Source: a virus. Taken from it: DNA of 47,808 nt. The translations under genes were made by a program, and so were the position numbers. Positions within the stretch are counted from its first letter, which is position 1. Each line of letters starts with the position of its first letter. The stretch covers positions 1 through 47,808 of the IMG/VR virus record IMGVR_UViG_3300047667_000757; one strand, given 5' to 3'. The notes beneath the pieces were generated by a model that worked only from the letters and a program-made list of their open reading frames with translations, had not been told where the DNA came from and ran no database searches. Below, one piece after another: positions 1 through 47,808 of the stretch.

Positions 1-17
1 CTAAAATACTTACATCT

Positions 18-118
18 ATGAGTAACAAAAAAGAAGAGTAATTATCGAAGGTGATATTGTTGATTTAAAAGTTACTTATGTTGCTGGTGAGCGTGTAGTT
101 ACTCAAGTTAAGCAGTAA
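18..118 (+). pseudogene. Broken copy of the small ORF at 40065-40208
   Basis: This plus-strand stretch is nearly identical to the 47-codon ORF at 40065-40208, but the reading frame is broken. The ATG at 18 runs only seven codons to a TAA at 39-41, because one base is missing relative to the other copy (GAGTAATTATC here, GAGGCAATTATC there). The rest of the protein is still encoded in another frame up to the stop at 116-118. Either haplotype A has lost the gene or this is a sequence error near the window edge. Function of the intact copy is unknown. Confidence 0.65.
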
Positions 119-120
119 AA

Positions 121-142
121 AAGGGGCGATTAAGCCCCTTTG
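121..142. terminator. Bidirectional intrinsic terminator
   Basis: Perfect 7-bp stem AAGGGGC/GCCCCTT around the loop GATTAA, with A-tract and T-tract flanks. It sits between a plus-strand small gene and the end of a minus-strand gene, so it can serve both. The same hairpin is present at 40211-40232. Confidence 0.8.
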
Positions 143-145
143 ATA

Positions 146-697
146 TTAAACCTCGGTAATTTCGTAATAAAAACCCTCTACAACAATGTCAGCTGCTGCT
201 ATTGATGTAAGTCTTATCCTAGCGCTGTTATCTATAGTGTCTTGACTAATCATAGGCAACTTAAACTGCGCTGTTACTACCACGCTAGTGTCTGCTGTCT
301 TATAATAATCGTGAGCAATATTTAAAGTGTAAGGTGATGCCGCACCTTCCGCCAAATCAAACACCAAATTCAGTTCTTGGGCAGCAGCATGATCAATAAC
401 TATATCAATTCTAAAATCAACAATATCACCAATCTTTAAACTACTAAAATCAAACTTATTAGTCGACGGGTTCCACAAGTTAGCATTACCATCAGGATTG
501 TAGACAAACGTCCTTGTGCCTAAGTTATTGTTAGTTAAGAATGTGGTGGCGGATCCTGCGCCATGCGTTATCTTTGTACCTCCGTCAGCAGGGTTTGTTG
601 CAGTATCATTAGCATAAAACCAGTAAGTTTTTGTTGCTGCTGCCGGTTGCACTGTTGATGACAATATATCTTCAAGCAGTTTATTTCTAATGCTCAT
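146..697 (-). CDS. Putative virion decoration or head-fibre protein, version A
   Basis: About 183 residues, homologous over its length to the protein at 40237-40773; shared blocks include KTYWF, YNP, LWNPxTNKFDF and LKIGD. The position downstream of the major capsid gene, and the Ser/Thr/Ala-rich, beta-predicted composition, suggest a surface structural protein such as a jelly-roll decoration or fibre. No named family was recognised. I chose the ATG at 697 because AGGA lies six to seven bases before it; the frame opens earlier only through a TTG at 703. It is the last gene of head operon A. Confidence 0.5.
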   Translation of the reverse strand: MSIRNKLLEDILSSTVQPAAATKTYWFYANDTATNPADGGTKITHGAGSATTFLTNNNLGTRTFVYNPDGNANLWNPSTNKFDFSSLKIGDIVDFRIDIVIDHAAAQELNLVFDLAEGAASPYTLNIAHDYYKTADTSVVVTAQFKLPMISQDTIDNSARIRLTSIAAADIVVEGFYYEITEV

Positions 698-706
698 GAT
701 CAATCC

Positions 707-817
707 TTATAAGGCGTTAAGCCAGTCTTGTAAAAGTTGATTTCTGTTTTGTGGGTTTGTAACTGTGCCGCCATTTGCCAAAACAATTTGAGCAAGTAAA
801 TAATTCATTGTATTCAT
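707..817 (-). CDS. Small conserved head-module protein (36 aa), version A
   Basis: A 36-residue ORF directly upstream of the decoration-like gene. It is homologous to the 47-residue ORF at 40775-40918: both carry IVLANGGT followed by RNxLLQxWLxA. Retention of this motif in two otherwise diverged haplotypes, at the same position, argues that it is a real gene. Function unknown; its place between capsid and decoration-like genes suggests a virion accessory or assembly role. Confidence 0.6.
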   Translation of the reverse strand: MNTMNYLLAQIVLANGGTVTNPQNRNQLLQDWLNAL

Positions 818-832
818 AATCAAAACTCCATT

Positions 833-861
833 AAAAAGGGCAGCATATAGCCGCCCTTTTT
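833..861 (-). terminator. Intrinsic terminator downstream of capsid A region
   Basis: Perfect 9-bp inverted repeat AAAAAGGGC/GCCCTTTTT around an 11-base loop, between the 57-aa ORF and the 36-aa ORF. It is read as a terminator or attenuator for the leftward head transcript, which would lower expression of the last two genes relative to capsid. Confidence 0.7.
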
Positions 862-875
862 AATTTAAAATAAAA

Positions 876-1049
876 CTACTTAATCTTTGTTAGCTTTAGT
901 GCATCTTTTTCAGATACGGCCAAATCAGGATTCATAGAGCTTTTAAATTTAATATCTACAATTTCAAGATGATTAACGTGTGCAAGCTCCATGACATTTT
1001 CTTTGTATTGATATGTCGGAAACTCAATAAACCAAAATTTATTTTTCAT
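876..1049 (-). CDS. Hypothetical protein (57 aa)
   Basis: A 57-codon ORF starting at ATG 1049, two bases beyond the capsid stop, so it is probably co-transcribed with the capsid gene. The product is charged, with an aromatic N-terminus (NKFWFIEF) and a Lys-rich C-terminus. Haplotype B has an unrelated 75-aa ORF at the corresponding place (40943-41170), so this looks like part of the exchanged capsid block. It could be a capsid-specific accessory protein. No family recognised. Confidence 0.55.
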   Translation of the reverse strand: MKNKFWFIEFPTYQYKENVMELAHVNHLEIVDIKFKSSMNPDLAVSEKDALKLTKIK

Positions 1050-1051
1050 GA

Positions 1052-2008
1052 TTAACCCTTAGCTGGATCAGCAATTAATAAAACACCAGCAGACTCTTTT
1101 AGTGGCATAATTAAAGTCCAGTTAGTACCGGTTTCAAGCTGCGCCTTTACTGGTGATTTTACCGCACTATTCCAAGAATAACCAAGTACTGATACGTTTT
1201 CGGTGTATTCAGCTTGGTAAGTTGTTTCTAATCGAGTCTTGCCAGTACCTTCAACAATGGCACTGCGGAAGTCGTTATTAGATGCAATAGTTGCAGCCAT
1301 TGGTAGCAAGCAAAGAACACGCTCTTTTGTACCTGCGATAAGTGCAGGACTGTCTGTAACTACTGTTCGTTTACCTAAGATATCGATTACACGAACCGTA
1401 CCTTCACGGAATAGTGTTTGACCGTTATCTAAAGCTTGGCCGATCAACTTATGAGCAGTTGCACCCGTCATAATTTGAGTAGTCAAATTCATCGAAGCAT
1501 CACCATATAACGCGTGAGTATCGTTCAATGTGTTTTGACTGACTGCACCTAGAATACCGGTTAGAGCTGACACATCTAAAACAGCAGTTGATTCATTTGA
1601 CAGTGCAGCAACTAAAACACCAATAGCTTTGTTAACCTGGTCTTGCATAACAGCCATTGATAACGACTCAGAAATAACACTTAGCGCTTCACCTGGGTTT
1701 TTGCCAATCCATGCAAGTTGGTTAGGCTCCCAAGTTAGCGGACCAAAAGCTTTCATTGTTTTAACTTCGTTCATTTGATCTTGTGATAAACCGATAGCGG
1801 TAATCGCAGCTTGGGCGGCGTATGCGTCAACATCGCGCAAAGCTTGTGATACGTTATTCCAGATGGCCTCTTCTTTAAAGTCACCCATCATCGCTTCGTT
1901 TACTAAAGCAATACCTGAAGCGGCAGTAAATAAGTCTGCTTTTTGGGTTAGTTTTATAATAATTGCAGTCTGCAGTTGTGTGTTGAATACCTTCATATCT
2001 GTTAGCAT
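1052..2008 (-). CDS. Major capsid protein, version A (by synteny)
   Basis: A 318-residue protein immediately downstream of the scaffold gene, in the slot where the other haplotype carries its 335-aa coat protein. The two proteins show no similarity I can see by eye. The size, the position after portal, MuF and scaffold, and the C-terminal run of beta-type sequence fit a HK97-fold shell protein. Its N-terminal half is Ala-rich and helical. The start at 2008 is ATG with no strong Shine-Dalgarno; ATG 1996 four codons later is an alternative. Assignment rests mainly on gene order, so a diverged or different capsid family is possible. Confidence 0.7.
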   Translation of the reverse strand: MLTDMKVFNTQLQTAIIIKLTQKADLFTAASGIALVNEAMMGDFKEEAIWNNVSQALRDVDAYAAQAAITAIGLSQDQMNEVKTMKAFGPLTWEPNQLAWIGKNPGEALSVISESLSMAVMQDQVNKAIGVLVAALSNESTAVLDVSALTGILGAVSQNTLNDTHALYGDASMNLTTQIMTGATAHKLIGQALDNGQTLFREGTVRVIDILGKRTVVTDSPALIAGTKERVLCLLPMAATIASNNDFRSAIVEGTGKTRLETTYQAEYTENVSVLGYSWNSAVKSPVKAQLETGTNWTLIMPLKESAGVLLIADPAKG

Positions 2009-2011
2009 GGT

Positions 2012-2659
2012 CTAATTACTCATTTGTCTATTGAAATATGCTGCTTCAAGAGCTTTATCACCCTTGCAAGCTTCTAATGTATCAGCCACGCCACCAGCGT
2101 TTCGACTTTGTGTTGTATCAGCCCCGCTGCTATCAACACCTTTTAATATTCGTTTAAATGAGTCTTGTTCGCTAGCCCAACTATTGAACTCGTCTACACT
2201 TTTTGCTACAACAACACCGTTATGCTCGAATGTTGGTGCGTACTGTTGTTGGTCATTATAACCATCTTTTAGCATATTTGACAACATAGCTTCTGAATTC
2301 CACTTATGATCGTCATGTATGTTGCCCATAACCTTATTCATAATGTCGCCACGGTCGCGTGATTGCAGTGCATCTTTAGCTGTTAACGCGCTTGCATTGG
2401 CTGTTGCAATAGCTGCGGTTGTTTCTTTTTCTCGTAACTCTAAAGCCTCTTTGTAGCGCCCGCTTTCGACAAGCCTTTCTTCTTCTGCGGTAACAGCAGC
2501 CTTGCGAGCATCTTCAATAATTTGGTCTTTTTCTTGCGATGTCTGTTGTGCATTGCGTTTTTCGCCTAAAATATCATCACGATTCTTTGTGATTTTTTCG
2601 TTAGCATCAGTTAGCTCGGCGATTTTATCTTGCATTACTTTAATTTCTTCTTCAGTCAT
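2012..2659 (-). CDS. Phage scaffold protein, version A
   Basis: About 215 residues, highly charged and coiled-coil-like in the first 100 (Glu/Lys/Gln-rich), as expected for an internal scaffold that directs capsid assembly and is later lost. It is mosaic with the B copy (43014-43661). A central block, from DARKAAVTAEEERLVESGRY to SVDEF, is identical at protein level, while both ends differ. I chose ATG 2659 because GGAGG lies eight bases upstream; a longer frame to 2701 lacks a good ribosome site. It sits between MuF and capsid, the usual place. Confidence 0.8.
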   Translation of the reverse strand: MTEEEIKVMQDKIAELTDANEKITKNRDDILGEKRNAQQTSQEKDQIIEDARKAAVTAEEERLVESGRYKEALELREKETTAAIATANASALTAKDALQSRDRGDIMNKVMGNIHDDHKWNSEAMLSNMLKDGYNDQQQYAPTFEHNGVVVAKSVDEFNSWASEQDSFKRILKGVDSSGADTTQSRNAGGVADTLEACKGDKALEAAYFNRQMSN

Positions 2660-2705
2660 TTTGCTTCCCTCCAAGGGATAATTTACAGCCACAGGCTGCA
2701 TTTAG

Positions 2706-3323
2706 TTATTCGGTTATTATATAATCTAGCATAGCTTGGCGCAAACGTTCATCATCCTGCTTTAATGCAACCTTTTTTATTAATGCGTACTTAAATTTCT
2801 TATAAGCATTGTGAGCATCAATAACTGAATCGAACATACCTAAGTGCTTTCTCTTTCCGTTTTCTCGGCATTGCACTTTAAATTTACCCCGCTTAGAGAC
2901 GAAACAAACTCCTCTAGGGTAAATTCCTTTAGATCTTCCACAGTCAAGAAATAGATAATTAATTACAGGTGAGACAAAGATACAAGTGTCTGGAGAATAA
3001 ACCTTATTTCCTTGTACTAATATATCCTTATCTAACTGCTTATCCTGCCAATCCTGCGATTTCATCCACCGCTTAAAGCTTGAAAACACAAACCAATCAG
3101 GGGTTACAGTGCAGTCAGTGTATGTCGGAAACCTGTTCCTATGTAGCTCGCAGTAACACCGTTCTAACATGTTTTTCCATTTTTGATAGTAAGGGCAAAT
3201 GTTTGGCTTATTGTTTATTATTGGCTGTACTAGGTATTTAGCATCGTTAACGCCTACGCCGTGAACTAATTTTCTTCTGGTTAAGGATTTTTTACAGGCT
3301 GGGATTTCTTTGAATGTATTCAT
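2706..3323 (-). CDS. HNH homing endonuclease with AP2-like domain
   Basis: About 205 residues. The N-terminal half has an HNH-type layout: YYQKWKNMLERCY, then W-F-F-W spacing, then LDKDIL, GNxxYSP and CIFV. The C-terminal part (GVCFVSKRGKFKV...MFDSVIDAHNAYKK) matches AP2-type DNA-binding domains of free-standing phage endonucleases. Such enzymes cut DNA of related phages and spread their own gene. It is inserted between scaffold and MuF in haplotype A only. ATG 3323, with GAGG five bases before it, is preferred over the TTG at 3338. Confidence 0.85.
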   Translation of the reverse strand: MNTFKEIPACKKSLTRRKLVHGVGVNDAKYLVQPIINNKPNICPYYQKWKNMLERCYCELHRNRFPTYTDCTVTPDWFVFSSFKRWMKSQDWQDKQLDKDILVQGNKVYSPDTCIFVSPVINYLFLDCGRSKGIYPRGVCFVSKRGKFKVQCRENGKRKHLGMFDSVIDAHNAYKKFKYALIKKVALKQDDERLRQAMLDYIITE

Positions 3324-3415
3324 AACAACCTCGGTCAAGAGTAGTCAAAAAAGGAGTTGCACCAGCCATTGACTAAATGGTGTTCGGTAATGAACCTAGA
3401 TGCAGATTAATTATA

Positions 3416-4534
3416 TCACGTTTTATCTTGTGCCCTTAATATATTACCAAGAGTATTATTCTTTTCTTTCATCTGCTTTATTGTTAACGGGTTGTTCATA
3501 CTGTCCCCTGTCATTTTAGCAAACTCAACTGGATTCATTTTTCTTAATGCCTTGCCTAGTGTCGGGCCTATTGCAGCATCTTGATCACTAGCCTTTAACT
3601 TTTTAAGGTTAGCATAGTAAATAGAGTCACTATCTACCGGCTTACCGTCACGTTTTCCATCAACCTCAAATGATGATGCTTTTTTAGTGTCGCTAGCATC
3701 TAATTTGAATCTATCATCAACTTCAAATGTCAACGCTGATCGGCAATTTGGATGAAGGGGTGGAGTCACACTACTTAATTTCGGATCATCTTTTGCGTAA
3801 GTTGTTTGGTCAAGCCTAGCGCATGTTCTCGATGTACGGGAATCATTAACGGCTAAAAATCTATACCCCTTCAGTATATCATCATTTTTGTCTACAAATG
3901 CTATTCGGGCTGTATTTGCGTAATGATTAGTACCTGTGATTGCTAACTGCTTAGCCGACCGCCTGGCTCTATCTAATACGCTTTTTGTAGTTCCTGATTT
4001 TGATAAATCCATCTGCGATGTAATGGCGTTAGTTATTTCAGGTATTGTTTGCCCTTCAATAAATCCCGCTTGCACCACGCCATGTATTTCATCAGACCAT
4101 TTACCCCAGTAATTCTTCATCATGCTTGAATAAGATGAATAACTGTTATCAGATAATTTGACAGGTCTGATTGTCGCAATACTATTAACTGCTGCCGATG
4201 TTGGCGCTATGGCCTTAAAATCGTCATTTTCTACTAGACCATTTAATGTACTTGCTGCAAATTCTCCTTCGTAAGCGCCTAGCTCTCTATTTTCAACTTT
4301 AAGTTGTGAGGTGTAATCTTGCAAGTGCTTACGTGTAGCTGTGTCTATTTCGTCTTGTATCTTTATTTGTAAAGCGGGTGTTACTTTACGTTTGCGATAC
4401 TTGTTAAGAATAGATACCACATCATTCTCGATTGACTCAAGATAAGGTATTACTTTTAAGCCCTCGGTAGCACCAACACGCTGTACGTGAATAGTATGCT
4501 GAGAATATATAGTGGTTAGCTTTTCGTCTGGCAT
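3416..4534 (-). CDS. MuF-like head morphogenesis protein, version A
   Basis: A 372-residue protein of the phage Mu F / SPP1 gp7 family, which joins the portal in the procapsid and may be packaged as a minor head protein. The family signature is visible around residues 225-270: AVNDSRTSRTCARLDQTTY followed by PPLHPNCRSALTF. Its ATG overlaps the portal stop by one base (TAATG), indicating translational coupling. The copy at 43702-44811 is closely similar. The intervening endonuclease gene now separates it from the scaffold. Confidence 0.9.
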   Translation of the reverse strand: MPDEKLTTIYSQHTIHVQRVGATEGLKVIPYLESIENDVVSILNKYRKRKVTPALQIKIQDEIDTATRKHLQDYTSQLKVENRELGAYEGEFAASTLNGLVENDDFKAIAPTSAAVNSIATIRPVKLSDNSYSSYSSMMKNYWGKWSDEIHGVVQAGFIEGQTIPEITNAITSQMDLSKSGTTKSVLDRARRSAKQLAITGTNHYANTARIAFVDKNDDILKGYRFLAVNDSRTSRTCARLDQTTYAKDDPKLSSVTPPLHPNCRSALTFEVDDRFKLDASDTKKASSFEVDGKRDGKPVDSDSIYYANLKKLKASDQDAAIGPTLGKALRKMNPVEFAKMTGDSMNNPLTIKQMKEKNNTLGNILRAQDKT

Positions 4535-6057
4535 TATTCACTAGCCTTTAATGCTGCGATTTCTTCAAGTGCCGCATCTAGTTGAGATTGTATGCTTGCT
4601 TGCTCCTCGCTTGTGCCACCTGTCAATGTATTTTGATTAGATAATTCAATAGCTATATCCTCGTTAGATAAATCAGTTAACTGTGCTTTTCTTGCTGTCT
4701 CATTGAGTGTAACAGCAGGTAAAATACTCCCTTGTACTAATTCCATGTGAACCTTAATCATCTCAGGTGTTAAATCATCAGTGATAAAATCAGTATTAGG
4801 CTTATACGTTGATGTACTTACTTCGCCTAAAAACTGAGCTGTCCACACAAATAACTGTGTAAATCCATCGCCGACATTGTATGACATCCGCTTTAATATA
4901 GACATAGAGGCGTTTGCATCAATACGTTTGGATGTTGCCGTCTCAGTGCTCCCGCCCGGCATTACAATCTGAGCGCCTGACATTACCATGCGATCTTCAT
5001 CACGTAGCATTTCAGTAGCTATCGCCCCTGTTGCCTCAATCTGAACTATCTCTACCCTATCATTTACGCCAAACTGGTTTTTACCTTTTGCGCCAACGTC
5101 CAAACCATTTGGGTTTGATTCCTCAAACTCACCCCCATCTTGTACGAAAATATTAGTCATACCTTGCCCATGAAAATGCAAGTTATCGCGATTATCACAA
5201 TCTAAAACAAAGTGGCCCAGGTTAACGTTAGCTAAATCATAAAGAGGAAGCTTTGAATATTCAGGGCTGTTATCATCAGCACCAAAGAATTGAAACGGTA
5301 TTTCAGTGAGTGTTGAGCCGTTGGCTACTGGCATTACATCTGATAAAAGCTCATCTTTATCGTTGAATAATTGATTGTGATAAATACCGTCAATCATAAT
5401 CAATCTTCGAATGTAGTTCTTATCCTCCCACTCAAATTCATCTTTGGGTTCGCTGCGAATTTCTACGAGCCTTATTTCATCAACAGAATTAGATTTACCA
5501 TTGTTACGAGTGTATATAATCTGGTCTGCATCAAACTGAATCCATTTAGGTGAAAACTCAGGGCTTTCGTTTTGCGCGGGTGTTAGTTGGATTCTTTCGC
5601 CCTCATCATTTACAGGCGAAGCTGGCATGTCAACTAAGATACCGTATCGAGCATCAGCAATAACTTTAGCTGTGACTTTTTGAGCGACTTCACGTAATCC
5701 ACAGCCTTTACCGTCTGCATTATCAACCAAGTATTCAAGTTTAGGCTGAATCTCCGACTCTGGCTCTTTACTCCAAACCATACCACCTAGTGTTTCATAA
5801 GTGCGACCGGTAGCCGGAAACCAACGACCACGTGACCAATAAGACCTAACCCGTAAAATGTTTTGCTCATTACATCGATTAGCTTGATTTATAGCAGCTT
5901 CATCCATCCCAACAAATGATGTAAAAGTTTTATATTGCGGCCCAGGCAAGCAGGTAATTATTTTTAATACCCCATACTTACCGGTAATAGCTGCCCTTGT
6001 TTCAGAGCGAATCTTTTCTTGCTCAATGTATTCTTGGTCTAATGTGTTTAATGCCAT
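4534..6057 (-). CDS. Portal protein (DUF4055 family), version A
   Basis: About 507 residues of the DUF4055 portal family, which forms the dodecameric DNA gateway at the head vertex. Recognisable blocks: YWSRGRWFPATGRT, GGMVWSKEP, LEYLVDNADGKG, GILVDMP and, further on, the conserved segment with FFGADDNSPEYSKLPLYDLA. The protein ends in a coiled-coil-like Glu/Ala-rich tail. ATG 6057 has AAGG eight bases upstream and starts at the same residue as the B copy; GTG 6063 is less likely. The B portal is clearly orthologous but diverged. Confidence 0.9.
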   Translation of the reverse strand: MALNTLDQEYIEQEKIRSETRAAITGKYGVLKIITCLPGPQYKTFTSFVGMDEAAINQANRCNEQNILRVRSYWSRGRWFPATGRTYETLGGMVWSKEPESEIQPKLEYLVDNADGKGCGLREVAQKVTAKVIADARYGILVDMPASPVNDEGERIQLTPAQNESPEFSPKWIQFDADQIIYTRNNGKSNSVDEIRLVEIRSEPKDEFEWEDKNYIRRLIMIDGIYHNQLFNDKDELLSDVMPVANGSTLTEIPFQFFGADDNSPEYSKLPLYDLANVNLGHFVLDCDNRDNLHFHGQGMTNIFVQDGGEFEESNPNGLDVGAKGKNQFGVNDRVEIVQIEATGAIATEMLRDEDRMVMSGAQIVMPGGSTETATSKRIDANASMSILKRMSYNVGDGFTQLFVWTAQFLGEVSTSTYKPNTDFITDDLTPEMIKVHMELVQGSILPAVTLNETARKAQLTDLSNEDIAIELSNQNTLTGGTSEEQASIQSQLDAALEEIAALKASE

Positions 6058-6179
6058 CGTCACAGCCTTATATAATTTTCTTTATTATATCATTAATAGC
6101 TAAATAAATTAAACTTCGCTTGTAATAGTGCCAATCATGCCTTATATTAATGCCAATGATGACAAATAAAGGGGTTTAT

Positions 6180-6341
6180 ATGAATGTTTTGACACGAAAG
6201 ATTAGAAACAAGGGTTACAAGCTAACTGAGTTTTGCGATGCCAACCTAATATCACTTAGGAGCTATCGCAGATACGAAAAAGAAAACAATGCTAATCATG
6301 CAATGCTTAATCGTTTAATCAATGAATTGGAGAATAAATAA
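6180..6341 (+). CDS. Small putative DNA-binding protein (53 aa), version A
   Basis: A 53-residue basic protein, similar to the ORF at 46719-46883 over its C-terminal two-thirds (SYRRYEKE, NANHAMLNRLINELENK). The pattern resembles a truncated helix-turn-helix of the small phage-regulator type; this is inference. ATG 6180 has AAGGGG six bases upstream, so I prefer it to the ATG at 6150. It opens a plus-strand island lying antisense within the leftward head operon, and its stop overlaps the next start. Confidence 0.55.
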   Translation: MNVLTRKIRNKGYKLTEFCDANLISLRSYRRYEKENNANHAMLNRLINELENK

Positions 6342-6526
6342 TGACATCATTAAAAGCAGCACATGAAAAAACAGTAATGGACAAATTAACAATAAGCGTA
6401 AGTGTTACAGAGCTAGAAATATTTAAAGATTTAATTAAAATCTGTACAGATTTTTACTTAGACATGCCTGAAGATATGCGTATTAAATATGATGAGTTGG
6501 AAGATAAAATTAAGGAGAATAAATAA
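6341..6526 (+). CDS. Hypothetical protein (61 aa)
   Basis: A 61-residue ORF starting in a TAATG overlap with the previous gene, with GGAGAATAA as ribosome site. It is acidic and helical, probably an alpha-helical dimer (ELEIFKDLIKIC, DELEDKIKENK). It has no counterpart in haplotype B. Its stop overlaps the next start in the same way. Function unknown. Confidence 0.55.
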   Translation: MTSLKAAHEKTVMDKLTISVSVTELEIFKDLIKICTDFYLDMPEDMRIKYDELEDKIKENK

Positions 6527-6999
6527 TGAAAACAGTGATCGACATGGTTAATGAGCTTCAAGGCGAATGGCACAAAAGCAAAGATCAATTGTATGCTTGT
6601 GACAAAGGGGTGATTACTAACTATGATAATTTTATGCTCGCAGTAGCGGAATGCGAAACTAATTTTGGTAAGTGTGAACAGAGTTATAGTGATTATAAGT
6701 CTGAATATCATTATGGATATAGTAACCAAAGACTTATTGACATACAAATAGCAATGAGCAAACCACCAGTGTACACGCAAGAAATGGTTGCTAACGGTGT
6801 CTTACCTAGTATGGGTATGGATTGCTTATCAAAAAAATCCCATCAAGATGATAGTTACTTTAACAAGAGTTACATTAACGGTTACAGTCGAGATGGTAAA
6901 TGGTTAATATTTACCGACTACTTAGGTAATATAGAATCACACAATATCAGTAATGGAGTTTATGACTTCAAGCCACTAACAGTAGGGGATAAAGCATGA
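6526..6999 (+). CDS. Hypothetical protein with a domain shared with 15369-15950
   Basis: A 157-residue protein of unknown function. Its C-terminal half repeats the pattern of the protein at 15369-15950: YTQEM, then N-x-VLPS-x-G, then a tyrosine/glycine-rich stretch with W and GN, then FKPLTV at the end. I infer a common small beta-rich domain used in two unrelated operons of this phage. It is absent from haplotype B. Translationally coupled to its neighbours by TAATG and a four-base overlap. Confidence 0.6.
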   Translation: MKTVIDMVNELQGEWHKSKDQLYACDKGVITNYDNFMLAVAECETNFGKCEQSYSDYKSEYHYGYSNQRLIDIQIAMSKPPVYTQEMVANGVLPSMGMDCLSKKSHQDDSYFNKSYINGYSRDGKWLIFTDYLGNIESHNISNGVYDFKPLTVGDKA

Positions 7000-7184
7000 A
7001 CTATCAAAACATAGCAATAATAGTATTTGTATCAATACTGGCATTTGTAGTTATCCGTGGGCTAATCTGCTGGTACTTTAAAATTAATGAGCGTATAGCA
7101 TTACAACATAAATCATTAGTTAATCAGAAGCGTATGATTGACCAGTTAACGCAGTTGAACATTAATATTAAAGGGGTAACTTAA
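6996..7184 (+). CDS. Small membrane-anchored protein (62 aa), version A
   Basis: 62 residues with one strongly hydrophobic N-terminal segment (about residues 5-25, IAIIVFVSILAFVVIRGLI) followed by a charged helical tail (RIALQHKSLVNQKRMIDQLT). This is the layout of a single-pass inner-membrane protein with a cytoplasmic or periplasmic coiled coil. It is nearly identical to the ORF at 46880-47068, the only island gene strongly kept in both haplotypes. Its 3' end overlaps the terminase stop on the other strand by four bases. Function unknown. Confidence 0.65.
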   Translation: MNYQNIAIIVFVSILAFVVIRGLICWYFKINERIALQHKSLVNQKRMIDQLTQLNINIKGVT

Positions 7185-8566
7185 CCATCAATATTTAACC
7201 TTCCACTTTGCCTCTTAACTAAATGAGGACACGCACCCATGATGAAGCTATCAGCTAAATCATGGGATTTCTCAATCCTCTTTTTAACTTCTTTCTTTGA
7301 CTCAACCATATCAAGACCACGTTTAGAATAATCTGCCCTTGGTGCTGATAGCTCGCTTTTTAATTCTTCCAAGCCTTTTAAGTCCGATGATATGCTAATC
7401 AATTGACTGATATCATATTTCATGCCCTTTGTAACAGCGTTAAATGTATTCCTCATTCTGTCTGCAACATCACGCCACGCTTGAGCTTTTAGGTTCTCAA
7501 ATTTCTTCTTGTTTGTTATTTTCGGTGAATACTCCCGGGTAGGATTAAATACTTCAGCAGCAGCGTTAAACTTAGAGTAATTTTTATAACCTTTACCCTT
7601 TAGTATTGAGCCAACGCCCGCGCCCACGCCAATTGAATCATACGATAATATACCGCCCGAATCGCCAAGGTGTTTATATGCCCTTACTGATGAGCGCTCT
7701 AATTCGTCTTCGCCCGCTTTCCATGCGTCCATTGTGATTGCTACAGCACCATTGAATAACGTTACACAATTTCTATCAGCACCGCTATCCGCAACATCGT
7801 AACCAGCACAAATAGCACCAAATAAATCTAACTGTAATTTTTCATGAGCATCAACACAAGCGTTAACCCATGAGCGTTTGATAATTGATTGGTCGTCATC
7901 TGCGTAAGGTATGCCATTGTATACATGGTCCGCTAACTCGTAATCCTCTTCAAATTCTTCTGCAATGTCACGTAATGCTGATTCACTTAGGAATTGATTT
8001 TCATCGTAGTTAATCTTGCGAACCAATGCACCTTTAGGTGGAGCCTCTACCAATCTCTGCCATGAGTAATCCGATACTATTTGACCGTTCATTGTAAACC
8101 ACATTTCAGCGCCATCATTACGCATGATAGTTGGCCTGATAGTAGTAAACATTTTCTTAGTTAAGCTCTGGCTTTCCTCATTCCACCAAACCGTTGCACC
8201 CTCGAATGATTTAATCTCCTCTATGTTTCTGGCAATACCGTAAAATTTAAATTGGGATCCGTTAGTTTTGTGCTCGATAGAGTTAGCGTAAATATTAAAG
8301 TTAGCTTCCAAACCAAAATATACAATCTTATCTTTAAGCAATGTATAAACAGAATCTTCAATCTTGTTTTGATACATGCGAGTACATAAGAATAATTCTT
8401 TATGATGATTAGCGCGAGCGATTGCCATTCCTGCCGCATCATGTGATTTAGACGACATTCTACCGCCATGCAATACGCGCATACTAACAGGGGTTCCATC
8501 AGGTAATTTACGGGTTTTCCAGAATGGCTTTAATGCGGGGTTTAACGTAGCTTTAGTAGAAGTCAT
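7181..8566 (-). CDS. terL: Terminase large subunit (PBSX/Terminase_3 type)
   Basis: A 461-residue DNA-packaging motor. The N-terminal ATPase has a Walker A-like GGRMSSKS at about residues 34-41 and a Walker B ATVWWNEE near 124-131. The C-terminal RNase H-like nuclease shows GYDVADSGADRN near 245, YDSIGVGAG, and a late HDLADSF with an acidic residue. It cuts concatemeric DNA and pumps it through the portal. The stop end (7181-7424) belongs to haplotype A. From 7425 onward the sequence is shared, and the B version finishes at 47441-47808. Its start overlaps the end of the small-subunit gene. Confidence 0.93.
   Translation of the reverse strand: MTSTKATLNPALKPFWKTRKLPDGTPVSMRVLHGGRMSSKSHDAAGMAIARANHHKELFLCTRMYQNKIEDSVYTLLKDKIVYFGLEANFNIYANSIEHKTNGSQFKFYGIARNIEEIKSFEGATVWWNEESQSLTKKMFTTIRPTIMRNDGAEMWFTMNGQIVSDYSWQRLVEAPPKGALVRKINYDENQFLSESALRDIAEEFEEDYELADHVYNGIPYADDDQSIIKRSWVNACVDAHEKLQLDLFGAICAGYDVADSGADRNCVTLFNGAVAITMDAWKAGEDELERSSVRAYKHLGDSGGILSYDSIGVGAGVGSILKGKGYKNYSKFNAAAEVFNPTREYSPKITNKKKFENLKAQAWRDVADRMRNTFNAVTKGMKYDISQLISISSDLKGLEELKSELSAPRADYSKRGLDMVESKKEVKKRIEKSHDLADSFIMGACPHLVKRQSGRLNIDG
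7425..7551. repeat. 127-bp exact match to the window's right end
   Basis: These 127 bases are identical to 47682-47808. The base just before the match differs (G at 7424, A at 47681), and sequence beyond it is similar but diverged. It lies inside terL. Read as the point where two head-module haplotypes merge into common sequence and where the genome circle closes. Confidence 0.95.
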
Positions 8567-8945
8567 CTAATGAGTTTCTTACCGTGTGAGTATTAATAGT
8601 TTCGGTTGGCATATTGTCGCCTTGCATCAAGTTGTGTTCTTTGATTGCAGATATCGCGGCAGAGGCATTTAGAGCGCCTTTCTCTTCATCTGACTTAGAG
8701 CAGGATTCGATTAACTTTTCTAGCTGTTTGAGCTTGTCTGCTTTGCTCCATACGTAGCTTTCATCGTTCTTCTTTTGGTGTTTTGCGATGGAATCCTTGA
8801 TAACAGGTTTTAACAAGTTTTCACTACCAACTTGCTGTGCTGTCTTTTCGCTGTACCCCGCTTTAATTGCCGCCTGTGTTGCATTACCACCATTCAATAA
8901 ATAAGCCTTGACGAATGCGTCTTGCTTTATTGTTAACTTACCCAT
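8553..8945 (-). CDS. terS: Terminase small subunit (Terminase_2 type)
   Basis: About 130 residues. The N-terminus matches small terminases: LTIKQDAFVKAYL, GNATQAAIKAGYS, then the second helix SEKTAQQVGSENL, forming a helix-turn-helix that recognises packaging-start DNA. A helical oligomerisation region and a C-terminal segment for terL contact follow. ATG 8945 with GGAGG five bases upstream is the likely start, rather than the in-frame TTG at 8957. It overlaps terL by 14 bases, so the pair is coupled. Confidence 0.9.
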   Translation of the reverse strand: MGKLTIKQDAFVKAYLLNGGNATQAAIKAGYSEKTAQQVGSENLLKPVIKDSIAKHQKKNDESYVWSKADKLKQLEKLIESCSKSDEEKGALNASAAISAIKEHNLMQGDNMPTETINTHTVRNSLDDFY

Positions 8946-8984
8946 CTCAACCTCCAAGGTTTAAATGTTTATCTCTCAGAGATA

Positions 8985-9047
8985 TTATTTATTTTTTTTC
9001 TTTCTTTTGTTTGTCTTGGCTCTTTCGCCGCGCTTATTATGTACCAT
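8985..9047 (-). CDS. Tiny Lys/Arg-rich peptide (20 aa)
   Basis: A 20-codon ORF whose ATG overlaps the stop of the upstream holin-like gene (TAATG), preceded by AGGAAAATAA. The product is almost entirely basic, with KRGERAK and KRKKKNK. It is one of three tiny charged ORFs placed between membrane-protein genes here. The overlap geometry supports translation, but with no homolog to compare it remains tentative. Confidence 0.35.
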   Translation of the reverse strand: MVHNKRGERAKTNKRKKKNK

Positions 9048-9292
9048 TATTTATTTTCCTTATCTGTTTTGGAATCATCTGAATTGCCTTTTCTCAAGGT
9101 CTCTCTTAACTCAATAACATGCTTAACAATGAGCACAGAAACTAAAACGATACCTAATATTGATGTTGCAAACTTAGCTATCGGCTCATACGTACCGTAC
9201 CATGCGTTAAAGTTAAATGCGCCAGCAACAATCACAGCGGACTTTGGATGTGATGAAATAGCCTCAATTGCTGTTTTTATTTCTTCTCGCAT
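9047..9292 (-). CDS. Putative holin (81 aa)
   Basis: 81 residues: an amphipathic N-terminus, a moderately hydrophobic stretch (about 17-30), a clear transmembrane segment (about 42-60, TSILGIVLVSVLIVKHVI) and a strongly charged C-terminus ending DDSKTDKENK. Size, topology and location near the endolysin fit a class II-type holin that opens the inner membrane at lysis. The start overlaps the end of the upstream membrane protein by 16 bases. It could instead be an antiholin or other membrane accessory. Confidence 0.55.
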   Translation of the reverse strand: MREEIKTAIEAISSHPKSAVIVAGAFNFNAWYGTYEPIAKFATSILGIVLVSVLIVKHVIELRETLRKGNSDDSKTDKENK

Positions 9293-9753
9293 GCTTGCTC
9301 TTTGTTTTTCTGTATTTTATACATTGTAACATGCGACCAACAGCTATCAAAGCTAACAAAGAAAGCCATAGGATGTTTGATATTATTTCTAGTTCGCACA
9401 TAAGTTAAAGCCTTAGATGAAATAAAAAACAACTGAATTATCATCAATACAGCAAACATAACATCATACAAACCTGGCGGATAGTAATTTACCCACAACC
9501 AAAAACCAATAACATTAACAAAAACAGTAGCGTAAGCACATAGCGATGCTAGTTTATATCTGCAATAAAGATAGTGACCCATTGTGATGTTTAACATTGC
9601 TGAAGCGGTGTAATACCATCCAGAATCGATATTAATAATTAACGAGAAATAAAAAAACTTTCCTAATATCAAAATGAAAGCGCCATACCTAGACGCTTCA
9701 TTGATTAATAGAAATAAGCATAAACCTATAACTATATAGTCGAAAGTATTCAT
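9277..9753 (-). CDS. Multi-pass membrane protein (158 aa)
   Basis: A strongly hydrophobic protein with about four membrane segments (roughly 5-25, 27-45, 70-90 and 95-120), rich in Tyr, Phe and Leu, and a basic C-terminal tail. Its ATG follows directly on the stop of the 30-aa ORF upstream and its end overlaps the holin-like gene, so the three appear to form one translation unit. No family recognised. A role in lysis timing or host-membrane modification is inference from context. Confidence 0.6.
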   Translation of the reverse strand: MNTFDYIVIGLCLFLLINEASRYGAFILILGKFFYFSLIINIDSGWYYTASAMLNITMGHYLYCRYKLASLCAYATVFVNVIGFWLWVNYYPPGLYDVMFAVLMIIQLFFISSKALTYVRTRNNIKHPMAFFVSFDSCWSHVTMYKIQKNKEQACEKK

Positions 9754-9846
9754 TTACTTTTTTAATGGCTCAATTGGATCTTTAGCTGGCTCTTCCGCTG
9801 GTTCTTCTGCTTTACGTTCTCTTGTTTTTCCGTGACCACCAGTCAT
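9754..9846 (-). CDS. Tiny Pro/Glu-rich protein (30 aa)
   Basis: A 30-codon ORF with AAAAAGG a few bases before ATG 9846. Its stop is contiguous with the start of the membrane protein gene (TAA-ATG). The product contains a duplicated EEPA motif and a DPIEPLKK end, giving a disordered, charged character. Second of the three tiny charged ORFs in the lysis-like cluster. Function unknown. Confidence 0.4.
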   Translation of the reverse strand: MTGGHGKTRERKAEEPAEEPAKDPIEPLKK

Positions 9847-9882
9847 AACATTACCTTTTTGGTTGATTGAGTATTCATTATA

Positions 9883-10191
9883 TCACACTTTCCCTTTGTT
9901 TTTAAATGCTGCATATATTCCGCCTGGGGCCACTGCCGCCATTGCTGCCATGGGATCATAACCTTGCTGCACCATGTAAAAAGCTAACCCATAACCAATG
10001 TACCCCGTTATCTGTCGGCCCATTTTGTGTAGCGCATCAACCCAAGGCACAGTTTTAGTTTGCAACTCTAAAGTATAGCGCTCCTGCTTCATCTTCTCGA
10101 TGTTGCCTTTAATTTCGTTGAGCTTGTCGGGGTCTTCTATTGCTTCAGATGCTAAATCAATTGTTTTATCAAATACGTTAAACCAACTCAT
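9883..10191 (-). CDS. Putative holin (GTA_holin_3TM-like)
   Basis: 102 residues resembling the 3TM holin group found in gene transfer agents and marine phages: a helical N-terminus (MSWFNVFDKTIDLASEAIED), a charged coiled coil, a PWVDALHKMGRQITGY motif and then hydrophobic segments (about 68-95). It probably acts at the inner membrane at lysis. Together with the 81-aa protein this would give two holin-like proteins, possibly a holin/antiholin pair. Its ATG overlaps the stop of the 19-aa ORF. Confidence 0.6.
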   Translation of the reverse strand: MSWFNVFDKTIDLASEAIEDPDKLNEIKGNIEKMKQERYTLELQTKTVPWVDALHKMGRQITGYIGYGLAFYMVQQGYDPMAAMAAVAPGGIYAAFKNKGKV

Positions 10192-10247
10192 AATCTACCC
10201 CTGTATTTATTTTTGTCTTTGTGTTTTGTGTCTTTTGTTTTCTTCAT
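10188..10247 (-). CDS. Tiny Lys-rich peptide (19 aa)
   Basis: A 19-codon ORF with AGGGG upstream of ATG 10247 and a four-base ATGA-type overlap with the holin-like gene. The product is very basic (MKKTKDTKHKDKNKYRGR). Third of the tiny charged ORFs in this cluster. It may be a coupling leader rather than a functional peptide. Confidence 0.35.
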   Translation of the reverse strand: MKKTKDTKHKDKNKYRGRL

Positions 10248-10263
10248 GTTATACCCCTGTTAG

Positions 10264-10419
10264 TTAAGTATTGCCTGATGCAATCCCAATTGCTGCAACA
10301 ATAGAAAAAACACCTGAAATCATTGCGATAAGAGACCACAGCAAATCTTTTTTACTTAACATCAAGCCCGATACAAACAAAAGCAAAATACCAAAAAACA
10401 CACACATAATTAAATTCAT
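10264..10419 (-). CDS. Small two-helix membrane protein (about 51 aa)
   Basis: About 51 residues with two hydrophobic segments (roughly 3-20 and 30-48) separated by MLSKKDLLW. This hairpin topology fits a small holin, antiholin or pinholin, inferred from its place between lysis-like genes. ATG 10419 is preferred over ATG 10425, because the ribosome site GAGAGA directly abuts the first ATG and is correctly spaced for the second. The same double-ATG arrangement occurs upstream of several other small genes here. Confidence 0.5.
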   Translation of the reverse strand: MNLIMCVFFGILLLFVSGLMLSKKDLLWSLIAMISGVFSIVAAIGIASGNT

Positions 10420-10452
10420 ATTCATTCTCTCTTATCGTTAAGTGTTATGTTA

Positions 10453-10671
10453 CTAAGACAAGTCTGCGCTTATTTCACCATAAATCTGAGCAACGCGTTT
10501 ATTTTCTAAGTATTCTGCTTTTGCCTCCTGATATTCTGCAAGCTCACTCCACCCAGCGTCATTGTCATTTTTTATTTTTCTGCATTTTTTCATTTCTAAT
10601 CTTGAGCGCTCGCAAGCCCAGGTAGCATGTGCACATAATAAATTATACTTTTCTATTAATTTAACAGTCAT
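10453..10671 (-). CDS. Hypothetical helical protein (72 aa)
   Basis: 72 residues, highly charged and helical, Cys- and Trp-containing (LLCAHATWACERSRLEMKKC). No signal peptide or lipobox that would make it a spanin. It lies directly downstream of the endolysin gene and probably shares its transcript. Function unknown. Confidence 0.5.
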   Translation of the reverse strand: MTVKLIEKYNLLCAHATWACERSRLEMKKCRKIKNDNDAGWSELAEYQEAKAEYLENKRVAQIYGEISADLS

Positions 10672-10698
10672 TATATCAATCCTTTTCAGTGGTGGTAA

Positions 10699-11196
10699 TT
10701 ACAACTCAACATTAATAATACGGTTACTAACTAATGCAGATAAAAACTTTTCGTAAGTTGATGCGCCACCCTCGGTGTTGTAAATGCGCTTGTAGTATTC
10801 ATATACGGCTTTAATGTCATTGCGGTCGGGTAGCGGGGCTGCATCCATTGAGTACTTTAATCTAGCGATGGCGCAAGAGTACATGGGGGCTGAGGTTAAT
10901 GCCTCGTCACCGCACTTGCCCATAGGGGCCAATGAGTAAAAAACACATGCAATATTTTGAATTTTACCGCCATCAAATAGTGCATCGCAGTTTTCCCATA
11001 TATCATCATGGGTTTTCGGCTCCATCTGAAATACACCCAAAGCTGGCCCGTTAATTTGCTTTATGTACTCACCACAATTTGATTCGATAGCTGCTGTGCA
11101 TAATAACAAGAAAGCCGCATCTTTGCTGTAGTAGTTACCGCCCATGTATTCTAATGTTGGTTTAATTATGTGGTCGTGTAGTTGTTGTGCGTTCAT
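10699..11196 (-). CDS. Endolysin, lysozyme/transglycosylase-like
   Basis: 165 residues resembling the phage muramidase/transglycosylase-like fold: an early catalytic-type Glu in CTAAIESNCG (E38), then GPALGVFQMEP (about 51-60), then an HDDIW block. It would cleave the glycan of the peptidoglycan once holins open the membrane. There is no signal peptide, as expected for a holin-dependent cytoplasmic endolysin. It heads the lysis-like cluster, with holin-like genes downstream on the same strand. The exact glycosidase class is not certain. Confidence 0.8.
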   Translation of the reverse strand: MNAQQLHDHIIKPTLEYMGGNYYSKDAAFLLLCTAAIESNCGEYIKQINGPALGVFQMEPKTHDDIWENCDALFDGGKIQNIACVFYSLAPMGKCGDEALTSAPMYSCAIARLKYSMDAAPLPDRNDIKAVYEYYKRIYNTEGGASTYEKFLSALVSNRIINVEL

Positions 11197-11200
11197 GTTG

Positions 11201-11386
11201 TTATCCTTTTAATTGATCTTTGTATTGCTTTAAAGCTTCAAACACTAAATCAGCTTGCGAATGCGTCATGCTTGCTCCCGCCCACGCGTAACCTTTTTTA
11301 GCAACTAAAATTTCAATTCTGTCGGTATTTGTATCACCAAAAATTTTAACGTTTTCTGTTTCGTTCTCTTTGTTGATTTCGTTCAT
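11201..11386 (-). CDS. Hypothetical protein (61 aa)
   Basis: 61 residues, acidic N-terminus followed by a compact domain (RIEILVAKKGYAWAGASMTHSQADLVFEALKQY) that looks like a beta-beta-helix unit. Its stop lies four bases before the endolysin start. No family recognised. Confidence 0.55.
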   Translation of the reverse strand: MNEINKENETENVKIFGDTNTDRIEILVAKKGYAWAGASMTHSQADLVFEALKQYKDQLKG

Positions 11387-11405
11387 TTTAATTACTCTTT
11401 GTTAT

Positions 11406-11421
11406 GCGCTACGTATAGCGC
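11406..11421. repeat. GCGCTA/TAGCGC hairpin, copy 1
   Basis: Perfect 6-bp inverted repeat GCGCTA-CGTA-TAGCGC between two small leftward genes. The same arms recur at 18604-18621 and 20110-20127. Confidence 0.6.
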
Positions 11422-11427
11422 AGGGGT

Positions 11428-11577
11428 TTAGGCTAACTCAATGCTTATCAAGTCGCAAACAGGAACACGCATATCAAGAGATTTTATGGCTGAATTTTTA
11501 TCAACTGCATCTACATAAACTATTTTTGGTATCTCGCTGATAGGCGGTGACATGTAAACTATTTTATATTCATTCAT
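11428..11577 (-). CDS. Hypothetical protein (49 aa)
   Basis: A 49-residue ORF filling the gap between neighbouring leftward genes, starting at ATG 11577. Mixed beta-type sequence (YKIVYMSPPISEIPKIVYV, then CDLISIELA). The overlapping ATG at 11573 is in a frame that stops at once, which supports this start. Function unknown. Confidence 0.45.
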   Translation of the reverse strand: MNEYKIVYMSPPISEIPKIVYVDAVDKNSAIKSLDMRVPVCDLISIELA

Positions 11578-11604
11578 CGTTATCTCTGTCTATGTGTAAG
11601 TTAT

Positions 11605-11826
11605 TTAAATATAGTCTAGCAAGCTATCAAAGTCATACTTTGCCTGTACGTAACATTGTCTTTTTGCTTGATTAATAGCCCTGTCCTTCCTAAACGATTC
11701 GTTCTCCCCTTCATTACCTGTTCTTCTGTTTTCAGATATAACTTTACGAAGATGCTCAATCATTTTGTCGCAGCTTTCTATTTTGACATCATATTGCGCT
11801 TTCATTTTTTCTACTTCAATTTCCAT
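11605..11826 (-). CDS. Hypothetical coiled-coil protein (73 aa)
   Basis: About 73 residues, charged and helical through most of its length (IEVEKMKAQYDVKIESCDKM, then RAINQAKRQC). ATG 11826 has AGGA about eight bases upstream, so I prefer it to the GTG at 11832. The upstream 36-aa ORF ends just before it. Function unknown. Confidence 0.5.
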   Translation of the reverse strand: MEIEVEKMKAQYDVKIESCDKMIEHLRKVISENRRTGNEGENESFRKDRAINQAKRQCYVQAKYDFDSLLDYI

Positions 11827-11828
11827 AT

Positions 11829-11939
11829 TCACAATCCTGTTGAGTAAGTTAAAAATAGACTAACACTCACCCCAACAGCAACAAATGCAATTAAACATAT
11901 GAAACAAAGTAAAAATTTAACGTTAGGGTGTATAGTCAT
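11829..11939 (-). CDS. Small single-pass membrane protein (36 aa)
   Basis: 36 residues, dominated by one hydrophobic helix (about 9-30, FLLCFICLIAFVAVGVSVSL). Its stop sits three bases before the next gene's ATG. Tiny membrane proteins of this type are frequent among phage early genes; no function can be assigned. Confidence 0.4.
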   Translation of the reverse strand: MTIHPNVKFLLCFICLIAFVAVGVSVSLFLTYSTGL

Positions 11940-11942
11940 TAG

Positions 11943-12134
11943 TTAATCCTTGTTGTTGTCTTTGTAATTAAACTTCATTCTACTGTAAATTATTTCTATT
12001 TTTTCGCACATATAAGAAAGCTCGTTGTTATCACCCCTACTGATAAATGGTGATCTCTGTACGTTTCTTTTATATATTATTTGATACGCAACATTTAGCA
12101 TTGCAAGCTCAAACCATTGATTTAATTTTCTCAT
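11943..12134 (-). CDS. Hypothetical protein (63 aa)
   Basis: 63 residues, basic and aromatic, with YQIIYKRN and an internal SRGDNNELSYMCEKIEIIYS. Three bases separate it from the 36-aa membrane ORF. Preceded by a purine-rich AAGGATTGAT ribosome site. No family recognised. Confidence 0.5.
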   Translation of the reverse strand: MRKLNQWFELAMLNVAYQIIYKRNVQRSPFISRGDNNELSYMCEKIEIIYSRMKFNYKDNNKD

Positions 12135-12176
12135 ATCAATCCTTGTTAAAGCCGCTATTAACGGCTTATGTGTTAG

Positions 12177-12671
12177 TTATTGTTGTGGCCATCCATTAGG
12201 GTTATGCGGCTGTTGTTGTTGACCTTGAAAGCCACCTTGCCCTTGTTGCTGTTGCCCTTGCTGCTGGAAACCGCCTTGGCTTTGTTGTTGCTGTGGGTGT
12301 TGGTATTGCTGCTGTTGTGGCGCTTGCTGTTGCTGCTGGTTGTTATCAATATAACCAGAACCTTCAAGCCTTGCGTTTTCAACCTGCAGCTTGATATATT
12401 GCTTACCCTGGCTTTCGCTAACATCAACTTTTAATTTATCACCGGTAATCACAATAAAATTACCCTCGACTAATGTTGTATTGTAATGATCAATCTGCGC
12501 TTGTGACTTAGCAAAAATAGCAGCGCTATAATTTGTATATGATTTCTCACCCGTTGTATAATTTTTGTTTACTTCTGCTAATTCAATGATGAACATTGTT
12601 GATTGCTGGTCCTGCCCGCAACCTGGTTTAATAAATGGTGCTTTTCTCATTTCGCCGTGGATAATATGCAT
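12177..12671 (-). CDS. ssb: Single-stranded DNA-binding protein
   Basis: 164 residues: an OB-fold domain (about 1-110) with family-like features (FIIELAEVNKNYTTGEKSYTNYSAAIFAKSQAQI, GNFIVITGDKLKVDV, KQYIKLQVENARLEG), then a tail of about 55 residues consisting mostly of Gln, Gly and Pro. It coats single-stranded DNA during replication and recombination. The usual acidic DDDIPF-like tip that recruits host partners is missing; the protein ends PNGWPQQ. It lies two genes downstream of the exonuclease, a common recombination-module order. Confidence 0.85.
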   Translation of the reverse strand: MHIIHGEMRKAPFIKPGCGQDQQSTMFIIELAEVNKNYTTGEKSYTNYSAAIFAKSQAQIDHYNTTLVEGNFIVITGDKLKVDVSESQGKQYIKLQVENARLEGSGYIDNNQQQQQAPQQQQYQHPQQQQSQGGFQQQGQQQQGQGGFQGQQQQPHNPNGWPQQ

Positions 12672-12697
12672 TGCTTCTTTCCTTATGCTTTGGTTGA

Positions 12698-13117
12698 TTA
12701 AGTTTGATTGTTTTCTAAGTTTATTGGTTGAATCACAAAATGCTGCTTCATTCCTCGTCTAACTGTTAATGATATTGTTGCTGCGCTATTTATATGCGAT
12801 ACAGCATTAACTCTTATTCCGCCTATATTCTTTTGACTACCAAAGCTCACTGTAGCATCAACATATAAATTCATAAGCCTACCAGTCCATTGACTGCCAT
12901 CTTTACCCCATAGAGCTATCAATATGCGCCTTACTGTCAAGCATGGCTTGAACGGCTTCCCTTCGCAACCATAATAATATATGTGTATTGGTTGCTTAGG
13001 GTCGCTAACTCTAGTTATACCCTCCACTTGTACCATCATTGGCCCTACTACCAAATCATCAGCATTCAATTGATCTGACTTTGCTTTGATAGTTCCTGAT
13101 AAATCTAAAATATCCAT
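12698..13117 (-). CDS. Conserved hypothetical recombination-module protein
   Basis: About 139 residues, beta-rich, with notable blocks DDLVVGPMMVQVEGITRV, HIYYYGCEGKPFKPCLTVRR and ALWGKDGSQWTGR. It sits between the RecE-type exonuclease and SSB genes, where a single-strand annealing protein often lies, but I do not see a Redβ/RecT/Erf signature. ATG 13117, one base after the exonuclease stop and with GAGG upstream, is preferred over the in-frame ATG 13138. Function unknown; accessory recombination role is inferred. Confidence 0.6.
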   Translation of the reverse strand: MDILDLSGTIKAKSDQLNADDLVVGPMMVQVEGITRVSDPKQPIHIYYYGCEGKPFKPCLTVRRILIALWGKDGSQWTGRLMNLYVDATVSFGSQKNIGGIRVNAVSHINSAATISLTVRRGMKQHFVIQPINLENNQT

Positions 13118-13118
13118 A

Positions 13119-13988
13119 CTATTTAGCCTCATCTTCAAAGGTCACTTCAACATCATCATTAACTAAATAATCAGCTTCCCAGCTACCAAAATTAAATGTT
13201 TCAGTGTGAATCCAATCACTATCTTTTTTGCATCGACTGAACTCAGATATATTAGCTCTATGCCTATCCCAAAAGCCCAAGTCGATTAATTCAGCTTTTG
13301 ATATTGTAAATACTGCAACAGGATAACGCCCAAGTCTAACGCTGTTTTGTATAACTAGAAAAACAAAGCTTTCAATTTCAGTGTTGTAATGTTGCTCTAA
13401 AACGTCAGTGTAAAAGCTTGCACCATGACCATAGTTAAATTTATAAAGTGGGTTAATCCACTGTTTATCACTTCGCCAATCATCAATATTAGCAGTTGTT
13501 TTAACGTCAATCACTATACCTGCTGATTGCACTGCATCTTTATCTGGCCTACATTTTAAGTGGGCACCTGTTTCTTTATCCTCAACAAATACTGATGATT
13601 CACAATCACCCACAAGATCAAGTATTGATTTAGCGGCTGGATGACAAAGCACTGATTTAGCCATTAAATTAACTTGGTCGTATTCATCACTAGTTAACAC
13701 AACTTTGTTTTTGTTTTCTAGTTGCTCAGCTTCAAAGCCTTTAGCTGTTCGACCTTTTAATGCAGACACCACAATGTGATCTTTGTATTTTTCTGGCTCT
13801 AATATGGCGCAATGTAAAGCAGTTCCAATATCTGTTGTTTTTGATTTTGCGTTGTTTCTTGGTGCGCTTTTAGACCAGACAAAGTCACCTGGATTGTGTT
13901 CTATCATTAATGCGTCACTATTTGCAAGACCATCCGCCTCTCTATAAACAACATCATTTAAGAAATGCTTACCTGTATAATTACTCAT
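13119..13988 (-). CDS. RecE/exonuclease VIII-like PD-(D/E)XK nuclease
   Basis: 289 residues. An N-terminal segment resembles the DUF3799/RecE group (DALMIEHNPGDFVWSK, TDIGTALHCAILEPEKY), and the nuclease core shows LKCRPDKD followed by IVIDVKTT, the D...DxK arrangement that binds metal. It would resect double-stranded ends for recombination or genome end processing. It overlaps the 64-aa ORF upstream by four bases and is followed directly by the conserved hypothetical and SSB. Confidence 0.85.
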   Translation of the reverse strand: MSNYTGKHFLNDVVYREADGLANSDALMIEHNPGDFVWSKSAPRNNAKSKTTDIGTALHCAILEPEKYKDHIVVSALKGRTAKGFEAEQLENKNKVVLTSDEYDQVNLMAKSVLCHPAAKSILDLVGDCESSVFVEDKETGAHLKCRPDKDAVQSAGIVIDVKTTANIDDWRSDKQWINPLYKFNYGHGASFYTDVLEQHYNTEIESFVFLVIQNSVRLGRYPVAVFTISKAELIDLGFWDRHRANISEFSRCKKDSDWIHTETFNFGSWEADYLVNDDVEVTFEDEAK

Positions 13989-14179
13989 TCGCCATTCTCC
14001 TTGATATCTTCAAGCTCGCTAATCATACGCTGTAGCATATCTTGAAATTGATAAGCTTCTGTTAAAATTTCCTCGTCAATGTTTCTGTGTGCATTTAAAA
14101 GAATGCTAATAGAGGCATCACACGCCGCCGATAAAACTGCATTGGGCGCATCAAGTGGTATGTTTTTTTTATCAATCAT
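13985..14179 (-). CDS. Hypothetical protein (64 aa)
   Basis: 64 residues, acidic and helical (PNAVLSAACDASISILLNAH, then a Glu-rich coil). Four-base overlaps with both neighbours show tight translational coupling within the recombination operon. No family recognised. Confidence 0.55.
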   Translation of the reverse strand: MIDKKNIPLDAPNAVLSAACDASISILLNAHRNIDEEILTEAYQFQDMLQRMISELEDIKENGE

Positions 14180-14427
14180 GACATCATTTCCTGTATTGTT
14201 TTTATGTAAAGCTCACGTAGTTGCATCTGAACACCATCATTAATTAACGTATCTTCTGTAAGCTGCTTTAATGACTCGACTTCTATTTTGCTTGTAACGT
14301 CACATAACTCACATAAATCACCGCCAATATAAATGCAGTGATCTTCTATTAACATCCATAACACTTCATTAGCGCTTAATTGCTCTGGTTCATCTGCGTG
14401 AATTGCTATCTGATTCTCTATACTCAT
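14176..14427 (-). CDS. Hypothetical acidic protein (83 aa)
   Basis: 83 residues, strongly acidic, with two closely spaced cysteines (GGDLCELCDV). Preceded by the leader ACAAGTAAGGATTAAATA, closely similar to that of the next gene upstream. The charge suggests a DNA-mimic or binding partner role only as speculation. Confidence 0.5.
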   Translation of the reverse strand: MSIENQIAIHADEPEQLSANEVLWMLIEDHCIYIGGDLCELCDVTSKIEVESLKQLTEDTLINDGVQMQLRELYIKTIQEMMS

Positions 14428-14444
14428 TATTTAATCCTTACTTG

Positions 14445-14693
14445 TTACCAATTTTCATTATCGTCGTCGTCGTCATCGCTTTCCGTGTTGTTCTTAGTCA
14501 CAAACAATCCACCACCGCTTCTTTCTATAATATTGTAAACATCGCCGCTCAAACAAAAAACCCTGGCTTCGTTAAATGGAAACATTGAAACGGAAGCAAT
14601 AGTCTCAGCAAACATACAGATATTTGCTTGCATAATTGCGTCTAACTCTCTGCACGGTCCTGCATTTACTATTGATTGTATTATATTGCTCAT
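14445..14693 (-). CDS. Hypothetical protein (82 aa), first gene of leftward early operon
   Basis: 82 residues ending in an acidic run (SDDDDDDNENW). The leader ACAAGTAAGGATTTACAGA provides the ribosome site. It lies immediately downstream of a near-consensus leftward promoter (14726-14754), so it should be expressed early and strongly. Such acidic early proteins often bind host proteins, but that is not shown here. Confidence 0.55.
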   Translation of the reverse strand: MSNIIQSIVNAGPCRELDAIMQANICMFAETIASVSMFPFNEARVFCLSGDVYNIIERSGGGLFVTKNNTESDDDDDDNENW

Positions 14694-14725
14694 TCTGTAA
14701 ATCCTTACTTGTTGGTGATGAACAA

Positions 14726-14754
14726 ATAGTAGCGCGTATAAATATAACCGTCAA
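14726..14754 (-). promoter_or_regulatory. Leftward sigma-70 promoter
   Basis: On the minus strand TTGACG, 17-base spacer, TACTAT. An AGCG-TTTT-CGCT inverted repeat borders the -35 box (14754-14765) and could be an operator. It drives the 14693-to-left gene series. Confidence 0.7.
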
Positions 14755-14775
14755 GCGTTTTCGCTAATTATATTA

Positions 14776-14805
14776 TTTGCAAAATACGTACACCTATAGT
14801 ATTAT
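14776..14805 (+). promoter_or_regulatory. Rightward sigma-70 promoter
   Basis: TTTGCA, 18-base spacer, TATTAT, ending 30 bases before the ATG at 14835. Divergent to the leftward promoter, about 20 bases away, forming a compact control region. Confidence 0.55.
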
Positions 14806-14834
14806 TAACCAATCCAAACAAATAAGGCGTTAAA

Positions 14835-15041
14835 ATGACCATAAGCAAAGAGTTAAAAAGCATTGTAAGAGATGCAGCATTGGCAGCGGGTATTGACGGG
14901 GTAATGTCGTTAGACAAGCTTTGTGTTGACTTGACTTACGCAAGAGTATCAAGAGTATGGCATGGCAATACATCTGCTAAATTTTGCGATGTAGAGTATG
15001 TTTTAAATATTTTAAATGTAAAAGTTAGATGGAGTAAGTAA
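14835..15041 (+). CDS. Putative helix-turn-helix regulator (68 aa)
   Basis: 68 residues with a Cro-like size and layout: GVMSLDKLCVDLTYARVSRVWHGNTS resembles a helix-turn-helix, followed by CDVEYVLNILNVKVRW. As first gene right of the divergent promoters it is the natural candidate to repress one or both. Assignment as regulator rests on size, predicted fold and position. Confidence 0.55.
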   Translation: MTISKELKSIVRDAALAAGIDGVMSLDKLCVDLTYARVSRVWHGNTSAKFCDVEYVLNILNVKVRWSK

Positions 15042-15042
15042 G

Positions 15043-15372
15043 ATGATTAAATTTGATTTAGAAAAAGCATTGGCTGGCGAAAAAGTTATCATAAGAAGTA
15101 AAGCAGAAGTTGAGCAATTAAAGACATTTGAAGTTGAGGGTCGCAAAATAATTTGCGGTGTTATAGGTGAAACTTTTCACTATGATATTCAAAAAAGTGA
15201 CTTATTCATGGCACCTAAAAAGCTAAGTGGTTTTGTTAATTTATACGACAATGGCGATGTTGGCCCGATTATTCATAACTCAAAAAAAGAAGCAATGTGT
15301 GGCCGAAACCTTATAAAAAATCGTATTGCATGCATTGATTTATCACAATTTGAAGAGGGTCACGGACTATGA
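15043..15372 (+). CDS. Hypothetical protein (109 aa)
   Basis: 109 residues beginning one base after the regulator stop. The N-terminus (FDLEKALAGEKVIIRS) is similar to short phage proteins with a beta-strand repeat that often precede FKPLT-type domain genes; this is family memory, not proof. The C-terminus overlaps the next start by four bases. Confidence 0.55.
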   Translation: MIKFDLEKALAGEKVIIRSKAEVEQLKTFEVEGRKIICGVIGETFHYDIQKSDLFMAPKKLSGFVNLYDNGDVGPIIHNSKKEAMCGRNLIKNRIACIDLSQFEEGHGL

Positions 15373-15950
15373 GCGCACTATCAATAGCACATGAAGTTTT
15401 AAATGGCGATTTAAATAACACTATACGACACAGTGCTTGTTATGGTTTTTTGTATTTGTGTGATAGTGGGTTTTATTTTACTTTAAATAAAACATCTGCT
15501 AGCAACCTTACTTACATATCAACAGTAGAGGAGTTCAATAATTTTAAAGGTGATAATGTGACGGATAATATTTATACAAAAGAAATGGCTGATAACGATG
15601 TATTACCTAGTGTGGGTGAGCTTGTGCAAATGCGTAGGGATTATGGTGATGACTATGAGTTTTATAATGGGCGATTAGTTCACGTAAAGGCTGGTGTGAT
15701 ATGGTTTGACGATGATAGGTATGGTGGTAATTTACATTCACAAAACGAGGTTACATTCAAACCACTAACACCACCTGTAAAATTAGATGACGGTAAGGCT
15801 TATCAGTTTGATTATATAAATAAACCTTGTGATGGTACTTATCACGGCTTATTTAACGCAAAGCTTAACCGATTTATTATAAAAGATGGTTTTGTTGCTG
15901 CTGATTACACTTTAAACATTCAACCACTAACAGTAGAGGCTAAATCATGA
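15369..15950 (+). CDS. Hypothetical protein with two FKPLT/QPLT-ended modules
   Basis: 193 residues of unknown function. Around residues 72-135 it shares with 6526-6999 the string YTKEM, N-x-VLPS-x-G, Tyr/Gly-rich centre, W-x-DDDRYGGN and FKPLT. The remaining C-terminal segment ends in IQPLTVEAKS, suggesting a second, shorter module. Likely an all-beta protein. It overlaps both neighbours by four bases. Confidence 0.6.
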   Translation: MSALSIAHEVLNGDLNNTIRHSACYGFLYLCDSGFYFTLNKTSASNLTYISTVEEFNNFKGDNVTDNIYTKEMADNDVLPSVGELVQMRRDYGDDYEFYNGRLVHVKAGVIWFDDDRYGGNLHSQNEVTFKPLTPPVKLDDGKAYQFDYINKPCDGTYHGLFNAKLNRFIIKDGFVAADYTLNIQPLTVEAKS

Positions 15951-16174
15951 GCATTAACAGCGAATCAAATACAGAACTAGCTAATCATCGCAAGCTTGTA
16001 AGCGATCAAAAAGACTCAAGCAATGATTTATCAATACCTAATACAGACAATAAAGATAAGCGATCACAGTCAGCGTTAGCAGTTAGAATTTTAAAATCAA
16101 ACATGGAAGTTAACAACACTATGATGAGCGTAGATGATGAGCGCTACTTTACTGAGTTAATGAAAGGTGGGTGA
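15947..16174 (+). CDS. Hypothetical disordered protein (75 aa)
   Basis: 75 residues rich in Ser, Asn and Asp, probably largely disordered in the first half, with a short helix (ALAVRILKSNMEVNN) after it. Last gene of the short rightward operon, followed by an intrinsic terminator. Function unknown. Confidence 0.5.
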   Translation: MSINSESNTELANHRKLVSDQKDSSNDLSIPNTDNKDKRSQSALAVRILKSNMEVNNTMMSVDDERYFTELMKGG

Positions 16175-16204
16175 TTTAATTACTGAAGTTATATATAGAT
16201 TACT

Positions 16205-16226
16205 AAGCCGCTGATAGCGGTTTTTT
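16205..16226 (+). terminator. Intrinsic terminator of rightward operon
   Basis: CCGCT-GAT-AGCGG stem extended by A/T pairs and followed by six T residues, 31 bases after the last stop. Confidence 0.75.
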
Positions 16227-16245
16227 ATTGCGCTAAATTCGACGC

Positions 16246-16273
16246 AAAAAAAAGACCTTTCGTTAAAAAGGCC
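16246..16273 (-). terminator. Intrinsic terminator of leftward early operon
   Basis: Read on the minus strand: GGCCTTT-TTAACG-AAAGGTC, with one G-U pair, followed by eight T residues. It faces the previous terminator, isolating two convergent operons. Confidence 0.7.
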
Positions 16274-16338
16274 AAGGAGAATGAAAATTGTCGGGTTTTC
16301 CGTCCTGTGTTTATTGTATCAGATAAACTTATTAATGC

Positions 16339-16623
16339 TTAGTATAATCCTTCGCTGTACAACTCGTCACCGCCACCACCGTTTCTTGCTTGGTCAAATG
16401 GCTGCCCGTTATTTTTCACAATAACCATGGCTTCAGTTCTTGTTCTAAATTCTCCACAGCTATTAATAAACCCCTGTTGCTCTCCATGCTCTTTACGCAA
16501 TCCACGAAATTTATCAACACCCAAAATATCAACTTGCTTGTGCATAATGCCATCCCAATGGCGAGCGCCACACAAAATCAAATCACCATACTTATTTGCT
16601 GCGCAAACTATAAATTCACCCAT
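16339..16623 (-). CDS. Hypothetical protein (94 aa)
   Basis: 94 residues, with the ordered stretch IVCAANKYGDLILCGARHWD, GFINSCGEFRTRTEAM and a Gly/Asp-rich end. It looks like a conserved phage protein of unknown role. Last gene of the leftward early operon. Its leader AATAAGGAATATAATAATG is repeated before the next two genes upstream. Confidence 0.6.
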   Translation of the reverse strand: MGEFIVCAANKYGDLILCGARHWDGIMHKQVDILGVDKFRGLRKEHGEQQGFINSCGEFRTRTEAMVIVKNNGQPFDQARNGGGGDELYSEGLY

Positions 16624-16649
16624 TATTATATTCCTTATTGTTTATAGTA

Positions 16650-17087
16650 TTAGATAAATTTACCCTTTTCTATGTCGTATACGTGAACCTCACCACCGCT
16701 TGCTGAGTCTTTTGTTATAGCATATTCAACAGCCGTCTCAGTGCTAGCGTGAAAATCTAAAGCGGCTAAAGCAAATTCACCGCCCGAACCTATTGACTCA
16801 TTATATTCATTTTCAGTTATAGAGCAGTAATGATCGTTAAACGCAACCAAATAACACTTTTTATTTTTTACTAATAACGCGCAGCAATCTGGTTTCACGC
16901 CTGGCTTATCGTTGTGTTCAAGTTCCATTATTTGTGATTCGTCAGATTTAGCACCAGCAAAAAACCACATGCCTTTCTTGTTAGATTTAAACTTTTCAAT
17001 TGTGTCACTAACAATTAATGTGCCGGCTGTTAACCGACTATCACAAGCTATTTGCTTTTCTTTATGATTATAAATCACTGTAGTCAT
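16650..17087 (-). CDS. HslV/proteasome-like Ntn hydrolase
   Basis: 145 residues matching the HslV/proteasome beta fold throughout. Met-Thr-Thr at the N-terminus places a candidate nucleophile Thr directly after the initiator Met, as in HslV. ACDSRLTAG gives the conserved Asp, IEKF the conserved Lys, FAGAKSDE matches FAGGTADA of HslV, and SIGSGGEFALAAL matches the AIGSGG segment. It ends GGEVHVYDIE. It could be an unregulated peptidase acting on host or phage proteins; no HslU-like ATPase gene is present in the window. Activity is inferred from motif retention. Confidence 0.85.
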   Translation of the reverse strand: MTTVIYNHKEKQIACDSRLTAGTLIVSDTIEKFKSNKKGMWFFAGAKSDESQIMELEHNDKPGVKPDCCALLVKNKKCYLVAFNDHYCSITENEYNESIGSGGEFALAALDFHASTETAVEYAITKDSASGGEVHVYDIEKGKFI

Positions 17088-17098
17088 TATTATATTCC

Positions 17099-17398
17099 TT
17101 ATTGTTTATTTAGGTTTAAATACTCAGGACAATCAATGTAAATTTCAACATGAACACCGCCCATACCTTCCTTCCCTTCCGGTACTGGTTCACCCTCACC
17201 ACCGAACAAGCATTTAAACTCACCATTTTCAATCACGCCAAAAGCGTAAGAAGGCCAATCATTAACATCATCATAAATCTCTTTGATATGAGTAAAGCAA
17301 AACTTACTGTTTTTTAACTCATGGATAACATGATTATAATAAGATAATTCTTTTATTTCTTTTAATTCTCTAGTTGCAACCCTTAACATTACTTGCAT
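17099..17398 (-). CDS. Hypothetical protein (99 aa)
   Basis: 99 residues: a helical N-terminus, an aromatic centre (DWPSYAFGVIENGEFKCLFGG) and a Gly/Glu-rich loop before a last beta-type segment. It shares its translational leader with its two downstream neighbours. No family recognised. Confidence 0.55.
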   Translation of the reverse strand: MQVMLRVATRELKEIKELSYYNHVIHELKNSKFCFTHIKEIYDDVNDWPSYAFGVIENGEFKCLFGGEGEPVPEGKEGMGGVHVEIYIDCPEYLNLNKQ

Positions 17399-17424
17399 TA
17401 TTATATTCCTTATTGTTTATAGTG

Positions 17425-17646
17425 CTATAGTTTGTTATTGCTTGCATTAATATGATTACAATCATCATAACAAGATGCAGTATTACCCGTAATACCCTGT
17501 CTTCTGTTGCTAAATACTTTTGCATAACCCACGTAAACCACCGCCGCCCTATCTGTTTTTGCATCGTGATAATGCTTCCCATGAGCCTGTGTATTACCAA
17601 CATAAACCCAGGACTTTAATATTTCTTGAATTGTTAATTCACTCAT
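17425..17646 (-). CDS. Hypothetical protein (73 aa)
   Basis: 73 residues, His- and Tyr-rich (GNTQAHGKHYHDAKTD) with a C-terminal CYDDC pair. The leader GGAGATAGTAAGTAATG is shared with genes starting at 18006 and 19904. Its start overlaps the previous stop by one base. Function unknown; the His/Cys content hints at metal binding. Confidence 0.5.
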   Translation of the reverse strand: MSELTIQEILKSWVYVGNTQAHGKHYHDAKTDRAAVVYVGYAKVFSNRRQGITGNTASCYDDCNHINASNNKL

Positions 17647-17831
17647 TACTTACTATCTCCATGCTTATTAATTGTTTTAGCGTACTCAGTGCAGGCTACT
17701 ATTTTTATCAAACTAACTTTGCAGCGGCCAACAACTTTCATTTGATCAAAAGGTAGATGATCACACAATCTTAACGAGTTAACGCAATTAGCACACATAC
17801 CGCCCTTGGGTGCAAATTTTAAATCAGCCAT
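17646..17831 (-). CDS. Hypothetical Cys-rich protein (61 aa)
   Basis: About 61 residues with five cysteines: CANC, then a single Cys before DHLPF, then C at GRC and a late VAC. The spacing suggests a small zinc-binding fold. ATG 17831 with GAGG about eight bases upstream is preferred over the in-frame ATG at 17855. Its start lies inside the end of the preceding gene (eight-base overlap). Confidence 0.55.
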   Translation of the reverse strand: MADLKFAPKGGMCANCVNSLRLCDHLPFDQMKVVGRCKVSLIKIVACTEYAKTINKHGDSK

Positions 17832-18006
17832 TGTTACCGCCTCTTTGTTTATCATTTAAATGCCTACCATTAAGCTCACTTTTTGCTAATAATTTTGTTT
17901 CGTCATCGTGAATATTATTGTTGATTACCGTTTTTAACACACTATCTGACATTACAATAAGCTGCCCAACAGATAAGCCTACCAGGTTACTATACATTTC
18001 TCTCAT
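17824..18006 (-). CDS. Hypothetical protein (60 aa)
   Basis: 60 residues, helical in the first half (SVGQLIVMSDSVLKTVI), basic at the end. Preceded by the repeated AGATAGTAAGTAATG leader. Function unknown. Confidence 0.5.
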   Translation of the reverse strand: MREMYSNLVGLSVGQLIVMSDSVLKTVINNNIHDDETKLLAKSELNGRHLNDKQRGGNNG

Positions 18007-18017
18007 TACTTACTATC

Positions 18018-18185
18018 TCATTGGTTAAACTCTTCAAGCAAGCTGTTTTCTAGCTCTTCAAGCAATTTGCTTTCTAGTTCTTCAATGCGACTAGTTAACA
18101 TCACTTTTGAGAACTCAATCCATAACCCTTTAGGTGAGTTCTTATAATAAAGCACATTGTTTATTGTTCTTTCTGCGTAATACAT
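18018..18185 (-). CDS. Hypothetical coiled-coil protein (55 aa)
   Basis: 55 residues whose C-terminal 25 form a leucine/glutamate heptad-like repeat (RIEELESKLLEELENSLLEE), probably a short coiled coil. The leader ACATAAGGATTTACAAACATG provides a standard ribosome site. No family recognised. Confidence 0.5.
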   Translation of the reverse strand: MYYAERTINNVLYYKNSPKGLWIEFSKVMLTSRIEELESKLLEELENSLLEEFNQ

Positions 18186-18207
18186 GTTTGTAAATCCTTA
18201 TGTGTTG

Positions 18208-18339
18208 TTATAGATGTTTATTTAGTTGCCTATTTAACAATACATTTTCTTGGCATTTTTTATGACAATAAATACCTTTTTTAACATACAAAACCCTTTG
18301 CCAAACCCATATTTTTTTATTGCAACATATACATTTCAT
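18208..18339 (-). CDS. Small zinc-finger-like protein (43 aa)
   Basis: 43 residues with an N-terminal CICC and a second pair YCHKKC about 20 residues later, the layout of a single treble-clef or ribbon finger, within a basic protein. Such mini-fingers may bind nucleic acid or host proteins. A ribosome site (AAGGGTAATAAA) precedes ATG 18339. Confidence 0.5.
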   Translation of the reverse strand: MKCICCNKKIWVWQRVLYVKKGIYCHKKCQENVLLNRQLNKHL

Positions 18340-18369
18340 TTTATTACCCTTGTTAATGCGCTAGGTTAG

Positions 18370-18576
18370 TTAATTGTTTTCAATGCAATTAGCATTAGAT
18401 TCATGAAGCAAAAACAACTTAGCGTAAAAATCTTCTACCCATTTTTTCCATTCAGCATAGCGCTTATCATGTTCAACAACACCAAAATCAGCACAAGAAT
18501 CTTTACCTGGGGCCATCATACCTGTTTCTTTATAAAATAATTCTGCCATGTATTCAAATCTATCATTTCCGTTCAT
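18370..18576 (-). CDS. Hypothetical protein (68 aa)
   Basis: About 68 residues, acidic and aromatic (DKRYAEWKKWVEDFYAKLFLLHES). The leader AAATAAAGAGAATGAATATG carries two ATGs; the second, at 18576, is correctly spaced from GAGA. The same leader precedes two other small genes. Function unknown. Confidence 0.5.
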   Translation of the reverse strand: MNGNDRFEYMAELFYKETGMMAPGKDSCADFGVVEHDKRYAEWKKWVEDFYAKLFLLHESNANCIENN

Positions 18577-18603
18577 ATTCATTCTCTTTATTTGTTGATT
18601 AAT

Positions 18604-18621
18604 GCGCTAGGCTAGTAGCGC
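18604..18621. repeat. GCGCTA/TAGCGC hairpin, copy 2
   Basis: GCGCTA-GGCTAG-TAGCGC in the intergenic leader between two small leftward genes. Followed by TTGGTGTTTGGTTA, which is also kept at 20110. Confidence 0.65.
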
Positions 18622-18636
18622 TTGGTGTTTGGTTAT

Positions 18637-18927
18637 TTATTCGTACCAATCTTTTTTTGGTGGTATTTTATTGTTATCTAACAAAGTCTCACTACTCATT
18701 CCTAAGTTTGATAAATCCTCATCACTCATGCCTATATCATTAAGCACGGCATCATCAAGGTGATTCATAAGTAAATTTTTAAGTAACGACTGAGCACGAT
18801 CTAATTCTTCAAACGTATCATTAACACTACATGCTTGCACTTGGTAAGCCTTGCCTTCATACGTTATTTCTCTAGCAAAATCTTCTAAACCGATTACTAG
18901 TAAGGTCATCACATTACTTTCTTGCAT
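18637..18927 (-). CDS. Hypothetical acidic protein (96 aa)
   Basis: About 96 residues, Asp/Glu/Leu-rich and helical, with a run of IGMSDEDLSNLGMSSETLL that contains a duplicated GMS motif. ATG 18927 is chosen over 18933 for ribosome-site spacing. It is the first gene downstream of the structured RNA region and may be read from the same promoter. Confidence 0.5.
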   Translation of the reverse strand: MQESNVMTLLVIGLEDFAREITYEGKAYQVQACSVNDTFEELDRAQSLLKNLLMNHLDDAVLNDIGMSDEDLSNLGMSSETLLDNNKIPPKKDWYE

Positions 18928-18964
18928 ATTCATTCTCTTTATTTGTTGGTTTATTTTAAATATA

Positions 18965-19578
18965 GTAAGTCTAATGACCGTTACTGCAAGGATGGAAGCC
19001 TTAACAATATTCTCTTATTCAATTATATGTAACGGTAATCAAGCAACTGTTCACAATCCTTGTTGGTAGTCCACACCATATCCCCTTGCAGAAAGCTTGT
19101 TTATCTCGGTCAAAGTCATCACATATAAAGATATTAAAAAATTGCTATTTAAAGTTATAGCTTAACTATAGGGATTTTTACAAGATACCAATTAACTTGG
19201 CAGTGTTAGTATGTATAGTGAAATGAGCTAACAATAAAAAACTGATCAATTTCTTTTATTTAATACCCGAAGGGCATGTAGCTCACTTCACTTATACATA
19301 CTTAGATGCTTGAAAGGAATTTGTGCGTGCAATCTCGTAACCTGCCAGCGTTCTACCCTTGAATGAACCATATCGGCATATAGCGGATTTGGCGGTACTA
19401 CTGGGTTCCAACAAATTACACACACAAAAAAGGGTACTTAAGGAACATGTAACCTCTGTTGAAGAGGGGCGAATCGTTAGAGGGAAAACCCACCAAAGAT
19501 TACACGTTTCTTAAATACCCTCTAACAATTTCTTTCTAAGCAGTCTTCACACTGCTATCAATTAAAGTTCAATTGACT
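18965..19578 (-). ncRNA. Candidate large structured non-coding RNA
   Basis: About 610 bases without a credible gene but with dense long-range complementarity. In transcript order (minus strand): a 6-bp hairpin at 19538-19555; a 27-position stem (about 19515-19489 with 19458-19432; 22 Watson-Crick pairs, 4 G-U, 1 mismatch); a 9-bp GTTAGAGGG/CCCTCTAAC pairing that interleaves with it; a 14-bp stem TTTGTGTGTGTAAT/ATTGCACGCACAAA; a 23-bp stem at 19303-19279 with 19230-19208; CTGCAAGG/CCTTGCAG; and ACCGTTAC/GTAACGGT. G-U pairs occur on the minus strand and become A-C on the plus strand, supporting leftward transcription. The size recalls ornate phage RNAs such as GOLLD or ROOL, but I cannot assign a class. 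Exact ends are estimates. Confidence 0.65.
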
Positions 19579-19584
19579 TGTTCT

Positions 19585-19612
19585 ATTATACGCTGTTATG
19601 CCTGTTTATCAA
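19585..19612 (-). promoter_or_regulatory. Strong leftward promoter for the structured RNA
   Basis: TTGATA, 16-base spacer, perfect TATAAT on the minus strand, inside the last codons of the 19596-19904 gene. Transcription would start near 19578, just where the folded region begins. Confidence 0.65.
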
Positions 19613-19904
19613 GTTTAGATATGTATTCATTAACTCTTTTACTAACCTGTCTTTCTATTTCATCCTCGGTAGCTGTTAGTATTCTATAAACCAGTTGATC
19701 AACACATGGTTTAAACGTGTTATATGTCATTGGCTGTGAGTTGCTGTGTACACCCCGATCGCCATGGTATTCTTCAATCCATCCACTAGCGAATGCTTCA
19801 AAATTTACTTGACTATTTAAAAGGTTAAAATCTTTATGGTTCGTGTAATAATAAAAAGAAGATCCAACCGCTTCCACTAGATTGCTGTGATATTTATTAC
19901 TCAT
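19596..19904 (-). CDS. Hypothetical protein (102 aa)
   Basis: 102 residues, mixed alpha/beta, aromatic N-terminal half (GSSFYYYTNHKDF, ASGWIEEYHGD) and a helical charged C-terminus (EDEIERQVSKRVNEYISKL). Preceded by the GGAGATAGTAAGTAATG leader, and its start overlaps the previous stop. The promoter of the structured RNA is embedded in its 3' end. No family recognised. Confidence 0.55.
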   Translation of the reverse strand: MSNKYHSNLVEAVGSSFYYYTNHKDFNLLNSQVNFEAFASGWIEEYHGDRGVHSNSQPMTYNTFKPCVDQLVYRILTATEDEIERQVSKRVNEYISKLDKQA

Positions 19905-20083
19905 TACTTACTATCTCCTTGGTTAATGTGTATCTCATCAAATACCGCTTGCCCTTGCGCTATTAATTCAACTTTATGTAAAGCATCTTTTACTGGTATA
20001 GCCACAAAATCAATACCGTAAAGTTTCATCACCTCAACGCAATCTAAATTCTTACGCATTTCTACGGGGCTGCATTTATTCAT
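19904..20083 (-). CDS. Hypothetical protein (59 aa)
   Basis: 59 residues, mixed, with SPVEMRKNLDCVEVMKLYGI and a hydrophobic centre (IDFVAIPVKDALHKVELIA). ATG 20083 follows the leader CATAAGGATTTAGAGA. Stop and next start overlap as TAATG. Function unknown. Confidence 0.5.
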   Translation of the reverse strand: MNKCSPVEMRKNLDCVEVMKLYGIDFVAIPVKDALHKVELIAQGQAVFDEIHINQGDSK

Positions 20084-20109
20084 TCTCTAAATCCTTATGT
20101 GTTGTTGAT

Positions 20110-20127
20110 GCGCTAGGTTAGTAGCGC
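20110..20127. repeat. GCGCTA/TAGCGC hairpin, copy 3
   Basis: GCGCTA-GGTTAG-TAGCGC followed by TTGGTGTTTGGTTA, nearly the same 35-base unit as at 18604. A partial copy (GCGCTAGGTTAGT) starts at 18357. Confidence 0.65.
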
Positions 20128-20157
20128 TTGGTGTTTGGTTAATTAAGTTCAAGGCAG

Positions 20158-20361
20158 TTAATAAAGATCAGCTTTTAGCTTTTCAAGCAACTCCTTGGCT
20201 AATAAAACATCACCTAAATTATTAATAGTTATTTCATTTAATAAATCAAAAGCATTACAAACAACATCTTCTATGGTGCCGATCAATTCAGTTAGCTCTT
20301 CAATCATTTCTTCTTCGCTTCCACCATTACATATAGCCTCTAGTATTTTTTGCTTATGCAT
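20158..20361 (-). CDS. Hypothetical acidic protein (67 aa)
   Basis: About 67 residues, acidic and leucine-rich, helical (EEEMIEELTELIGTIEDVV, then LLAKELLEKLKADLY). ATG 20361 is preferred over 20367 because of the GAGAATGAATATG leader. First gene after a promoter downstream of the helicase gene. Function unknown. Confidence 0.5.
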   Translation of the reverse strand: MHKQKILEAICNGGSEEEMIEELTELIGTIEDVVCNAFDLLNEITINNLGDVLLAKELLEKLKADLY

Positions 20362-20401
20362 ATTCATTCTCTTTATTTGTTGGTTGTTATTAGCTGAGAT
20401 T

Positions 20402-20430
20402 ACTATAAATCAAATATACACACCTGTAAA
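20402..20430 (-). promoter_or_regulatory. Leftward promoter downstream of dnaB
   Basis: TTTACA, 17-base spacer, TATAGT on the minus strand, in the gap between the helicase stop and the next gene. Confidence 0.55.
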
Positions 20431-20444
20431 CACATTTGTATATA

Positions 20445-21677
20445 TTAATAAATCATATTCGTTAAATTATCAAACACCATTGTCGGAGCTGTCCATTGAA
20501 CATTAACAAGCCCTGTTCCACCGTGGCGATTCTTCTTAAAGTTAACTTCACAAATATTTCCATCTGGACTATCTTTGTTATAAACATTATCTCTATATAG
20601 CGTTAAAATAATATCCGCTTCTTGTTCAATTGTTCCACTGTCTTTAATATCTCCCATCTCAGGGCGCTTATCGGTTCTCTCTTCAACTTTACGACTAACT
20701 TGAGCCAATGCAACAACTGGTATATTTAACTCCCTTGCTAGCTCTTTGAGGCGCATTGCAATATCACCAACTTGTTCATGCTTTGGTAGTTTTGGGTTTT
20801 CATGTTTAATGCGTTGTAAGTAATCTAGATAAATAGCTGTGCAACCGTGGTCGTGCTTAACCTGTCTTGCAACTGACTCTATCTCACTCATAAACGGCCC
20901 TGACTTGTCATAAATCCAACCGCCATGATTATTTATTGATTCTATTGCGCTACCAATTCTTGCAAAATCTTCATCGTTAATATCACCAGTTCTGATTTTA
21001 TGGTTTGGCACATTACCAACAATACTAAATAATCTTTGTGCAGCTTGAACCCTGGACATCTCAGTACTAAAAATTAATGGCGCGTTTTTGTTTGCTTCAG
21101 CAATATTTAACATAAATGCCGTTTTACCCATGGCAGGACGTGCAGCAACAATAATTAAATCTGAGTTATGCAGCCCTCCCATAACCTTGTCAACATCAAA
21201 AAGGCCTGTCGGCACAGTTAGGGAGTCACCATCCATAACCTTCTCTATTTCATCAACTGCTGCTGCTGCTGCTTCTTCAAAAGAATGTAAATATTTCTTT
21301 TCTGTTGAATCAAGTGCCATGAGGGATTTTATAAAAGTATTAACATTTGTGTCTGCGCTGTTTTGCATTTCAGCGCCAATATCTTTTATTGCTTTTACTC
21401 GCCAGTTTTCTTTTATTTTCTTAACATGATCTTTGGCAGAAAATGAACCTATAGTTTCCTTGGCCATAATCCCCAAGATAGTAAACCAATCATCTGATTT
21501 TGGTAGAGCTTCAGCAACTGTAATTAAATCAGGTGTCATTTTTCGCATAGTTAAATCTGTTATAGATTCCCAGATTTGTTTATGCGAAAAATTAGTAAAA
21601 TGCTTTTCTTCTAATCCAGTAGTTGAGGGATCAAGTTGACCAATTAAAACTAGGCCGATTATATTTCTTTCTATCAT
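20445..21677 (-). CDS. dnaB: Replicative DNA helicase, DnaB family
   Basis: 410 residues. N-terminal DnaB-type helical domain (about 1-110), then the RecA-like motor: Walker A in AARPAMGKTAFML (about 192-200), Walker B-type AIYLDYLQRI, then ALAQVSRKVEERTDKRPEMGDIKDSGTIEQEADIILTLYR, the DnaB signature with the glutamine sensor and arginine-finger region. It unwinds the replication fork. It is slightly shorter than cellular DnaB. Its start overlaps the Rep stop by four bases, so initiator and helicase are coupled. Confidence 0.95.
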   Translation of the reverse strand: MIERNIIGLVLIGQLDPSTTGLEEKHFTNFSHKQIWESITDLTMRKMTPDLITVAEALPKSDDWFTILGIMAKETIGSFSAKDHVKKIKENWRVKAIKDIGAEMQNSADTNVNTFIKSLMALDSTEKKYLHSFEEAAAAAVDEIEKVMDGDSLTVPTGLFDVDKVMGGLHNSDLIIVAARPAMGKTAFMLNIAEANKNAPLIFSTEMSRVQAAQRLFSIVGNVPNHKIRTGDINDEDFARIGSAIESINNHGGWIYDKSGPFMSEIESVARQVKHDHGCTAIYLDYLQRIKHENPKLPKHEQVGDIAMRLKELARELNIPVVALAQVSRKVEERTDKRPEMGDIKDSGTIEQEADIILTLYRDNVYNKDSPDGNICEVNFKKNRHGGTGLVNVQWTAPTMVFDNLTNMIY

Positions 21678-22399
21678 TGTGAAAAACCTTTTGGTTTATT
21701 TGTCGATGACAATGGTTTTGCATGAAGCAAGTAACCTTGAAACTTACTAGCTTGAAATAATGTACTCGGTCTTAAATACTGAGCCATTACTTTGTCATTT
21801 AACCATTCGTTAGCTTTTGATTTAATCACTAACTTTAAGTCATCTGCCGAGTGACCGTCATTTAGTCTAGCTGATATGTTTTCAATATGTGATTTTGTCG
21901 TGTGTTTATATTTTGATTGTAGAGTAATATTTAAAAAATCTATGATTTCTTTTACTCTGATATCCTCTTTCTTCTTACTTCTTTTTCTTACTTCTTCTTC
22001 TTCTTCTAGAGGGACAAAAACCGACAAACTCGGACTTACTCCGACCGATTGATTTGTAACGGTTTTTATTCCATTTCGCCTAACTGCCTTTGCTGTAAAG
22101 TCATCACACCTGGAAGCTAGCTTTAAACAAAAAACATGGCCATTTTCAGCATTTAACAAACCTAAATCTATAAATGACTTCATCATCTGTTCAACTTTTT
22201 GCGGTGTTGATCCTGTGTTCCTCGCTATAATTCTGCAATCATGCTCAAGTTCAAAAGTGAGGTTGTCACCATTAACCCCTTGCGCTATTAACTCTATGCA
22301 ATACCAATATAAACCGTAACCTTCCAACCCATAATCTAGCATTACCTCTTGGAGTTTTGCGTCCATATTTGCATCTGTGTCATGTTTGAACCATTTAAT
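21674..22399 (-). CDS. Replication initiator/helicase loader, apparent AUU start
   Basis: About 241 residues. N-terminus of the Lin1244/DUF4373 winged-helix type (KWFKHDTDANMDAKL...GLEGYGLYWYCIELIAQ), an acidic/basic linker, and a C-terminal Phg_2220_C domain (VKEIIDFLN, ADDLKLVIKSKANEWLND, YLRPSTLF, KFQGYL). This architecture loads DnaB at the origin. The first in-frame ATG (22366) would cut off the conserved WFKHD start. The only sensible upstream start is ATT at 22397-22399, eight bases after AGGAG. That predicts a rare AUU initiation codon, as in infC, and low or IF3-sensitive synthesis. Confidence 0.8.
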   Translation of the reverse strand: MKWFKHDTDANMDAKLQEVMLDYGLEGYGLYWYCIELIAQGVNGDNLTFELEHDCRIIARNTGSTPQKVEQMMKSFIDLGLLNAENGHVFCLKLASRCDDFTAKAVRRNGIKTVTNQSVGVSPSLSVFVPLEEEEEVRKRSKKKEDIRVKEIIDFLNITLQSKYKHTTKSHIENISARLNDGHSADDLKLVIKSKANEWLNDKVMAQYLRPSTLFQASKFQGYLLHAKPLSSTNKPKGFSQ

Positions 22400-22460
22400 G
22401 TTATAATCTCCTAGCTGATATTAATAAATTGCGCTTTCTTGCTGGTTAGCGCGTTTTTAT

Positions 22461-22658
22461 TTACTTACTTCTAGCGTCATTAATCAAAACCAAATCAATA
22501 GCCTTATCAACATCTCTTGCAGCCATTGCTTGTATCTGTGCTAAACCTAACTTCATTGCAGCTCTAGATACTTTACTGGTATCAATACCAACAATTTCTA
22601 CTAAATCTTTAATTTTCAAAACCTGCGTATCACTAAATCTTACCGTTAATGTTTTCAT
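22461..22658 (-). CDS. Ribbon-helix-helix transcriptional regulator (65 aa)
   Basis: 65 residues with an Arc/CopG-like N-terminus: a beta strand (TLTVRFSDTQV), helix (KIKDLVEIVG), turn and helix (KVSRAAMKLGLAQI). It should bind DNA as a dimer of dimers. It is transcribed from a promoter whose spacer contains TACAT-N6-ATGTA, a likely autoregulatory operator, and divergent to the rightward operon. First gene of the replication operon. Confidence 0.75.
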   Translation of the reverse strand: MKTLTVRFSDTQVLKIKDLVEIVGIDTSKVSRAAMKLGLAQIQAMAARDVDKAIDLVLINDARSK

Positions 22659-22689
22659 TTTGTTATTCCATTTTTAAAAGACAACAGAA

Positions 22690-22717
22690 TTATTACATAA
22701 TGCAATGTACTTGTAAA
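22690..22717 (-). promoter_or_regulatory. Leftward promoter with embedded operator
   Basis: TTTACA, 16-base spacer, TAATAA on the minus strand. TACAT-N6-ATGTA (22694-22709) lies within it. The half-sites match the palindrome at 24763-24774. Confidence 0.55.
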
Positions 22718-22738
22718 TACATTTAAAACACAAAAGTG

Positions 22739-22767
22739 TTGACAATAAAATACTTATGCATTAAATT
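22739..22767 (+). promoter_or_regulatory. Rightward sigma-70 promoter
   Basis: Perfect TTGACA, 17-base spacer, TAAATT, 37 bases before the ATG at 22805. Divergent to the regulator promoter. Confidence 0.7.
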
Positions 22768-22804
22768 AGGCGCATCAAATGGCAATTAAACAAGGGCAAA
22801 TAAA

Positions 22805-22993
22805 ATGAATATATGGCAAGAGTTCGCAATGTTAAACGAAATGACTCCAAAGCAATTTGAAGATGAGATTATATTTACTGCACAAGCGGTGATGGCTATG
22901 AAATTAAACGAAACTGGTGAAGATGAATTAAAAATAGTTGCAGGTCAACATGATGGCGTTTATCAATTGAATTTTAAGCGCATAGATAAATAA
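22805..22993 (+). CDS. Hypothetical protein (62 aa)
   Basis: 62 residues, acidic, with a helical N-terminus (MLNEMTPKQFEDEIIFTAQA) and a beta-type end (LKIVAGQHDGVYQLNFKRI). First gene of the rightward middle operon. Ribosome site AAGGGCAAATAAA. Function unknown. Confidence 0.55.
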   Translation: MNIWQEFAMLNEMTPKQFEDEIIFTAQAVMAMKLNETGEDELKIVAGQHDGVYQLNFKRIDK

Positions 22994-23004
22994 GGATAAG
23001 TAAG

Positions 23005-23205
23005 ATGAAATTTATACCGATGCAGGTATGCGACTTAACTAAAACTGATGCTACAACAGTTGTAGCGTATAGAGATAATAGAATTATCAGCGAAGACAGT
23101 ATTATAAATAGTTTTCCATTGCACATACTTACATCTTGCCAATTAGGCCGGGCAAACGAATCAACCAAGTTAATTTTAAATAATATATTTAATAAGCAAG
23201 GATAA
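23005..23205 (+). CDS. Hypothetical protein (66 aa)
   Basis: 66 residues with no family I recognise; contains VCDLTKTDATTVVAYRDN and a C-terminal helical stretch. Preceded by TAAGGATAAGTAAG, a good ribosome site. Part of the rightward operon. Confidence 0.5.
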   Translation: MKFIPMQVCDLTKTDATTVVAYRDNRIISEDSIINSFPLHILTSCQLGRANESTKLILNNIFNKQG

Positions 23206-23209
23206 TAAA

Positions 23210-23794
23210 ATGTTAAATACAGAAGTAATAACTCCGTTACCGTTTGCTCGCGGATTTTGGTTGATAGCAAGTGAGCGCGTATTGATTGAACCGACACTAA
23301 ACAACGCGGGGCGCAAGAAAGGCAAGGGTGGTAAGAATGTTAAGGTTAGCCATCCAAGGCCGGCCCAAAGCTCAATAGATGCTATGTTGCTAGCCATAAA
23401 AAATGGCAATGGCGTAACAAGCGAAGATTTAGGCGAAATAATGGGATTGAGTCTTGGTCATATTTTGAAATACTTAAAAGTGTTAAAGAAAGAATGTGCT
23501 ATTGAAATATCAAAATACAACAGGCGCAAAAGCCATGGTACTTGGTTTTATTATTTAGCCGGTGAATTAACAGAAGAACAAAAAGAGGTTAGCAAGCCAA
23601 TGGTAACAGTATTTTCTACGATTAAACAAAATCCAGGTTTACCAAGTTACGAGATAAGAAAGCTGGCCAGGGTGTCACAATATGTTATGCAAAGTGCAGT
23701 TGATAAATTAATAATTGCAAAAAAAATTACAAAAGAAGTTTGGCCGACTAATAAAGGGGGTCACACTATTTACTCATATACAGCGGTTAAATGA
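23210..23794 (+). CDS. Putative DNA-binding protein with two winged-helix domains
   Basis: 194 residues: a short N-terminal segment, a very basic glycine-rich patch (GRKKGKGGKNVKV, about 36-48) and two successive winged-helix-like units. The first shows GVTSEDLGEIMGLSLGHILKYLKVL, the second GLPSYEIRKLARVSQYVMQSAVDKLI, each with a following wing ending in tyrosine. Probably a transcriptional regulator or replication accessory protein. Stop overlaps the upstream extension of the methyltransferase frame. Confidence 0.65.
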   Translation: MLNTEVITPLPFARGFWLIASERVLIEPTLNNAGRKKGKGGKNVKVSHPRPAQSSIDAMLLAIKNGNGVTSEDLGEIMGLSLGHILKYLKVLKKECAIEISKYNRRKSHGTWFYYLAGELTEEQKEVSKPMVTVFSTIKQNPGLPSYEIRKLARVSQYVMQSAVDKLIIAKKITKEVWPTNKGGHTIYSYTAVK

Positions 23795-23814
23795 TTATAA
23801 ATAAGGATGTAAAG

Positions 23815-24708
23815 ATGAATGTTTTAAGTTTGTTTAATGGTATGAGTTTTGGAAAAATGGCTTTAGAGTCATTAGATATTAAAGTAAACAAGTATTACTC
23901 CAGTGAAATTGATAAATACGCCAACCAGGCAACGCAAGCGTTATTTCCTGATACGATACAGTTAGGCGATATTACTAACTGGCGTGATTGGGATATTGAT
24001 TGGGCAAGTATTGATTTGGTAACAGGCGGCTTTCCTTGTCAGGCTTGGTCAATGGCAGGTAAGCAGTTAGGCGATAAAGACGAGCGCGGCATGTTGTTTT
24101 GGGCGATGCTAGATATTATGAAACACGTTAAATACCACAATCCCAATGCTGATTTTTTAATTGAAAACGTGAAGATGAAAAAAGAGTTTGAGCAATATAT
24201 TACAACTCACACCGAAAACGCTTTAGGAGAAGTACATAAAATATTGATTAACAGCGCATTAGTATCTGCTCAGAATCGCAATAGATATTACTGGACTAGT
24301 TTTGAGGTTACTCAGCCAGAGGATTGTTTTATTGATTGCTCAGAGGTTATTGATAAAAATGAGCAAAATCCAAACAAACAGGGTTGGCAAAAGTGGTGGG
24401 ATAAAAACGGAGAGTTCCAGCTTAAGAAAAGATACTCATGCATCCTTAACGATGTGGAAAAAGGGATTACACAAACAGCTAGACAAGTATCATCCTGGAA
24501 TGGGTGCGTTGTTCGAAACAACGACCAGTCACTAAGATTTTTCACACCGAAGGAGGCGTTTAGGCTTCAAACAGCCCCAGAGCATCATATCGATACATTA
24601 TTAAGTGCTGGTATTAGTAACACTCAACTATACAAGATGTGCGGTAACGGGTGGACGATGGAAGTTATCAAGCACATTTTAAAATCATCAAACTTAATTA
24701 AAAAATAA
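23815..24708 (+). CDS. Orphan DNA (cytosine-5) methyltransferase
   Basis: About 297 residues. Family motifs in order: I (LSLFNGMSFGKMAL, start), IV with catalytic Cys (GGFPCQAWSMAG), VI (LIENVKM), VIII (QNRNRYYW) and X near the end (YKMCGNGWTMEVIKHIL). It methylates cytosine at C5 in a specific site, probably shielding phage DNA from host restriction. No endonuclease partner is adjacent. ATG 23815 after AAGGATGTAAAG is the likely start, not the ATG at 23791. The recognition domain is short. Confidence 0.92.
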   Translation: MNVLSLFNGMSFGKMALESLDIKVNKYYSSEIDKYANQATQALFPDTIQLGDITNWRDWDIDWASIDLVTGGFPCQAWSMAGKQLGDKDERGMLFWAMLDIMKHVKYHNPNADFLIENVKMKKEFEQYITTHTENALGEVHKILINSALVSAQNRNRYYWTSFEVTQPEDCFIDCSEVIDKNEQNPNKQGWQKWWDKNGEFQLKKRYSCILNDVEKGITQTARQVSSWNGCVVRNNDQSLRFFTPKEAFRLQTAPEHHIDTLLSAGISNTQLYKMCGNGWTMEVIKHILKSSNLIKK

Positions 24709-24762
24709 ATAGATATACCCCATAACTATTTACACATATACAGCAAAATAATTAATATATCG

Positions 24763-24803
24763 TACATTAATGTATTGACGGTAATCGTACCATTTAGTAT
24801 TAT
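24763..24803 (+). promoter_or_regulatory. Rightward promoter with palindromic operator
   Basis: Palindrome TACATTAATGTA (24763-24774) directly abuts the -35 TTGACG; a 17-base spacer and TATTAT follow. It drives 24844 onward and is likely controlled by the ribbon-helix-helix protein, whose own promoter carries TACAT/ATGTA half-sites. Confidence 0.7.
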
Positions 24804-24843
24804 TATTTCAACAACAACGCAGTAGCCAATTAAAGAGAATCAC

Positions 24844-25149
24844 ATGTCTAAAAAATTATTAATATCAGTAATTAGAGTGGCAATGAATCACTCAGCAGCA
24901 AACCAATCTGAGCTTTTGAATGCTAAGAAAATCGCCTCATCAGTGTTTGATGCTGTTATTTGCAATCGCCTTGTCGATATTTCTTTTGTTGATGCGTCAT
25001 GGCATGCACTTAAATTAATTAGACTTGTAGTTGATGGTGCGTCAATCAACGATATCGAATCAAAAACGAAAGAGGTATTACTTATAACTAAATCTTTACG
25101 CTACAAGCGTTGTGGTGATAACGGGATGATAAAAGGGTGGATCAAATGA
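24844..25149 (+). CDS. Hypothetical protein (101 aa)
   Basis: 101 residues, helical and basic at the C-terminus (SLRYKRCGDNGMIKGWIK), with LLISVIRVAMNHSAANQSEL at the start. Own promoter upstream and ribosome site AAAGAGAATCAC. Together with the next gene it forms a two-gene unit flanked by a short direct repeat. Function unknown. Confidence 0.55.
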   Translation: MSKKLLISVIRVAMNHSAANQSELLNAKKIASSVFDAVICNRLVDISFVDASWHALKLIRLVVDGASINDIESKTKEVLLITKSLRYKRCGDNGMIKGWIK

Positions 25150-25358
25150 AGCAAGATAAATATTGTTACCCGTGGGCTGTGCCGGTATCAACTTACATAA
25201 CTGATAAGCATAACGGCATTACAAGCCGTTTTGCTCGCTCACAAAACGTTAGAGAGTCACAAGCTAGAAGATGGCTTAAACGCAATTGCGTGGTGATTGG
25301 TGGGGTTGTTTACTGTGAAGTAAGCAAACAAACTAAAAAGGATGATAACAAAGACTAA
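25146..25358 (+). CDS. Hypothetical small HTH-like protein (70 aa)
   Basis: 70 residues with a probable helix-turn-helix in RFARSQNVRESQARRWLKRN and a C-terminal basic tail. Reminiscent of small excisionase-like or regulatory proteins. ATG 25146 overlaps the previous stop (ATGA) and is chosen over the GTG at 25137. Confidence 0.55.
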   Translation: MKQDKYCYPWAVPVSTYITDKHNGITSRFARSQNVRESQARRWLKRNCVVIGGVVYCEVSKQTKKDDNKD

Positions 25359-25618
25359 ATAAATATACCCAATAACTATTAGTTATTATACGCATAGCTA
25401 ATAGTTTAGTATTGTAATCACTCAAGTAAAAAGTAAGTAATTATTAAAAACAACTGAGGGATAGCGTTATGATAACTAATTATTGGTATTAATTAATAAG
25501 CACCTTTCGCTGTAGAGATACGGCACTTAATCACTAGCAGCACACATAATTATAACCAGTTACTAAACTTTGTTATTTTTTTAAATATGATCTAACCGTG
25601 TGCCGCTTTTTAATTTTT
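25359..25618. other. Gene-free leader region before the tRNA-like element
   Basis: No credible gene. It contains a perfect 9-bp inverted repeat AACTATTAG/CTAATAGTT (25374-25382 and 25398-25406). It also has CGGCAC (25521) and GTGCCG (25599), which could pair with each other; the latter could instead pair with CGGCAC at 25742 in the tRNA-like element. A T-rich stretch follows. Possibly the 5' part of one structured RNA. Confidence 0.4.
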
Positions 25619-25762
25619 ATTGTGAAGTGAGTTAGTTAGCATAAATGGCAAGTGCGCGTTCCCGATTTAATTGCTATTGCAATAGCGATTATAAGTCTAC
25701 TAGTGGCAAGGGGTTACACAGCGATATGCAGGTTCAAATCCGGCACTAGCTCATTTCACAAT
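25619..25762 (+). ncRNA. tRNA-like element with enlarged central domain
   Basis: A 7-bp acceptor-like stem (25630-25636 with 25745-25751, one G-U) is extended outward to 18 bp. TA follows at positions 8-9, then a D-arm (GCAT, nine-base loop with GG, GTGC; 25639-25655) and a T-arm with loop TTCAAAT (25728-25744, one mismatch), directly joined to the 3' acceptor strand. This is the tRNA layout. In place of the anticodon arm lie about 71 bases (25657-25727) with a 10-bp hairpin at 25668-25691 and no standard anticodon stem. No CCA is encoded. It could be an interrupted tRNA or a tRNA mimic. Confidence 0.55.
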
Positions 25763-25792
25763 GAACATTAACAAATCAACAGGACAATAAAA

Positions 25793-26086
25793 ATGAATAC
25801 AAATTACAGCGCGTCAACACGCAAAGACTTAGAGCCGCAAACACCAAATATCATGTCTAGAACAATGATTGTAAGTCGTATTATGGACGCAACTAAAAGA
25901 AGTAAGATCGCTGTGTTTGAATCGGTTAATCCAAAAACAGGCACAAAGGCTTTTGAGTGCTATCACGCTGATATTTATTATACAGCGCAACGAATTAAAA
26001 ATAATGATAGACATTATATTGGTAGTTATTACGGTAAAGCGGGTGCTAAATCATTATCTGACACAATAAAGTTAGGGTGGCAATAA
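25793..26086 (+). CDS. Hypothetical protein (97 aa)
   Basis: 97 residues, basic; SRTMIVSRIMDATKRSKIAV and ECYHADIYYTAQRIKNNDRHYIGSYYGKAG are the distinctive parts. Ribosome site AGGACAATAAA. Follows the tRNA-like element on the same strand. Function unknown. Confidence 0.55.
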   Translation: MNTNYSASTRKDLEPQTPNIMSRTMIVSRIMDATKRSKIAVFESVNPKTGTKAFECYHADIYYTAQRIKNNDRHYIGSYYGKAGAKSLSDTIKLGWQ

Positions 26087-26087
26087 A

Positions 26088-26381
26088 ATGAATAAGCGAA
26101 GAGTCGAGATAATCAGCGGTATTGAAGCAGAAATTCAGTGCATGGAGGCGTGTTTGGGCCAGGGCTTTACATTGCAAGATTATATTGACTGTCAAAAAGA
26201 CGAAGTAGAAATATTATCGTCGCTTGCTGATGAGCCAAACAAAGCCGTGGTAAACACAACTTTAGAGCTGGAATTACTTGCTAGCGTTAAGCTACTCAAT
26301 CTTGAAAAAAACTTGATTGAAAATCAGCATGCAAACGCACTTGTTGAAATAGCTAGATTGAAAAAATTAAAAAATGGCTGA
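26088..26381 (+). CDS. Hypothetical coiled-coil protein (97 aa)
   Basis: 97 residues, mostly helical and charged; leucine-rich C-terminal half (LELELLASVKLLNLEKNLIE). Start one base after the previous stop, end overlapping the next gene by eight bases. No family recognised. Confidence 0.5.
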   Translation: MNKRRVEIISGIEAEIQCMEACLGQGFTLQDYIDCQKDEVEILSSLADEPNKAVVNTTLELELLASVKLLNLEKNLIENQHANALVEIARLKKLKNG

Positions 26382-26859
26382 GTTTCAATTAAATCAAAAT
26401 AATATCGATGATGCGTACGGTTGGATTATCGAATTATTAAATGACGGGCCATACTGGATTTTAGAAGCTAAAAACCCTGTAATAGGCAAGTGGTCTATGA
26501 GTCGATTATTTCATTCATGGTGCGCTAGTGCTGGTGAATGGATGGCTCAAAATGGCTCAACCATGCCGCTATATATGGATAGCAAGGGCGTGTATCACGG
26601 CAAGCGTAAATTTAACGAAAGTGATGCTAAAATACTTTTTAGTTCAGCTTGGTTTACTGATAACAACGGGGATTTGTTGTCATGGAGTAAAGGGGGCCAA
26701 AAAGCAAAGAACGGCAAAAAAGCGGTTAGGGCTGGCAACAGAGGCGAGCGCTATCATTGCTGTAATATGCTGCAGCAATGGATGATCGAAAGAGGCATTA
26801 AGCATTTAAATCCAAGGGATAGCGATTACAACAAAGCTATGCAAGAGCAAAATAATTAA
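26374..26859 (+). CDS. Conserved hypothetical protein (161 aa)
   Basis: 161 residues, Trp-rich with a distinctive layout: IDDAYGWIIELLNDGPYWILEAKN, KWSMSRLFHSWCASAGEWMAQNG, a basic KGGQKAKNGKKAVRAGNRG loop and GERYHCCNMLQQWMIE. It looks like a phage protein family seen near NinB/RusA-type genes, but I cannot name it. Context suggests a recombination or packaging accessory role. Confidence 0.6.
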   Translation: MAEFQLNQNNIDDAYGWIIELLNDGPYWILEAKNPVIGKWSMSRLFHSWCASAGEWMAQNGSTMPLYMDSKGVYHGKRKFNESDAKILFSSAWFTDNNGDLLSWSKGGQKAKNGKKAVRAGNRGERYHCCNMLQQWMIERGIKHLNPRDSDYNKAMQEQNN

Positions 26860-26876
26860 TAAACGGAGTAGATAAC

Positions 26877-27071
26877 ATGGGTGAATGGATTAGTGTTAAA
26901 GATGGGTTGCCAGAAAAGGGTAATAATGTTTTGTTTTTAGATGGTGACGCATCTATTTTAAGTGATTGTTATGTGCATATAGATTGCATTGATTCCAACG
27001 GTGAATGCTTTGAAAACTATCTGCATAATTACACTCACTGGATGCCACTACCTGAGCCGCCAAAGGAGTAA
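26877..27071 (+). CDS. DUF551 family protein (64 aa)
   Basis: 64 residues matching DUF551, common in phages: GEWISVKDGLPEKGNNVLFL at the start and HWMPLPEPP at the end, framing a short beta sheet. Function of the family is unknown. Ribosome site CGGAGTAGATAAC. Part of the rightward accessory operon. Confidence 0.8.
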   Translation: MGEWISVKDGLPEKGNNVLFLDGDASILSDCYVHIDCIDSNGECFENYLHNYTHWMPLPEPPKE

Positions 27072-27074
27072 GTA

Positions 27075-27257
27075 ATGGGAAGGTTAAAAAGCTCACTTAA
27101 TGTCGGTGTAATCGGTGTGATCACTTGTATCATATCAAAATCAGCAAGTCCGAAAGTAGGATTAACAGCTCATGATTTTTATAATATGAGTCCAAAAAAT
27201 TCGTTTCGTGGCGGTAGTCGCGGCAAAGGCGGGAAAGTGAAATATCCAAGGCGGTAA
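27075..27257 (+). CDS. Hypothetical basic protein (60 aa)
   Basis: 60 residues with a hydrophobic N-terminal stretch (NVGVIGVITCIISKSA) and a Gly/Arg/Lys-rich C-terminus (FRGGSRGKGGKVKYPRR) that should bind nucleic acid. Ribosome site AAAGGAGTAAGTA. Stop abuts the next start. Confidence 0.5.
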   Translation: MGRLKSSLNVGVIGVITCIISKSASPKVGLTAHDFYNMSPKNSFRGGSRGKGGKVKYPRR

Positions 27258-27470
27258 ATGATGAATGGTTTTAATGATTTTTTATGGGGTCTAATGATTG
27301 GTATATCATTTATGGCTTATTTAAACACTGATTTTGGCGATGGTGCAAAAGATGAAAAGACGCTTATTGAGTTACAAACTGAATCAAAGAAGATTGAAAT
27401 TAAAATGTTAAAAGGTGAGTGTGCAAGCTTAACTAGTAAGGCGGTAAATTATGGCAATGAAACAAGCTAA
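27258..27470 (+). CDS. Small membrane-anchored protein (70 aa)
   Basis: 70 residues with one N-terminal hydrophobic segment (about 6-22, DFLWGLMIGISFMAYL) and a charged helical remainder with a Lys/Glu coil. Likely a single-pass inner-membrane protein. Two adjacent ATGs are possible starts. It overlaps the next gene by 20 bases. Function unknown. Confidence 0.5.
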   Translation: MMNGFNDFLWGLMIGISFMAYLNTDFGDGAKDEKTLIELQTESKKIEIKMLKGECASLTSKAVNYGNETS

Positions 27471-27828
27471 CGCAGCACAAAAGCAATGGATGAAAGATAT
27501 CACCAAGTGGGCTAATGAAAGTTTGTATATGATTTATGGTGGTGGTTACGCGCAAGGCAGTATATTTCAACGGCATCATGTTTTAGGTCGCAGCGCAAAA
27601 CATAATAAGGTAGCTATCGGTCATTGGTTTATATTGCCTGTGCCGTTTGATCTTCATGATGTAAGTAGTAATGATCAATACAATGTAACTCATAACAAAA
27701 AAGCATTTGTAAAGCGGTTTGGTAATCAGCGTGATTTATTTTTTCAAATGGTTGAAGAGATGCGCGATGATGGTTATGAATTACCGCCGCATGATGTTTG
27801 CGAAGCAATTAGAGGTACTAGCGCATGA
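27451..27828 (+). CDS. HNH-type nuclease, Ref (RecA-dependent nuclease)-like
   Basis: 125 residues with an HNH-like core: IFQRHHVLGRSAKHNK (tandem His), then IGHWFILPVPFDLHD with the next His, then YNVTHNKKAFVKRFG. This resembles the P1 Ref / DUF968 group, which makes RecA-guided or structure-specific DNA cuts. Its position directly before RusA supports a recombination or replication-fork role. The family call is from motif memory and is moderate. Confidence 0.65.
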   Translation: MAMKQANAAQKQWMKDITKWANESLYMIYGGGYAQGSIFQRHHVLGRSAKHNKVAIGHWFILPVPFDLHDVSSNDQYNVTHNKKAFVKRFGNQRDLFFQMVEEMRDDGYELPPHDVCEAIRGTSA

Positions 27829-28202
27829 GTTATAAGTTTACATTGCCACTTTATGGCGTAACAAAGAAAGGAGCGATTGCGGTCAATTGGTATCGTAACG
27901 CGCATTATCAAGCTAGTAATGATGCCAAGATTAAATTTAAAAAACTTATTCAAGATCAACTTAATCAATTTGATAAAATAGAAACACCAATCAAGATTAA
28001 ATACACTTATTATGCACAAAGAAATAATTCGCCTGATTTAGATAATTTTGTTGGCACAGTAAAAAAATTCTTTCAAGATGCGCTAGTTGAAAGCGGGTTG
28101 ATTGAAGATGATAATGTAAATTTTATAATCGCTAACTCAGAAGAGTACGGCGGTATAGATAAAAATAACCCCAGAGTTGAAGCTGAGGTTATTGAATTGT
28201 AA
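27825..28202 (+). CDS. rusA: RusA-like Holliday junction resolvase
   Basis: 125 residues. The RusA active-site segment is clear: SPDLDNFVGTVKKFFQDALVESGLIEDDNVNFI, with the Asp pair before the helix and the third Asp in the DD turn. A beta-rich N-terminus and a C-terminal VEAEVIEL strand complete the fold. It resolves four-way junctions and branched DNA before packaging. Four-base overlap with the upstream nuclease gene. Confidence 0.9.
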   Translation: MSYKFTLPLYGVTKKGAIAVNWYRNAHYQASNDAKIKFKKLIQDQLNQFDKIETPIKIKYTYYAQRNNSPDLDNFVGTVKKFFQDALVESGLIEDDNVNFIIANSEEYGGIDKNNPRVEAEVIEL

Positions 28203-28224
28203 TTAATATACAGGAGTAAATGAA

Positions 28225-28428
28225 ATGCCTAAACATGTAATAAAATATGAATATGATGACGGTGTAAAACTGGCTAAACCTGTTTTGTGGTGTGGTAGAA
28301 AGTCATCAGGCAAACCCGCTTGGCGTTTTCAAGATGCACAGCATGTGGCATTAGCTGTTGGTGGTAGTGTGCAGTCTTGTAAGGACTGCATCAAAGCAAT
28401 AATAAAACAACTAAGTGAAGAGTTGTAA
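28225..28428 (+). CDS. Small zinc-binding-like protein (67 aa)
   Basis: 67 residues with conserved-looking VLWCGRKSSGKPAWRFQDAQH, GGSVQSC and CKDC, giving Cys and His ligands for a probable zinc site. Similar short proteins occur near the end of phage early operons. Preceded by the leader AATATACAGGAGTAAAT, repeated before the next gene. Function unknown. Confidence 0.55.
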   Translation: MPKHVIKYEYDDGVKLAKPVLWCGRKSSGKPAWRFQDAQHVALAVGGSVQSCKDCIKAIIKQLSEEL

Positions 28429-28455
28429 TTTAATTAATATACAGGAGTAAATAAA

Positions 28456-28551
28456 ATGATATCAGTAATCACATGTATAGTTATAGTTAGCTACATAGTT
28501 GTAGTTAGTTTAGTTTTAAGGTTTAATTACAATGCAAGAGTAAATGAATGA
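28456..28551 (+). CDS. Tiny membrane protein (31 aa)
   Basis: 31 residues, mostly one hydrophobic helix (VITCIVIVSYIVVVSLVL), then RFNYNARVNE. The same AATATACAGGAGTAAAT leader as the previous gene supports translation. Its stop overlaps the next start (ATGA). Confidence 0.45.
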   Translation: MISVITCIVIVSYIVVVSLVLRFNYNARVNE

Positions 28552-28643
28552 TGATTTTTTGGTTTTGGTTAGTGGCGTTTATAGCTTTTGCTTTTGGCTT
28601 GTGGGCTGGTGGCTTTATAAATAAGCCACCACACAAGCACTAA
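28548..28643 (+). CDS. Tiny membrane protein (31 aa)
   Basis: 31 residues, aromatic hydrophobic helix (FWFWLVAFIAFAFGLWAGGF) and a short KPPHKH tail. Coupled to the previous ORF by an ATGA overlap. An alternative frame from ATG 28544 would give a 26-residue peptide. The 3' end contains a GGTGGCTT/AAGCCACC inverted repeat that could double as a transcription stop. Confidence 0.4.
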   Translation: MMIFWFWLVAFIAFAFGLWAGGFINKPPHKH

Positions 28644-28873
28644 ATAGGATTTCTTTTTTCTTGTTTCTCGTTGTAATACTCACTCATACAATGACGATGG
28701 TGAAAGAAGAAAATCTTATCTATCAACTTTTCTATGTAAACCCAATTGGGCTTTTGCAGCACCTGAGCACAATAATGCGAGCGAGCAGAGAACGTATAGA
28801 ATCTTGAACCGCCTGTCAATGTGTTTAGTAGGTGACTCAGTAATGCTATGTTTGATATTAGATAATGTTTCAT
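28640..28873 (-). CDS. Conserved small phage protein (77 aa)
   Basis: 77 residues with a pattern I recall from small phage proteins encoded beside structural modules: LLNTLTGGSRFYTFSARSHY, then a Trp, then IEKLIDKIFFFHHRHCMSEY, with a late His-Cys pair. No function is known. It lies leftward beyond the tail-operon terminator and overlaps the end of the rightward operon by four bases, so it would need read-through or its own promoter. Confidence 0.5.
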   Translation of the reverse strand: MKHYLISNIALLSHLLNTLTGGSRFYTFSARSHYCAQVLQKPNWVYIEKLIDKIFFFHHRHCMSEYYNEKQEKRNPI

Positions 28874-28918
28874 GTGATAAAGCCCAATTGGTAAATTTAA
28901 AGTAACATACGCAATGCA

Positions 28919-28942
28919 AAAGCGCGCAATTAAGCGCGCTTT
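28919..28942. terminator. Bidirectional intrinsic terminator at end of tail operon
   Basis: AAAGCGCGC-AATTAA-GCGCGCTTT, 9-bp GC-rich stem, three bases after the tail-spike stop; flanked by T-rich sequence on the plus side. Confidence 0.75.
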
Positions 28943-28945
28943 GTT

Positions 28946-31102
28946 TTAATTTATTCTAGATGATACAAACAACGAACCGCTACCCCCCGAGACATCATAA
29001 GTAACATTAACAGAAAAAGCTGTTATAGATGATATTTTTACATTAGTTATGATCGGCATTATAGTTGTAATCGCTACCGGATGAAATCCTATTGTGATTT
29101 GGTCTATGGTTGGCGTTCCAACATAATTATGAGTTTGTGGGGTTGATTTTGATCCATTAGATATAACTACATCAGCGCTTTTTGTTGACGCTTTAGTGCT
29201 GTAAGTTTTAGAGTTTGTCGTAGAGTAAACACTAATATTTGTTTCTGTTAAATCTTGTCTTGTTAACTGTCCCAAACCTGAAACTATATTGGCGGGACTA
29301 CCTGTCACACTTGTTCCCACGATGTCTATTGTGTTAGATTTATCTCTAGTTGCATCTTGTCCCGTAAAATCGACCATTTTATCTCCTGTCAAATGCAACT
29401 GTCCCGTGACTTTTGATTGATAAAGATTACCAAAATCAACACCTTTTGTGAATGCCATTGTGCTCGACGTGTTAATGTTAATATTGTGCTGCCTACCTGC
29501 AATGTTTAGTAGCTCACCTAGATTTGACGGGGCATCTGGAAAAACAGGGTAAACTGTTATGCTCATACCAGCACCAACACCCTGAACATCAACAATGTTT
29601 CTATTTTGATTGTCTCCACCCAATGCTATTTTTATGTTTTCACACTTAAAGCCGGCTACGCTTTTATTTAGAATGTAAGGCCGCAAAACCCCTGAGTGCG
29701 TAATGAATCCGTATGTCATGCCGTGCAATTCTAAACTAGCTAATTGTGGCCTACTGTCTGGCCCAGCTCGCAAACCTCCATCACTTGAATCAACTTGAAC
29801 ATGGCCACTAGAATCAAATCTATTATTTTCTAAATTGGTTGACCAACCGTTTCTTGTGCCAAAACCGTTCATAAATCCGATATGATGACACGCTTTGCGT
29901 ATATCAATTGCGGGAGAAAGCTTTTCCGTATTACCAGGATATTCAACAGAATCAACAGGCGTTACACTTTCAAGACCAAAATTAGAAGAACTTGCGTCGC
30001 GGCAAATTACATCACCTAAAATAGCATCAGGTGGTCCGTCAAATACAAACCCCTCACGACCTGTGTTTGATGTGACAACTGTAATTTTACTAATAGCATC
30101 TATAACATTATTGTTATTACCAGCAACCCCTGTTGTGCCTTCAGGGTAGTAAGTTAGCACACCCACATTGAATATATCTGACACTTTTATGTTTAATCTA
30201 AGATAGCCTCCATAAATTCTAGCGCCTATACCTTGATTAATTACCGGCGCTGCTAGTGTTGTTGCATCGTACTTACCTACAAATTCAATACCTAAAATAG
30301 ATATAGTTTGTGGTGAGCCTATGCCACCGCCGTCTGGTGTCGTAACTTTTACATTATTGGCTTTCAAGTAGTCGTAATTAAGTGTGTCAATCAACTGCTT
30401 TGTGCTATCAAATGAAGCGCTTGCAACAAATTTGCAGCCTGAAAACTCACCTGTCTCAGTGGTTAGAGTTAATCCTTTTGGAGGTATTACGATAGTATCT
30501 GAGAATAAAAAGTTACTATTGTCAGCAGCTTTTATTTGTATACCAAGCGCTGAAACTACATTAACGACTGTGTGTGCGTTCTCAAGCGCAACATCATAAC
30601 CGAGTTGGCGCATGCTGTTAAATCCATCTTCTTGTATTATATCGATACTTTGATCAACAGATGTACTCGCAACAATATTAAGTGTGTTGTCAGCTAAAGT
30701 GCCCGCTATAACATTAAAGTAAGAATCCCTATCTGCTAAATAGACACGCTTGCCGACCGGGAATAATATCGTGCTAACTTTATATAGCGCTACTGTTGCA
30801 AAGTTATAAGTAACAGATACACTATTTATTGCGCTAACTGATATCTCTACTTTTTCTAACTTAACTTCGTTAGCTGTGCCCTCGGAAATGATTATATCGT
30901 AAATATTATCATCAACTTTGAAAGCGTAATTGCCATTGCTGTCAGTATTCATGGGGTTTGCTATAGCTACGTCAGCTAAGTTAAACATACTCGCTAAACC
31001 TTGGGTGCTGTTTATTCTGACCGTTACAGTTGCACCGCTTGCGGCATTTCCCGTTGTCGAATCGTCAAATTTTAATACTGCTGTGTTGTGATATGCTTTC
31101 AT
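28946..31102 (-). CDS. Tail spike/fibre protein
   Basis: About 718 residues. N-terminal region resembles the short particle-binding domains of tail spikes (VLKFDDSTTGNAASGATVTV, then NYAFKVDDNIYDIII). The long middle, rich in Asn, Gly and Val and in short beta repeats, fits a beta-helix receptor-binding trunk. The C-terminal 100 residues look like a small beta-sandwich domain. It would recognise host surface polysaccharide and may degrade it. ATG 31102, with AAGGA seven bases upstream and 14 bases after the hub stop, is preferred over ATG 31165. Confidence 0.7.
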   Translation of the reverse strand: MKAYHNTAVLKFDDSTTGNAASGATVTVRINSTQGLASMFNLADVAIANPMNTDSNGNYAFKVDDNIYDIIISEGTANEVKLEKVEISVSAINSVSVTYNFATVALYKVSTILFPVGKRVYLADRDSYFNVIAGTLADNTLNIVASTSVDQSIDIIQEDGFNSMRQLGYDVALENAHTVVNVVSALGIQIKAADNSNFLFSDTIVIPPKGLTLTTETGEFSGCKFVASASFDSTKQLIDTLNYDYLKANNVKVTTPDGGGIGSPQTISILGIEFVGKYDATTLAAPVINQGIGARIYGGYLRLNIKVSDIFNVGVLTYYPEGTTGVAGNNNNVIDAISKITVVTSNTGREGFVFDGPPDAILGDVICRDASSSNFGLESVTPVDSVEYPGNTEKLSPAIDIRKACHHIGFMNGFGTRNGWSTNLENNRFDSSGHVQVDSSDGGLRAGPDSRPQLASLELHGMTYGFITHSGVLRPYILNKSVAGFKCENIKIALGGDNQNRNIVDVQGVGAGMSITVYPVFPDAPSNLGELLNIAGRQHNININTSSTMAFTKGVDFGNLYQSKVTGQLHLTGDKMVDFTGQDATRDKSNTIDIVGTSVTGSPANIVSGLGQLTRQDLTETNISVYSTTNSKTYSTKASTKSADVVISNGSKSTPQTHNYVGTPTIDQITIGFHPVAITTIMPIITNVKISSITAFSVNVTYDVSGGSGSLFVSSRIN

Positions 31103-31115
31103 TTCTAAATCCTTG

Positions 31116-33407
31116 TTACGGGTGTGAGCCTGCGCCGTTAATGTATCGTGTAGGGGTATCGCCAAATAAATTTATTGTTGCGCCGTTGTCTATTATACCA
31201 GATCCTTTCAAGCCTTTCGTTGCTGCGTTATCAACACCATCAACGCCCCAACCAGTGCCGCTGCCATCAATTTGACCATTGGCTCCCGCAGTTTGAAAGC
31301 TTGCGCCACCGATGCCAGGCGCTCGACCATCTCCACCATCTCCACCATCGCCAGGACTGTCTGCTTCGTCTGAGTCAAAACCACCACTGCCACCACTTGG
31401 TGCTCTAATGTAGCCATCTGCTACTGGGTAAGCTGTTGATGTTGTGGCTCCTGAAAAGTAAATATTTATGGTTATGCCCGTACTGCCGGTAAATACAACG
31501 CCGCCATTTTCACCATCTCCCGTAGCTATATCTAATACTAAATCCCTACCCACTCCACCGTCACCACCTGTTGCCTGTCCGTCAAATCCGTTAGTTAGTA
31601 TTATTGTTAATGTTGTGCCCGATGCAAAGGCACCCGAAATAATAGCCAAGTCACCTGATGAATGCGTACCGTCTAAAACAAAAGTTAAGTCAACGGATGC
31701 AGAAGGAGCGCCCGCTAGTACAAATAAATTAACTGAACTTAATGGAGAATCTAAAACTATCTCACTACCCGTCGTAAATGCCGCTTCATAAGTTAATGCT
31801 TTTACGCTGTATTGCCTACCGCCTTTGTAAGATGTATTTATTTTCGTTATTTGCCCTCTGATATTCCCCGATGTCAAACCATACGGGCTTTGGTCTGCAC
31901 TAGTCGATAAATCAACAACATCACCAGTTTTAAATGTTAGGTATCGCTCATCTGTGATAAATGTACGCTCGTATGGAGGGAACTTATATTGACTTACGTA
32001 TCTTTGAGTAACCAAGTCAGCAGCATCTTTATCAATAATAAAGTTAGCTTTGAATATTTTATCTTTGTGCTTTGTAAATAATTCTGGTCCTATTAGCGTA
32101 TTATCTGCAAATTGAGAGCCTTTTTTAAAACTTGCAGTATCATTTGATTCTGCAAGATTTCTTTTGTCATAAAGGATAAGCGCCCTAGTAGCTCTTAACT
32201 GTTCCTTTGCTACTTTTTTGATAGTGTATGCGTTTATTTCTTTACCTTCAATTAGTGATGCCGTTGACTGCTTCCAAACGCTTATAGCTGATAGTCTAGC
32301 TTGCCCGCTTGGGTAAGTCGCCGTACCTATGGGATCAAACCATAAGTTCATCAGGTAGCCGGTTATTATTCTATTAATTACTGAGTTAACATCTTCAGAC
32401 TCGCTATGTAACGTGTTTATTTTATCTGTTGAATGCCATTCTAAAACCTCAGCAGCCCAGTCAGCAGTAGGTATTAATGCAGTAGGAAAATCTGACTCAA
32501 CTAGTATACGTGTTAATAATCCGTCAATAGTTTCGTTATCTGATAAGTCGCAAATGAAAATCTCATCACCAGCGCTGTGAGTTGTTGCACTAGTCGTTGT
32601 TAGCAACACACCAGAAGTCGGTGCAATCATATTCCCACCGCGAGTAGTTACAGTTAAAATGGGTGCGGTTGGCGTGGTTACATCAACACTAACAACTTGA
32701 AAAAATTCGTCACCGATACGTAAGAAATCTAAAGCGGTATATGTGACAACATCATCAACAGTAATAGTGTTTTGACTAGCATCAATATCAAGCTGAATAA
32801 ATCCACCCTTGGTTATTGGCCATGATTTTTCACCAAGATTTACTAACGATAAAAGATCTTTAAATTTAAATGACCATGTGCCATTTTCATTTGATGACAT
32901 TGTGTTTGTTAAATAACTGCGCGTTTGTGCGCCATTAGTTAGGTCAATACTACCGTCCGCCTGAACCCTATATAGCTTCAGTCTAGCCGCTTTGTTTTCA
33001 AATATTTGACGAGAATCAAGCTTACCTAAATAAGTACCCTGATTTTTAACGCCAGCAGGTATATTATCCGCATTAGGGTCTTGGTTTGTAAAATCAGATA
33101 ACACCACAGATAACGATGACCGACCAGATAAACCGTCACCAGGTTTCAATTCTGTGGCCGTTTCGCTTATTGATTTAATGCACCGCCATATAGGTTCACC
33201 GTTAATTGAAGGTAGAATGGGCGCATTTTCATTGGTAAAATAATAAGTTTTATACGCACCTGACCATGCTTGATCACAAGTTAGCGGCGTGCCTGTACCT
33301 TGCTCTATGCCAATAGTACAAGCGCCCGTTATCACAGGTAAATCAATCTCTAACACTTCAAAGTGTTCTTGCACTCTCATGTTTTGAGTAGCTAAAAAAG
33401 TGGCCAT
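31116..33407 (-). CDS. Tail hub/tip protein with Gly-rich adhesin-like C-terminus
   Basis: 763 residues. Residues about 1-560 look like a tail-tip hub protein (VQEHFEVLEIDLPVITGACTIGI, the WRCIKSISET block, TGDVVDLSTS). The last 170 are extraordinarily Gly-rich, with repeats such as GGDGGVG, GGSGG, GDGGDGGDG and GIGG. These resemble polyglycine-II sandwich adhesins of the T4-like gp38 type, an inference from composition. Such modules bind outer-membrane proteins. It follows the distal tail gene without a gap. Confidence 0.65.
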   Translation of the reverse strand: MATFLATQNMRVQEHFEVLEIDLPVITGACTIGIEQGTGTPLTCDQAWSGAYKTYYFTNENAPILPSINGEPIWRCIKSISETATELKPGDGLSGRSSLSVVLSDFTNQDPNADNIPAGVKNQGTYLGKLDSRQIFENKAARLKLYRVQADGSIDLTNGAQTRSYLTNTMSSNENGTWSFKFKDLLSLVNLGEKSWPITKGGFIQLDIDASQNTITVDDVVTYTALDFLRIGDEFFQVVSVDVTTPTAPILTVTTRGGNMIAPTSGVLLTTTSATTHSAGDEIFICDLSDNETIDGLLTRILVESDFPTALIPTADWAAEVLEWHSTDKINTLHSESEDVNSVINRIITGYLMNLWFDPIGTATYPSGQARLSAISVWKQSTASLIEGKEINAYTIKKVAKEQLRATRALILYDKRNLAESNDTASFKKGSQFADNTLIGPELFTKHKDKIFKANFIIDKDAADLVTQRYVSQYKFPPYERTFITDERYLTFKTGDVVDLSTSADQSPYGLTSGNIRGQITKINTSYKGGRQYSVKALTYEAAFTTGSEIVLDSPLSSVNLFVLAGAPSASVDLTFVLDGTHSSGDLAIISGAFASGTTLTIILTNGFDGQATGGDGGVGRDLVLDIATGDGENGGVVFTGSTGITINIYFSGATTSTAYPVADGYIRAPSGGSGGFDSDEADSPGDGGDGGDGRAPGIGGASFQTAGANGQIDGSGTGWGVDGVDNAATKGLKGSGIIDNGATINLFGDTPTRYINGAGSHP

Positions 33408-34190
33408 TTATAATCCGTTGTAAGCTGTGAATTTTAACATTATAGCATCAAGCTCCCTTGTCTGAGGATGCGCCTTTATATCGTGACTAGGATCAAAACA
33501 CAAATAAGATGATTCAGGCTTGCTTGCTTGTTCTTTGATAAAGAATGGTTGACCAAAGCTAAAGTCTATAAAGTTTTGCCAATCCCCTTCGGTAAATAAA
33601 GCCGCTTGATTTGGAAACGATAACGTCCCTTTTAATGGTTTAGATTTAACTGTGCTAGCGACAGGCGCAACAGTTAAGTTGGTGGTTGTCTTTTGCGTTG
33701 TGGAGCGATTAAGCCACGGCCGCTTATATCCTGCTTGCTCACCTGAGCTGATTGTTAAGTGCTGGCCAGCAGCAATAAAACTCAATGTCATTTGATAAGT
33801 TACCGGTACAGTAATAAATACCAATTTAAGATCTTGAAATGCTTGAGCTGGAAACGTAAACATAATATTGTGATTTCTTTTTATCACCACGCTATCAACT
33901 AAAGTTGTATCATTATATAGCTGTATCGTGGCTTGTGCCGGTGTGGCTGCGTTATGACCTGATATGCCAACGTAACTAATGTTAGTATGAGCGCCATAAC
34001 TAACCGTAAAGTTTGCAACACTAGAGCCACAAGTATAGTTAAGTGAATGGTCGGGGTCTGATATGTTCGCCGCAACCTCTCCTACACCTGCATCCGTGAT
34101 CGTGGGCGTAACACCGATCAATACATTGCTTGTTGATATTGATAACCCCGTTGATGCGGGCGTAGAAGATACATTAGTAATTATTGTCAT
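33408..34190 (-). CDS. Putative distal tail protein
   Basis: 260 residues in the position of the distal tail protein, between tape measure and hub. The first half (about 45-150) is a beta-sandwich-like segment with AHTNISYVGISGHNA, typical of discoidin-like carbohydrate-binding folds. The second half (QAALFTEGDWQNFIDFSFGQPFFI, LDAIMLKFTAYNGL) resembles tail-adaptor sequences. It overlaps the tape-measure stop by one base. Confidence 0.6.
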   Translation of the reverse strand: MTIITNVSSTPASTGLSISTSNVLIGVTPTITDAGVGEVAANISDPDHSLNYTCGSSVANFTVSYGAHTNISYVGISGHNAATPAQATIQLYNDTTLVDSVVIKRNHNIMFTFPAQAFQDLKLVFITVPVTYQMTLSFIAAGQHLTISSGEQAGYKRPWLNRSTTQKTTTNLTVAPVASTVKSKPLKGTLSFPNQAALFTEGDWQNFIDFSFGQPFFIKEQASKPESSYLCFDPSHDIKAHPQTRELDAIMLKFTAYNGL

Positions 34191-36193
34191 TAAATTATAC
34201 CTTCTATTTGTGCTTGCTTCATCCAGTTTGCAACTGCCATACCTAACTCGTCACCGCTCGGTACTGTAATGTTAAGAGTCTGTGACCCGCTTGCCGTTGA
34301 ATCAGATAATTCTAATGATGTTGTTTCAGGTTGAAAGGCTTCTTGTGCCTGTTCTGGTGATGAGTCCGTACCAGTTGATGAAGGTGAACCGCCGCCACCA
34401 CCACCGCCGCCTATAGGTAGTGCCCTAACTACTCCGGCGGCAACTTGTGACCAAGTTATTTGGCTGGCGGCAACTGGTGGTCCGGCTATAGGCCCAAGCT
34501 CAGCGAGTGATTTAGCCGCCGCTGTTAATCCATAAGCCTCTATTTGGCCCGCCGCTGAATCCTTAACAATAGTAAATAGTTTTTCTTGTGTTGACATTGA
34601 ACCAGATAAAAGAGTTTGCGCAACCCTACCGGCTAGCCTTGCCTTGCCCTCTTCAATTTTTGATTCTGTTTTTGCTGCCTTTTGAGCGTTTTTTATAATC
34701 TCATCAGATGCCTTTTCCTCTGCCTCTGTTTTTTCATCTAACGCCTTTTGCTCTAAAGCCGCCATGTCTTCTAAAAACTGCGCCTTTCTTTCTTTTTTTA
34801 ACTCTTCATCTTCGCCAATCATTTCAAGTTCGCGTTCAAACTTTTGCTGTAACAATTCTTCCTCTGATCTATATCTATCTCTTATAAAATCAAGGCTGTT
34901 ATCACTGTTTAGCTCTGCCAAATCTTCTTTGTATCTTTCTTCTAGTTGCAGTAAAACACTTTTATTTTCAGAAAATAATTCCTGATCAGATTTGTATTTT
35001 TCTGTTAATAACTCTTGTTCTGTTTTAAAACTATCAATAACTGCTTGTTTTCTTTTTGCTATTTCGTCCGCAGTTAATTTTATATTAGAATTGGCAGGGG
35101 AAACTGGTTCAACTTCAGGCACAATAGTATTACTAACAATAGTGGCCTTACCTTTGTCAATGTCGGCTATCTCAGTCATTAGCCCCCATTGCTTTTCTAA
35201 TAATTCGTTTTGCTTTTCTGTGTTAAATTGTTTTTGAAACACATTACCGCTAAGTGAGTTTTTAAGTCTACCCCATACAGAATCTGCATTTTCAGCAGAT
35301 TCTTGAAGTACCTTTAAGTCCTCATTAACTTCTTTTAGCTGTTGCGTCTTATATGCTCTAGTGCCATCATTTAAAGTAGCAAAGAAGAAAGCAGCAGTGC
35401 TTGCCGCTTTTGTAAACCAATCGCTTAAATCAACTAACGTTTGATTGGTTAAGCTTTTTGCAGACTCAGCAGCAATATTTAATGCTTTATCTAAATCAGC
35501 TAGCTTTTGAAGATCTTCATCGGTAAGGGGTACTGTTACGCCATCCATTGCACTTCGCAAATCCTCCATTGCACGACCGCCATCAAGCAGTAGTGGTATT
35601 AGGTTTGTAGTGTCCGAGGCCATACCTTCAAGCGCAAATGACATCTCTTGAGTAGACACGCCCGCCTCCTGCATCTTCGTTACCATTTCTTGAAGCACAT
35701 CCGGGCCACTAAGTAATTCAAATTCTTTTGCCATGGATGTAGCTTCAATTGTGGTCAATTTCATTACAGTGGCAAAGTCAGCAAACCCACCTTTAGATTC
35801 ACTAGTAAAGTTACCAATTTTTTCGCGTGTATCTTTAGATATATCACCAAGCTTTTCAATGTCTATGGCAACCGTACTAGTTGCAAAAGCCATTGATTGA
35901 AGTTCATCAGTAGCCATACCTGAGAGTTGAGATGCTAATCTTATTTCTTTACCGTAAAGCGTTGTTTGTTTTATTAATGCTACAGTGCCAGCAGTTAAAG
36001 CCGTCACAGCAGCAAAAGCAACACCTAGAGTTTTTGCTGTTGAGCTAGCGGCATCTGACATTCTACCAAGTCTTGTGTCAACCCTTTGTGTTGTTTCCCC
36101 AAGATTGTTTAAACTTGCGTTTGTTCGCGCTAAAGACGCATCTAATCTAGCTGTTCTTGCATCCAGTACAACTATTACTTCTTCAGTAGCCAT
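34190..36193 (-). CDS. Tail tape measure protein
   Basis: 667 residues, the longest helical protein of the tail operon. N-terminal coiled coil (RLDASLARTNASLNNLGETT), an Ala/Thr hydrophobic segment (AFAAVTALTAGTVALI), a helical middle, a strongly charged region (about 380-520, Glu/Lys-rich) and a hydrophobic/Gly-rich tail with a poly-Gly run. It sets tail length and is ejected ahead of DNA. The gene follows the G/GT frameshift pair, the diagnostic order. Relatively short, suggesting a tail of roughly 100 nm. Confidence 0.9.
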   Translation of the reverse strand: MATEEVIVVLDARTARLDASLARTNASLNNLGETTQRVDTRLGRMSDAASSTAKTLGVAFAAVTALTAGTVALIKQTTLYGKEIRLASQLSGMATDELQSMAFATSTVAIDIEKLGDISKDTREKIGNFTSESKGGFADFATVMKLTTIEATSMAKEFELLSGPDVLQEMVTKMQEAGVSTQEMSFALEGMASDTTNLIPLLLDGGRAMEDLRSAMDGVTVPLTDEDLQKLADLDKALNIAAESAKSLTNQTLVDLSDWFTKAASTAAFFFATLNDGTRAYKTQQLKEVNEDLKVLQESAENADSVWGRLKNSLSGNVFQKQFNTEKQNELLEKQWGLMTEIADIDKGKATIVSNTIVPEVEPVSPANSNIKLTADEIAKRKQAVIDSFKTEQELLTEKYKSDQELFSENKSVLLQLEERYKEDLAELNSDNSLDFIRDRYRSEEELLQQKFERELEMIGEDEELKKERKAQFLEDMAALEQKALDEKTEAEEKASDEIIKNAQKAAKTESKIEEGKARLAGRVAQTLLSGSMSTQEKLFTIVKDSAAGQIEAYGLTAAAKSLAELGPIAGPPVAASQITWSQVAAGVVRALPIGGGGGGGGSPSSTGTDSSPEQAQEAFQPETTSLELSDSTASGSQTLNITVPSGDELGMAVANWMKQAQIEGII

Positions 36194-36800
36194 CGCTTAG
36201 ATGCTCCGTTTATTTCTCGTTCAAAATTAAGCATTACACTCATGTCATCAGTATTATTTTTTTCTTGATCAAATAGATAATACATCTCAACAAAATCAAG
36301 CTTCCATGCCTCGCTTGGTTGAATGTTTAAATTTTTAACGCACAATTTAAACCATATCCAATAATCAAATTTTATTTGCTTACCCCTGGTGATTTGCCCT
36401 AAGTATCCGCTTTTTTTTTTGGAATGTTACTATTGAAATAGTCGTTAATGTCAAAGCCAACTTGCAACATAACAATGGGCCAAGGCTCACTAAGGTCATC
36501 TGGCCTATCGCTTAACTGCCAACTAACTCTAAATGTAGCGTCTTCTATTTCGCATAAATCAACACTTTCATTTTCAGATTTTATAATTGAGTACAAGGCT
36601 AAGCTTGCTATCTCTCTATTATAAAGACGGCTTAACGACTGCATTCGAGATATTAGCGAAACGCCCTGAAGCTCGATAGACTTCTCGACGTAATCACCGA
36701 AGACGGTTTGTAAATCCAACCCTGTTTTATCAGTGAAGTATTTACAAGCGCCAGCACTCAATTTACAGTCGTATTTTTTATAGCAGATTTTTACATCCAC
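36175..36800 (-). CDS. Tail assembly chaperone GT, -1 frameshift product
   Basis: Within the preceding gene, ten A residues (36411-36420, minus-strand A10) follow the Pro codon near the end of G. Slipping back one base there opens a 78-codon frame, S-G-Y-L-G-Q-I-T at first and then DYWIWF, NIQPSEAWKLDFVEMYYLFD, ending at TAA 36177-36175, overlapping the tape-measure start. The W..F...P.EAW.LDF pattern fits the T half of G/GT chaperones. The fusion would be about 208 residues. G and GT together load the tape measure for tube assembly. Confidence 0.8.
36399..36800 (-). CDS. Tail assembly chaperone G
   Basis: 133 residues with the short-product role of the G/GT pair: the N-terminal CYKKYDCKLSAGACKYFTDK, then TVFGDYVEKSIELQ and a helical region with SLARLxx-like sequence (REIASLALYSIIKSE). 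It ends KKKADT just after the slippery A10. Located between the tube protein and the tape measure, as usual. Confidence 0.8.
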   Translation of the reverse strand: MDVKICYKKYDCKLSAGACKYFTDKTGLDLQTVFGDYVEKSIELQGVSLISRMQSLSRLYNREIASLALYSIIKSENESVDLCEIEDATFRVSWQLSDRPDDLSEPWPIVMLQVGFDINDYFNSNIPKKKADT

Positions 36801-36802
36801 AA

Positions 36803-37222
36803 TTAATCAGCCGCCGCTACAATAGTAACAGTCCCGGTAGACATAAAAGAGATGGTTGTCGCTACCTTTGCACCCCGAGGGATTGCATCAGTTAAGCCAG
36901 ACGGTACAAATAAACCTGAGAATGATTCATTTGTAACAGCACCAGATCCCGTATAAGTTAAGGTGTAAGTGTCTTGTGCTCCATTAAATGTATCTGCACG
37001 AACTTTACGAAGTTGAGCGTCATTGTTATATGTCAACTCACCAGCAAAAACATGTTGCTTAGCTGAAAGTTGACCATCCAGATAAACCACATTATCGCCG
37101 TTTGATTTGTTGCCAATCTCGATTGGAGTGCCGCCGAATGTGTGTGTAAAGTCACCTTGACCCACGATTGCGCCAGTTGTGTTGTTTAATACTATAGCTG
37201 TGCCGTTAATTTCGCCTGCCAT
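36803..37222 (-). CDS. Major tail tube protein
   Basis: 139 residues, all-beta in character, with ATGAIVGQGDFTHTFGGTPIEI at the N-terminus, a middle KVRADTFNGAQDTYTLTY and an Ala-rich end. Fits the tail-tube fold of siphoviruses (gpV-like). Placed between tail terminator and chaperone genes. It forms the stacked hexamers of the tube. Confidence 0.75.
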   Translation of the reverse strand: MAGEINGTAIVLNNTTGAIVGQGDFTHTFGGTPIEIGNKSNGDNVVYLDGQLSAKQHVFAGELTYNNDAQLRKVRADTFNGAQDTYTLTYTGSGAVTNESFSGLFVPSGLTDAIPRGAKVATTISFMSTGTVTIVAAAD

Positions 37223-37228
37223 GATGTC

Positions 37229-37654
37229 CTACCTTGTTTTATATGTTAAATAATTAATTGAAATAACTCTTCTTACCCATGCTTCATTTTGCGCTACACC
37301 CTGCGTAGTGACTTCTAGTATATCAACTTTTTGACCTAGATACACATTACTAGCACCGTTGTAAAAAACGGATTGAATTGCACTTATAGCATTGGACATT
37401 GATTGACCATAATCGCCAACATTCAAAGGGGTGTATACAGTTATTTGATATATACCCCTGTCCTCATCGCTAGACTGTTTTGTCTTTCCTGTTGACTCGC
37501 TTGTTGCAGGAATATAGCCTTCATGAAACCACAAAGCTTTACCTTGAGGATCGAAATCTTCAGGCGGGTCTATGTATGATGTATTGCTATTAGTTGTTGT
37601 TGTCGCTGTTAGATAAATACCTCTAAGCGAACCTAATATGTTGTAATCGCTCAT
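37229..37654 (-). CDS. Tail terminator protein (DUF4128-like)
   Basis: 141 residues resembling DUF4128 tail terminators: IYLTATTTT at the N-terminus, then WFHEGYIPATSEST, DRGIYQITVYTPLNVG and a final VISINYLTYKTR strand. This hexamer caps the tail tube and joins it to the head. Overlaps the neighbouring gene by four bases. Confidence 0.65.
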   Translation of the reverse strand: MSDYNILGSLRGIYLTATTTTNSNTSYIDPPEDFDPQGKALWFHEGYIPATSESTGKTKQSSDEDRGIYQITVYTPLNVGDYGQSMSNAISAIQSVFYNGASNVYLGQKVDILEVTTQGVAQNEAWVRRVISINYLTYKTR

Positions 37655-38112
37655 AGTGACCTTATGTTATTTTGCATGAGTATTAATGTTCTTCTTACCC
37701 AGCCATTGGGTGCTTGTTTACTAAAACCATTCGCTGAAAGTATCTCATAACTATTCGATCTTTTAATGTATGAACCTTTTTCGACAGGGCTTGGGAATCC
37801 GCCATACTCAAGGACGCCGATATAAGATAAATTATTAGTAAAATAAAGCCTCTTACCCAAAACCGAAACTGGCAATCTTGCTAGCTGACTTAATGACCCG
37901 CTTCCTCCGATATTTGCATTTAAGGTGGTGCTGTTTGACGGCGCACCAACAGTCAAAAACCAATTGTTTCTAGCTCTACCTTCATCCGCTGGCGTAGCTT
38001 GTATTATTTGCTGAAGACCTGCGAGATAAACACCTTTTAAATTAGTATTTATCCGCTCTCTTATACCGACTTCAAGCTGATAAGATACGCGCTCTCGCCC
38101 AAGCAATGGCAT
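37651..38112 (-). CDS. Head-tail joining/minor tail protein (HK97 gp10-like)
   Basis: 153 residues with the gp10-like pattern: an N-terminal helix and Q-rich strand (GLQQIIQATPADEGRARNNW), then TNNLSYIGVLEYGGFPSP and GWVRRTL near the end. Such proteins complete the neck between connector and tail terminator. Overlaps both neighbours by one to four bases. Confidence 0.7.
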   Translation of the reverse strand: MPLLGRERVSYQLEVGIRERINTNLKGVYLAGLQQIIQATPADEGRARNNWFLTVGAPSNSTTLNANIGGSGSLSQLARLPVSVLGKRLYFTNNLSYIGVLEYGGFPSPVEKGSYIKRSNSYEILSANGFSKQAPNGWVRRTLILMQNNIRSL

Positions 38113-38483
38113 TATTTCAATCTCACTTGGGGCATGTAAGCCAGCACTTCAGATGTAGGTGCAACAATACCAAGACTAATTACAATGTAAGACGTTGAAC
38201 CTTGTGTTATCTCATCACCCTGTTTGATTATTGTCGCATTATCACACACTAATTTTCTATCTCCTGCAAGTATGTTTATATTAAAAATTTTCGCATCGTA
38301 ATCTACAAATACAGCGTTTTTTAATTCGATGCTTGTTGTTGTTGTAGTTCCTGGTGATAATGGATTTCCCGCAGTTGTAGACCTGCTTACTAGATAAACT
38401 TTATCGCTATTAACTGAGCCAGTTTTTTTAACAGCTTTGGCTAACCCTTTTTTTATCTTAGCTTGTATATTGGCGCTACTCAT
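38112..38483 (-). CDS. Putative head closure/neck protein
   Basis: 123 residues, beta-rich after a basic N-terminal helix (KIKKGLAKAVKKTG). The TSIELKNAVFVDYDAK and DRKLVCDNATIIKQGDEI parts look like SH3-type head-closure proteins. Position in the connector cluster supports the role. Family assignment is by context. Confidence 0.55.
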   Translation of the reverse strand: MSSANIQAKIKKGLAKAVKKTGSVNSDKVYLVSRSTTAGNPLSPGTTTTTSIELKNAVFVDYDAKIFNINILAGDRKLVCDNATIIKQGDEITQGSTSYIVISLGIVAPTSEVLAYMPQVRLK

Positions 38484-38661
38484 TTCTGTACTCTATTTCG
38501 GGTAAAATCATTTCAACAGTAGCGGTAGCAACTTTACTGTGATGAGCAGTTAATAGCAGATTAATTTCACCGCCCAACCTTACCCCATCAACTTCAATAA
38601 ACATATTTAAACCATTGATTGGCTCACCTGGCTTGCCAAGTATTACTATTTTAGTAGTCAT
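38476..38661 (-). CDS. Hypothetical protein (61 aa)
   Basis: 61 residues, beta-type sequence (TTKIVILGKPGEPINGLNMF, then GEINLLLTAHHSKVATATVE). Overlaps the downstream gene by eight bases and the upstream one by one. It is probably a virion or connector accessory protein. No family recognised. Confidence 0.5.
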   Translation of the reverse strand: MTTKIVILGKPGEPINGLNMFIEVDGVRLGGEINLLLTAHHSKVATATVEMILPEIEYRNE

Positions 38662-39188
38662 TATCCTAAATACCCCATATCGTTTCTGTACAATCCACCA
38701 CCATTAACACCGGCTTTAGTGTAAGGTCGCAACACTCTAGATACTGCCGGCATTTGTGCGAGTGTTGGAGTACTTGAGCCATCCTGATAAGTTTCAGAAT
38801 AAACACCCACTACACTAAAGCTTTTTAAGTTTGCATCCGTCTTAACTGCGTTAGTATCAACGCCCCCATTAATTGAAAATGAAGCTAGCATCTGAGCGTT
38901 TTTGAAATCTTGTGGTATTGATGTGCTTAAAACTAATTCATCATAAGCATACATGTAATTGCGAGGCAATATACCCGTCTGAACTTGAGGTTTTACTCTA
39001 GAGCCTTGCAAGCGGCTTTCATAAGTAAAGTTGATAAAATCATATGCGTTAACTTGCAACACATCTCGCTCCGCTTCTGTTGCGGGTATTGTGTAGCCCT
39101 TCAGTGCAGCGTAAGTAACAAACTCAGCATCAGTAGTTAATGAGTTGGCATTTGCAACACCCGTCCCGTCTTCGATAATTAGCGCCAT
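38661..39188 (-). CDS. Head-tail connector, DnaT-like domain
   Basis: 175 residues matching the DnaT-like phage connector group: IIEDGTGVANANSLTTDAEF, YAALKGYTIPATEAERDVLQ, YDFINFTYESRLQG with the QTGILPRNYMYAYDEL and IPQDFKNAQMLAS segments. It binds the portal ring as first adaptor. First gene of the tail operon, downstream of a perfect TATAAT. Confidence 0.8.
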   Translation of the reverse strand: MALIIEDGTGVANANSLTTDAEFVTYAALKGYTIPATEAERDVLQVNAYDFINFTYESRLQGSRVKPQVQTGILPRNYMYAYDELVLSTSIPQDFKNAQMLASFSINGGVDTNAVKTDANLKSFSVVGVYSETYQDGSSTPTLAQMPAVSRVLRPYTKAGVNGGGLYRNDMGYLG

Positions 39189-39226
39189 GATTGACCTTGT
39201 GATTTAAACTTTTATTTAATAGCTCA

Positions 39227-39255
39227 ATTATAGCACGGCTGCAATAAATTAAAAA
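39227..39255 (-). promoter_or_regulatory. Candidate leftward promoter of the tail operon
   Basis: A perfect TATAAT (minus strand, 39232-39227) with a poor -35 (TTTTTA) 17 bases upstream. This form suggests activator dependence, as in many late promoters. Confidence 0.45.
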
Positions 39256-39261
39256 TAATCG

Positions 39262-39290
39262 TTGATATGTACGAGTTAACGTACTAATAT
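39262..39290 (+). promoter_or_regulatory. Rightward promoter with operator in spacer
   Basis: TTGATA, 17-base spacer, TAATAT. The spacer is an inverted repeat, GTACG-AGTTAA-CGTAC (39269-39284), so a repressor bound there would block polymerase. Confidence 0.7.
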
Positions 39291-39320
39291 GTGTACAGGT
39301 TATTTAATTAAGGAATAAGC

Positions 39321-39719
39321 ATGTTTAACGATAACGTCATCAGGACACCGATCAATGGCACTGCCGCTATGGTTGCTGGGCAAAAAGGATGTGTAGATGA
39401 ACCTACACCCCAACAAGAAAAAGACTCTATCTTGGGTTATTTAAAAGTCGCTGAGGCTGAAGCTCAGACTCTACCTAAATCAAGCAGTAGGAGAAAGGAA
39501 TTAGGCGCAGAAAGGGCTAGGCTATGCCTTGTGCTGTCAAATATAAATAAGAAATTAAAGGTCTTCGGGTTTGGGGCTGATAACCGTATTGATGAGTTAG
39601 ATTACGTGACGCATTCTATGAAAAAGCACCTGACAAAAATGCAATATAAAAGAATAATGTCGGATGCCTTTTCTCAATCACAAAAAGACCAAGAAGGATT
39701 TATTAATGAAGATAATTAA
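39321..39719 (+). CDS. Hypothetical protein (132 aa)
   Basis: 132 residues, charged and helical in the second half (RRKELGAERARLCLVLSNIN, then THSMKKHLTKMQYKRIM). Ribosome site AAGGAATAAGC. It is first in the rightward four-gene unit that separates head module B from the tail operon. No family recognised. It overlaps the next gene by 14 bases. Confidence 0.55.
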   Translation: MFNDNVIRTPINGTAAMVAGQKGCVDEPTPQQEKDSILGYLKVAEAEAQTLPKSSSRRKELGAERARLCLVLSNINKKLKVFGFGADNRIDELDYVTHSMKKHLTKMQYKRIMSDAFSQSQKDQEGFINEDN

Positions 39720-39891
39720 CGGCGCATCATTCAGGAAGCGACTTGCTGAACACATGAACGAATGCGAAGAGAGCGGTATTCCTGTACTTGTTTACACTAG
39801 TAAAGATGGGCGAGAAGATCCGCAACAAATGATAGTAATCAGCAAAGCCCAATACGATATGATGATTGATAAAATTAATGGAGATAAATAA
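39706..39891 (+). CDS. Phd/YefM-like antitoxin or regulator (61 aa)
   Basis: 61 residues resembling the Phd/YefM fold: NGASFRKRLAEHMNECEESG, then IPVLVYTSKDGRE and IVISKAQYDMMID, in the usual helix-strand-strand-helix order. Such proteins bind operator palindromes and may neutralise a toxin, but no toxin gene follows. The operator GTACG/CGTAC upstream is a candidate site. ATG 39706, with AAGGA about seven bases before it, is chosen over the ATG at 39664. Confidence 0.6.
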   Translation: MKIINGASFRKRLAEHMNECEESGIPVLVYTSKDGREDPQQMIVISKAQYDMMIDKINGDK

Positions 39892-40061
39892 TGATTAGTA
39901 CAATAGAGTTTGAGCTAGATAAATCCTGCGTAAAAGGCTTTATAAGCTGGGAGCGACTAAAAAATTTAATTGAATCATTAAACAATGGCGAGGATATCAC
40001 TCATTTTGAATTAACCGAGCAAGGCATAGCTTTTGGTTTACGTGAATCAGTAGGAGAATAA
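39891..40061 (+). CDS. Hypothetical protein (56 aa)
   Basis: 56 residues, mixed, with ISTIEFELDKSCVKGFISWE and a C-terminal GIAFGLRESVGE. ATG overlaps the previous stop (TAATG). It lies where a toxin would be expected after a Phd-like gene but shows no Doc, YoeB or RelE features. Function unknown. Confidence 0.5.
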   Translation: MISTIEFELDKSCVKGFISWERLKNLIESLNNGEDITHFELTEQGIAFGLRESVGE

Positions 40062-40064
40062 ATC

Positions 40065-40208
40065 ATGGTACCCATACTAATGATGACAGCTAAAATGATC
40101 TCAGGCATGAGCAAGAAAAAAGAAGAGGCAATTATCGAGGGTGATATTGTTGATCTGAAAGTTACTTATGTTGACGGTGAGCGTGTAGTTACTGAAGTTA
40201 AGAAATAA
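40065..40208 (+). CDS. Hypothetical protein (47 aa)
   Basis: 47 residues with Met-rich start (MVPILMMTAKMISGMSKKK) and a beta-type end (IVDLKVTYVDGERVVTEV). It might be a small membrane-anchored or peripheral protein. The same gene is broken at 18-118 in haplotype A. Followed by the shared terminator. Ribosome site TAGGAGAATAAATC. Confidence 0.55.
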   Translation: MVPILMMTAKMISGMSKKKEEAIIEGDIVDLKVTYVDGERVVTEVKK

Positions 40209-40210
40209 AT

Positions 40211-40232
40211 AAAGGGGCGATTAAGCCCCTTT
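40211..40232. terminator. Bidirectional intrinsic terminator
   Basis: AAAGGGGC-GATTAA-GCCCCTTT stem, same hairpin as at 121-142. Separates the rightward unit from the end of head operon B. Confidence 0.8.
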
Positions 40233-40236
40233 ATCA

Positions 40237-40773
40237 TTAAACCTCTGTTACTACAGTTGACCAAAACTCACCAGTGATGGATGCAGCTTGTACACTTGCA
40301 AACCTAATTGTTGCCCCGCCTGATATAGCGTCAGCGTCGTGCATCAAGATAGCGTACGTGAAAGTCACTTCCGTACCGGTTGCAGCAGTTTTAAAATAAG
40401 TGTGGTTAACTTGGTGCTCATGGGCCGATGCTGTACCCTCGGCCATCGATATAAATATGTCAATTTCTTGAGCAGCTAAATTATCAAGGGTTACACTGCC
40501 CGTCACTGTGGCAACGTCCCCAATTTTTAGCGGCGTAAAATCAAACTTATTAGTAACAGGGTTCCATAGCGCGGCTTTAGAATTAGGATTATATTCGATA
40601 CTCCTTGATCCAAGACTGTTATTTAGCAAATACGTGTTACTCGCACCACCCGCGTGAGCCAATGCAGGGTTGGTACTTTCATTGACAAACCAATATGTTT
40701 TAGTAAAACCAGAGCCAGCACCTCCTGGTGTTGCCGTTAATATGTCTTGTAATAATGCATTTACGCTAGGCAT
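40237..40773 (-). CDS. Putative virion decoration or head-fibre protein, version B
   Basis: About 178 residues, orthologous to 146-697 with the shared KTYWF, YLLNNxLGSR, LWNPVTNKFDF and LKIGD blocks but diverged elsewhere. As in A it is the last gene after capsid. ATG 40773 has GGGGG just upstream and is preferred over the TTG at 40785. Presence of diverged copies beside dissimilar capsids suggests it is not strictly specific for one capsid. Confidence 0.5.
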   Translation of the reverse strand: MPSVNALLQDILTATPGGAGSGFTKTYWFVNESTNPALAHAGGASNTYLLNNSLGSRSIEYNPNSKAALWNPVTNKFDFTPLKIGDVATVTGSVTLDNLAAQEIDIFISMAEGTASAHEHQVNHTYFKTAATGTEVTFTYAILMHDADAISGGATIRFASVQAASITGEFWSTVVTEV

Positions 40774-40774
40774 T

Positions 40775-40918
40775 CTAACCCCCAATAGCTGTCAACCAGC
40801 TTTGTAATAATGAATTTCTATCATTGCTGATAATGGTGCCGCCATTAGCTAGCACTATACTAACCAGCAAATGATTAAGTATCTCTTCTTCTTCAGTTCT
40901 TGATCTATTTGTAGACAT
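40775..40918 (-). CDS. Small conserved head-module protein (47 aa), version B
   Basis: 47 residues; the C-terminal two-thirds match 707-817 (IVLANGGT, RNSLLQSWLTA), while the first 12 residues are a charged extension (NRSRTEEEE). Ends one base before the next start. Function unknown. Confidence 0.6.
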   Translation of the reverse strand: MSTNRSRTEEEEILNHLLVSIVLANGGTIISNDRNSLLQSWLTAIGG

Positions 40919-40942
40919 AATTACCACCAAAAAATAAGAAGG

Positions 40943-41170
40943 TTATTCAGTGAGTCTTTCTTCAGCCAAGCGCTTAGGATCAACCTTTACAGGTATTACC
41001 TTAGCGGTACGGGCTAATTTATTGCAATCATTTAATGATGCTTGCTTTGCTAACTCAGCCGGCTTCAATGTTAATTTTAACTCTTTTACTTTATCTTCAA
41101 GTTTTTTAATTTCAACCCAAATTTTATTGTTGAACTCGATTGGTGTTAATTCTGTTTCTAACTTTGCCAT
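40943..41170 (-). CDS. Hypothetical coiled-coil protein (75 aa)
   Basis: 75 residues, Lys/Glu-rich and helical, with KKLEDKVKELKLTLKP as a likely coiled coil. It occupies the slot of the 57-aa ORF of haplotype A but shows no similarity to it. It might be specific for capsid B. It follows the HNH gene directly. Confidence 0.5.
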   Translation of the reverse strand: MAKLETELTPIEFNNKIWVEIKKLEDKVKELKLTLKPAELAKQASLNDCNKLARTAKVIPVKVDPKRLAEERLTE

Positions 41171-41171
41171 T

Positions 41172-41912
41172 TTATTTCCTTAGTTTAAACCATTCTGGAT
41201 AATTATCACTTTGTATTCTACCATGTATTCCAGATATTGACATTGAATGAAATTTTGCGGCCTGTGATAGTGATGAAAACCTACCTTTAGGTGTAGATAC
41301 TGATGGTGGTGTTCTTGATAGAGCCATTGCAGTGTCCCAGCCTGAGTTCAATCTTCTTGCTATGGTTCCTCTTTTTATTCCAGTTAACTTGGCCCATTGC
41401 TGCAATGTAAGAGACTTACCGGCAAGACTGATAACTCTATTGCTTGATTTGTTATTTGCTTGCTCTTCTTTTGTTGCCCATTTGCAATTTAACTTACAAT
41501 AACCACCGTCATTATCTATCCTTTCTATGGAATGATCTATTGTTGGAGGCTCTCCCATATCACTAGAAAATAAATCAAAACTATTTGACCATTCATCGCT
41601 AACGCTTATGCCTCTGCCGCCATAATTGACATATCTTTGTGCGCTAGGGTTTTGACATCTAGCTTTCATTGTTCGCCATGTATAATAAAGCTTGCCGCCT
41701 AATTCTTTATTTAGCTTTGACATTCCGTGAGTCGTGTGATGTTTTGCTCTTGATTTATTTGCGCAACTTTTACACTTAGTTGTATTTCCTCTTTTTATAT
41801 TTTCTTTCATACATTGAAACTTCTCACCACAACTACATTCAGCAATGCACATTATCCTAGTGAGTTTTGCGCACTTTCTCTTTACCGACCACTCTTTAAT
41901 TATATTTAACAT
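41172..41912 (-). CDS. HNH homing endonuclease with N-terminal zinc ribbon
   Basis: 246 residues in three parts. The N-terminus carries two Cys pairs (CSCGEKF and CKSCAN) that fit a zinc ribbon. The nuclease core has YTWRTMKARCQNP, YGGRGISVSDEW, then IERIDNDGGYCKLNCKWATKEEQANNK, the HNH-like signature of free-standing phage endonucleases. The C-terminus has two helix-turn-helix-like repeats (LTLQQWAKLTGI, SSLSQAAKFHSM) for site recognition. Inserted downstream of capsid B only. ATG 41912 lies directly after the T-run of a terminator hairpin. Confidence 0.87.
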   Translation of the reverse strand: MLNIIKEWSVKRKCAKLTRIMCIAECSCGEKFQCMKENIKRGNTTKCKSCANKSRAKHHTTHGMSKLNKELGGKLYYTWRTMKARCQNPSAQRYVNYGGRGISVSDEWSNSFDLFSSDMGEPPTIDHSIERIDNDGGYCKLNCKWATKEEQANNKSSNRVISLAGKSLTLQQWAKLTGIKRGTIARRLNSGWDTAMALSRTPPSVSTPKGRFSSLSQAAKFHSMSISGIHGRIQSDNYPEWFKLRK

Positions 41913-41915
41913 AAA

Positions 41916-41948
41916 AAAATACCCTTTTGAAATTATCTCCAGGGTATT
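41916..41948 (-). terminator. Terminator-like hairpin between capsid B and HNH gene
   Basis: On the minus strand AATACCCT, 15-base loop, AGGGTATT, then T-rich sequence leading into the HNH ATG. The loop contains GGAGATAA. It would limit read-through into the endonuclease gene. Confidence 0.65.
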
Positions 41949-41984
41949 ATATCCGTTTTATTGATTTAACTCAATGGTGCATTT

Positions 41985-42992
41985 TTACCCATTGGTTTGC
42001 AAAAAACATAACGGTACGTTCTTGCGTTCCCAAACTCGCGACCAGTTGGCAGTGGTAGCAAGTTCAGCCAATGTAGCAGACTGCCCAGCAACAGAAGCTG
42101 AACTGAATTCAAAGCCAAGCGGATGAATGATATCAGCACGACGTGAATATAAGTCAGATTGGCCGCCGCCGTTACCTTTGTCAGGTGAGCGATATAATTC
42201 ACTAGGTACTAAAGTTCGACCCATACCAGCCACTACAGCCCCGTTACCAAAAATAACAGTTGTATAAGTCACTCGGTTAGTACCCGCGATAGCACTTAGC
42301 GAATCATCAACAACAACACGTAAGTTACCGTAGGTTTGAAACAAAGTGTTATTATCTGCGTCACGAATAAAAGTAATTAACTGCTGCTTACGTAAGCGAC
42401 TATAAACAACTGAGTGCATAGCAATGGCACTAAAGCCATCTTGATGATCTCCGGCAGTTTGCTGGGCATCCAAAATGGCATCGTTCGAAATTAATTCAGC
42501 GGCGGTAATAGCACCGGCAGAATCCGTAGCAATATTAACAACCATGTCACTTGCATCATTTGCAACGTTATCATTTAAAATACCCATCGTTGATTGAATT
42601 AAACGGCGCTCGTTAGTTGTCGCCCAATAAGCGCCAATACGACTAGTGATTGCTTGAACTGGATCTTCCAAAGCTAAATCAACGGCAATATCCATCGTTG
42701 ACCAAGACTGATTTTGACTAGCAAGGCGATATTTCATAATCGCTTTAGTAATCTTGTTTGGCGTTGATGAATTACCGGTCACATCATCAGAGTAGTTAGG
42801 CTCTTGAGTACCTAGCGGCTTAAAGAAAGGAAGTTCGCCAATATTACCACCAACAGAAGCCATTGCTGTAATGCGGGGATCTTCTACCATGACACCGGAT
42901 GCCATGAATGCGTTTAGCTCTATTTGTGATTCTTGCTCAGCAGCAGAGAAAACAAGCGGGTTATAGATATCCGCGATTTGTACATTAGCCAT
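41985..42992 (-). CDS. Major capsid protein, version B (coat protein)
   Basis: 335 residues resembling the HK97-fold coat protein group called major capsid protein 13-like: N-terminal ADIYNPLVFSAAEQESQIELN, GVMVEDPRITAMASVGGNIGELPFFKPL, YRLASQNQSW, a central spine region with ERRLIQST and HSVVYSRLRKQQL, and a C-terminal beta segment. It builds the icosahedral shell around the scaffold. Dissimilar by eye from the version A product in the same slot. Preceded by a normal ribosome site (AAAAGGTAATGAATA). Confidence 0.8.
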   Translation of the reverse strand: MANVQIADIYNPLVFSAAEQESQIELNAFMASGVMVEDPRITAMASVGGNIGELPFFKPLGTQEPNYSDDVTGNSSTPNKITKAIMKYRLASQNQSWSTMDIAVDLALEDPVQAITSRIGAYWATTNERRLIQSTMGILNDNVANDASDMVVNIATDSAGAITAAELISNDAILDAQQTAGDHQDGFSAIAMHSVVYSRLRKQQLITFIRDADNNTLFQTYGNLRVVVDDSLSAIAGTNRVTYTTVIFGNGAVVAGMGRTLVPSELYRSPDKGNGGGQSDLYSRRADIIHPLGFEFSSASVAGQSATLAELATTANWSRVWERKNVPLCFLQTNG

Positions 42993-43013
42993 TATTCATT
43001 ACCTTTTATAAAA

Positions 43014-43661
43014 TTAATAGTTAGAGCCTGTTTTATTGGCGTGTATCGCCTGCTCTGTCAGTGTCATTTTTTTACCAGTAGCTCTGCCACTTGGTGAGGT
43101 ATCGGCTCCGCTAGAATCTACACCTTTTAAAATCGTCTTAAATGAGTCTTGTTCTCCAGCCCAGCTTTTGAACTCGTCTACACTTTTTGCTACAACAACA
43201 CCGTTATGCTCGAATGTTGGTGCGTACTGTTGTTGGTCATTATAACCATCTTTTAGCATATTTGACAACATAGCTTCAGAATTCCACTTATGATCGTCAT
43301 GTATGTTACCCATCACCTTGTTCATAATGTCGCCACGGTCGCGTGATTGTAATGCATCTTTAGCTGTTAATGCGCTTGCATTGGCTGTCGCAATAGCTGC
43401 GGTTGTTTCTTTTTCTCGTAACTCTAAAGCCTCTTTGTAGCGCCCGCTTTCAACAAGTCTTTCCTCTTCAGCGGTAACAGCGGCCTTGCGAGCATCTTCT
43501 AAAGCCTGTTCTTTTTCAGTCAAGCCTTGCTGTGCTGTTTTCTTTTCACCAAGTAATTGATCCACTTTGTTTTTTAAGCCGCCTATTTCGCTATCAAATA
43601 AAGCTGATAATTTAGCCGTTTGCTCTTCATTTAATCCATCGATACTAGTTAAATCTACCAT
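43014..43661 (-). CDS. Phage scaffold protein, version B
   Basis: 215 residues, charged coiled coil in the first half, with the same central block as the A copy (DARKAAVTAEEERLVESGRY to SVDEF). The N-terminal 55 residues (GLNEEQTAKLSALFDSEIGG) and the C-terminal 40 residues differ from A. Ribosome site GGGGGACAG precedes ATG 43661. It lies directly between MuF and capsid. Confidence 0.8.
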   Translation of the reverse strand: MVDLTSIDGLNEEQTAKLSALFDSEIGGLKNKVDQLLGEKKTAQQGLTEKEQALEDARKAAVTAEEERLVESGRYKEALELREKETTAAIATANASALTAKDALQSRDRGDIMNKVMGNIHDDHKWNSEAMLSNMLKDGYNDQQQYAPTFEHNGVVVAKSVDEFKSWAGEQDSFKTILKGVDSSGADTSPSGRATGKKMTLTEQAIHANKTGSNY

Positions 43662-43701
43662 TTTTCTGTCCCCCTAGGACTTTTGCAAGGCTCTGCCTCG
43701 T

Positions 43702-44811
43702 TTATTGCGATCGAAGTATTCGACCTAATTCATTATTCTTTTCTTTCATCTGCTTTATAGTTAATGGGTTGTTCATACTATCACCGGTTTGTTTCGCAAA
43801 TTCTCTAGCATCCATTTTACGTAACGCTTTACCTAGTGTTGGGCCTATCGCAGCATCTTGATCACTAGCCTTTAACTTTTTAAGATTCTCATAATAAATA
43901 GAATCACTATCTACCGTCTTACCGTCACGTTTACCATCAACTTCAAATGATGATGCTTTTTTAGTGTCGCTAGCATCTAATTTAAATCTATCATCAACTT
44001 CAAACGTCAACGCTGAACGGCAATTTGGATGAAGCGGTGGAGTCACACTGCTCAATTTTGGGTCATCCTTTGCGTAAGTTGTTTGATCAAGTCTCGCGCA
44101 TGCTCTCGATGTTCGGGAATCATTAACAGCTAAAAATCTATACCCCTTTAGTATATCATCATTCTTATCTACAAATGCTATTCGGGCCGTATTTGCATAG
44201 TGATTAGCGCCTGTGATTGCCAATTGCTTAGCCGACCGCCTGGCTCTATCTAATACGCTTTTAGTTGTTCCTGACTTTGACAAATCCATCTGAGCGGTTA
44301 TAGCATTGGTTATTTCAGGTATTGTTTGACCTTTGCGAAATCCATCCAATACAACACCATTAACTTCATCTGACCATTGCCCCCAATATTTTTTCATCAT
44401 GCTTGAATAAGAAGAGTAACTATTATCAGATAACTTAACTGGTGTGATTGTCGCAATACTGTTTACTGCTGCCGCCGTTGGGGCTACAGCCTTAAACTCG
44501 TCATTTTCTACCAAGCCATTCAAGGTGCTTGCTGCAAATTCACCTTCATAAGCGCCCAACTCTCTATTTTCAACTTTCAACTGTGAGGTGTAATCTTGTA
44601 AGTGCTTGCGTGTAGCTGTGTCTATTTCGTCTTGTATCTTTATTTGTAAAGCGGGTGTTACTTTACGTTTGCGATACTTGTTAAGAATAGATACCACATC
44701 ATTCTCGATTAATTCAAGATATGGTATTACTTTTAAGCCCTCAGTAGCACCCAAGCGCTGCACATGAATTGTGTGCTGAGAATAAATAGTGGTTAGCTTC
44801 TCATCTGACAT
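43702..44811 (-). CDS. MuF-like head morphogenesis protein, version B
   Basis: 369 residues, closely similar to the A copy, with AVNDSRTSRACARLDQTTY and PPLHPNCRSALTF. Substitutions cluster around residues 105-165. Starts in a TAATG overlap with the portal. Role as for the A copy. No endonuclease is inserted after it here. Confidence 0.9.
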   Translation of the reverse strand: MSDEKLTTIYSQHTIHVQRLGATEGLKVIPYLELIENDVVSILNKYRKRKVTPALQIKIQDEIDTATRKHLQDYTSQLKVENRELGAYEGEFAASTLNGLVENDEFKAVAPTAAAVNSIATITPVKLSDNSYSSYSSMMKKYWGQWSDEVNGVVLDGFRKGQTIPEITNAITAQMDLSKSGTTKSVLDRARRSAKQLAITGANHYANTARIAFVDKNDDILKGYRFLAVNDSRTSRACARLDQTTYAKDDPKLSSVTPPLHPNCRSALTFEVDDRFKLDASDTKKASSFEVDGKRDGKTVDSDSIYYENLKKLKASDQDAAIGPTLGKALRKMDAREFAKQTGDSMNNPLTIKQMKEKNNELGRILRSQ

Positions 44812-46343
44812 TATTCACTAGCCTTTAGCACTGCGATTTCTTCAAGTGCTGCATCTAGTTGGGCTTGGATGCTTGCTTGCTCTTCGCTTGTGCCGCCCGT
44901 CAATGTATTTTGATTAGATAATTCAATGGCTATATTTTCGTTAGATAAATCGGTTAGTTGTGCTTTACGTGCTGTTTCATTGAGTGTAACAGCCGGTAAA
45001 ATATTACCCTGAACTAATGCGATATGAGCGTTAATCATCTCAGGCGTTAAATCATCAGTGATAAAATCAGAGTTTAATTTATATGTTGATTCGCCTGTTT
45101 CGCCTAAAAATAATGAGGTCCATGTAAATAATTGCTTGAACCCATCACTAATATTATATGAGATGCGCTTTAATGCTGACATTGACGCATTAGCATCGAT
45201 ACGTTTAGCGCCTAATGTCTCGTTTGCTGAATTGTCAGTTACAAGTTGTGCGCCTGACATTACCATACGGTCTTCATCACGAAGCATTTCAGTAGCTATA
45301 GCGCCTGTCGCCTCTATTTGTATAATCTCAACTTTGCCGGCTGCATCAAGCATGTTCATGCCGCGCGCGCCAACATCTAAACCGTTAGGGTTCATCTCGT
45401 CAAATTCTTCTCTACCCATATCAGTTGACACGACTGTCATACCTTGGCCGTGGTAATGCAAGTTATCGCGGTTATCGCAATCTAAAACAAAGTGGCCCAG
45501 GTTAACGTTAGCTAAATCATAAAGCGGTAATTTTGAATACTCAGGGCTGTTATCATCAGCACCAAAGAATTGAAAAGGGATCTCAGTTAGTGCCTTACCA
45601 TTAGCAACTGGCTTAACCCTGCCCTTAAGCTTTTGCTCCTCATCATAAAGCTCATTGTAGTAAACCCCGTTATCAATAACCAACCTACGAACAAACTCTT
45701 TATCATCCCATTTGAATTTATCTTTAGGGTCTTGCACACTGTGAATCTCAGTCAATCTTATTTCATCAACTGAATTAGATTTACCAGAAGATCTGAAATA
45801 TATTATCTGCTCGGCCTTGTATTGTATCCACTTTGGTAGGAATTCAACACTCTCATTCTGAGCGCGAGTTAAGGAAACCCTTTTACCTTTACTGTCTACA
45901 GGGGAAGATGGCATATCAATCAAAATACCATAGCGAGCAGCACCTATAACTTCAGATGTGACTTTTTGCGCAACTTCGCGCAAGCCGCAACCTTTCCCAT
46001 CCGCATTATCAATCAAATACTCAAGCTTAGGTCGTATCTCTGATTCTGGTTCTTTACTCCAAATCATACCGCCCAATGTTTCGTGGGTGCGACCTGTGGC
46101 AGGAAACCAGCGACCACGTGACCAATAAGAGCTAATACGCAATATATTTTGCTCGTTACACCTGATAGCTTGTCTTTCTGCAAACTCACTCATGCCAGGA
46201 AAAGTGTTAAAAGTTTTATATTGCGGTCCAGGCAAGCAGGTAATTATTTTTAATACCCCATGCTTGCCGGCAATAGCTGCCCTTGTTTCAGAGCGTATTT
46301 CTTCTTGCTCAATGTATTCTTGATCTAATGTGTTTAATGCCAT
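44811..46343 (-). CDS. Portal protein (DUF4055 family), version B
   Basis: About 510 residues with the same family blocks as version A (YWSRGRWFPATGRT, LEYLIDNADGKG, FFGADDNSPEYSKLPLYDLA). Differences concentrate around residues 45-65, 175-250 and 320-345. The C-terminal coiled coil is nearly unchanged. ATG 46343 with AAGG upstream is preferred over GTG 46349. Stop couples to MuF. Confidence 0.9.
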   Translation of the reverse strand: MALNTLDQEYIEQEEIRSETRAAIAGKHGVLKIITCLPGPQYKTFNTFPGMSEFAERQAIRCNEQNILRISSYWSRGRWFPATGRTHETLGGMIWSKEPESEIRPKLEYLIDNADGKGCGLREVAQKVTSEVIGAARYGILIDMPSSPVDSKGKRVSLTRAQNESVEFLPKWIQYKAEQIIYFRSSGKSNSVDEIRLTEIHSVQDPKDKFKWDDKEFVRRLVIDNGVYYNELYDEEQKLKGRVKPVANGKALTEIPFQFFGADDNSPEYSKLPLYDLANVNLGHFVLDCDNRDNLHYHGQGMTVVSTDMGREEFDEMNPNGLDVGARGMNMLDAAGKVEIIQIEATGAIATEMLRDEDRMVMSGAQLVTDNSANETLGAKRIDANASMSALKRISYNISDGFKQLFTWTSLFLGETGESTYKLNSDFITDDLTPEMINAHIALVQGNILPAVTLNETARKAQLTDLSNENIAIELSNQNTLTGGTSEEQASIQAQLDAALEEIAVLKASE

Positions 46344-46468
46344 CGTCACAGCCTTATTTAATTTTCTTTATTATATCATTAATAGCTAAATAAATTAAAC
46401 TTACCTTGCTATAGTGCCAATAAGTGTTAGGATGGTGTCAATAGATATCAATTACAAGGGTTTATATA

Positions 46469-46744
46469 ATGAATCAAGTAAAAGTAAATAAAAGAAAGTT
46501 ATGGCGTAAAACTTATGGAAAGCCATTTGTTATTAGGAAGTCAATTGCTATAGCTCAATGTACAGCAAACACGGCACAAAGCATATCTAGGTTGTCGTTA
46601 ATATGTTCTGCAAACACAGATGAGTTCATTAAGGGGATGGCCATTGCTGGAGCTATATTAGCACAAGCAAAAAACACAAGTGATACATTAGAGGTGTCAC
46701 GCAAGGGGTTTGTAAATAATGAACGCAACAACACAGCGAATTAA
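46469..46744 (+). CDS. Hypothetical protein (91 aa)
   Basis: 91 residues, basic N-terminus (NKRKLWRKTYGKPF) and an Ala/Ser-rich helical region (CTANTAQSISRLSLICSAN). First gene of the B island, absent from A. It overlaps the next ORF by 26 bases. Function unknown. Confidence 0.5.
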   Translation: MNQVKVNKRKLWRKTYGKPFVIRKSIAIAQCTANTAQSISRLSLICSANTDEFIKGMAIAGAILAQAKNTSDTLEVSRKGFVNNERNNTAN

Positions 46745-46883
46745 ATCTAAAGGTTATAATTTGCCTGAGTTTTTAAAGAAAACAGGTATCAGCCTTAGCA
46801 CTTACCGCAGATACGAAAAAGAAAGCAATGCTAATCATGCAATGCTTAATCGTTTAATTAATGAATTGGAGAATAAATCATGA
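46719..46883 (+). CDS. Small putative DNA-binding protein (54 aa), version B
   Basis: 54 residues, homologous to 6180-6341 in its last two-thirds (YRRYEKE, NANHAMLNRLINELENK), with an N-terminal RIKSKGYNLPEFLKKTGISL that reads like a helix-turn-helix. Starts at ATG 46719 inside the previous gene; stop overlaps the next start (ATGA). Confidence 0.55.
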   Translation: MNATTQRIKSKGYNLPEFLKKTGISLSTYRRYEKESNANHAMLNRLINELENKS

Positions 46884-47068
46884 ACTATCAAAGCATAGCG
46901 ATAATAGTATTTGTATCAATACTGGTATTTTTAGTCATCCGTGGGTTGATTTGCTGGTACTTTAAGATTAATGAGCGTATCGCATTACAACAGAAATCGT
47001 TAGTTAATCAGAAACGTATGATTGACCAGTTAACGCAGTTGAATATTAATATTAAAGGGGATAAGTAG
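46880..47068 (+). CDS. Small membrane-anchored protein (62 aa), version B
   Basis: 62 residues, nearly identical to 6996-7184: an N-terminal membrane helix (IAIIVFVSILVFLVIRGLI) and a charged coil. In A it is the last gene before terL; here two further genes have been added after it. Confidence 0.65.
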   Translation: MNYQSIAIIVFVSILVFLVIRGLICWYFKINERIALQQKSLVNQKRMIDQLTQLNINIKGDK

Positions 47069-47248
47069 ATGTTCAACATAAGAAATCATGAGTTTGAAGA
47101 TGGCTCTATTGTTGATGCTGATCCAGCTAAAGGGTCAAGGTTGTTTTTAAATTTCACTGACTCAGTATTTTGCGTGAAGCTATGCGAAAAAGACGCTATA
47201 GCTATAGCCAAGCATTTTGGGTATTTAATTGATTTAGAGGTTAAGTAG
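47069..47248 (+). CDS. Hypothetical protein (59 aa)
   Basis: 59 residues, acidic, with EFEDGSIVDADPAKGSRLFL and FCVKLCEKDAIAIAKHFGYL. Starts immediately after the previous TAG. Only in haplotype B. No family recognised. Confidence 0.5.
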   Translation: MFNIRNHEFEDGSIVDADPAKGSRLFLNFTDSVFCVKLCEKDAIAIAKHFGYLIDLEVK

Positions 47249-47440
47249 ATGACTAGATATTTTGAATTTTTAATTACATCAATCGCTATTATTGTGTTTA
47301 TTTTTGTTTGCTCACTTGTTGTTGTTGAGTACGTTAAGCAACTAAACAAAGAAGAGTTACAAAAAGTAACTTATGAAGAGTGCATCAAAACAGATTACGA
47401 TAAGTTTCAGTGTTATTCAATGATTTACGGGGATAAGTAG
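47249..47440 (+). CDS. Small single-pass membrane protein (63 aa)
   Basis: 63 residues with an N-terminal hydrophobic helix (about 7-27, FLITSIAIIVFIFVCSLVVV) followed by a charged segment with two cysteines. Same architecture as the preceding membrane gene but not obviously homologous. Convergent with terL, meeting it end to end. Only in haplotype B. Confidence 0.5.
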   Translation: MTRYFEFLITSIAIIVFIFVCSLVVVEYVKQLNKEELQKVTYEECIKTDYDKFQCYSMIYGDK

Positions 47441-47808
47441 TTAGTCTATGTTTAAGCGCCCACCTTGACGCTTAACTAAATGAGGACACGCGCCCATGAT
47501 AAAGCTATCGGCTAAATCATGGGATTTCTCAATCCTCTTCTTAACTTCTTTCTTAGACTCGACCATATCCAACCCACGTTTAGAATAATCTGCCCTTGGT
47601 GCTGATAGCTCGCCTTTTAATTCTTCCAAGCCTTTTAAGTCCGATGATATGCTAATCAATTGACTAATATCATATTTCATACCCTTTGTAACAGCGTTAA
47701 ATGTATTCCTCATTCTGTCTGCAACATCACGCCACGCTTGAGCTTTTAGGTTCTCAAATTTCTTCTTGTTTGTTATTTTCGGTGAATACTCCCGGGTAGG
47801 ATTAAATA
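47441..47808 (-). CDS. terL: Terminase large subunit, version B, C-terminal part
   Basis: The frame is open to the window edge and continues at 7552-8566 once the circle is closed. Joined, the gene is 1383 bases, 460 residues, one fewer than version A and in frame across the junction. This part carries the last nuclease segment (HDLADSFIMGACPHLVKRQ). Differences from A increase towards the stop, with the last 127 bases of the window identical. Confidence 0.9.
   Translation of the reverse strand, partial: FNPTREYSPKITNKKKFENLKAQAWRDVADRMRNTFNAVTKGMKYDISQLISISSDLKGLEELKGELSAPRADYSKRGLDMVESKKEVKKRIEKSHDLADSFIMGACPHLVKRQGGRLNID
47682..47808. repeat. Right-end copy of the 127-bp exact match
   Basis: Identical to 7425-7551, running to the last base of the window. 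It starts directly after a G/A difference. It defines where the circle of 40,257 bp closes. Confidence 0.95.

Follow-up and report, generated by a model that had tools for sequence, protein, structure and literature searches.

The IMG/VR record IMGVR_UViG_3300047667_000757, whose whole stretch of 47,808 nt is called the window here, is almost certainly a rho-shaped (lasso) chimeric contig, in which an assembler would have joined two phages, A and B. The record shows a familiar sort of artefact and not a real feature, and is of low interest beyond data curation.

We found that the window's last 127 bases (47682-47808) are an exact copy of 7425-7551, that this pair forms the longest exact repeat within the window, and that the bases preceding the two copies differ (TCATG versus TCATA). 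Joining 47808 to 7552 closes a circle of 40,257 bp, in which the rejoined terL is 1383 nt long and encodes 460 amino acids plus a stop, with no internal stops. A sequence-only reading of the window had already reported the 127-base match, the differing base before it, the closure at 40,257 bp and a terL of 1383 nt in frame, all of which were reproduced here. A search of the window for tRNAs found none. The features around the repeat are the following.

7552-47808, complete circular map of phage B, based on the identity of 47682-47808 with 7425-7551, the in-frame closure of terL at 460 aa and the simulated B edge, which is whole at 7462-47808
47682-47808, 127-bp repeat of 7425-7551 (exact match), the putative de Bruijn vertex where the contig stops
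7425-7588, 164-bp exact identity between A and B within terL, the putative false-join point and the one edge that A and B have in common at k=127
7181-8566 (minus strand), terL ORF of the window, a hybrid of A-type last codons and a B-type remainder (PF04466, phrog_3717)
47441-47806, phage B's own terL C-terminal end
1-7424, foreign tail assigned to phage A, with a decoration-like gene, MCP-A, scaffold, HNH endonuclease, MuF, portal and the last terL codons; matches IMGVR_UViG_3300049783_000837

The earlier description of 1-7424 as a diverged version of the head module was accurate. This segment and 40107-47681, the capsid genes excepted, align piecewise at 81-94.5% DNA identity (18-157 with 40107-40248, 2105-2533 with 43089-43517, 3455-6186 with 43732-46471, and 7188-7551 with 47445-47808), and the two head modules, A and B, occupy equivalent positions. 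The genes compared in the two modules, all on the minus strand, are the following.

1052-2008, MCP of phage A (PF20036, phrog_247), 100% identical to G001 (the record matched by 1-7424) at 40204-41157
41985-42992, MCP of phage B (phrog_247), without a match in G001
2012-2701, head scaffold gene of phage A (phrog_206), containing the 110-bp identity with B (2184-2293) that is the site of the hybrid start of G001
43014-43661, head scaffold gene of phage B (phrog_206), of which 43153-43277 equal G001 1-125
3416-4534, MuF-like head morphogenesis protein of phage A (PF04233, phrog_241)
43702-44811, MuF-like head morphogenesis protein of phage B (phrog_241)
4534-6063, portal of phage A (PF13264, phrog_145)
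44811-46349, portal of phage B (phrog_145)

No DNA-level alignment was obtained between the major capsid genes of A and B, and their products, although both assigned to phrog_247, share only 23% identity in a partial alignment; the decoration-like gene is also diverged (~43%). The flanking proteins, in contrast, are conserved, with amino acid identities of 93% for MuF, 86% for the scaffold and 96% for the head-tail adaptor. To judge from these alignments, it looks as if a capsid gene has been replaced inside an otherwise conserved head module. The underlying biology is the known mosaicism of phages, in which related phages exchange capsid genes while neighbouring genes stay similar. Beside the swapped capsid genes lie HNH endonuclease genes, at 2706-3338 in A and 41172-41912 in B, which are different genes in different places; the A copy shows a weak AP2 match below the cut-off. 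These endonucleases might have favoured the capsid gene exchange.

A terL protein search of IMG/VR recovered the owner of module A, the record IMGVR_UViG_3300049783_000837 (G001; 41,458 bp). Positions 39150-41458 of G001 are 100% identical to window 1-2309, and positions 6-6426 share 98.1% identity with window 2174-8585. When G001 was compared base by base with window 1-7588, the only differences were at 4373 and at four positions near its own hybrid start, but mismatches became frequent from window 7589 onward; the agreement covers all of module A plus 37 bases past the 127-base repeat, after which the two sequences part. G001 carries MCP-A at 100% identity, whereas a search for MCP-B in it gave no match. 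To the left of window base 1, G001 runs into sequence of its own, unlike that of the circle (140 bases compared). The foreign piece 1-7424 recurs in G001, where it is flanked to the left and to the right by another genome, and we assign it to a different phage, A, of ~41.3 kb. The earlier claim that the window is more than one genome was borne out in the form of a complete B circle plus a fragment of A, with G001 as the owner of the fragment.

G001 is itself also a hybrid, which provides a further, independent indication. Its bases 1-125 are exact B sequence (43153-43277), turning to A over the 110-bp run, the second-longest exact match of the two phages, where the start of G001 carries 15 bases of B-type sequence. 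The final 126 bases of G001 are found again from its base 16. Since the start of G001 is a hybrid with B, B-type sequence was present in the source sample of G001. The window and G001 switch partner at the two longest A/B identities (164 and 110 bp), and the two records resolve each other: in G001 the 164-bp run is crossed within A sequence, and in the window the 110-bp run (2184-2293) has A sequence to its left and right. The start of G001 would have formed by merging at the 110-bp run in a graph of k=99 or less, and its 126-base repeat would reflect an assembler with contig overlaps of k-1.

For comparison with B, phage A was cut to a circle of 41,317 bp and the two circles were compared in 500-bp fragments, which gave ~84% identity over 36% of the length. 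As this is below the species criterion applied (95% identity), A and B are different phages and not haplotypes. Protein identities of 73-96% were obtained for several head, neck and tail genes, and tblastn searches in A showed that many early B genes have no counterpart there, including DnaB and the replication protein at 21674-22366. No exact match of A with B is longer than the 164-bp run in terL (window 7425-7588), and the 110-bp run in the scaffold gene ranks second. The sequence-only reading had proposed two haplotypes of one phage sharing 33 kb; this part of it failed, as G001 diverges on both sides of the join and only the 164 bp in terL are common at k=127, and the 33 kb claimed as common appears to be B's alone among the sequences compared.

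Metagenomes of JGI/IMG have been assembled with metaSPAdes at k = 33, 55, 77, 99 and 127 (PMC10604447), and we built a simulated de Bruijn graph from the A and B circles at k=127. The graph has three edges, namely the 164 bp at window 7425-7588, an A loop of 41,407 bp and a B loop of 40,347 bp, the last of which is whole at window 7462-47808 and ends exactly at the window's last base; at k=99 or less, A and B merge also at the 110-bp run. Read against the k=127 graph, the window consists of the final part of the A loop, the shared edge and the entire B loop. The earlier argument that a repeat of this length points to an assembly vertex at k=127 is thereby strengthened. Because the true A/B identity reaches 7588, 37 bases further than the repeat, it is the contig end that fixes the length of 127, not biology. 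The window has the marks of a lasso contig, in that its end repeats an interior site over a length equal to an assembler k and in that an exact A/B run longer than k lies at the join, with no other such run present.

We propose that two distinct, related phages, A and B, were both present in the sequenced community and presumably occurred together in the window's own sample. As the terL run of 164 identical bases would exceed the k of the assembler (presumably 127, with an assembler of the above kind), the graph would have merged A and B there. The path would have led along A (1-7424) through the shared 7425-7588 into B and once round the B circle, stopping at the shared vertex; a stop on the return to this vertex would make the last 127 bases repeat 7425-7551. 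Such a path accounts for the record without any phage molecule that contains both head modules. Two observations count against this explanation: the two-genome graph has no branch at window base 1, the left end there being one that low coverage or a third strain may have caused, and a single base, 4373, separates the window from G001 within module A proper. If the contig is a chimera, the coverages of A and B should sum only over 7425-7588.

A rival reading takes the contig for two haplotypes of a single phage, distinct in the head module alone and with 7552 to ~40,090 in common, for example a real recombinant with the A head and the B remainder. It would also account for the equivalent positions of the two modules and their piecewise alignment, and homologous recombination at the 164-bp identity could presumably take place in a doubly infected cell. 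We nevertheless consider this very unlikely. The window's first 127 bases have no second occurrence in the window, and its first ~140 bases are only 88% like the circle, so that, contrary to what a haplotype would show, A has no return into the circle at its left end, a point missed by the sequence-only reading; in G001, the sequence both left and right of module A belongs to a different genome; and the identity of at least 95% outside the alternative segment that haplotypes would have contrasts with the ~84% over 36% found. Moreover, no other terL-bearing contig with B-type terL DNA was found in IMG/VR; searches for other B-type contigs gave none with the tape measure protein and three distant ones with DnaB. 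That the contig partly records a minority recombinant, with the A head module, the B remainder and a crossover in the 164-bp terL identity, is in our judgement very improbable.

Read literally, the deposited contig is a real phage genome of at least 47 kb with two diverged head modules, arisen by duplication or by acquisition of a second module, a reading to which we give practically no credence. The repeat is exactly k long and lies at the contig end. In a portal search of 18 other records, 17 had one match and one had none, the window alone having two, and at the threshold used MCP-A and MCP-B occurred together in no other record searched with both. The isolate relatives with a related terminase, among those listed, are 31-44 kb in size. 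These searches, together with G001, which has module A alone, lead us to reject also a tandem duplication, which the earlier reading had taken to be less likely. We also considered the opposite pairing, with A-left plus B-right real and G001 chimeric; it implies a circle of ~81.6 kb with two full gene sets, which is implausible given that relatives with a single copy measure 15-42 kb and isolates 31-44 kb.

A chimeric lasso contig, which we prefer, has close parallels among assembly artefacts. De Bruijn assemblers are unable to pair upstream with downstream pieces across such identities (PMC11443906), and for CheckV, chimeric sequences from closely related viruses are among the artefacts stated to escape detection so far (PMC8116208). 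The window resembles the inter-strain and inter-species chimeric contigs described (PMC11443906, PMC8116208) in having a false join at an identity longer than k, but differs in that one partner is a complete circle, hence a lasso, and in that the genome of the foreign partner is present in the same public collection. It likewise resembles the k-length terminal repeats of circular contigs (CheckV extended data, PMC8116208), seen as an excess of terminal repeats at assembler k lengths (PMC8116208), in that the repeat length equals an assembler k; however, the window's repeat pairs the contig end with an interior site, and for this reason it is missed by the start/end repeat test of IMG/VR and CheckV and the record is classed as linear, being 7.5 kb too long.

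Records of this kind can mislead gene counts, size statistics and gene-sharing networks. In the present one, portal, capsid protein and scaffold each occur twice, a combination shown for no single phage, and the earlier warning not to count both head modules as one genome holds. A simple screen for contigs of which either end recurs internally over an exact assembler k would flag such records. For the window, phage B can be read as 7552-47808, while phage A has a record to itself (G001).

Among known phages, Vibrio phages 1.144.O (MG592515) and V039C (MN956515) have a TerL 71-72% identical to the product of the window ORF 7181-8566; they are distant relatives of the window, with genomes of 43-44 kb and one terL match. 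A megablast search of window 1-25000 against the phage collection gave a single short match, to Vibrio phage 1.091.O. The contig NVVV01000067.1, which was placed in the bin of a Robiginitomaculum MAG, carries the gene for an MCP with 87% identity to MCP-B; a length of 39,014 bp suggests that it is a phage contig in the bin and not a host gene. In another relative, IMGVR_UViG_3300014508_000004, bases 2-99 are repeated exactly as the last 98 bases, so that a circle of 36,798 bp results; IMG/VR lists this record among those whose ends it classes, despite its end recurring near its start.

In the window, the 24-base sequence ATAAACAATAAGGAATATAATAAT immediately precedes the start codon ATG of three early genes in a row, all on the minus strand (16621-16645, 17085-17109 and 17396-17420), and G001 has one copy of it, at 17832. 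Other genes are preceded by a second leader, CAACAAATAAAGAGAATGAATATG, which is also repeated, as a set at 18574, 18923 and 20357. Both are probably repeated ribosome-binding leaders.

Follow-up and report, generated by a model that had tools for sequence, protein, structure and literature searches.

A candidate family of structured phage RNAs with exchangeable pseudoknotted domains around a variable linker

To our knowledge, GOLLD and ROOL are the only well-described classes of large ornate phage RNAs; both are RNA-only cages of unknown function. The GOLLD cage is a 14-mer RNA nanocage. GOLLD combines a conserved region with a variable linker able to hold tRNAs, contains pseudoknots and is known from marine samples, ROOL (a 659-nt example has been described) has pseudoknots and a variable linker between conserved parts, and the cryo-EM structures of both exhibit RNA-only cages with the linker inside (PMC12286853). 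A long non-coding RNA (ncRNA), of approximately 800 nt, is found in the Vibrio phage ICP1, where it is among the most abundant phage transcripts, a precedent for how highly such RNAs can rank (PMC7567579; PMC9040626).

The DNA analyzed here (the window) is a stretch of 47,808 nt, the IMG/VR virus record IMGVR_UViG_3300047667_000757. An initial annotation of its letters had proposed, at 18934-19612, a gene-free stretch encoding on the minus strand an RNA of GOLLD- or ROOL-like size and complexity behind a near-perfect promoter. We place the ncRNA candidate on the minus strand at 19612-18949 (approximately 600 nt). The promoter end of the proposed extent thus holds, but the other end does not, as the conserved RNA stops near 18949; the transcript would end near the conserved ...CTTATTATC, and no terminator is visible at this 3' end. 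The flanking features are:

19585-19612, minus strand: sigma-70 promoter TTGATA-16-TATAAT, from the exact sequence, its position conserved in 25/25 members
18637-18933, minus strand: next gene, 98 aa, with no PHROGs family; start codon at 18933

The promoter has exactly the sequence first reported, and with a sigma-70 score of 11/12 it tops the 41 sigma-70-like sites in 14000-24000. The number of such sites is at chance level (44 expected), but the promoter is nevertheless credible because of its conserved position. In all 25 members tested, hairpin P0 is preceded by a strong sigma-70 promoter whose -10 box lies 6-29 nt away from it, and the scores averaged 11.1, as compared to 8.1 (sd 1.3) in random windows of the same contigs. 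The stretch is regarded as non-coding since the minus strand holds no ORF of at least 60 aa between 18934 and 19595, and since gaps in the homolog alignments are mostly not multiples of three (198/252). No conserved protein emerged across it, and no annotated gene covers a conserved match in any annotated phage record. These observations support the stretch being a ncRNA with its own promoter as predicted transcript, which the host sigma-70 polymerase would transcribe.

The 5' part was recovered from Vibrio phage NF by sensitive blastn searches against phage genomes; for the 3' part, these searches returned Pseudoalteromonas phages HS2 and BS5 as well as approximately 65 nearly identical phages of Vibrio (K series, 14E30). 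Queries with the relatives added Vibrio phages 1.054.O, 1.131.O, 1.132.O and 1.189, and pattern scans of IMG/VR with conserved motifs added dozens; homologs occur at approximately 50 IMG/VR loci. Both domains are treated as one element because many loci hold them in identical order. Covariance models of the 3' domain (R1) and the 5' domain (R2), each built from 12 sequences, gave 31 and 29 matches, respectively, in 80 sources and none in decoy loci; the E-values of these home-made models are rough. Two loci that were member-like by pattern (L014, L016) were rejected, and L253, L254, L256, L257, L261, L262, L288, L291, L299 and L300 are look-alikes of the pattern and non-members. No prophage copies turned up among 395 genomes from the order around Neptunicella, which were searched with strict filters and no positive control. 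Genome contigs, scanned with a loose pattern, gave apparently chance matches only, and the single Alteromonadaceae locus read from it (L139) is protein-coding.

The succession of stems noticed at the outset was recovered as long inverted repeats of 31 nt (19431-19521), 14+10 nt (19208-19302) and 14 nt (19320-19428), with further repeats of 13, 11 and 11 nt in the stretch. The minus strand folds with -188.8 kcal/mol, as compared to -137.9 +/- 6.7 kcal/mol for shuffles (z -7.6), and the plus strand folds more weakly relative to its shuffles (z -5.6). Across the family, paired cells comprise 135 G-U and 8 A-C, which identifies the minus strand as the RNA strand and extends to the family an asymmetry that had been read from several imperfect pairs. 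The same asymmetry bears on whether the nested inverted repeats could instead serve as a recombination, packaging or replication site in the DNA, with transcription being incidental. Long inverted repeats are present and RNA copies lie at mosaic joints, as this explanation would have it, but a G-U excess is explicable only by an RNA strand, and the conserved upstream promoter, the pseudoknots and kissing loops described below, and two copies in one genome all speak for RNA; we regard a function at the DNA level as very improbable.

In the 5' domain the following elements were recognized:

19558-19577, minus strand: small extra 5' hairpin (GTCAATTGAAC TTT AATTGA), from sequence, seen in the window and L260
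19540-19555, minus strand: P0 hairpin GCAGT-GTGAAG-ACTGC, 3/5 pairs with changes on both sides
19544-19549, minus strand: P0 loop TGAAGA, kissing with TCTTCA at 19460-19465 (permutation test)
19532-19540, minus strand: 5' strand CTTaGAAAG of the long-range helix LR, partner 19309-19316 (family comparison)
19521-19531, minus strand: P1 5' strand AAATTGTTAGA, pseudoknot (pairing energy)
19499-19521, minus strand: P2 5' strand AGGGTATTTAAGAAACGTGTAAT (inverted repeat and covariation)
19491-19494, minus strand: P3 5' strand GGTG, facing CGCC/CACC, by eye in family alignments, uncounted
19472-19481, minus strand: P1 3' strand TCTAACGATT, within the P2 loop (pairing energy)
19453-19469, minus strand: P4 hairpin CCCCTCTTCAACAGAGG, bearing the kissing-loop partner (permutation test of the kissing loop)
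19431-19453, minus strand: P2 3' strand GTTACATGTTCCTTAAGTACCCT (covariation)
19426-19431, minus strand: U6 tract after P2, inside the LR-closed domain, resembling a terminator tail, absent in K30, L266 and L070
19309-19316, minus strand: LR 3' strand CTTTCAAG, closing the 5' domain (family comparison)

Hairpin P0 is the probable start of the conserved RNA. Throughout the 5' domain 98.8% of cells are paired, and the covariation count that covers P2 includes 12 pairs altered on both strands. The kissing-loop helix between P0 and P4 is kept in 25/27 members by means of 17 different sequence pairs, almost purely Watson-Crick, and 0/5000 permutations, uncorrected for relatedness of the members, paired as well. 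For P1, the helix crossing P2, the pairing energy is -11.3 kcal/mol with the cognate partner and -6.2 kcal/mol with swapped partners. LR (GAAAG/CTTTC) is mostly invariant, with compensatory variants in L268, L009 and L002. The 5' domain may be pictured as a rigid fold of the P0-P4 kissing loop and the P1/P2 pseudoknot, closed by LR. LR spans the U tract, and because of this pairing and the conserved 3' domain we reject the reading that P2 and U6 are an intrinsic terminator and the rest a read-through artefact.

The elements of the 3' domain are:

18949-19126, minus strand: 3' domain of type A, conserved (140 bits with model R1)
19118-19128, minus strand: Pa 5' strand TTATATGTGAT, partner 19023-19033, 8/9 modelled pairs changed on both sides
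19107-19112, minus strand: PK1 5' strand TGACCG, partner CGGTCA at 18975-18980 (0/2000 permutations)
19095-19105, minus strand: conserved GATAAACA and H2 5' strand CAAGC, partner GCTTG at 19040-19044 (covariation)
19084-19091, minus strand: PK2 5' strand CTGCAAGG, partner CCTTGCAG at 18984-18991 (0/2000 permutations)
19049-19078, minus strand: hairpin TGGTGTGGACTACCA and conserved CCAACAAGGATTGTGAAC (covariation analysis)
19023-19044, minus strand: H2 3' strand, conserved TGATTACC and Pa 3' strand GTTACATATAA (covariation analysis)
18975-18991, minus strand: 3' strands of PK2 and PK1 (CCTTGCAG...CGGTCA) (covariation and permutation)

Here 92.4% of cells pair, whereas shuffles reach 79.7% and slid controls no more than 37%; there are 103 compensatory cells (28 in shuffles), and 20/32 pairs have changes on both sides, a pair count that takes in PK1 and PK2, two helices absent from the model. 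With gaps allowed, the cognate partners of PK1 and of PK2 beat permuted ones, none of 2000 permutations being as good in either case, and although these permutations are blind to the relatedness of members, such a variety of compensated sequences appears hard to obtain otherwise. PK1, PK2, Pa and H2 form two interleaved sets, i.e. a double pseudoknot, and the 3' domain probably folds as a rigid unit around it. The initial annotation had suggested pseudoknots from interleaved pairs, and these pseudoknots are real, since covariation extends to helices that the models did not contain; in either conserved domain the homologs display strong covariation. Compensatory changes that preserve a secondary structure, in a non-coding stretch with its own promoter, characterize a large structured phage ncRNA, and in the predicted RNA a variable linker lies between two pseudoknotted domains.

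The linker, the most variable part of the RNA among members, contains in the window:

19320-19428, minus strand: P5 arm (TTTGTGTGTGTAAT / ATTGCACGCACAAA), inverted repeat, the tRNA slot in L099, L265 and L266
19208-19302, minus strand: linker hairpin AGTATGTATAAGTGAAGTGAGCTA...TAGCTCATTTCACTATACATACT, inverted repeat
19188-19200, minus strand: small hairpin CCAAGTTAATTGG, by eye; CCGAA...TCGG in relatives

Complete tRNA genes lie within the linker of three members (tRNA-Gly in L099, tRNA-His in L265 and tRNA-Leu in L266), and a tRNA T-arm-like sequence is found in the equivalent linker hairpin of L028, L265, L267, L270 and L274. In the window, P5 and a long hairpin of simple form take up the tRNA slot. 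The linker would thus carry hairpins, tRNA-like arms or whole tRNAs between the domains, and excision of a tRNA would separate both domains unless tertiary contacts hold them together.

The same 3' domain is preceded by a 5' domain of either type I, the type in the window, or type II. The type II sequence differs but its topology is equal, with a P1 strand before P2, pairing inside the P2 loop, followed by U6, and it shows covariation of its own in P1, P2 and an internal hairpin. K30 has a further 5'-domain variant, in which the U tract is missing, and the 3' domain occurs in at least three types. Judging from these combinations, 5' and 3' domains are exchangeable between phages. Besides type A, two 3' domain types, seen in L031, L259, L260 and L264 and in L020 and L028, share the type I 5' domain. 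In L013, the RNA sits at the joint between an HS2-like upstream flank (cf. L008, L009) and a BS5 downstream flank, and the 5' domain differs; this is phage mosaicism, with a break that falls within the RNA or next to it. Two copies of the RNA occur in a single phage genome. In L011, which is devoid of a 5' domain, a GIY-YIG/T5orf172-like gene at approximately 6300-6900 occupies its place, immediately ahead of what the RNA retains, its middle and 3' portions.

In K30, L031, L020, L096, L260 and L099 the RNA is directly followed by a nuclease-like gene, and in L011 such a gene precedes it. Together with the mosaic joints at the RNA (as in L013, between HS2-like and BS5-like flanks) and the two copies in one genome, they raise the possibility of a mobile element, in which the RNA and nuclease genes of GIY-YIG/T5orf172-like or HNH/AP2 type were spread jointly by homing, or in which the RNA is a HEARO-like guide or cofactor of the nuclease. 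However, an adjoining nuclease is missing from most members, among them the window, the neighboring nucleases are of different types (identities mostly read by eye), and domain types do not strictly follow the neighbor gene, which makes a mobile element distinctly unlikely.

The antitermination RNAs put (of HK022) and EAR are structured RNAs located just after a promoter and ahead of diverse operons, and put sites also occur twice per genome. The RNA described here shares the position directly behind a promoter and the diverse operons downstream. It might be a leader acting in cis, a large 5' UTR through which the operon behind it is controlled, for example by antitermination, with P2-U6 as a switchable terminator. 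The downstream gene is co-directional in 23/26 members (by longest ORF), which keeps this explanation alive, P2 plus U6 looks like an intrinsic terminator, none is visible at the 3' end, the next start codon is within approximately 20 nt of the RNA in the window and several members and also close in K30, and one phage matches put sites in carrying two copies. On the other hand, in all 14 members whose next start codon is at least 42 nt away from the RNA, the gap contains a second promoter, mostly with an extended -10, and all 14 score at least 11, as do 4% of random windows. The downstream genes are moreover unrelated, encoding a calcineurin-like phosphoesterase, HNH/AP2 and GIY-YIG-like nucleases, a methylase, virion-like and unknown proteins, where some names (mostly of nucleases) come from record annotation or reading by eye. 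Neither a consistent downstream class nor transcription solely through the RNA, as for a leader or riboswitch, was thus found. Furthermore, U6 is missing from K30, L266 and L070, LR pairs across the U tract, whole tRNAs lie inside the RNA, and the put/EAR RNAs are far smaller and have no tRNA inserts, a comparison that at the sequence level is limited to the Rfam scan. We consider a leader unlikely and favor an independent RNA because of the gap promoters, the unrelated downstream genes, the two copies in one genome and the convergent downstream gene of L011, the last being weaker evidence because L011 lacks the 5' domain.

In the vicinity of the next gene, a 29-nt identical repeat on the minus strand, containing AACAAATAAAGAGAATGAATATG, occurs at 18923-18951 and 20357-20385 and also near 18576-18603. 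Several small genes, among them the gene that immediately follows the RNA, have this repeat as their translation start region. A second repeat of approximately 70 nt (84%), at 18576-18639 and 20077-20145, has a GCGCTAGGYTAGTAGCGC hairpin between small genes.

A cmscan of the window RNA against Rfam 15 at curated cut-offs gave no match, be it to GOLLD, ROOL, a group I/II intron or another Rfam ribozyme, in agreement with the failure of the initial annotation to match GOLLD or ROOL. With three members and E-values up to 10, there were chance matches only and none to GOLLD (RF02032) or ROOL; 101 Lactobacillaceae and 14 control genomes yielded no GOLLD as positive control for the scan. No description of the family was found in open papers and a minority of preprints, and the predicted RNA family is thus new relative to Rfam 15 and open papers. 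The resemblance to GOLLD comprises a phage-borne RNA of hundreds of nt with a conserved region, pseudoknots, a marine setting and a variable linker accepting tRNAs, and that to ROOL a similar size, pseudoknots and a variable linker between conserved parts (PMC12286853). The likeness noted at the outset hence extends to the linker that sometimes holds a tRNA gene, albeit as an analogy and not as membership. Both flanking domains of the present family are conserved yet exchangeable, in contrast to GOLLD, the family has no Rfam match, and in either comparison a nanocage is known for the described RNA only. Because the GOLLD and ROOL models do not match, we file the RNA outside both, as a new family that may work alike.

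On balance, we find it somewhat probable that the stretch encodes an independent, trans-acting structured ncRNA of a new family with exchangeable domains, most likely working like GOLLD/ROOL. By analogy of architecture, the RNA would most likely act as an RNA-only scaffold, probably multimeric or a cage, that presents or encloses linker cargo during infection. Tentatively, and with more doubt, it may constitute a third, independent kind of phage RNA nanostructure, a modular RNA whose 5' and 3' pseudoknot domains phages swap in the manner of protein domains and whose homo-oligomers would, during infection, keep hold of tRNAs from the linker or of some other cargo. A further family with a tRNA-accepting linker, unrelated by Rfam models, suggests a recurring design repeatedly invented by phages. 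Its presence in cultured Vibrio and Pseudoalteromonas phages makes deletion, expression and structure directly testable, and RNA structure prediction should find a strong target in a family with such extreme covariation and with exchange of domains.

The long ncRNA of ICP1 is similar in belonging to a Vibrio phage and in occupying an ORF-less region of approximately 1 kb near lysis genes (PMC7567579; PMC9040626). This region of the abundant RNA, on the minus strand at 4097-5109 of L252 (ICP1), is matched by neither R1 nor R2, so that by these models it is no relative, and it has no family assigned. As regards the ends of the window, 1-7551 and 40107-47808 carry duplicates, diverged to a DNA identity of 81-94% and a portal protein identity of 77%, of a module comprising portal, head morphogenesis, scaffold and major head genes, one copy of which has an additional HNH endonuclease gene (2706-3338); they represent either a real duplication or an assembly joining two strains.
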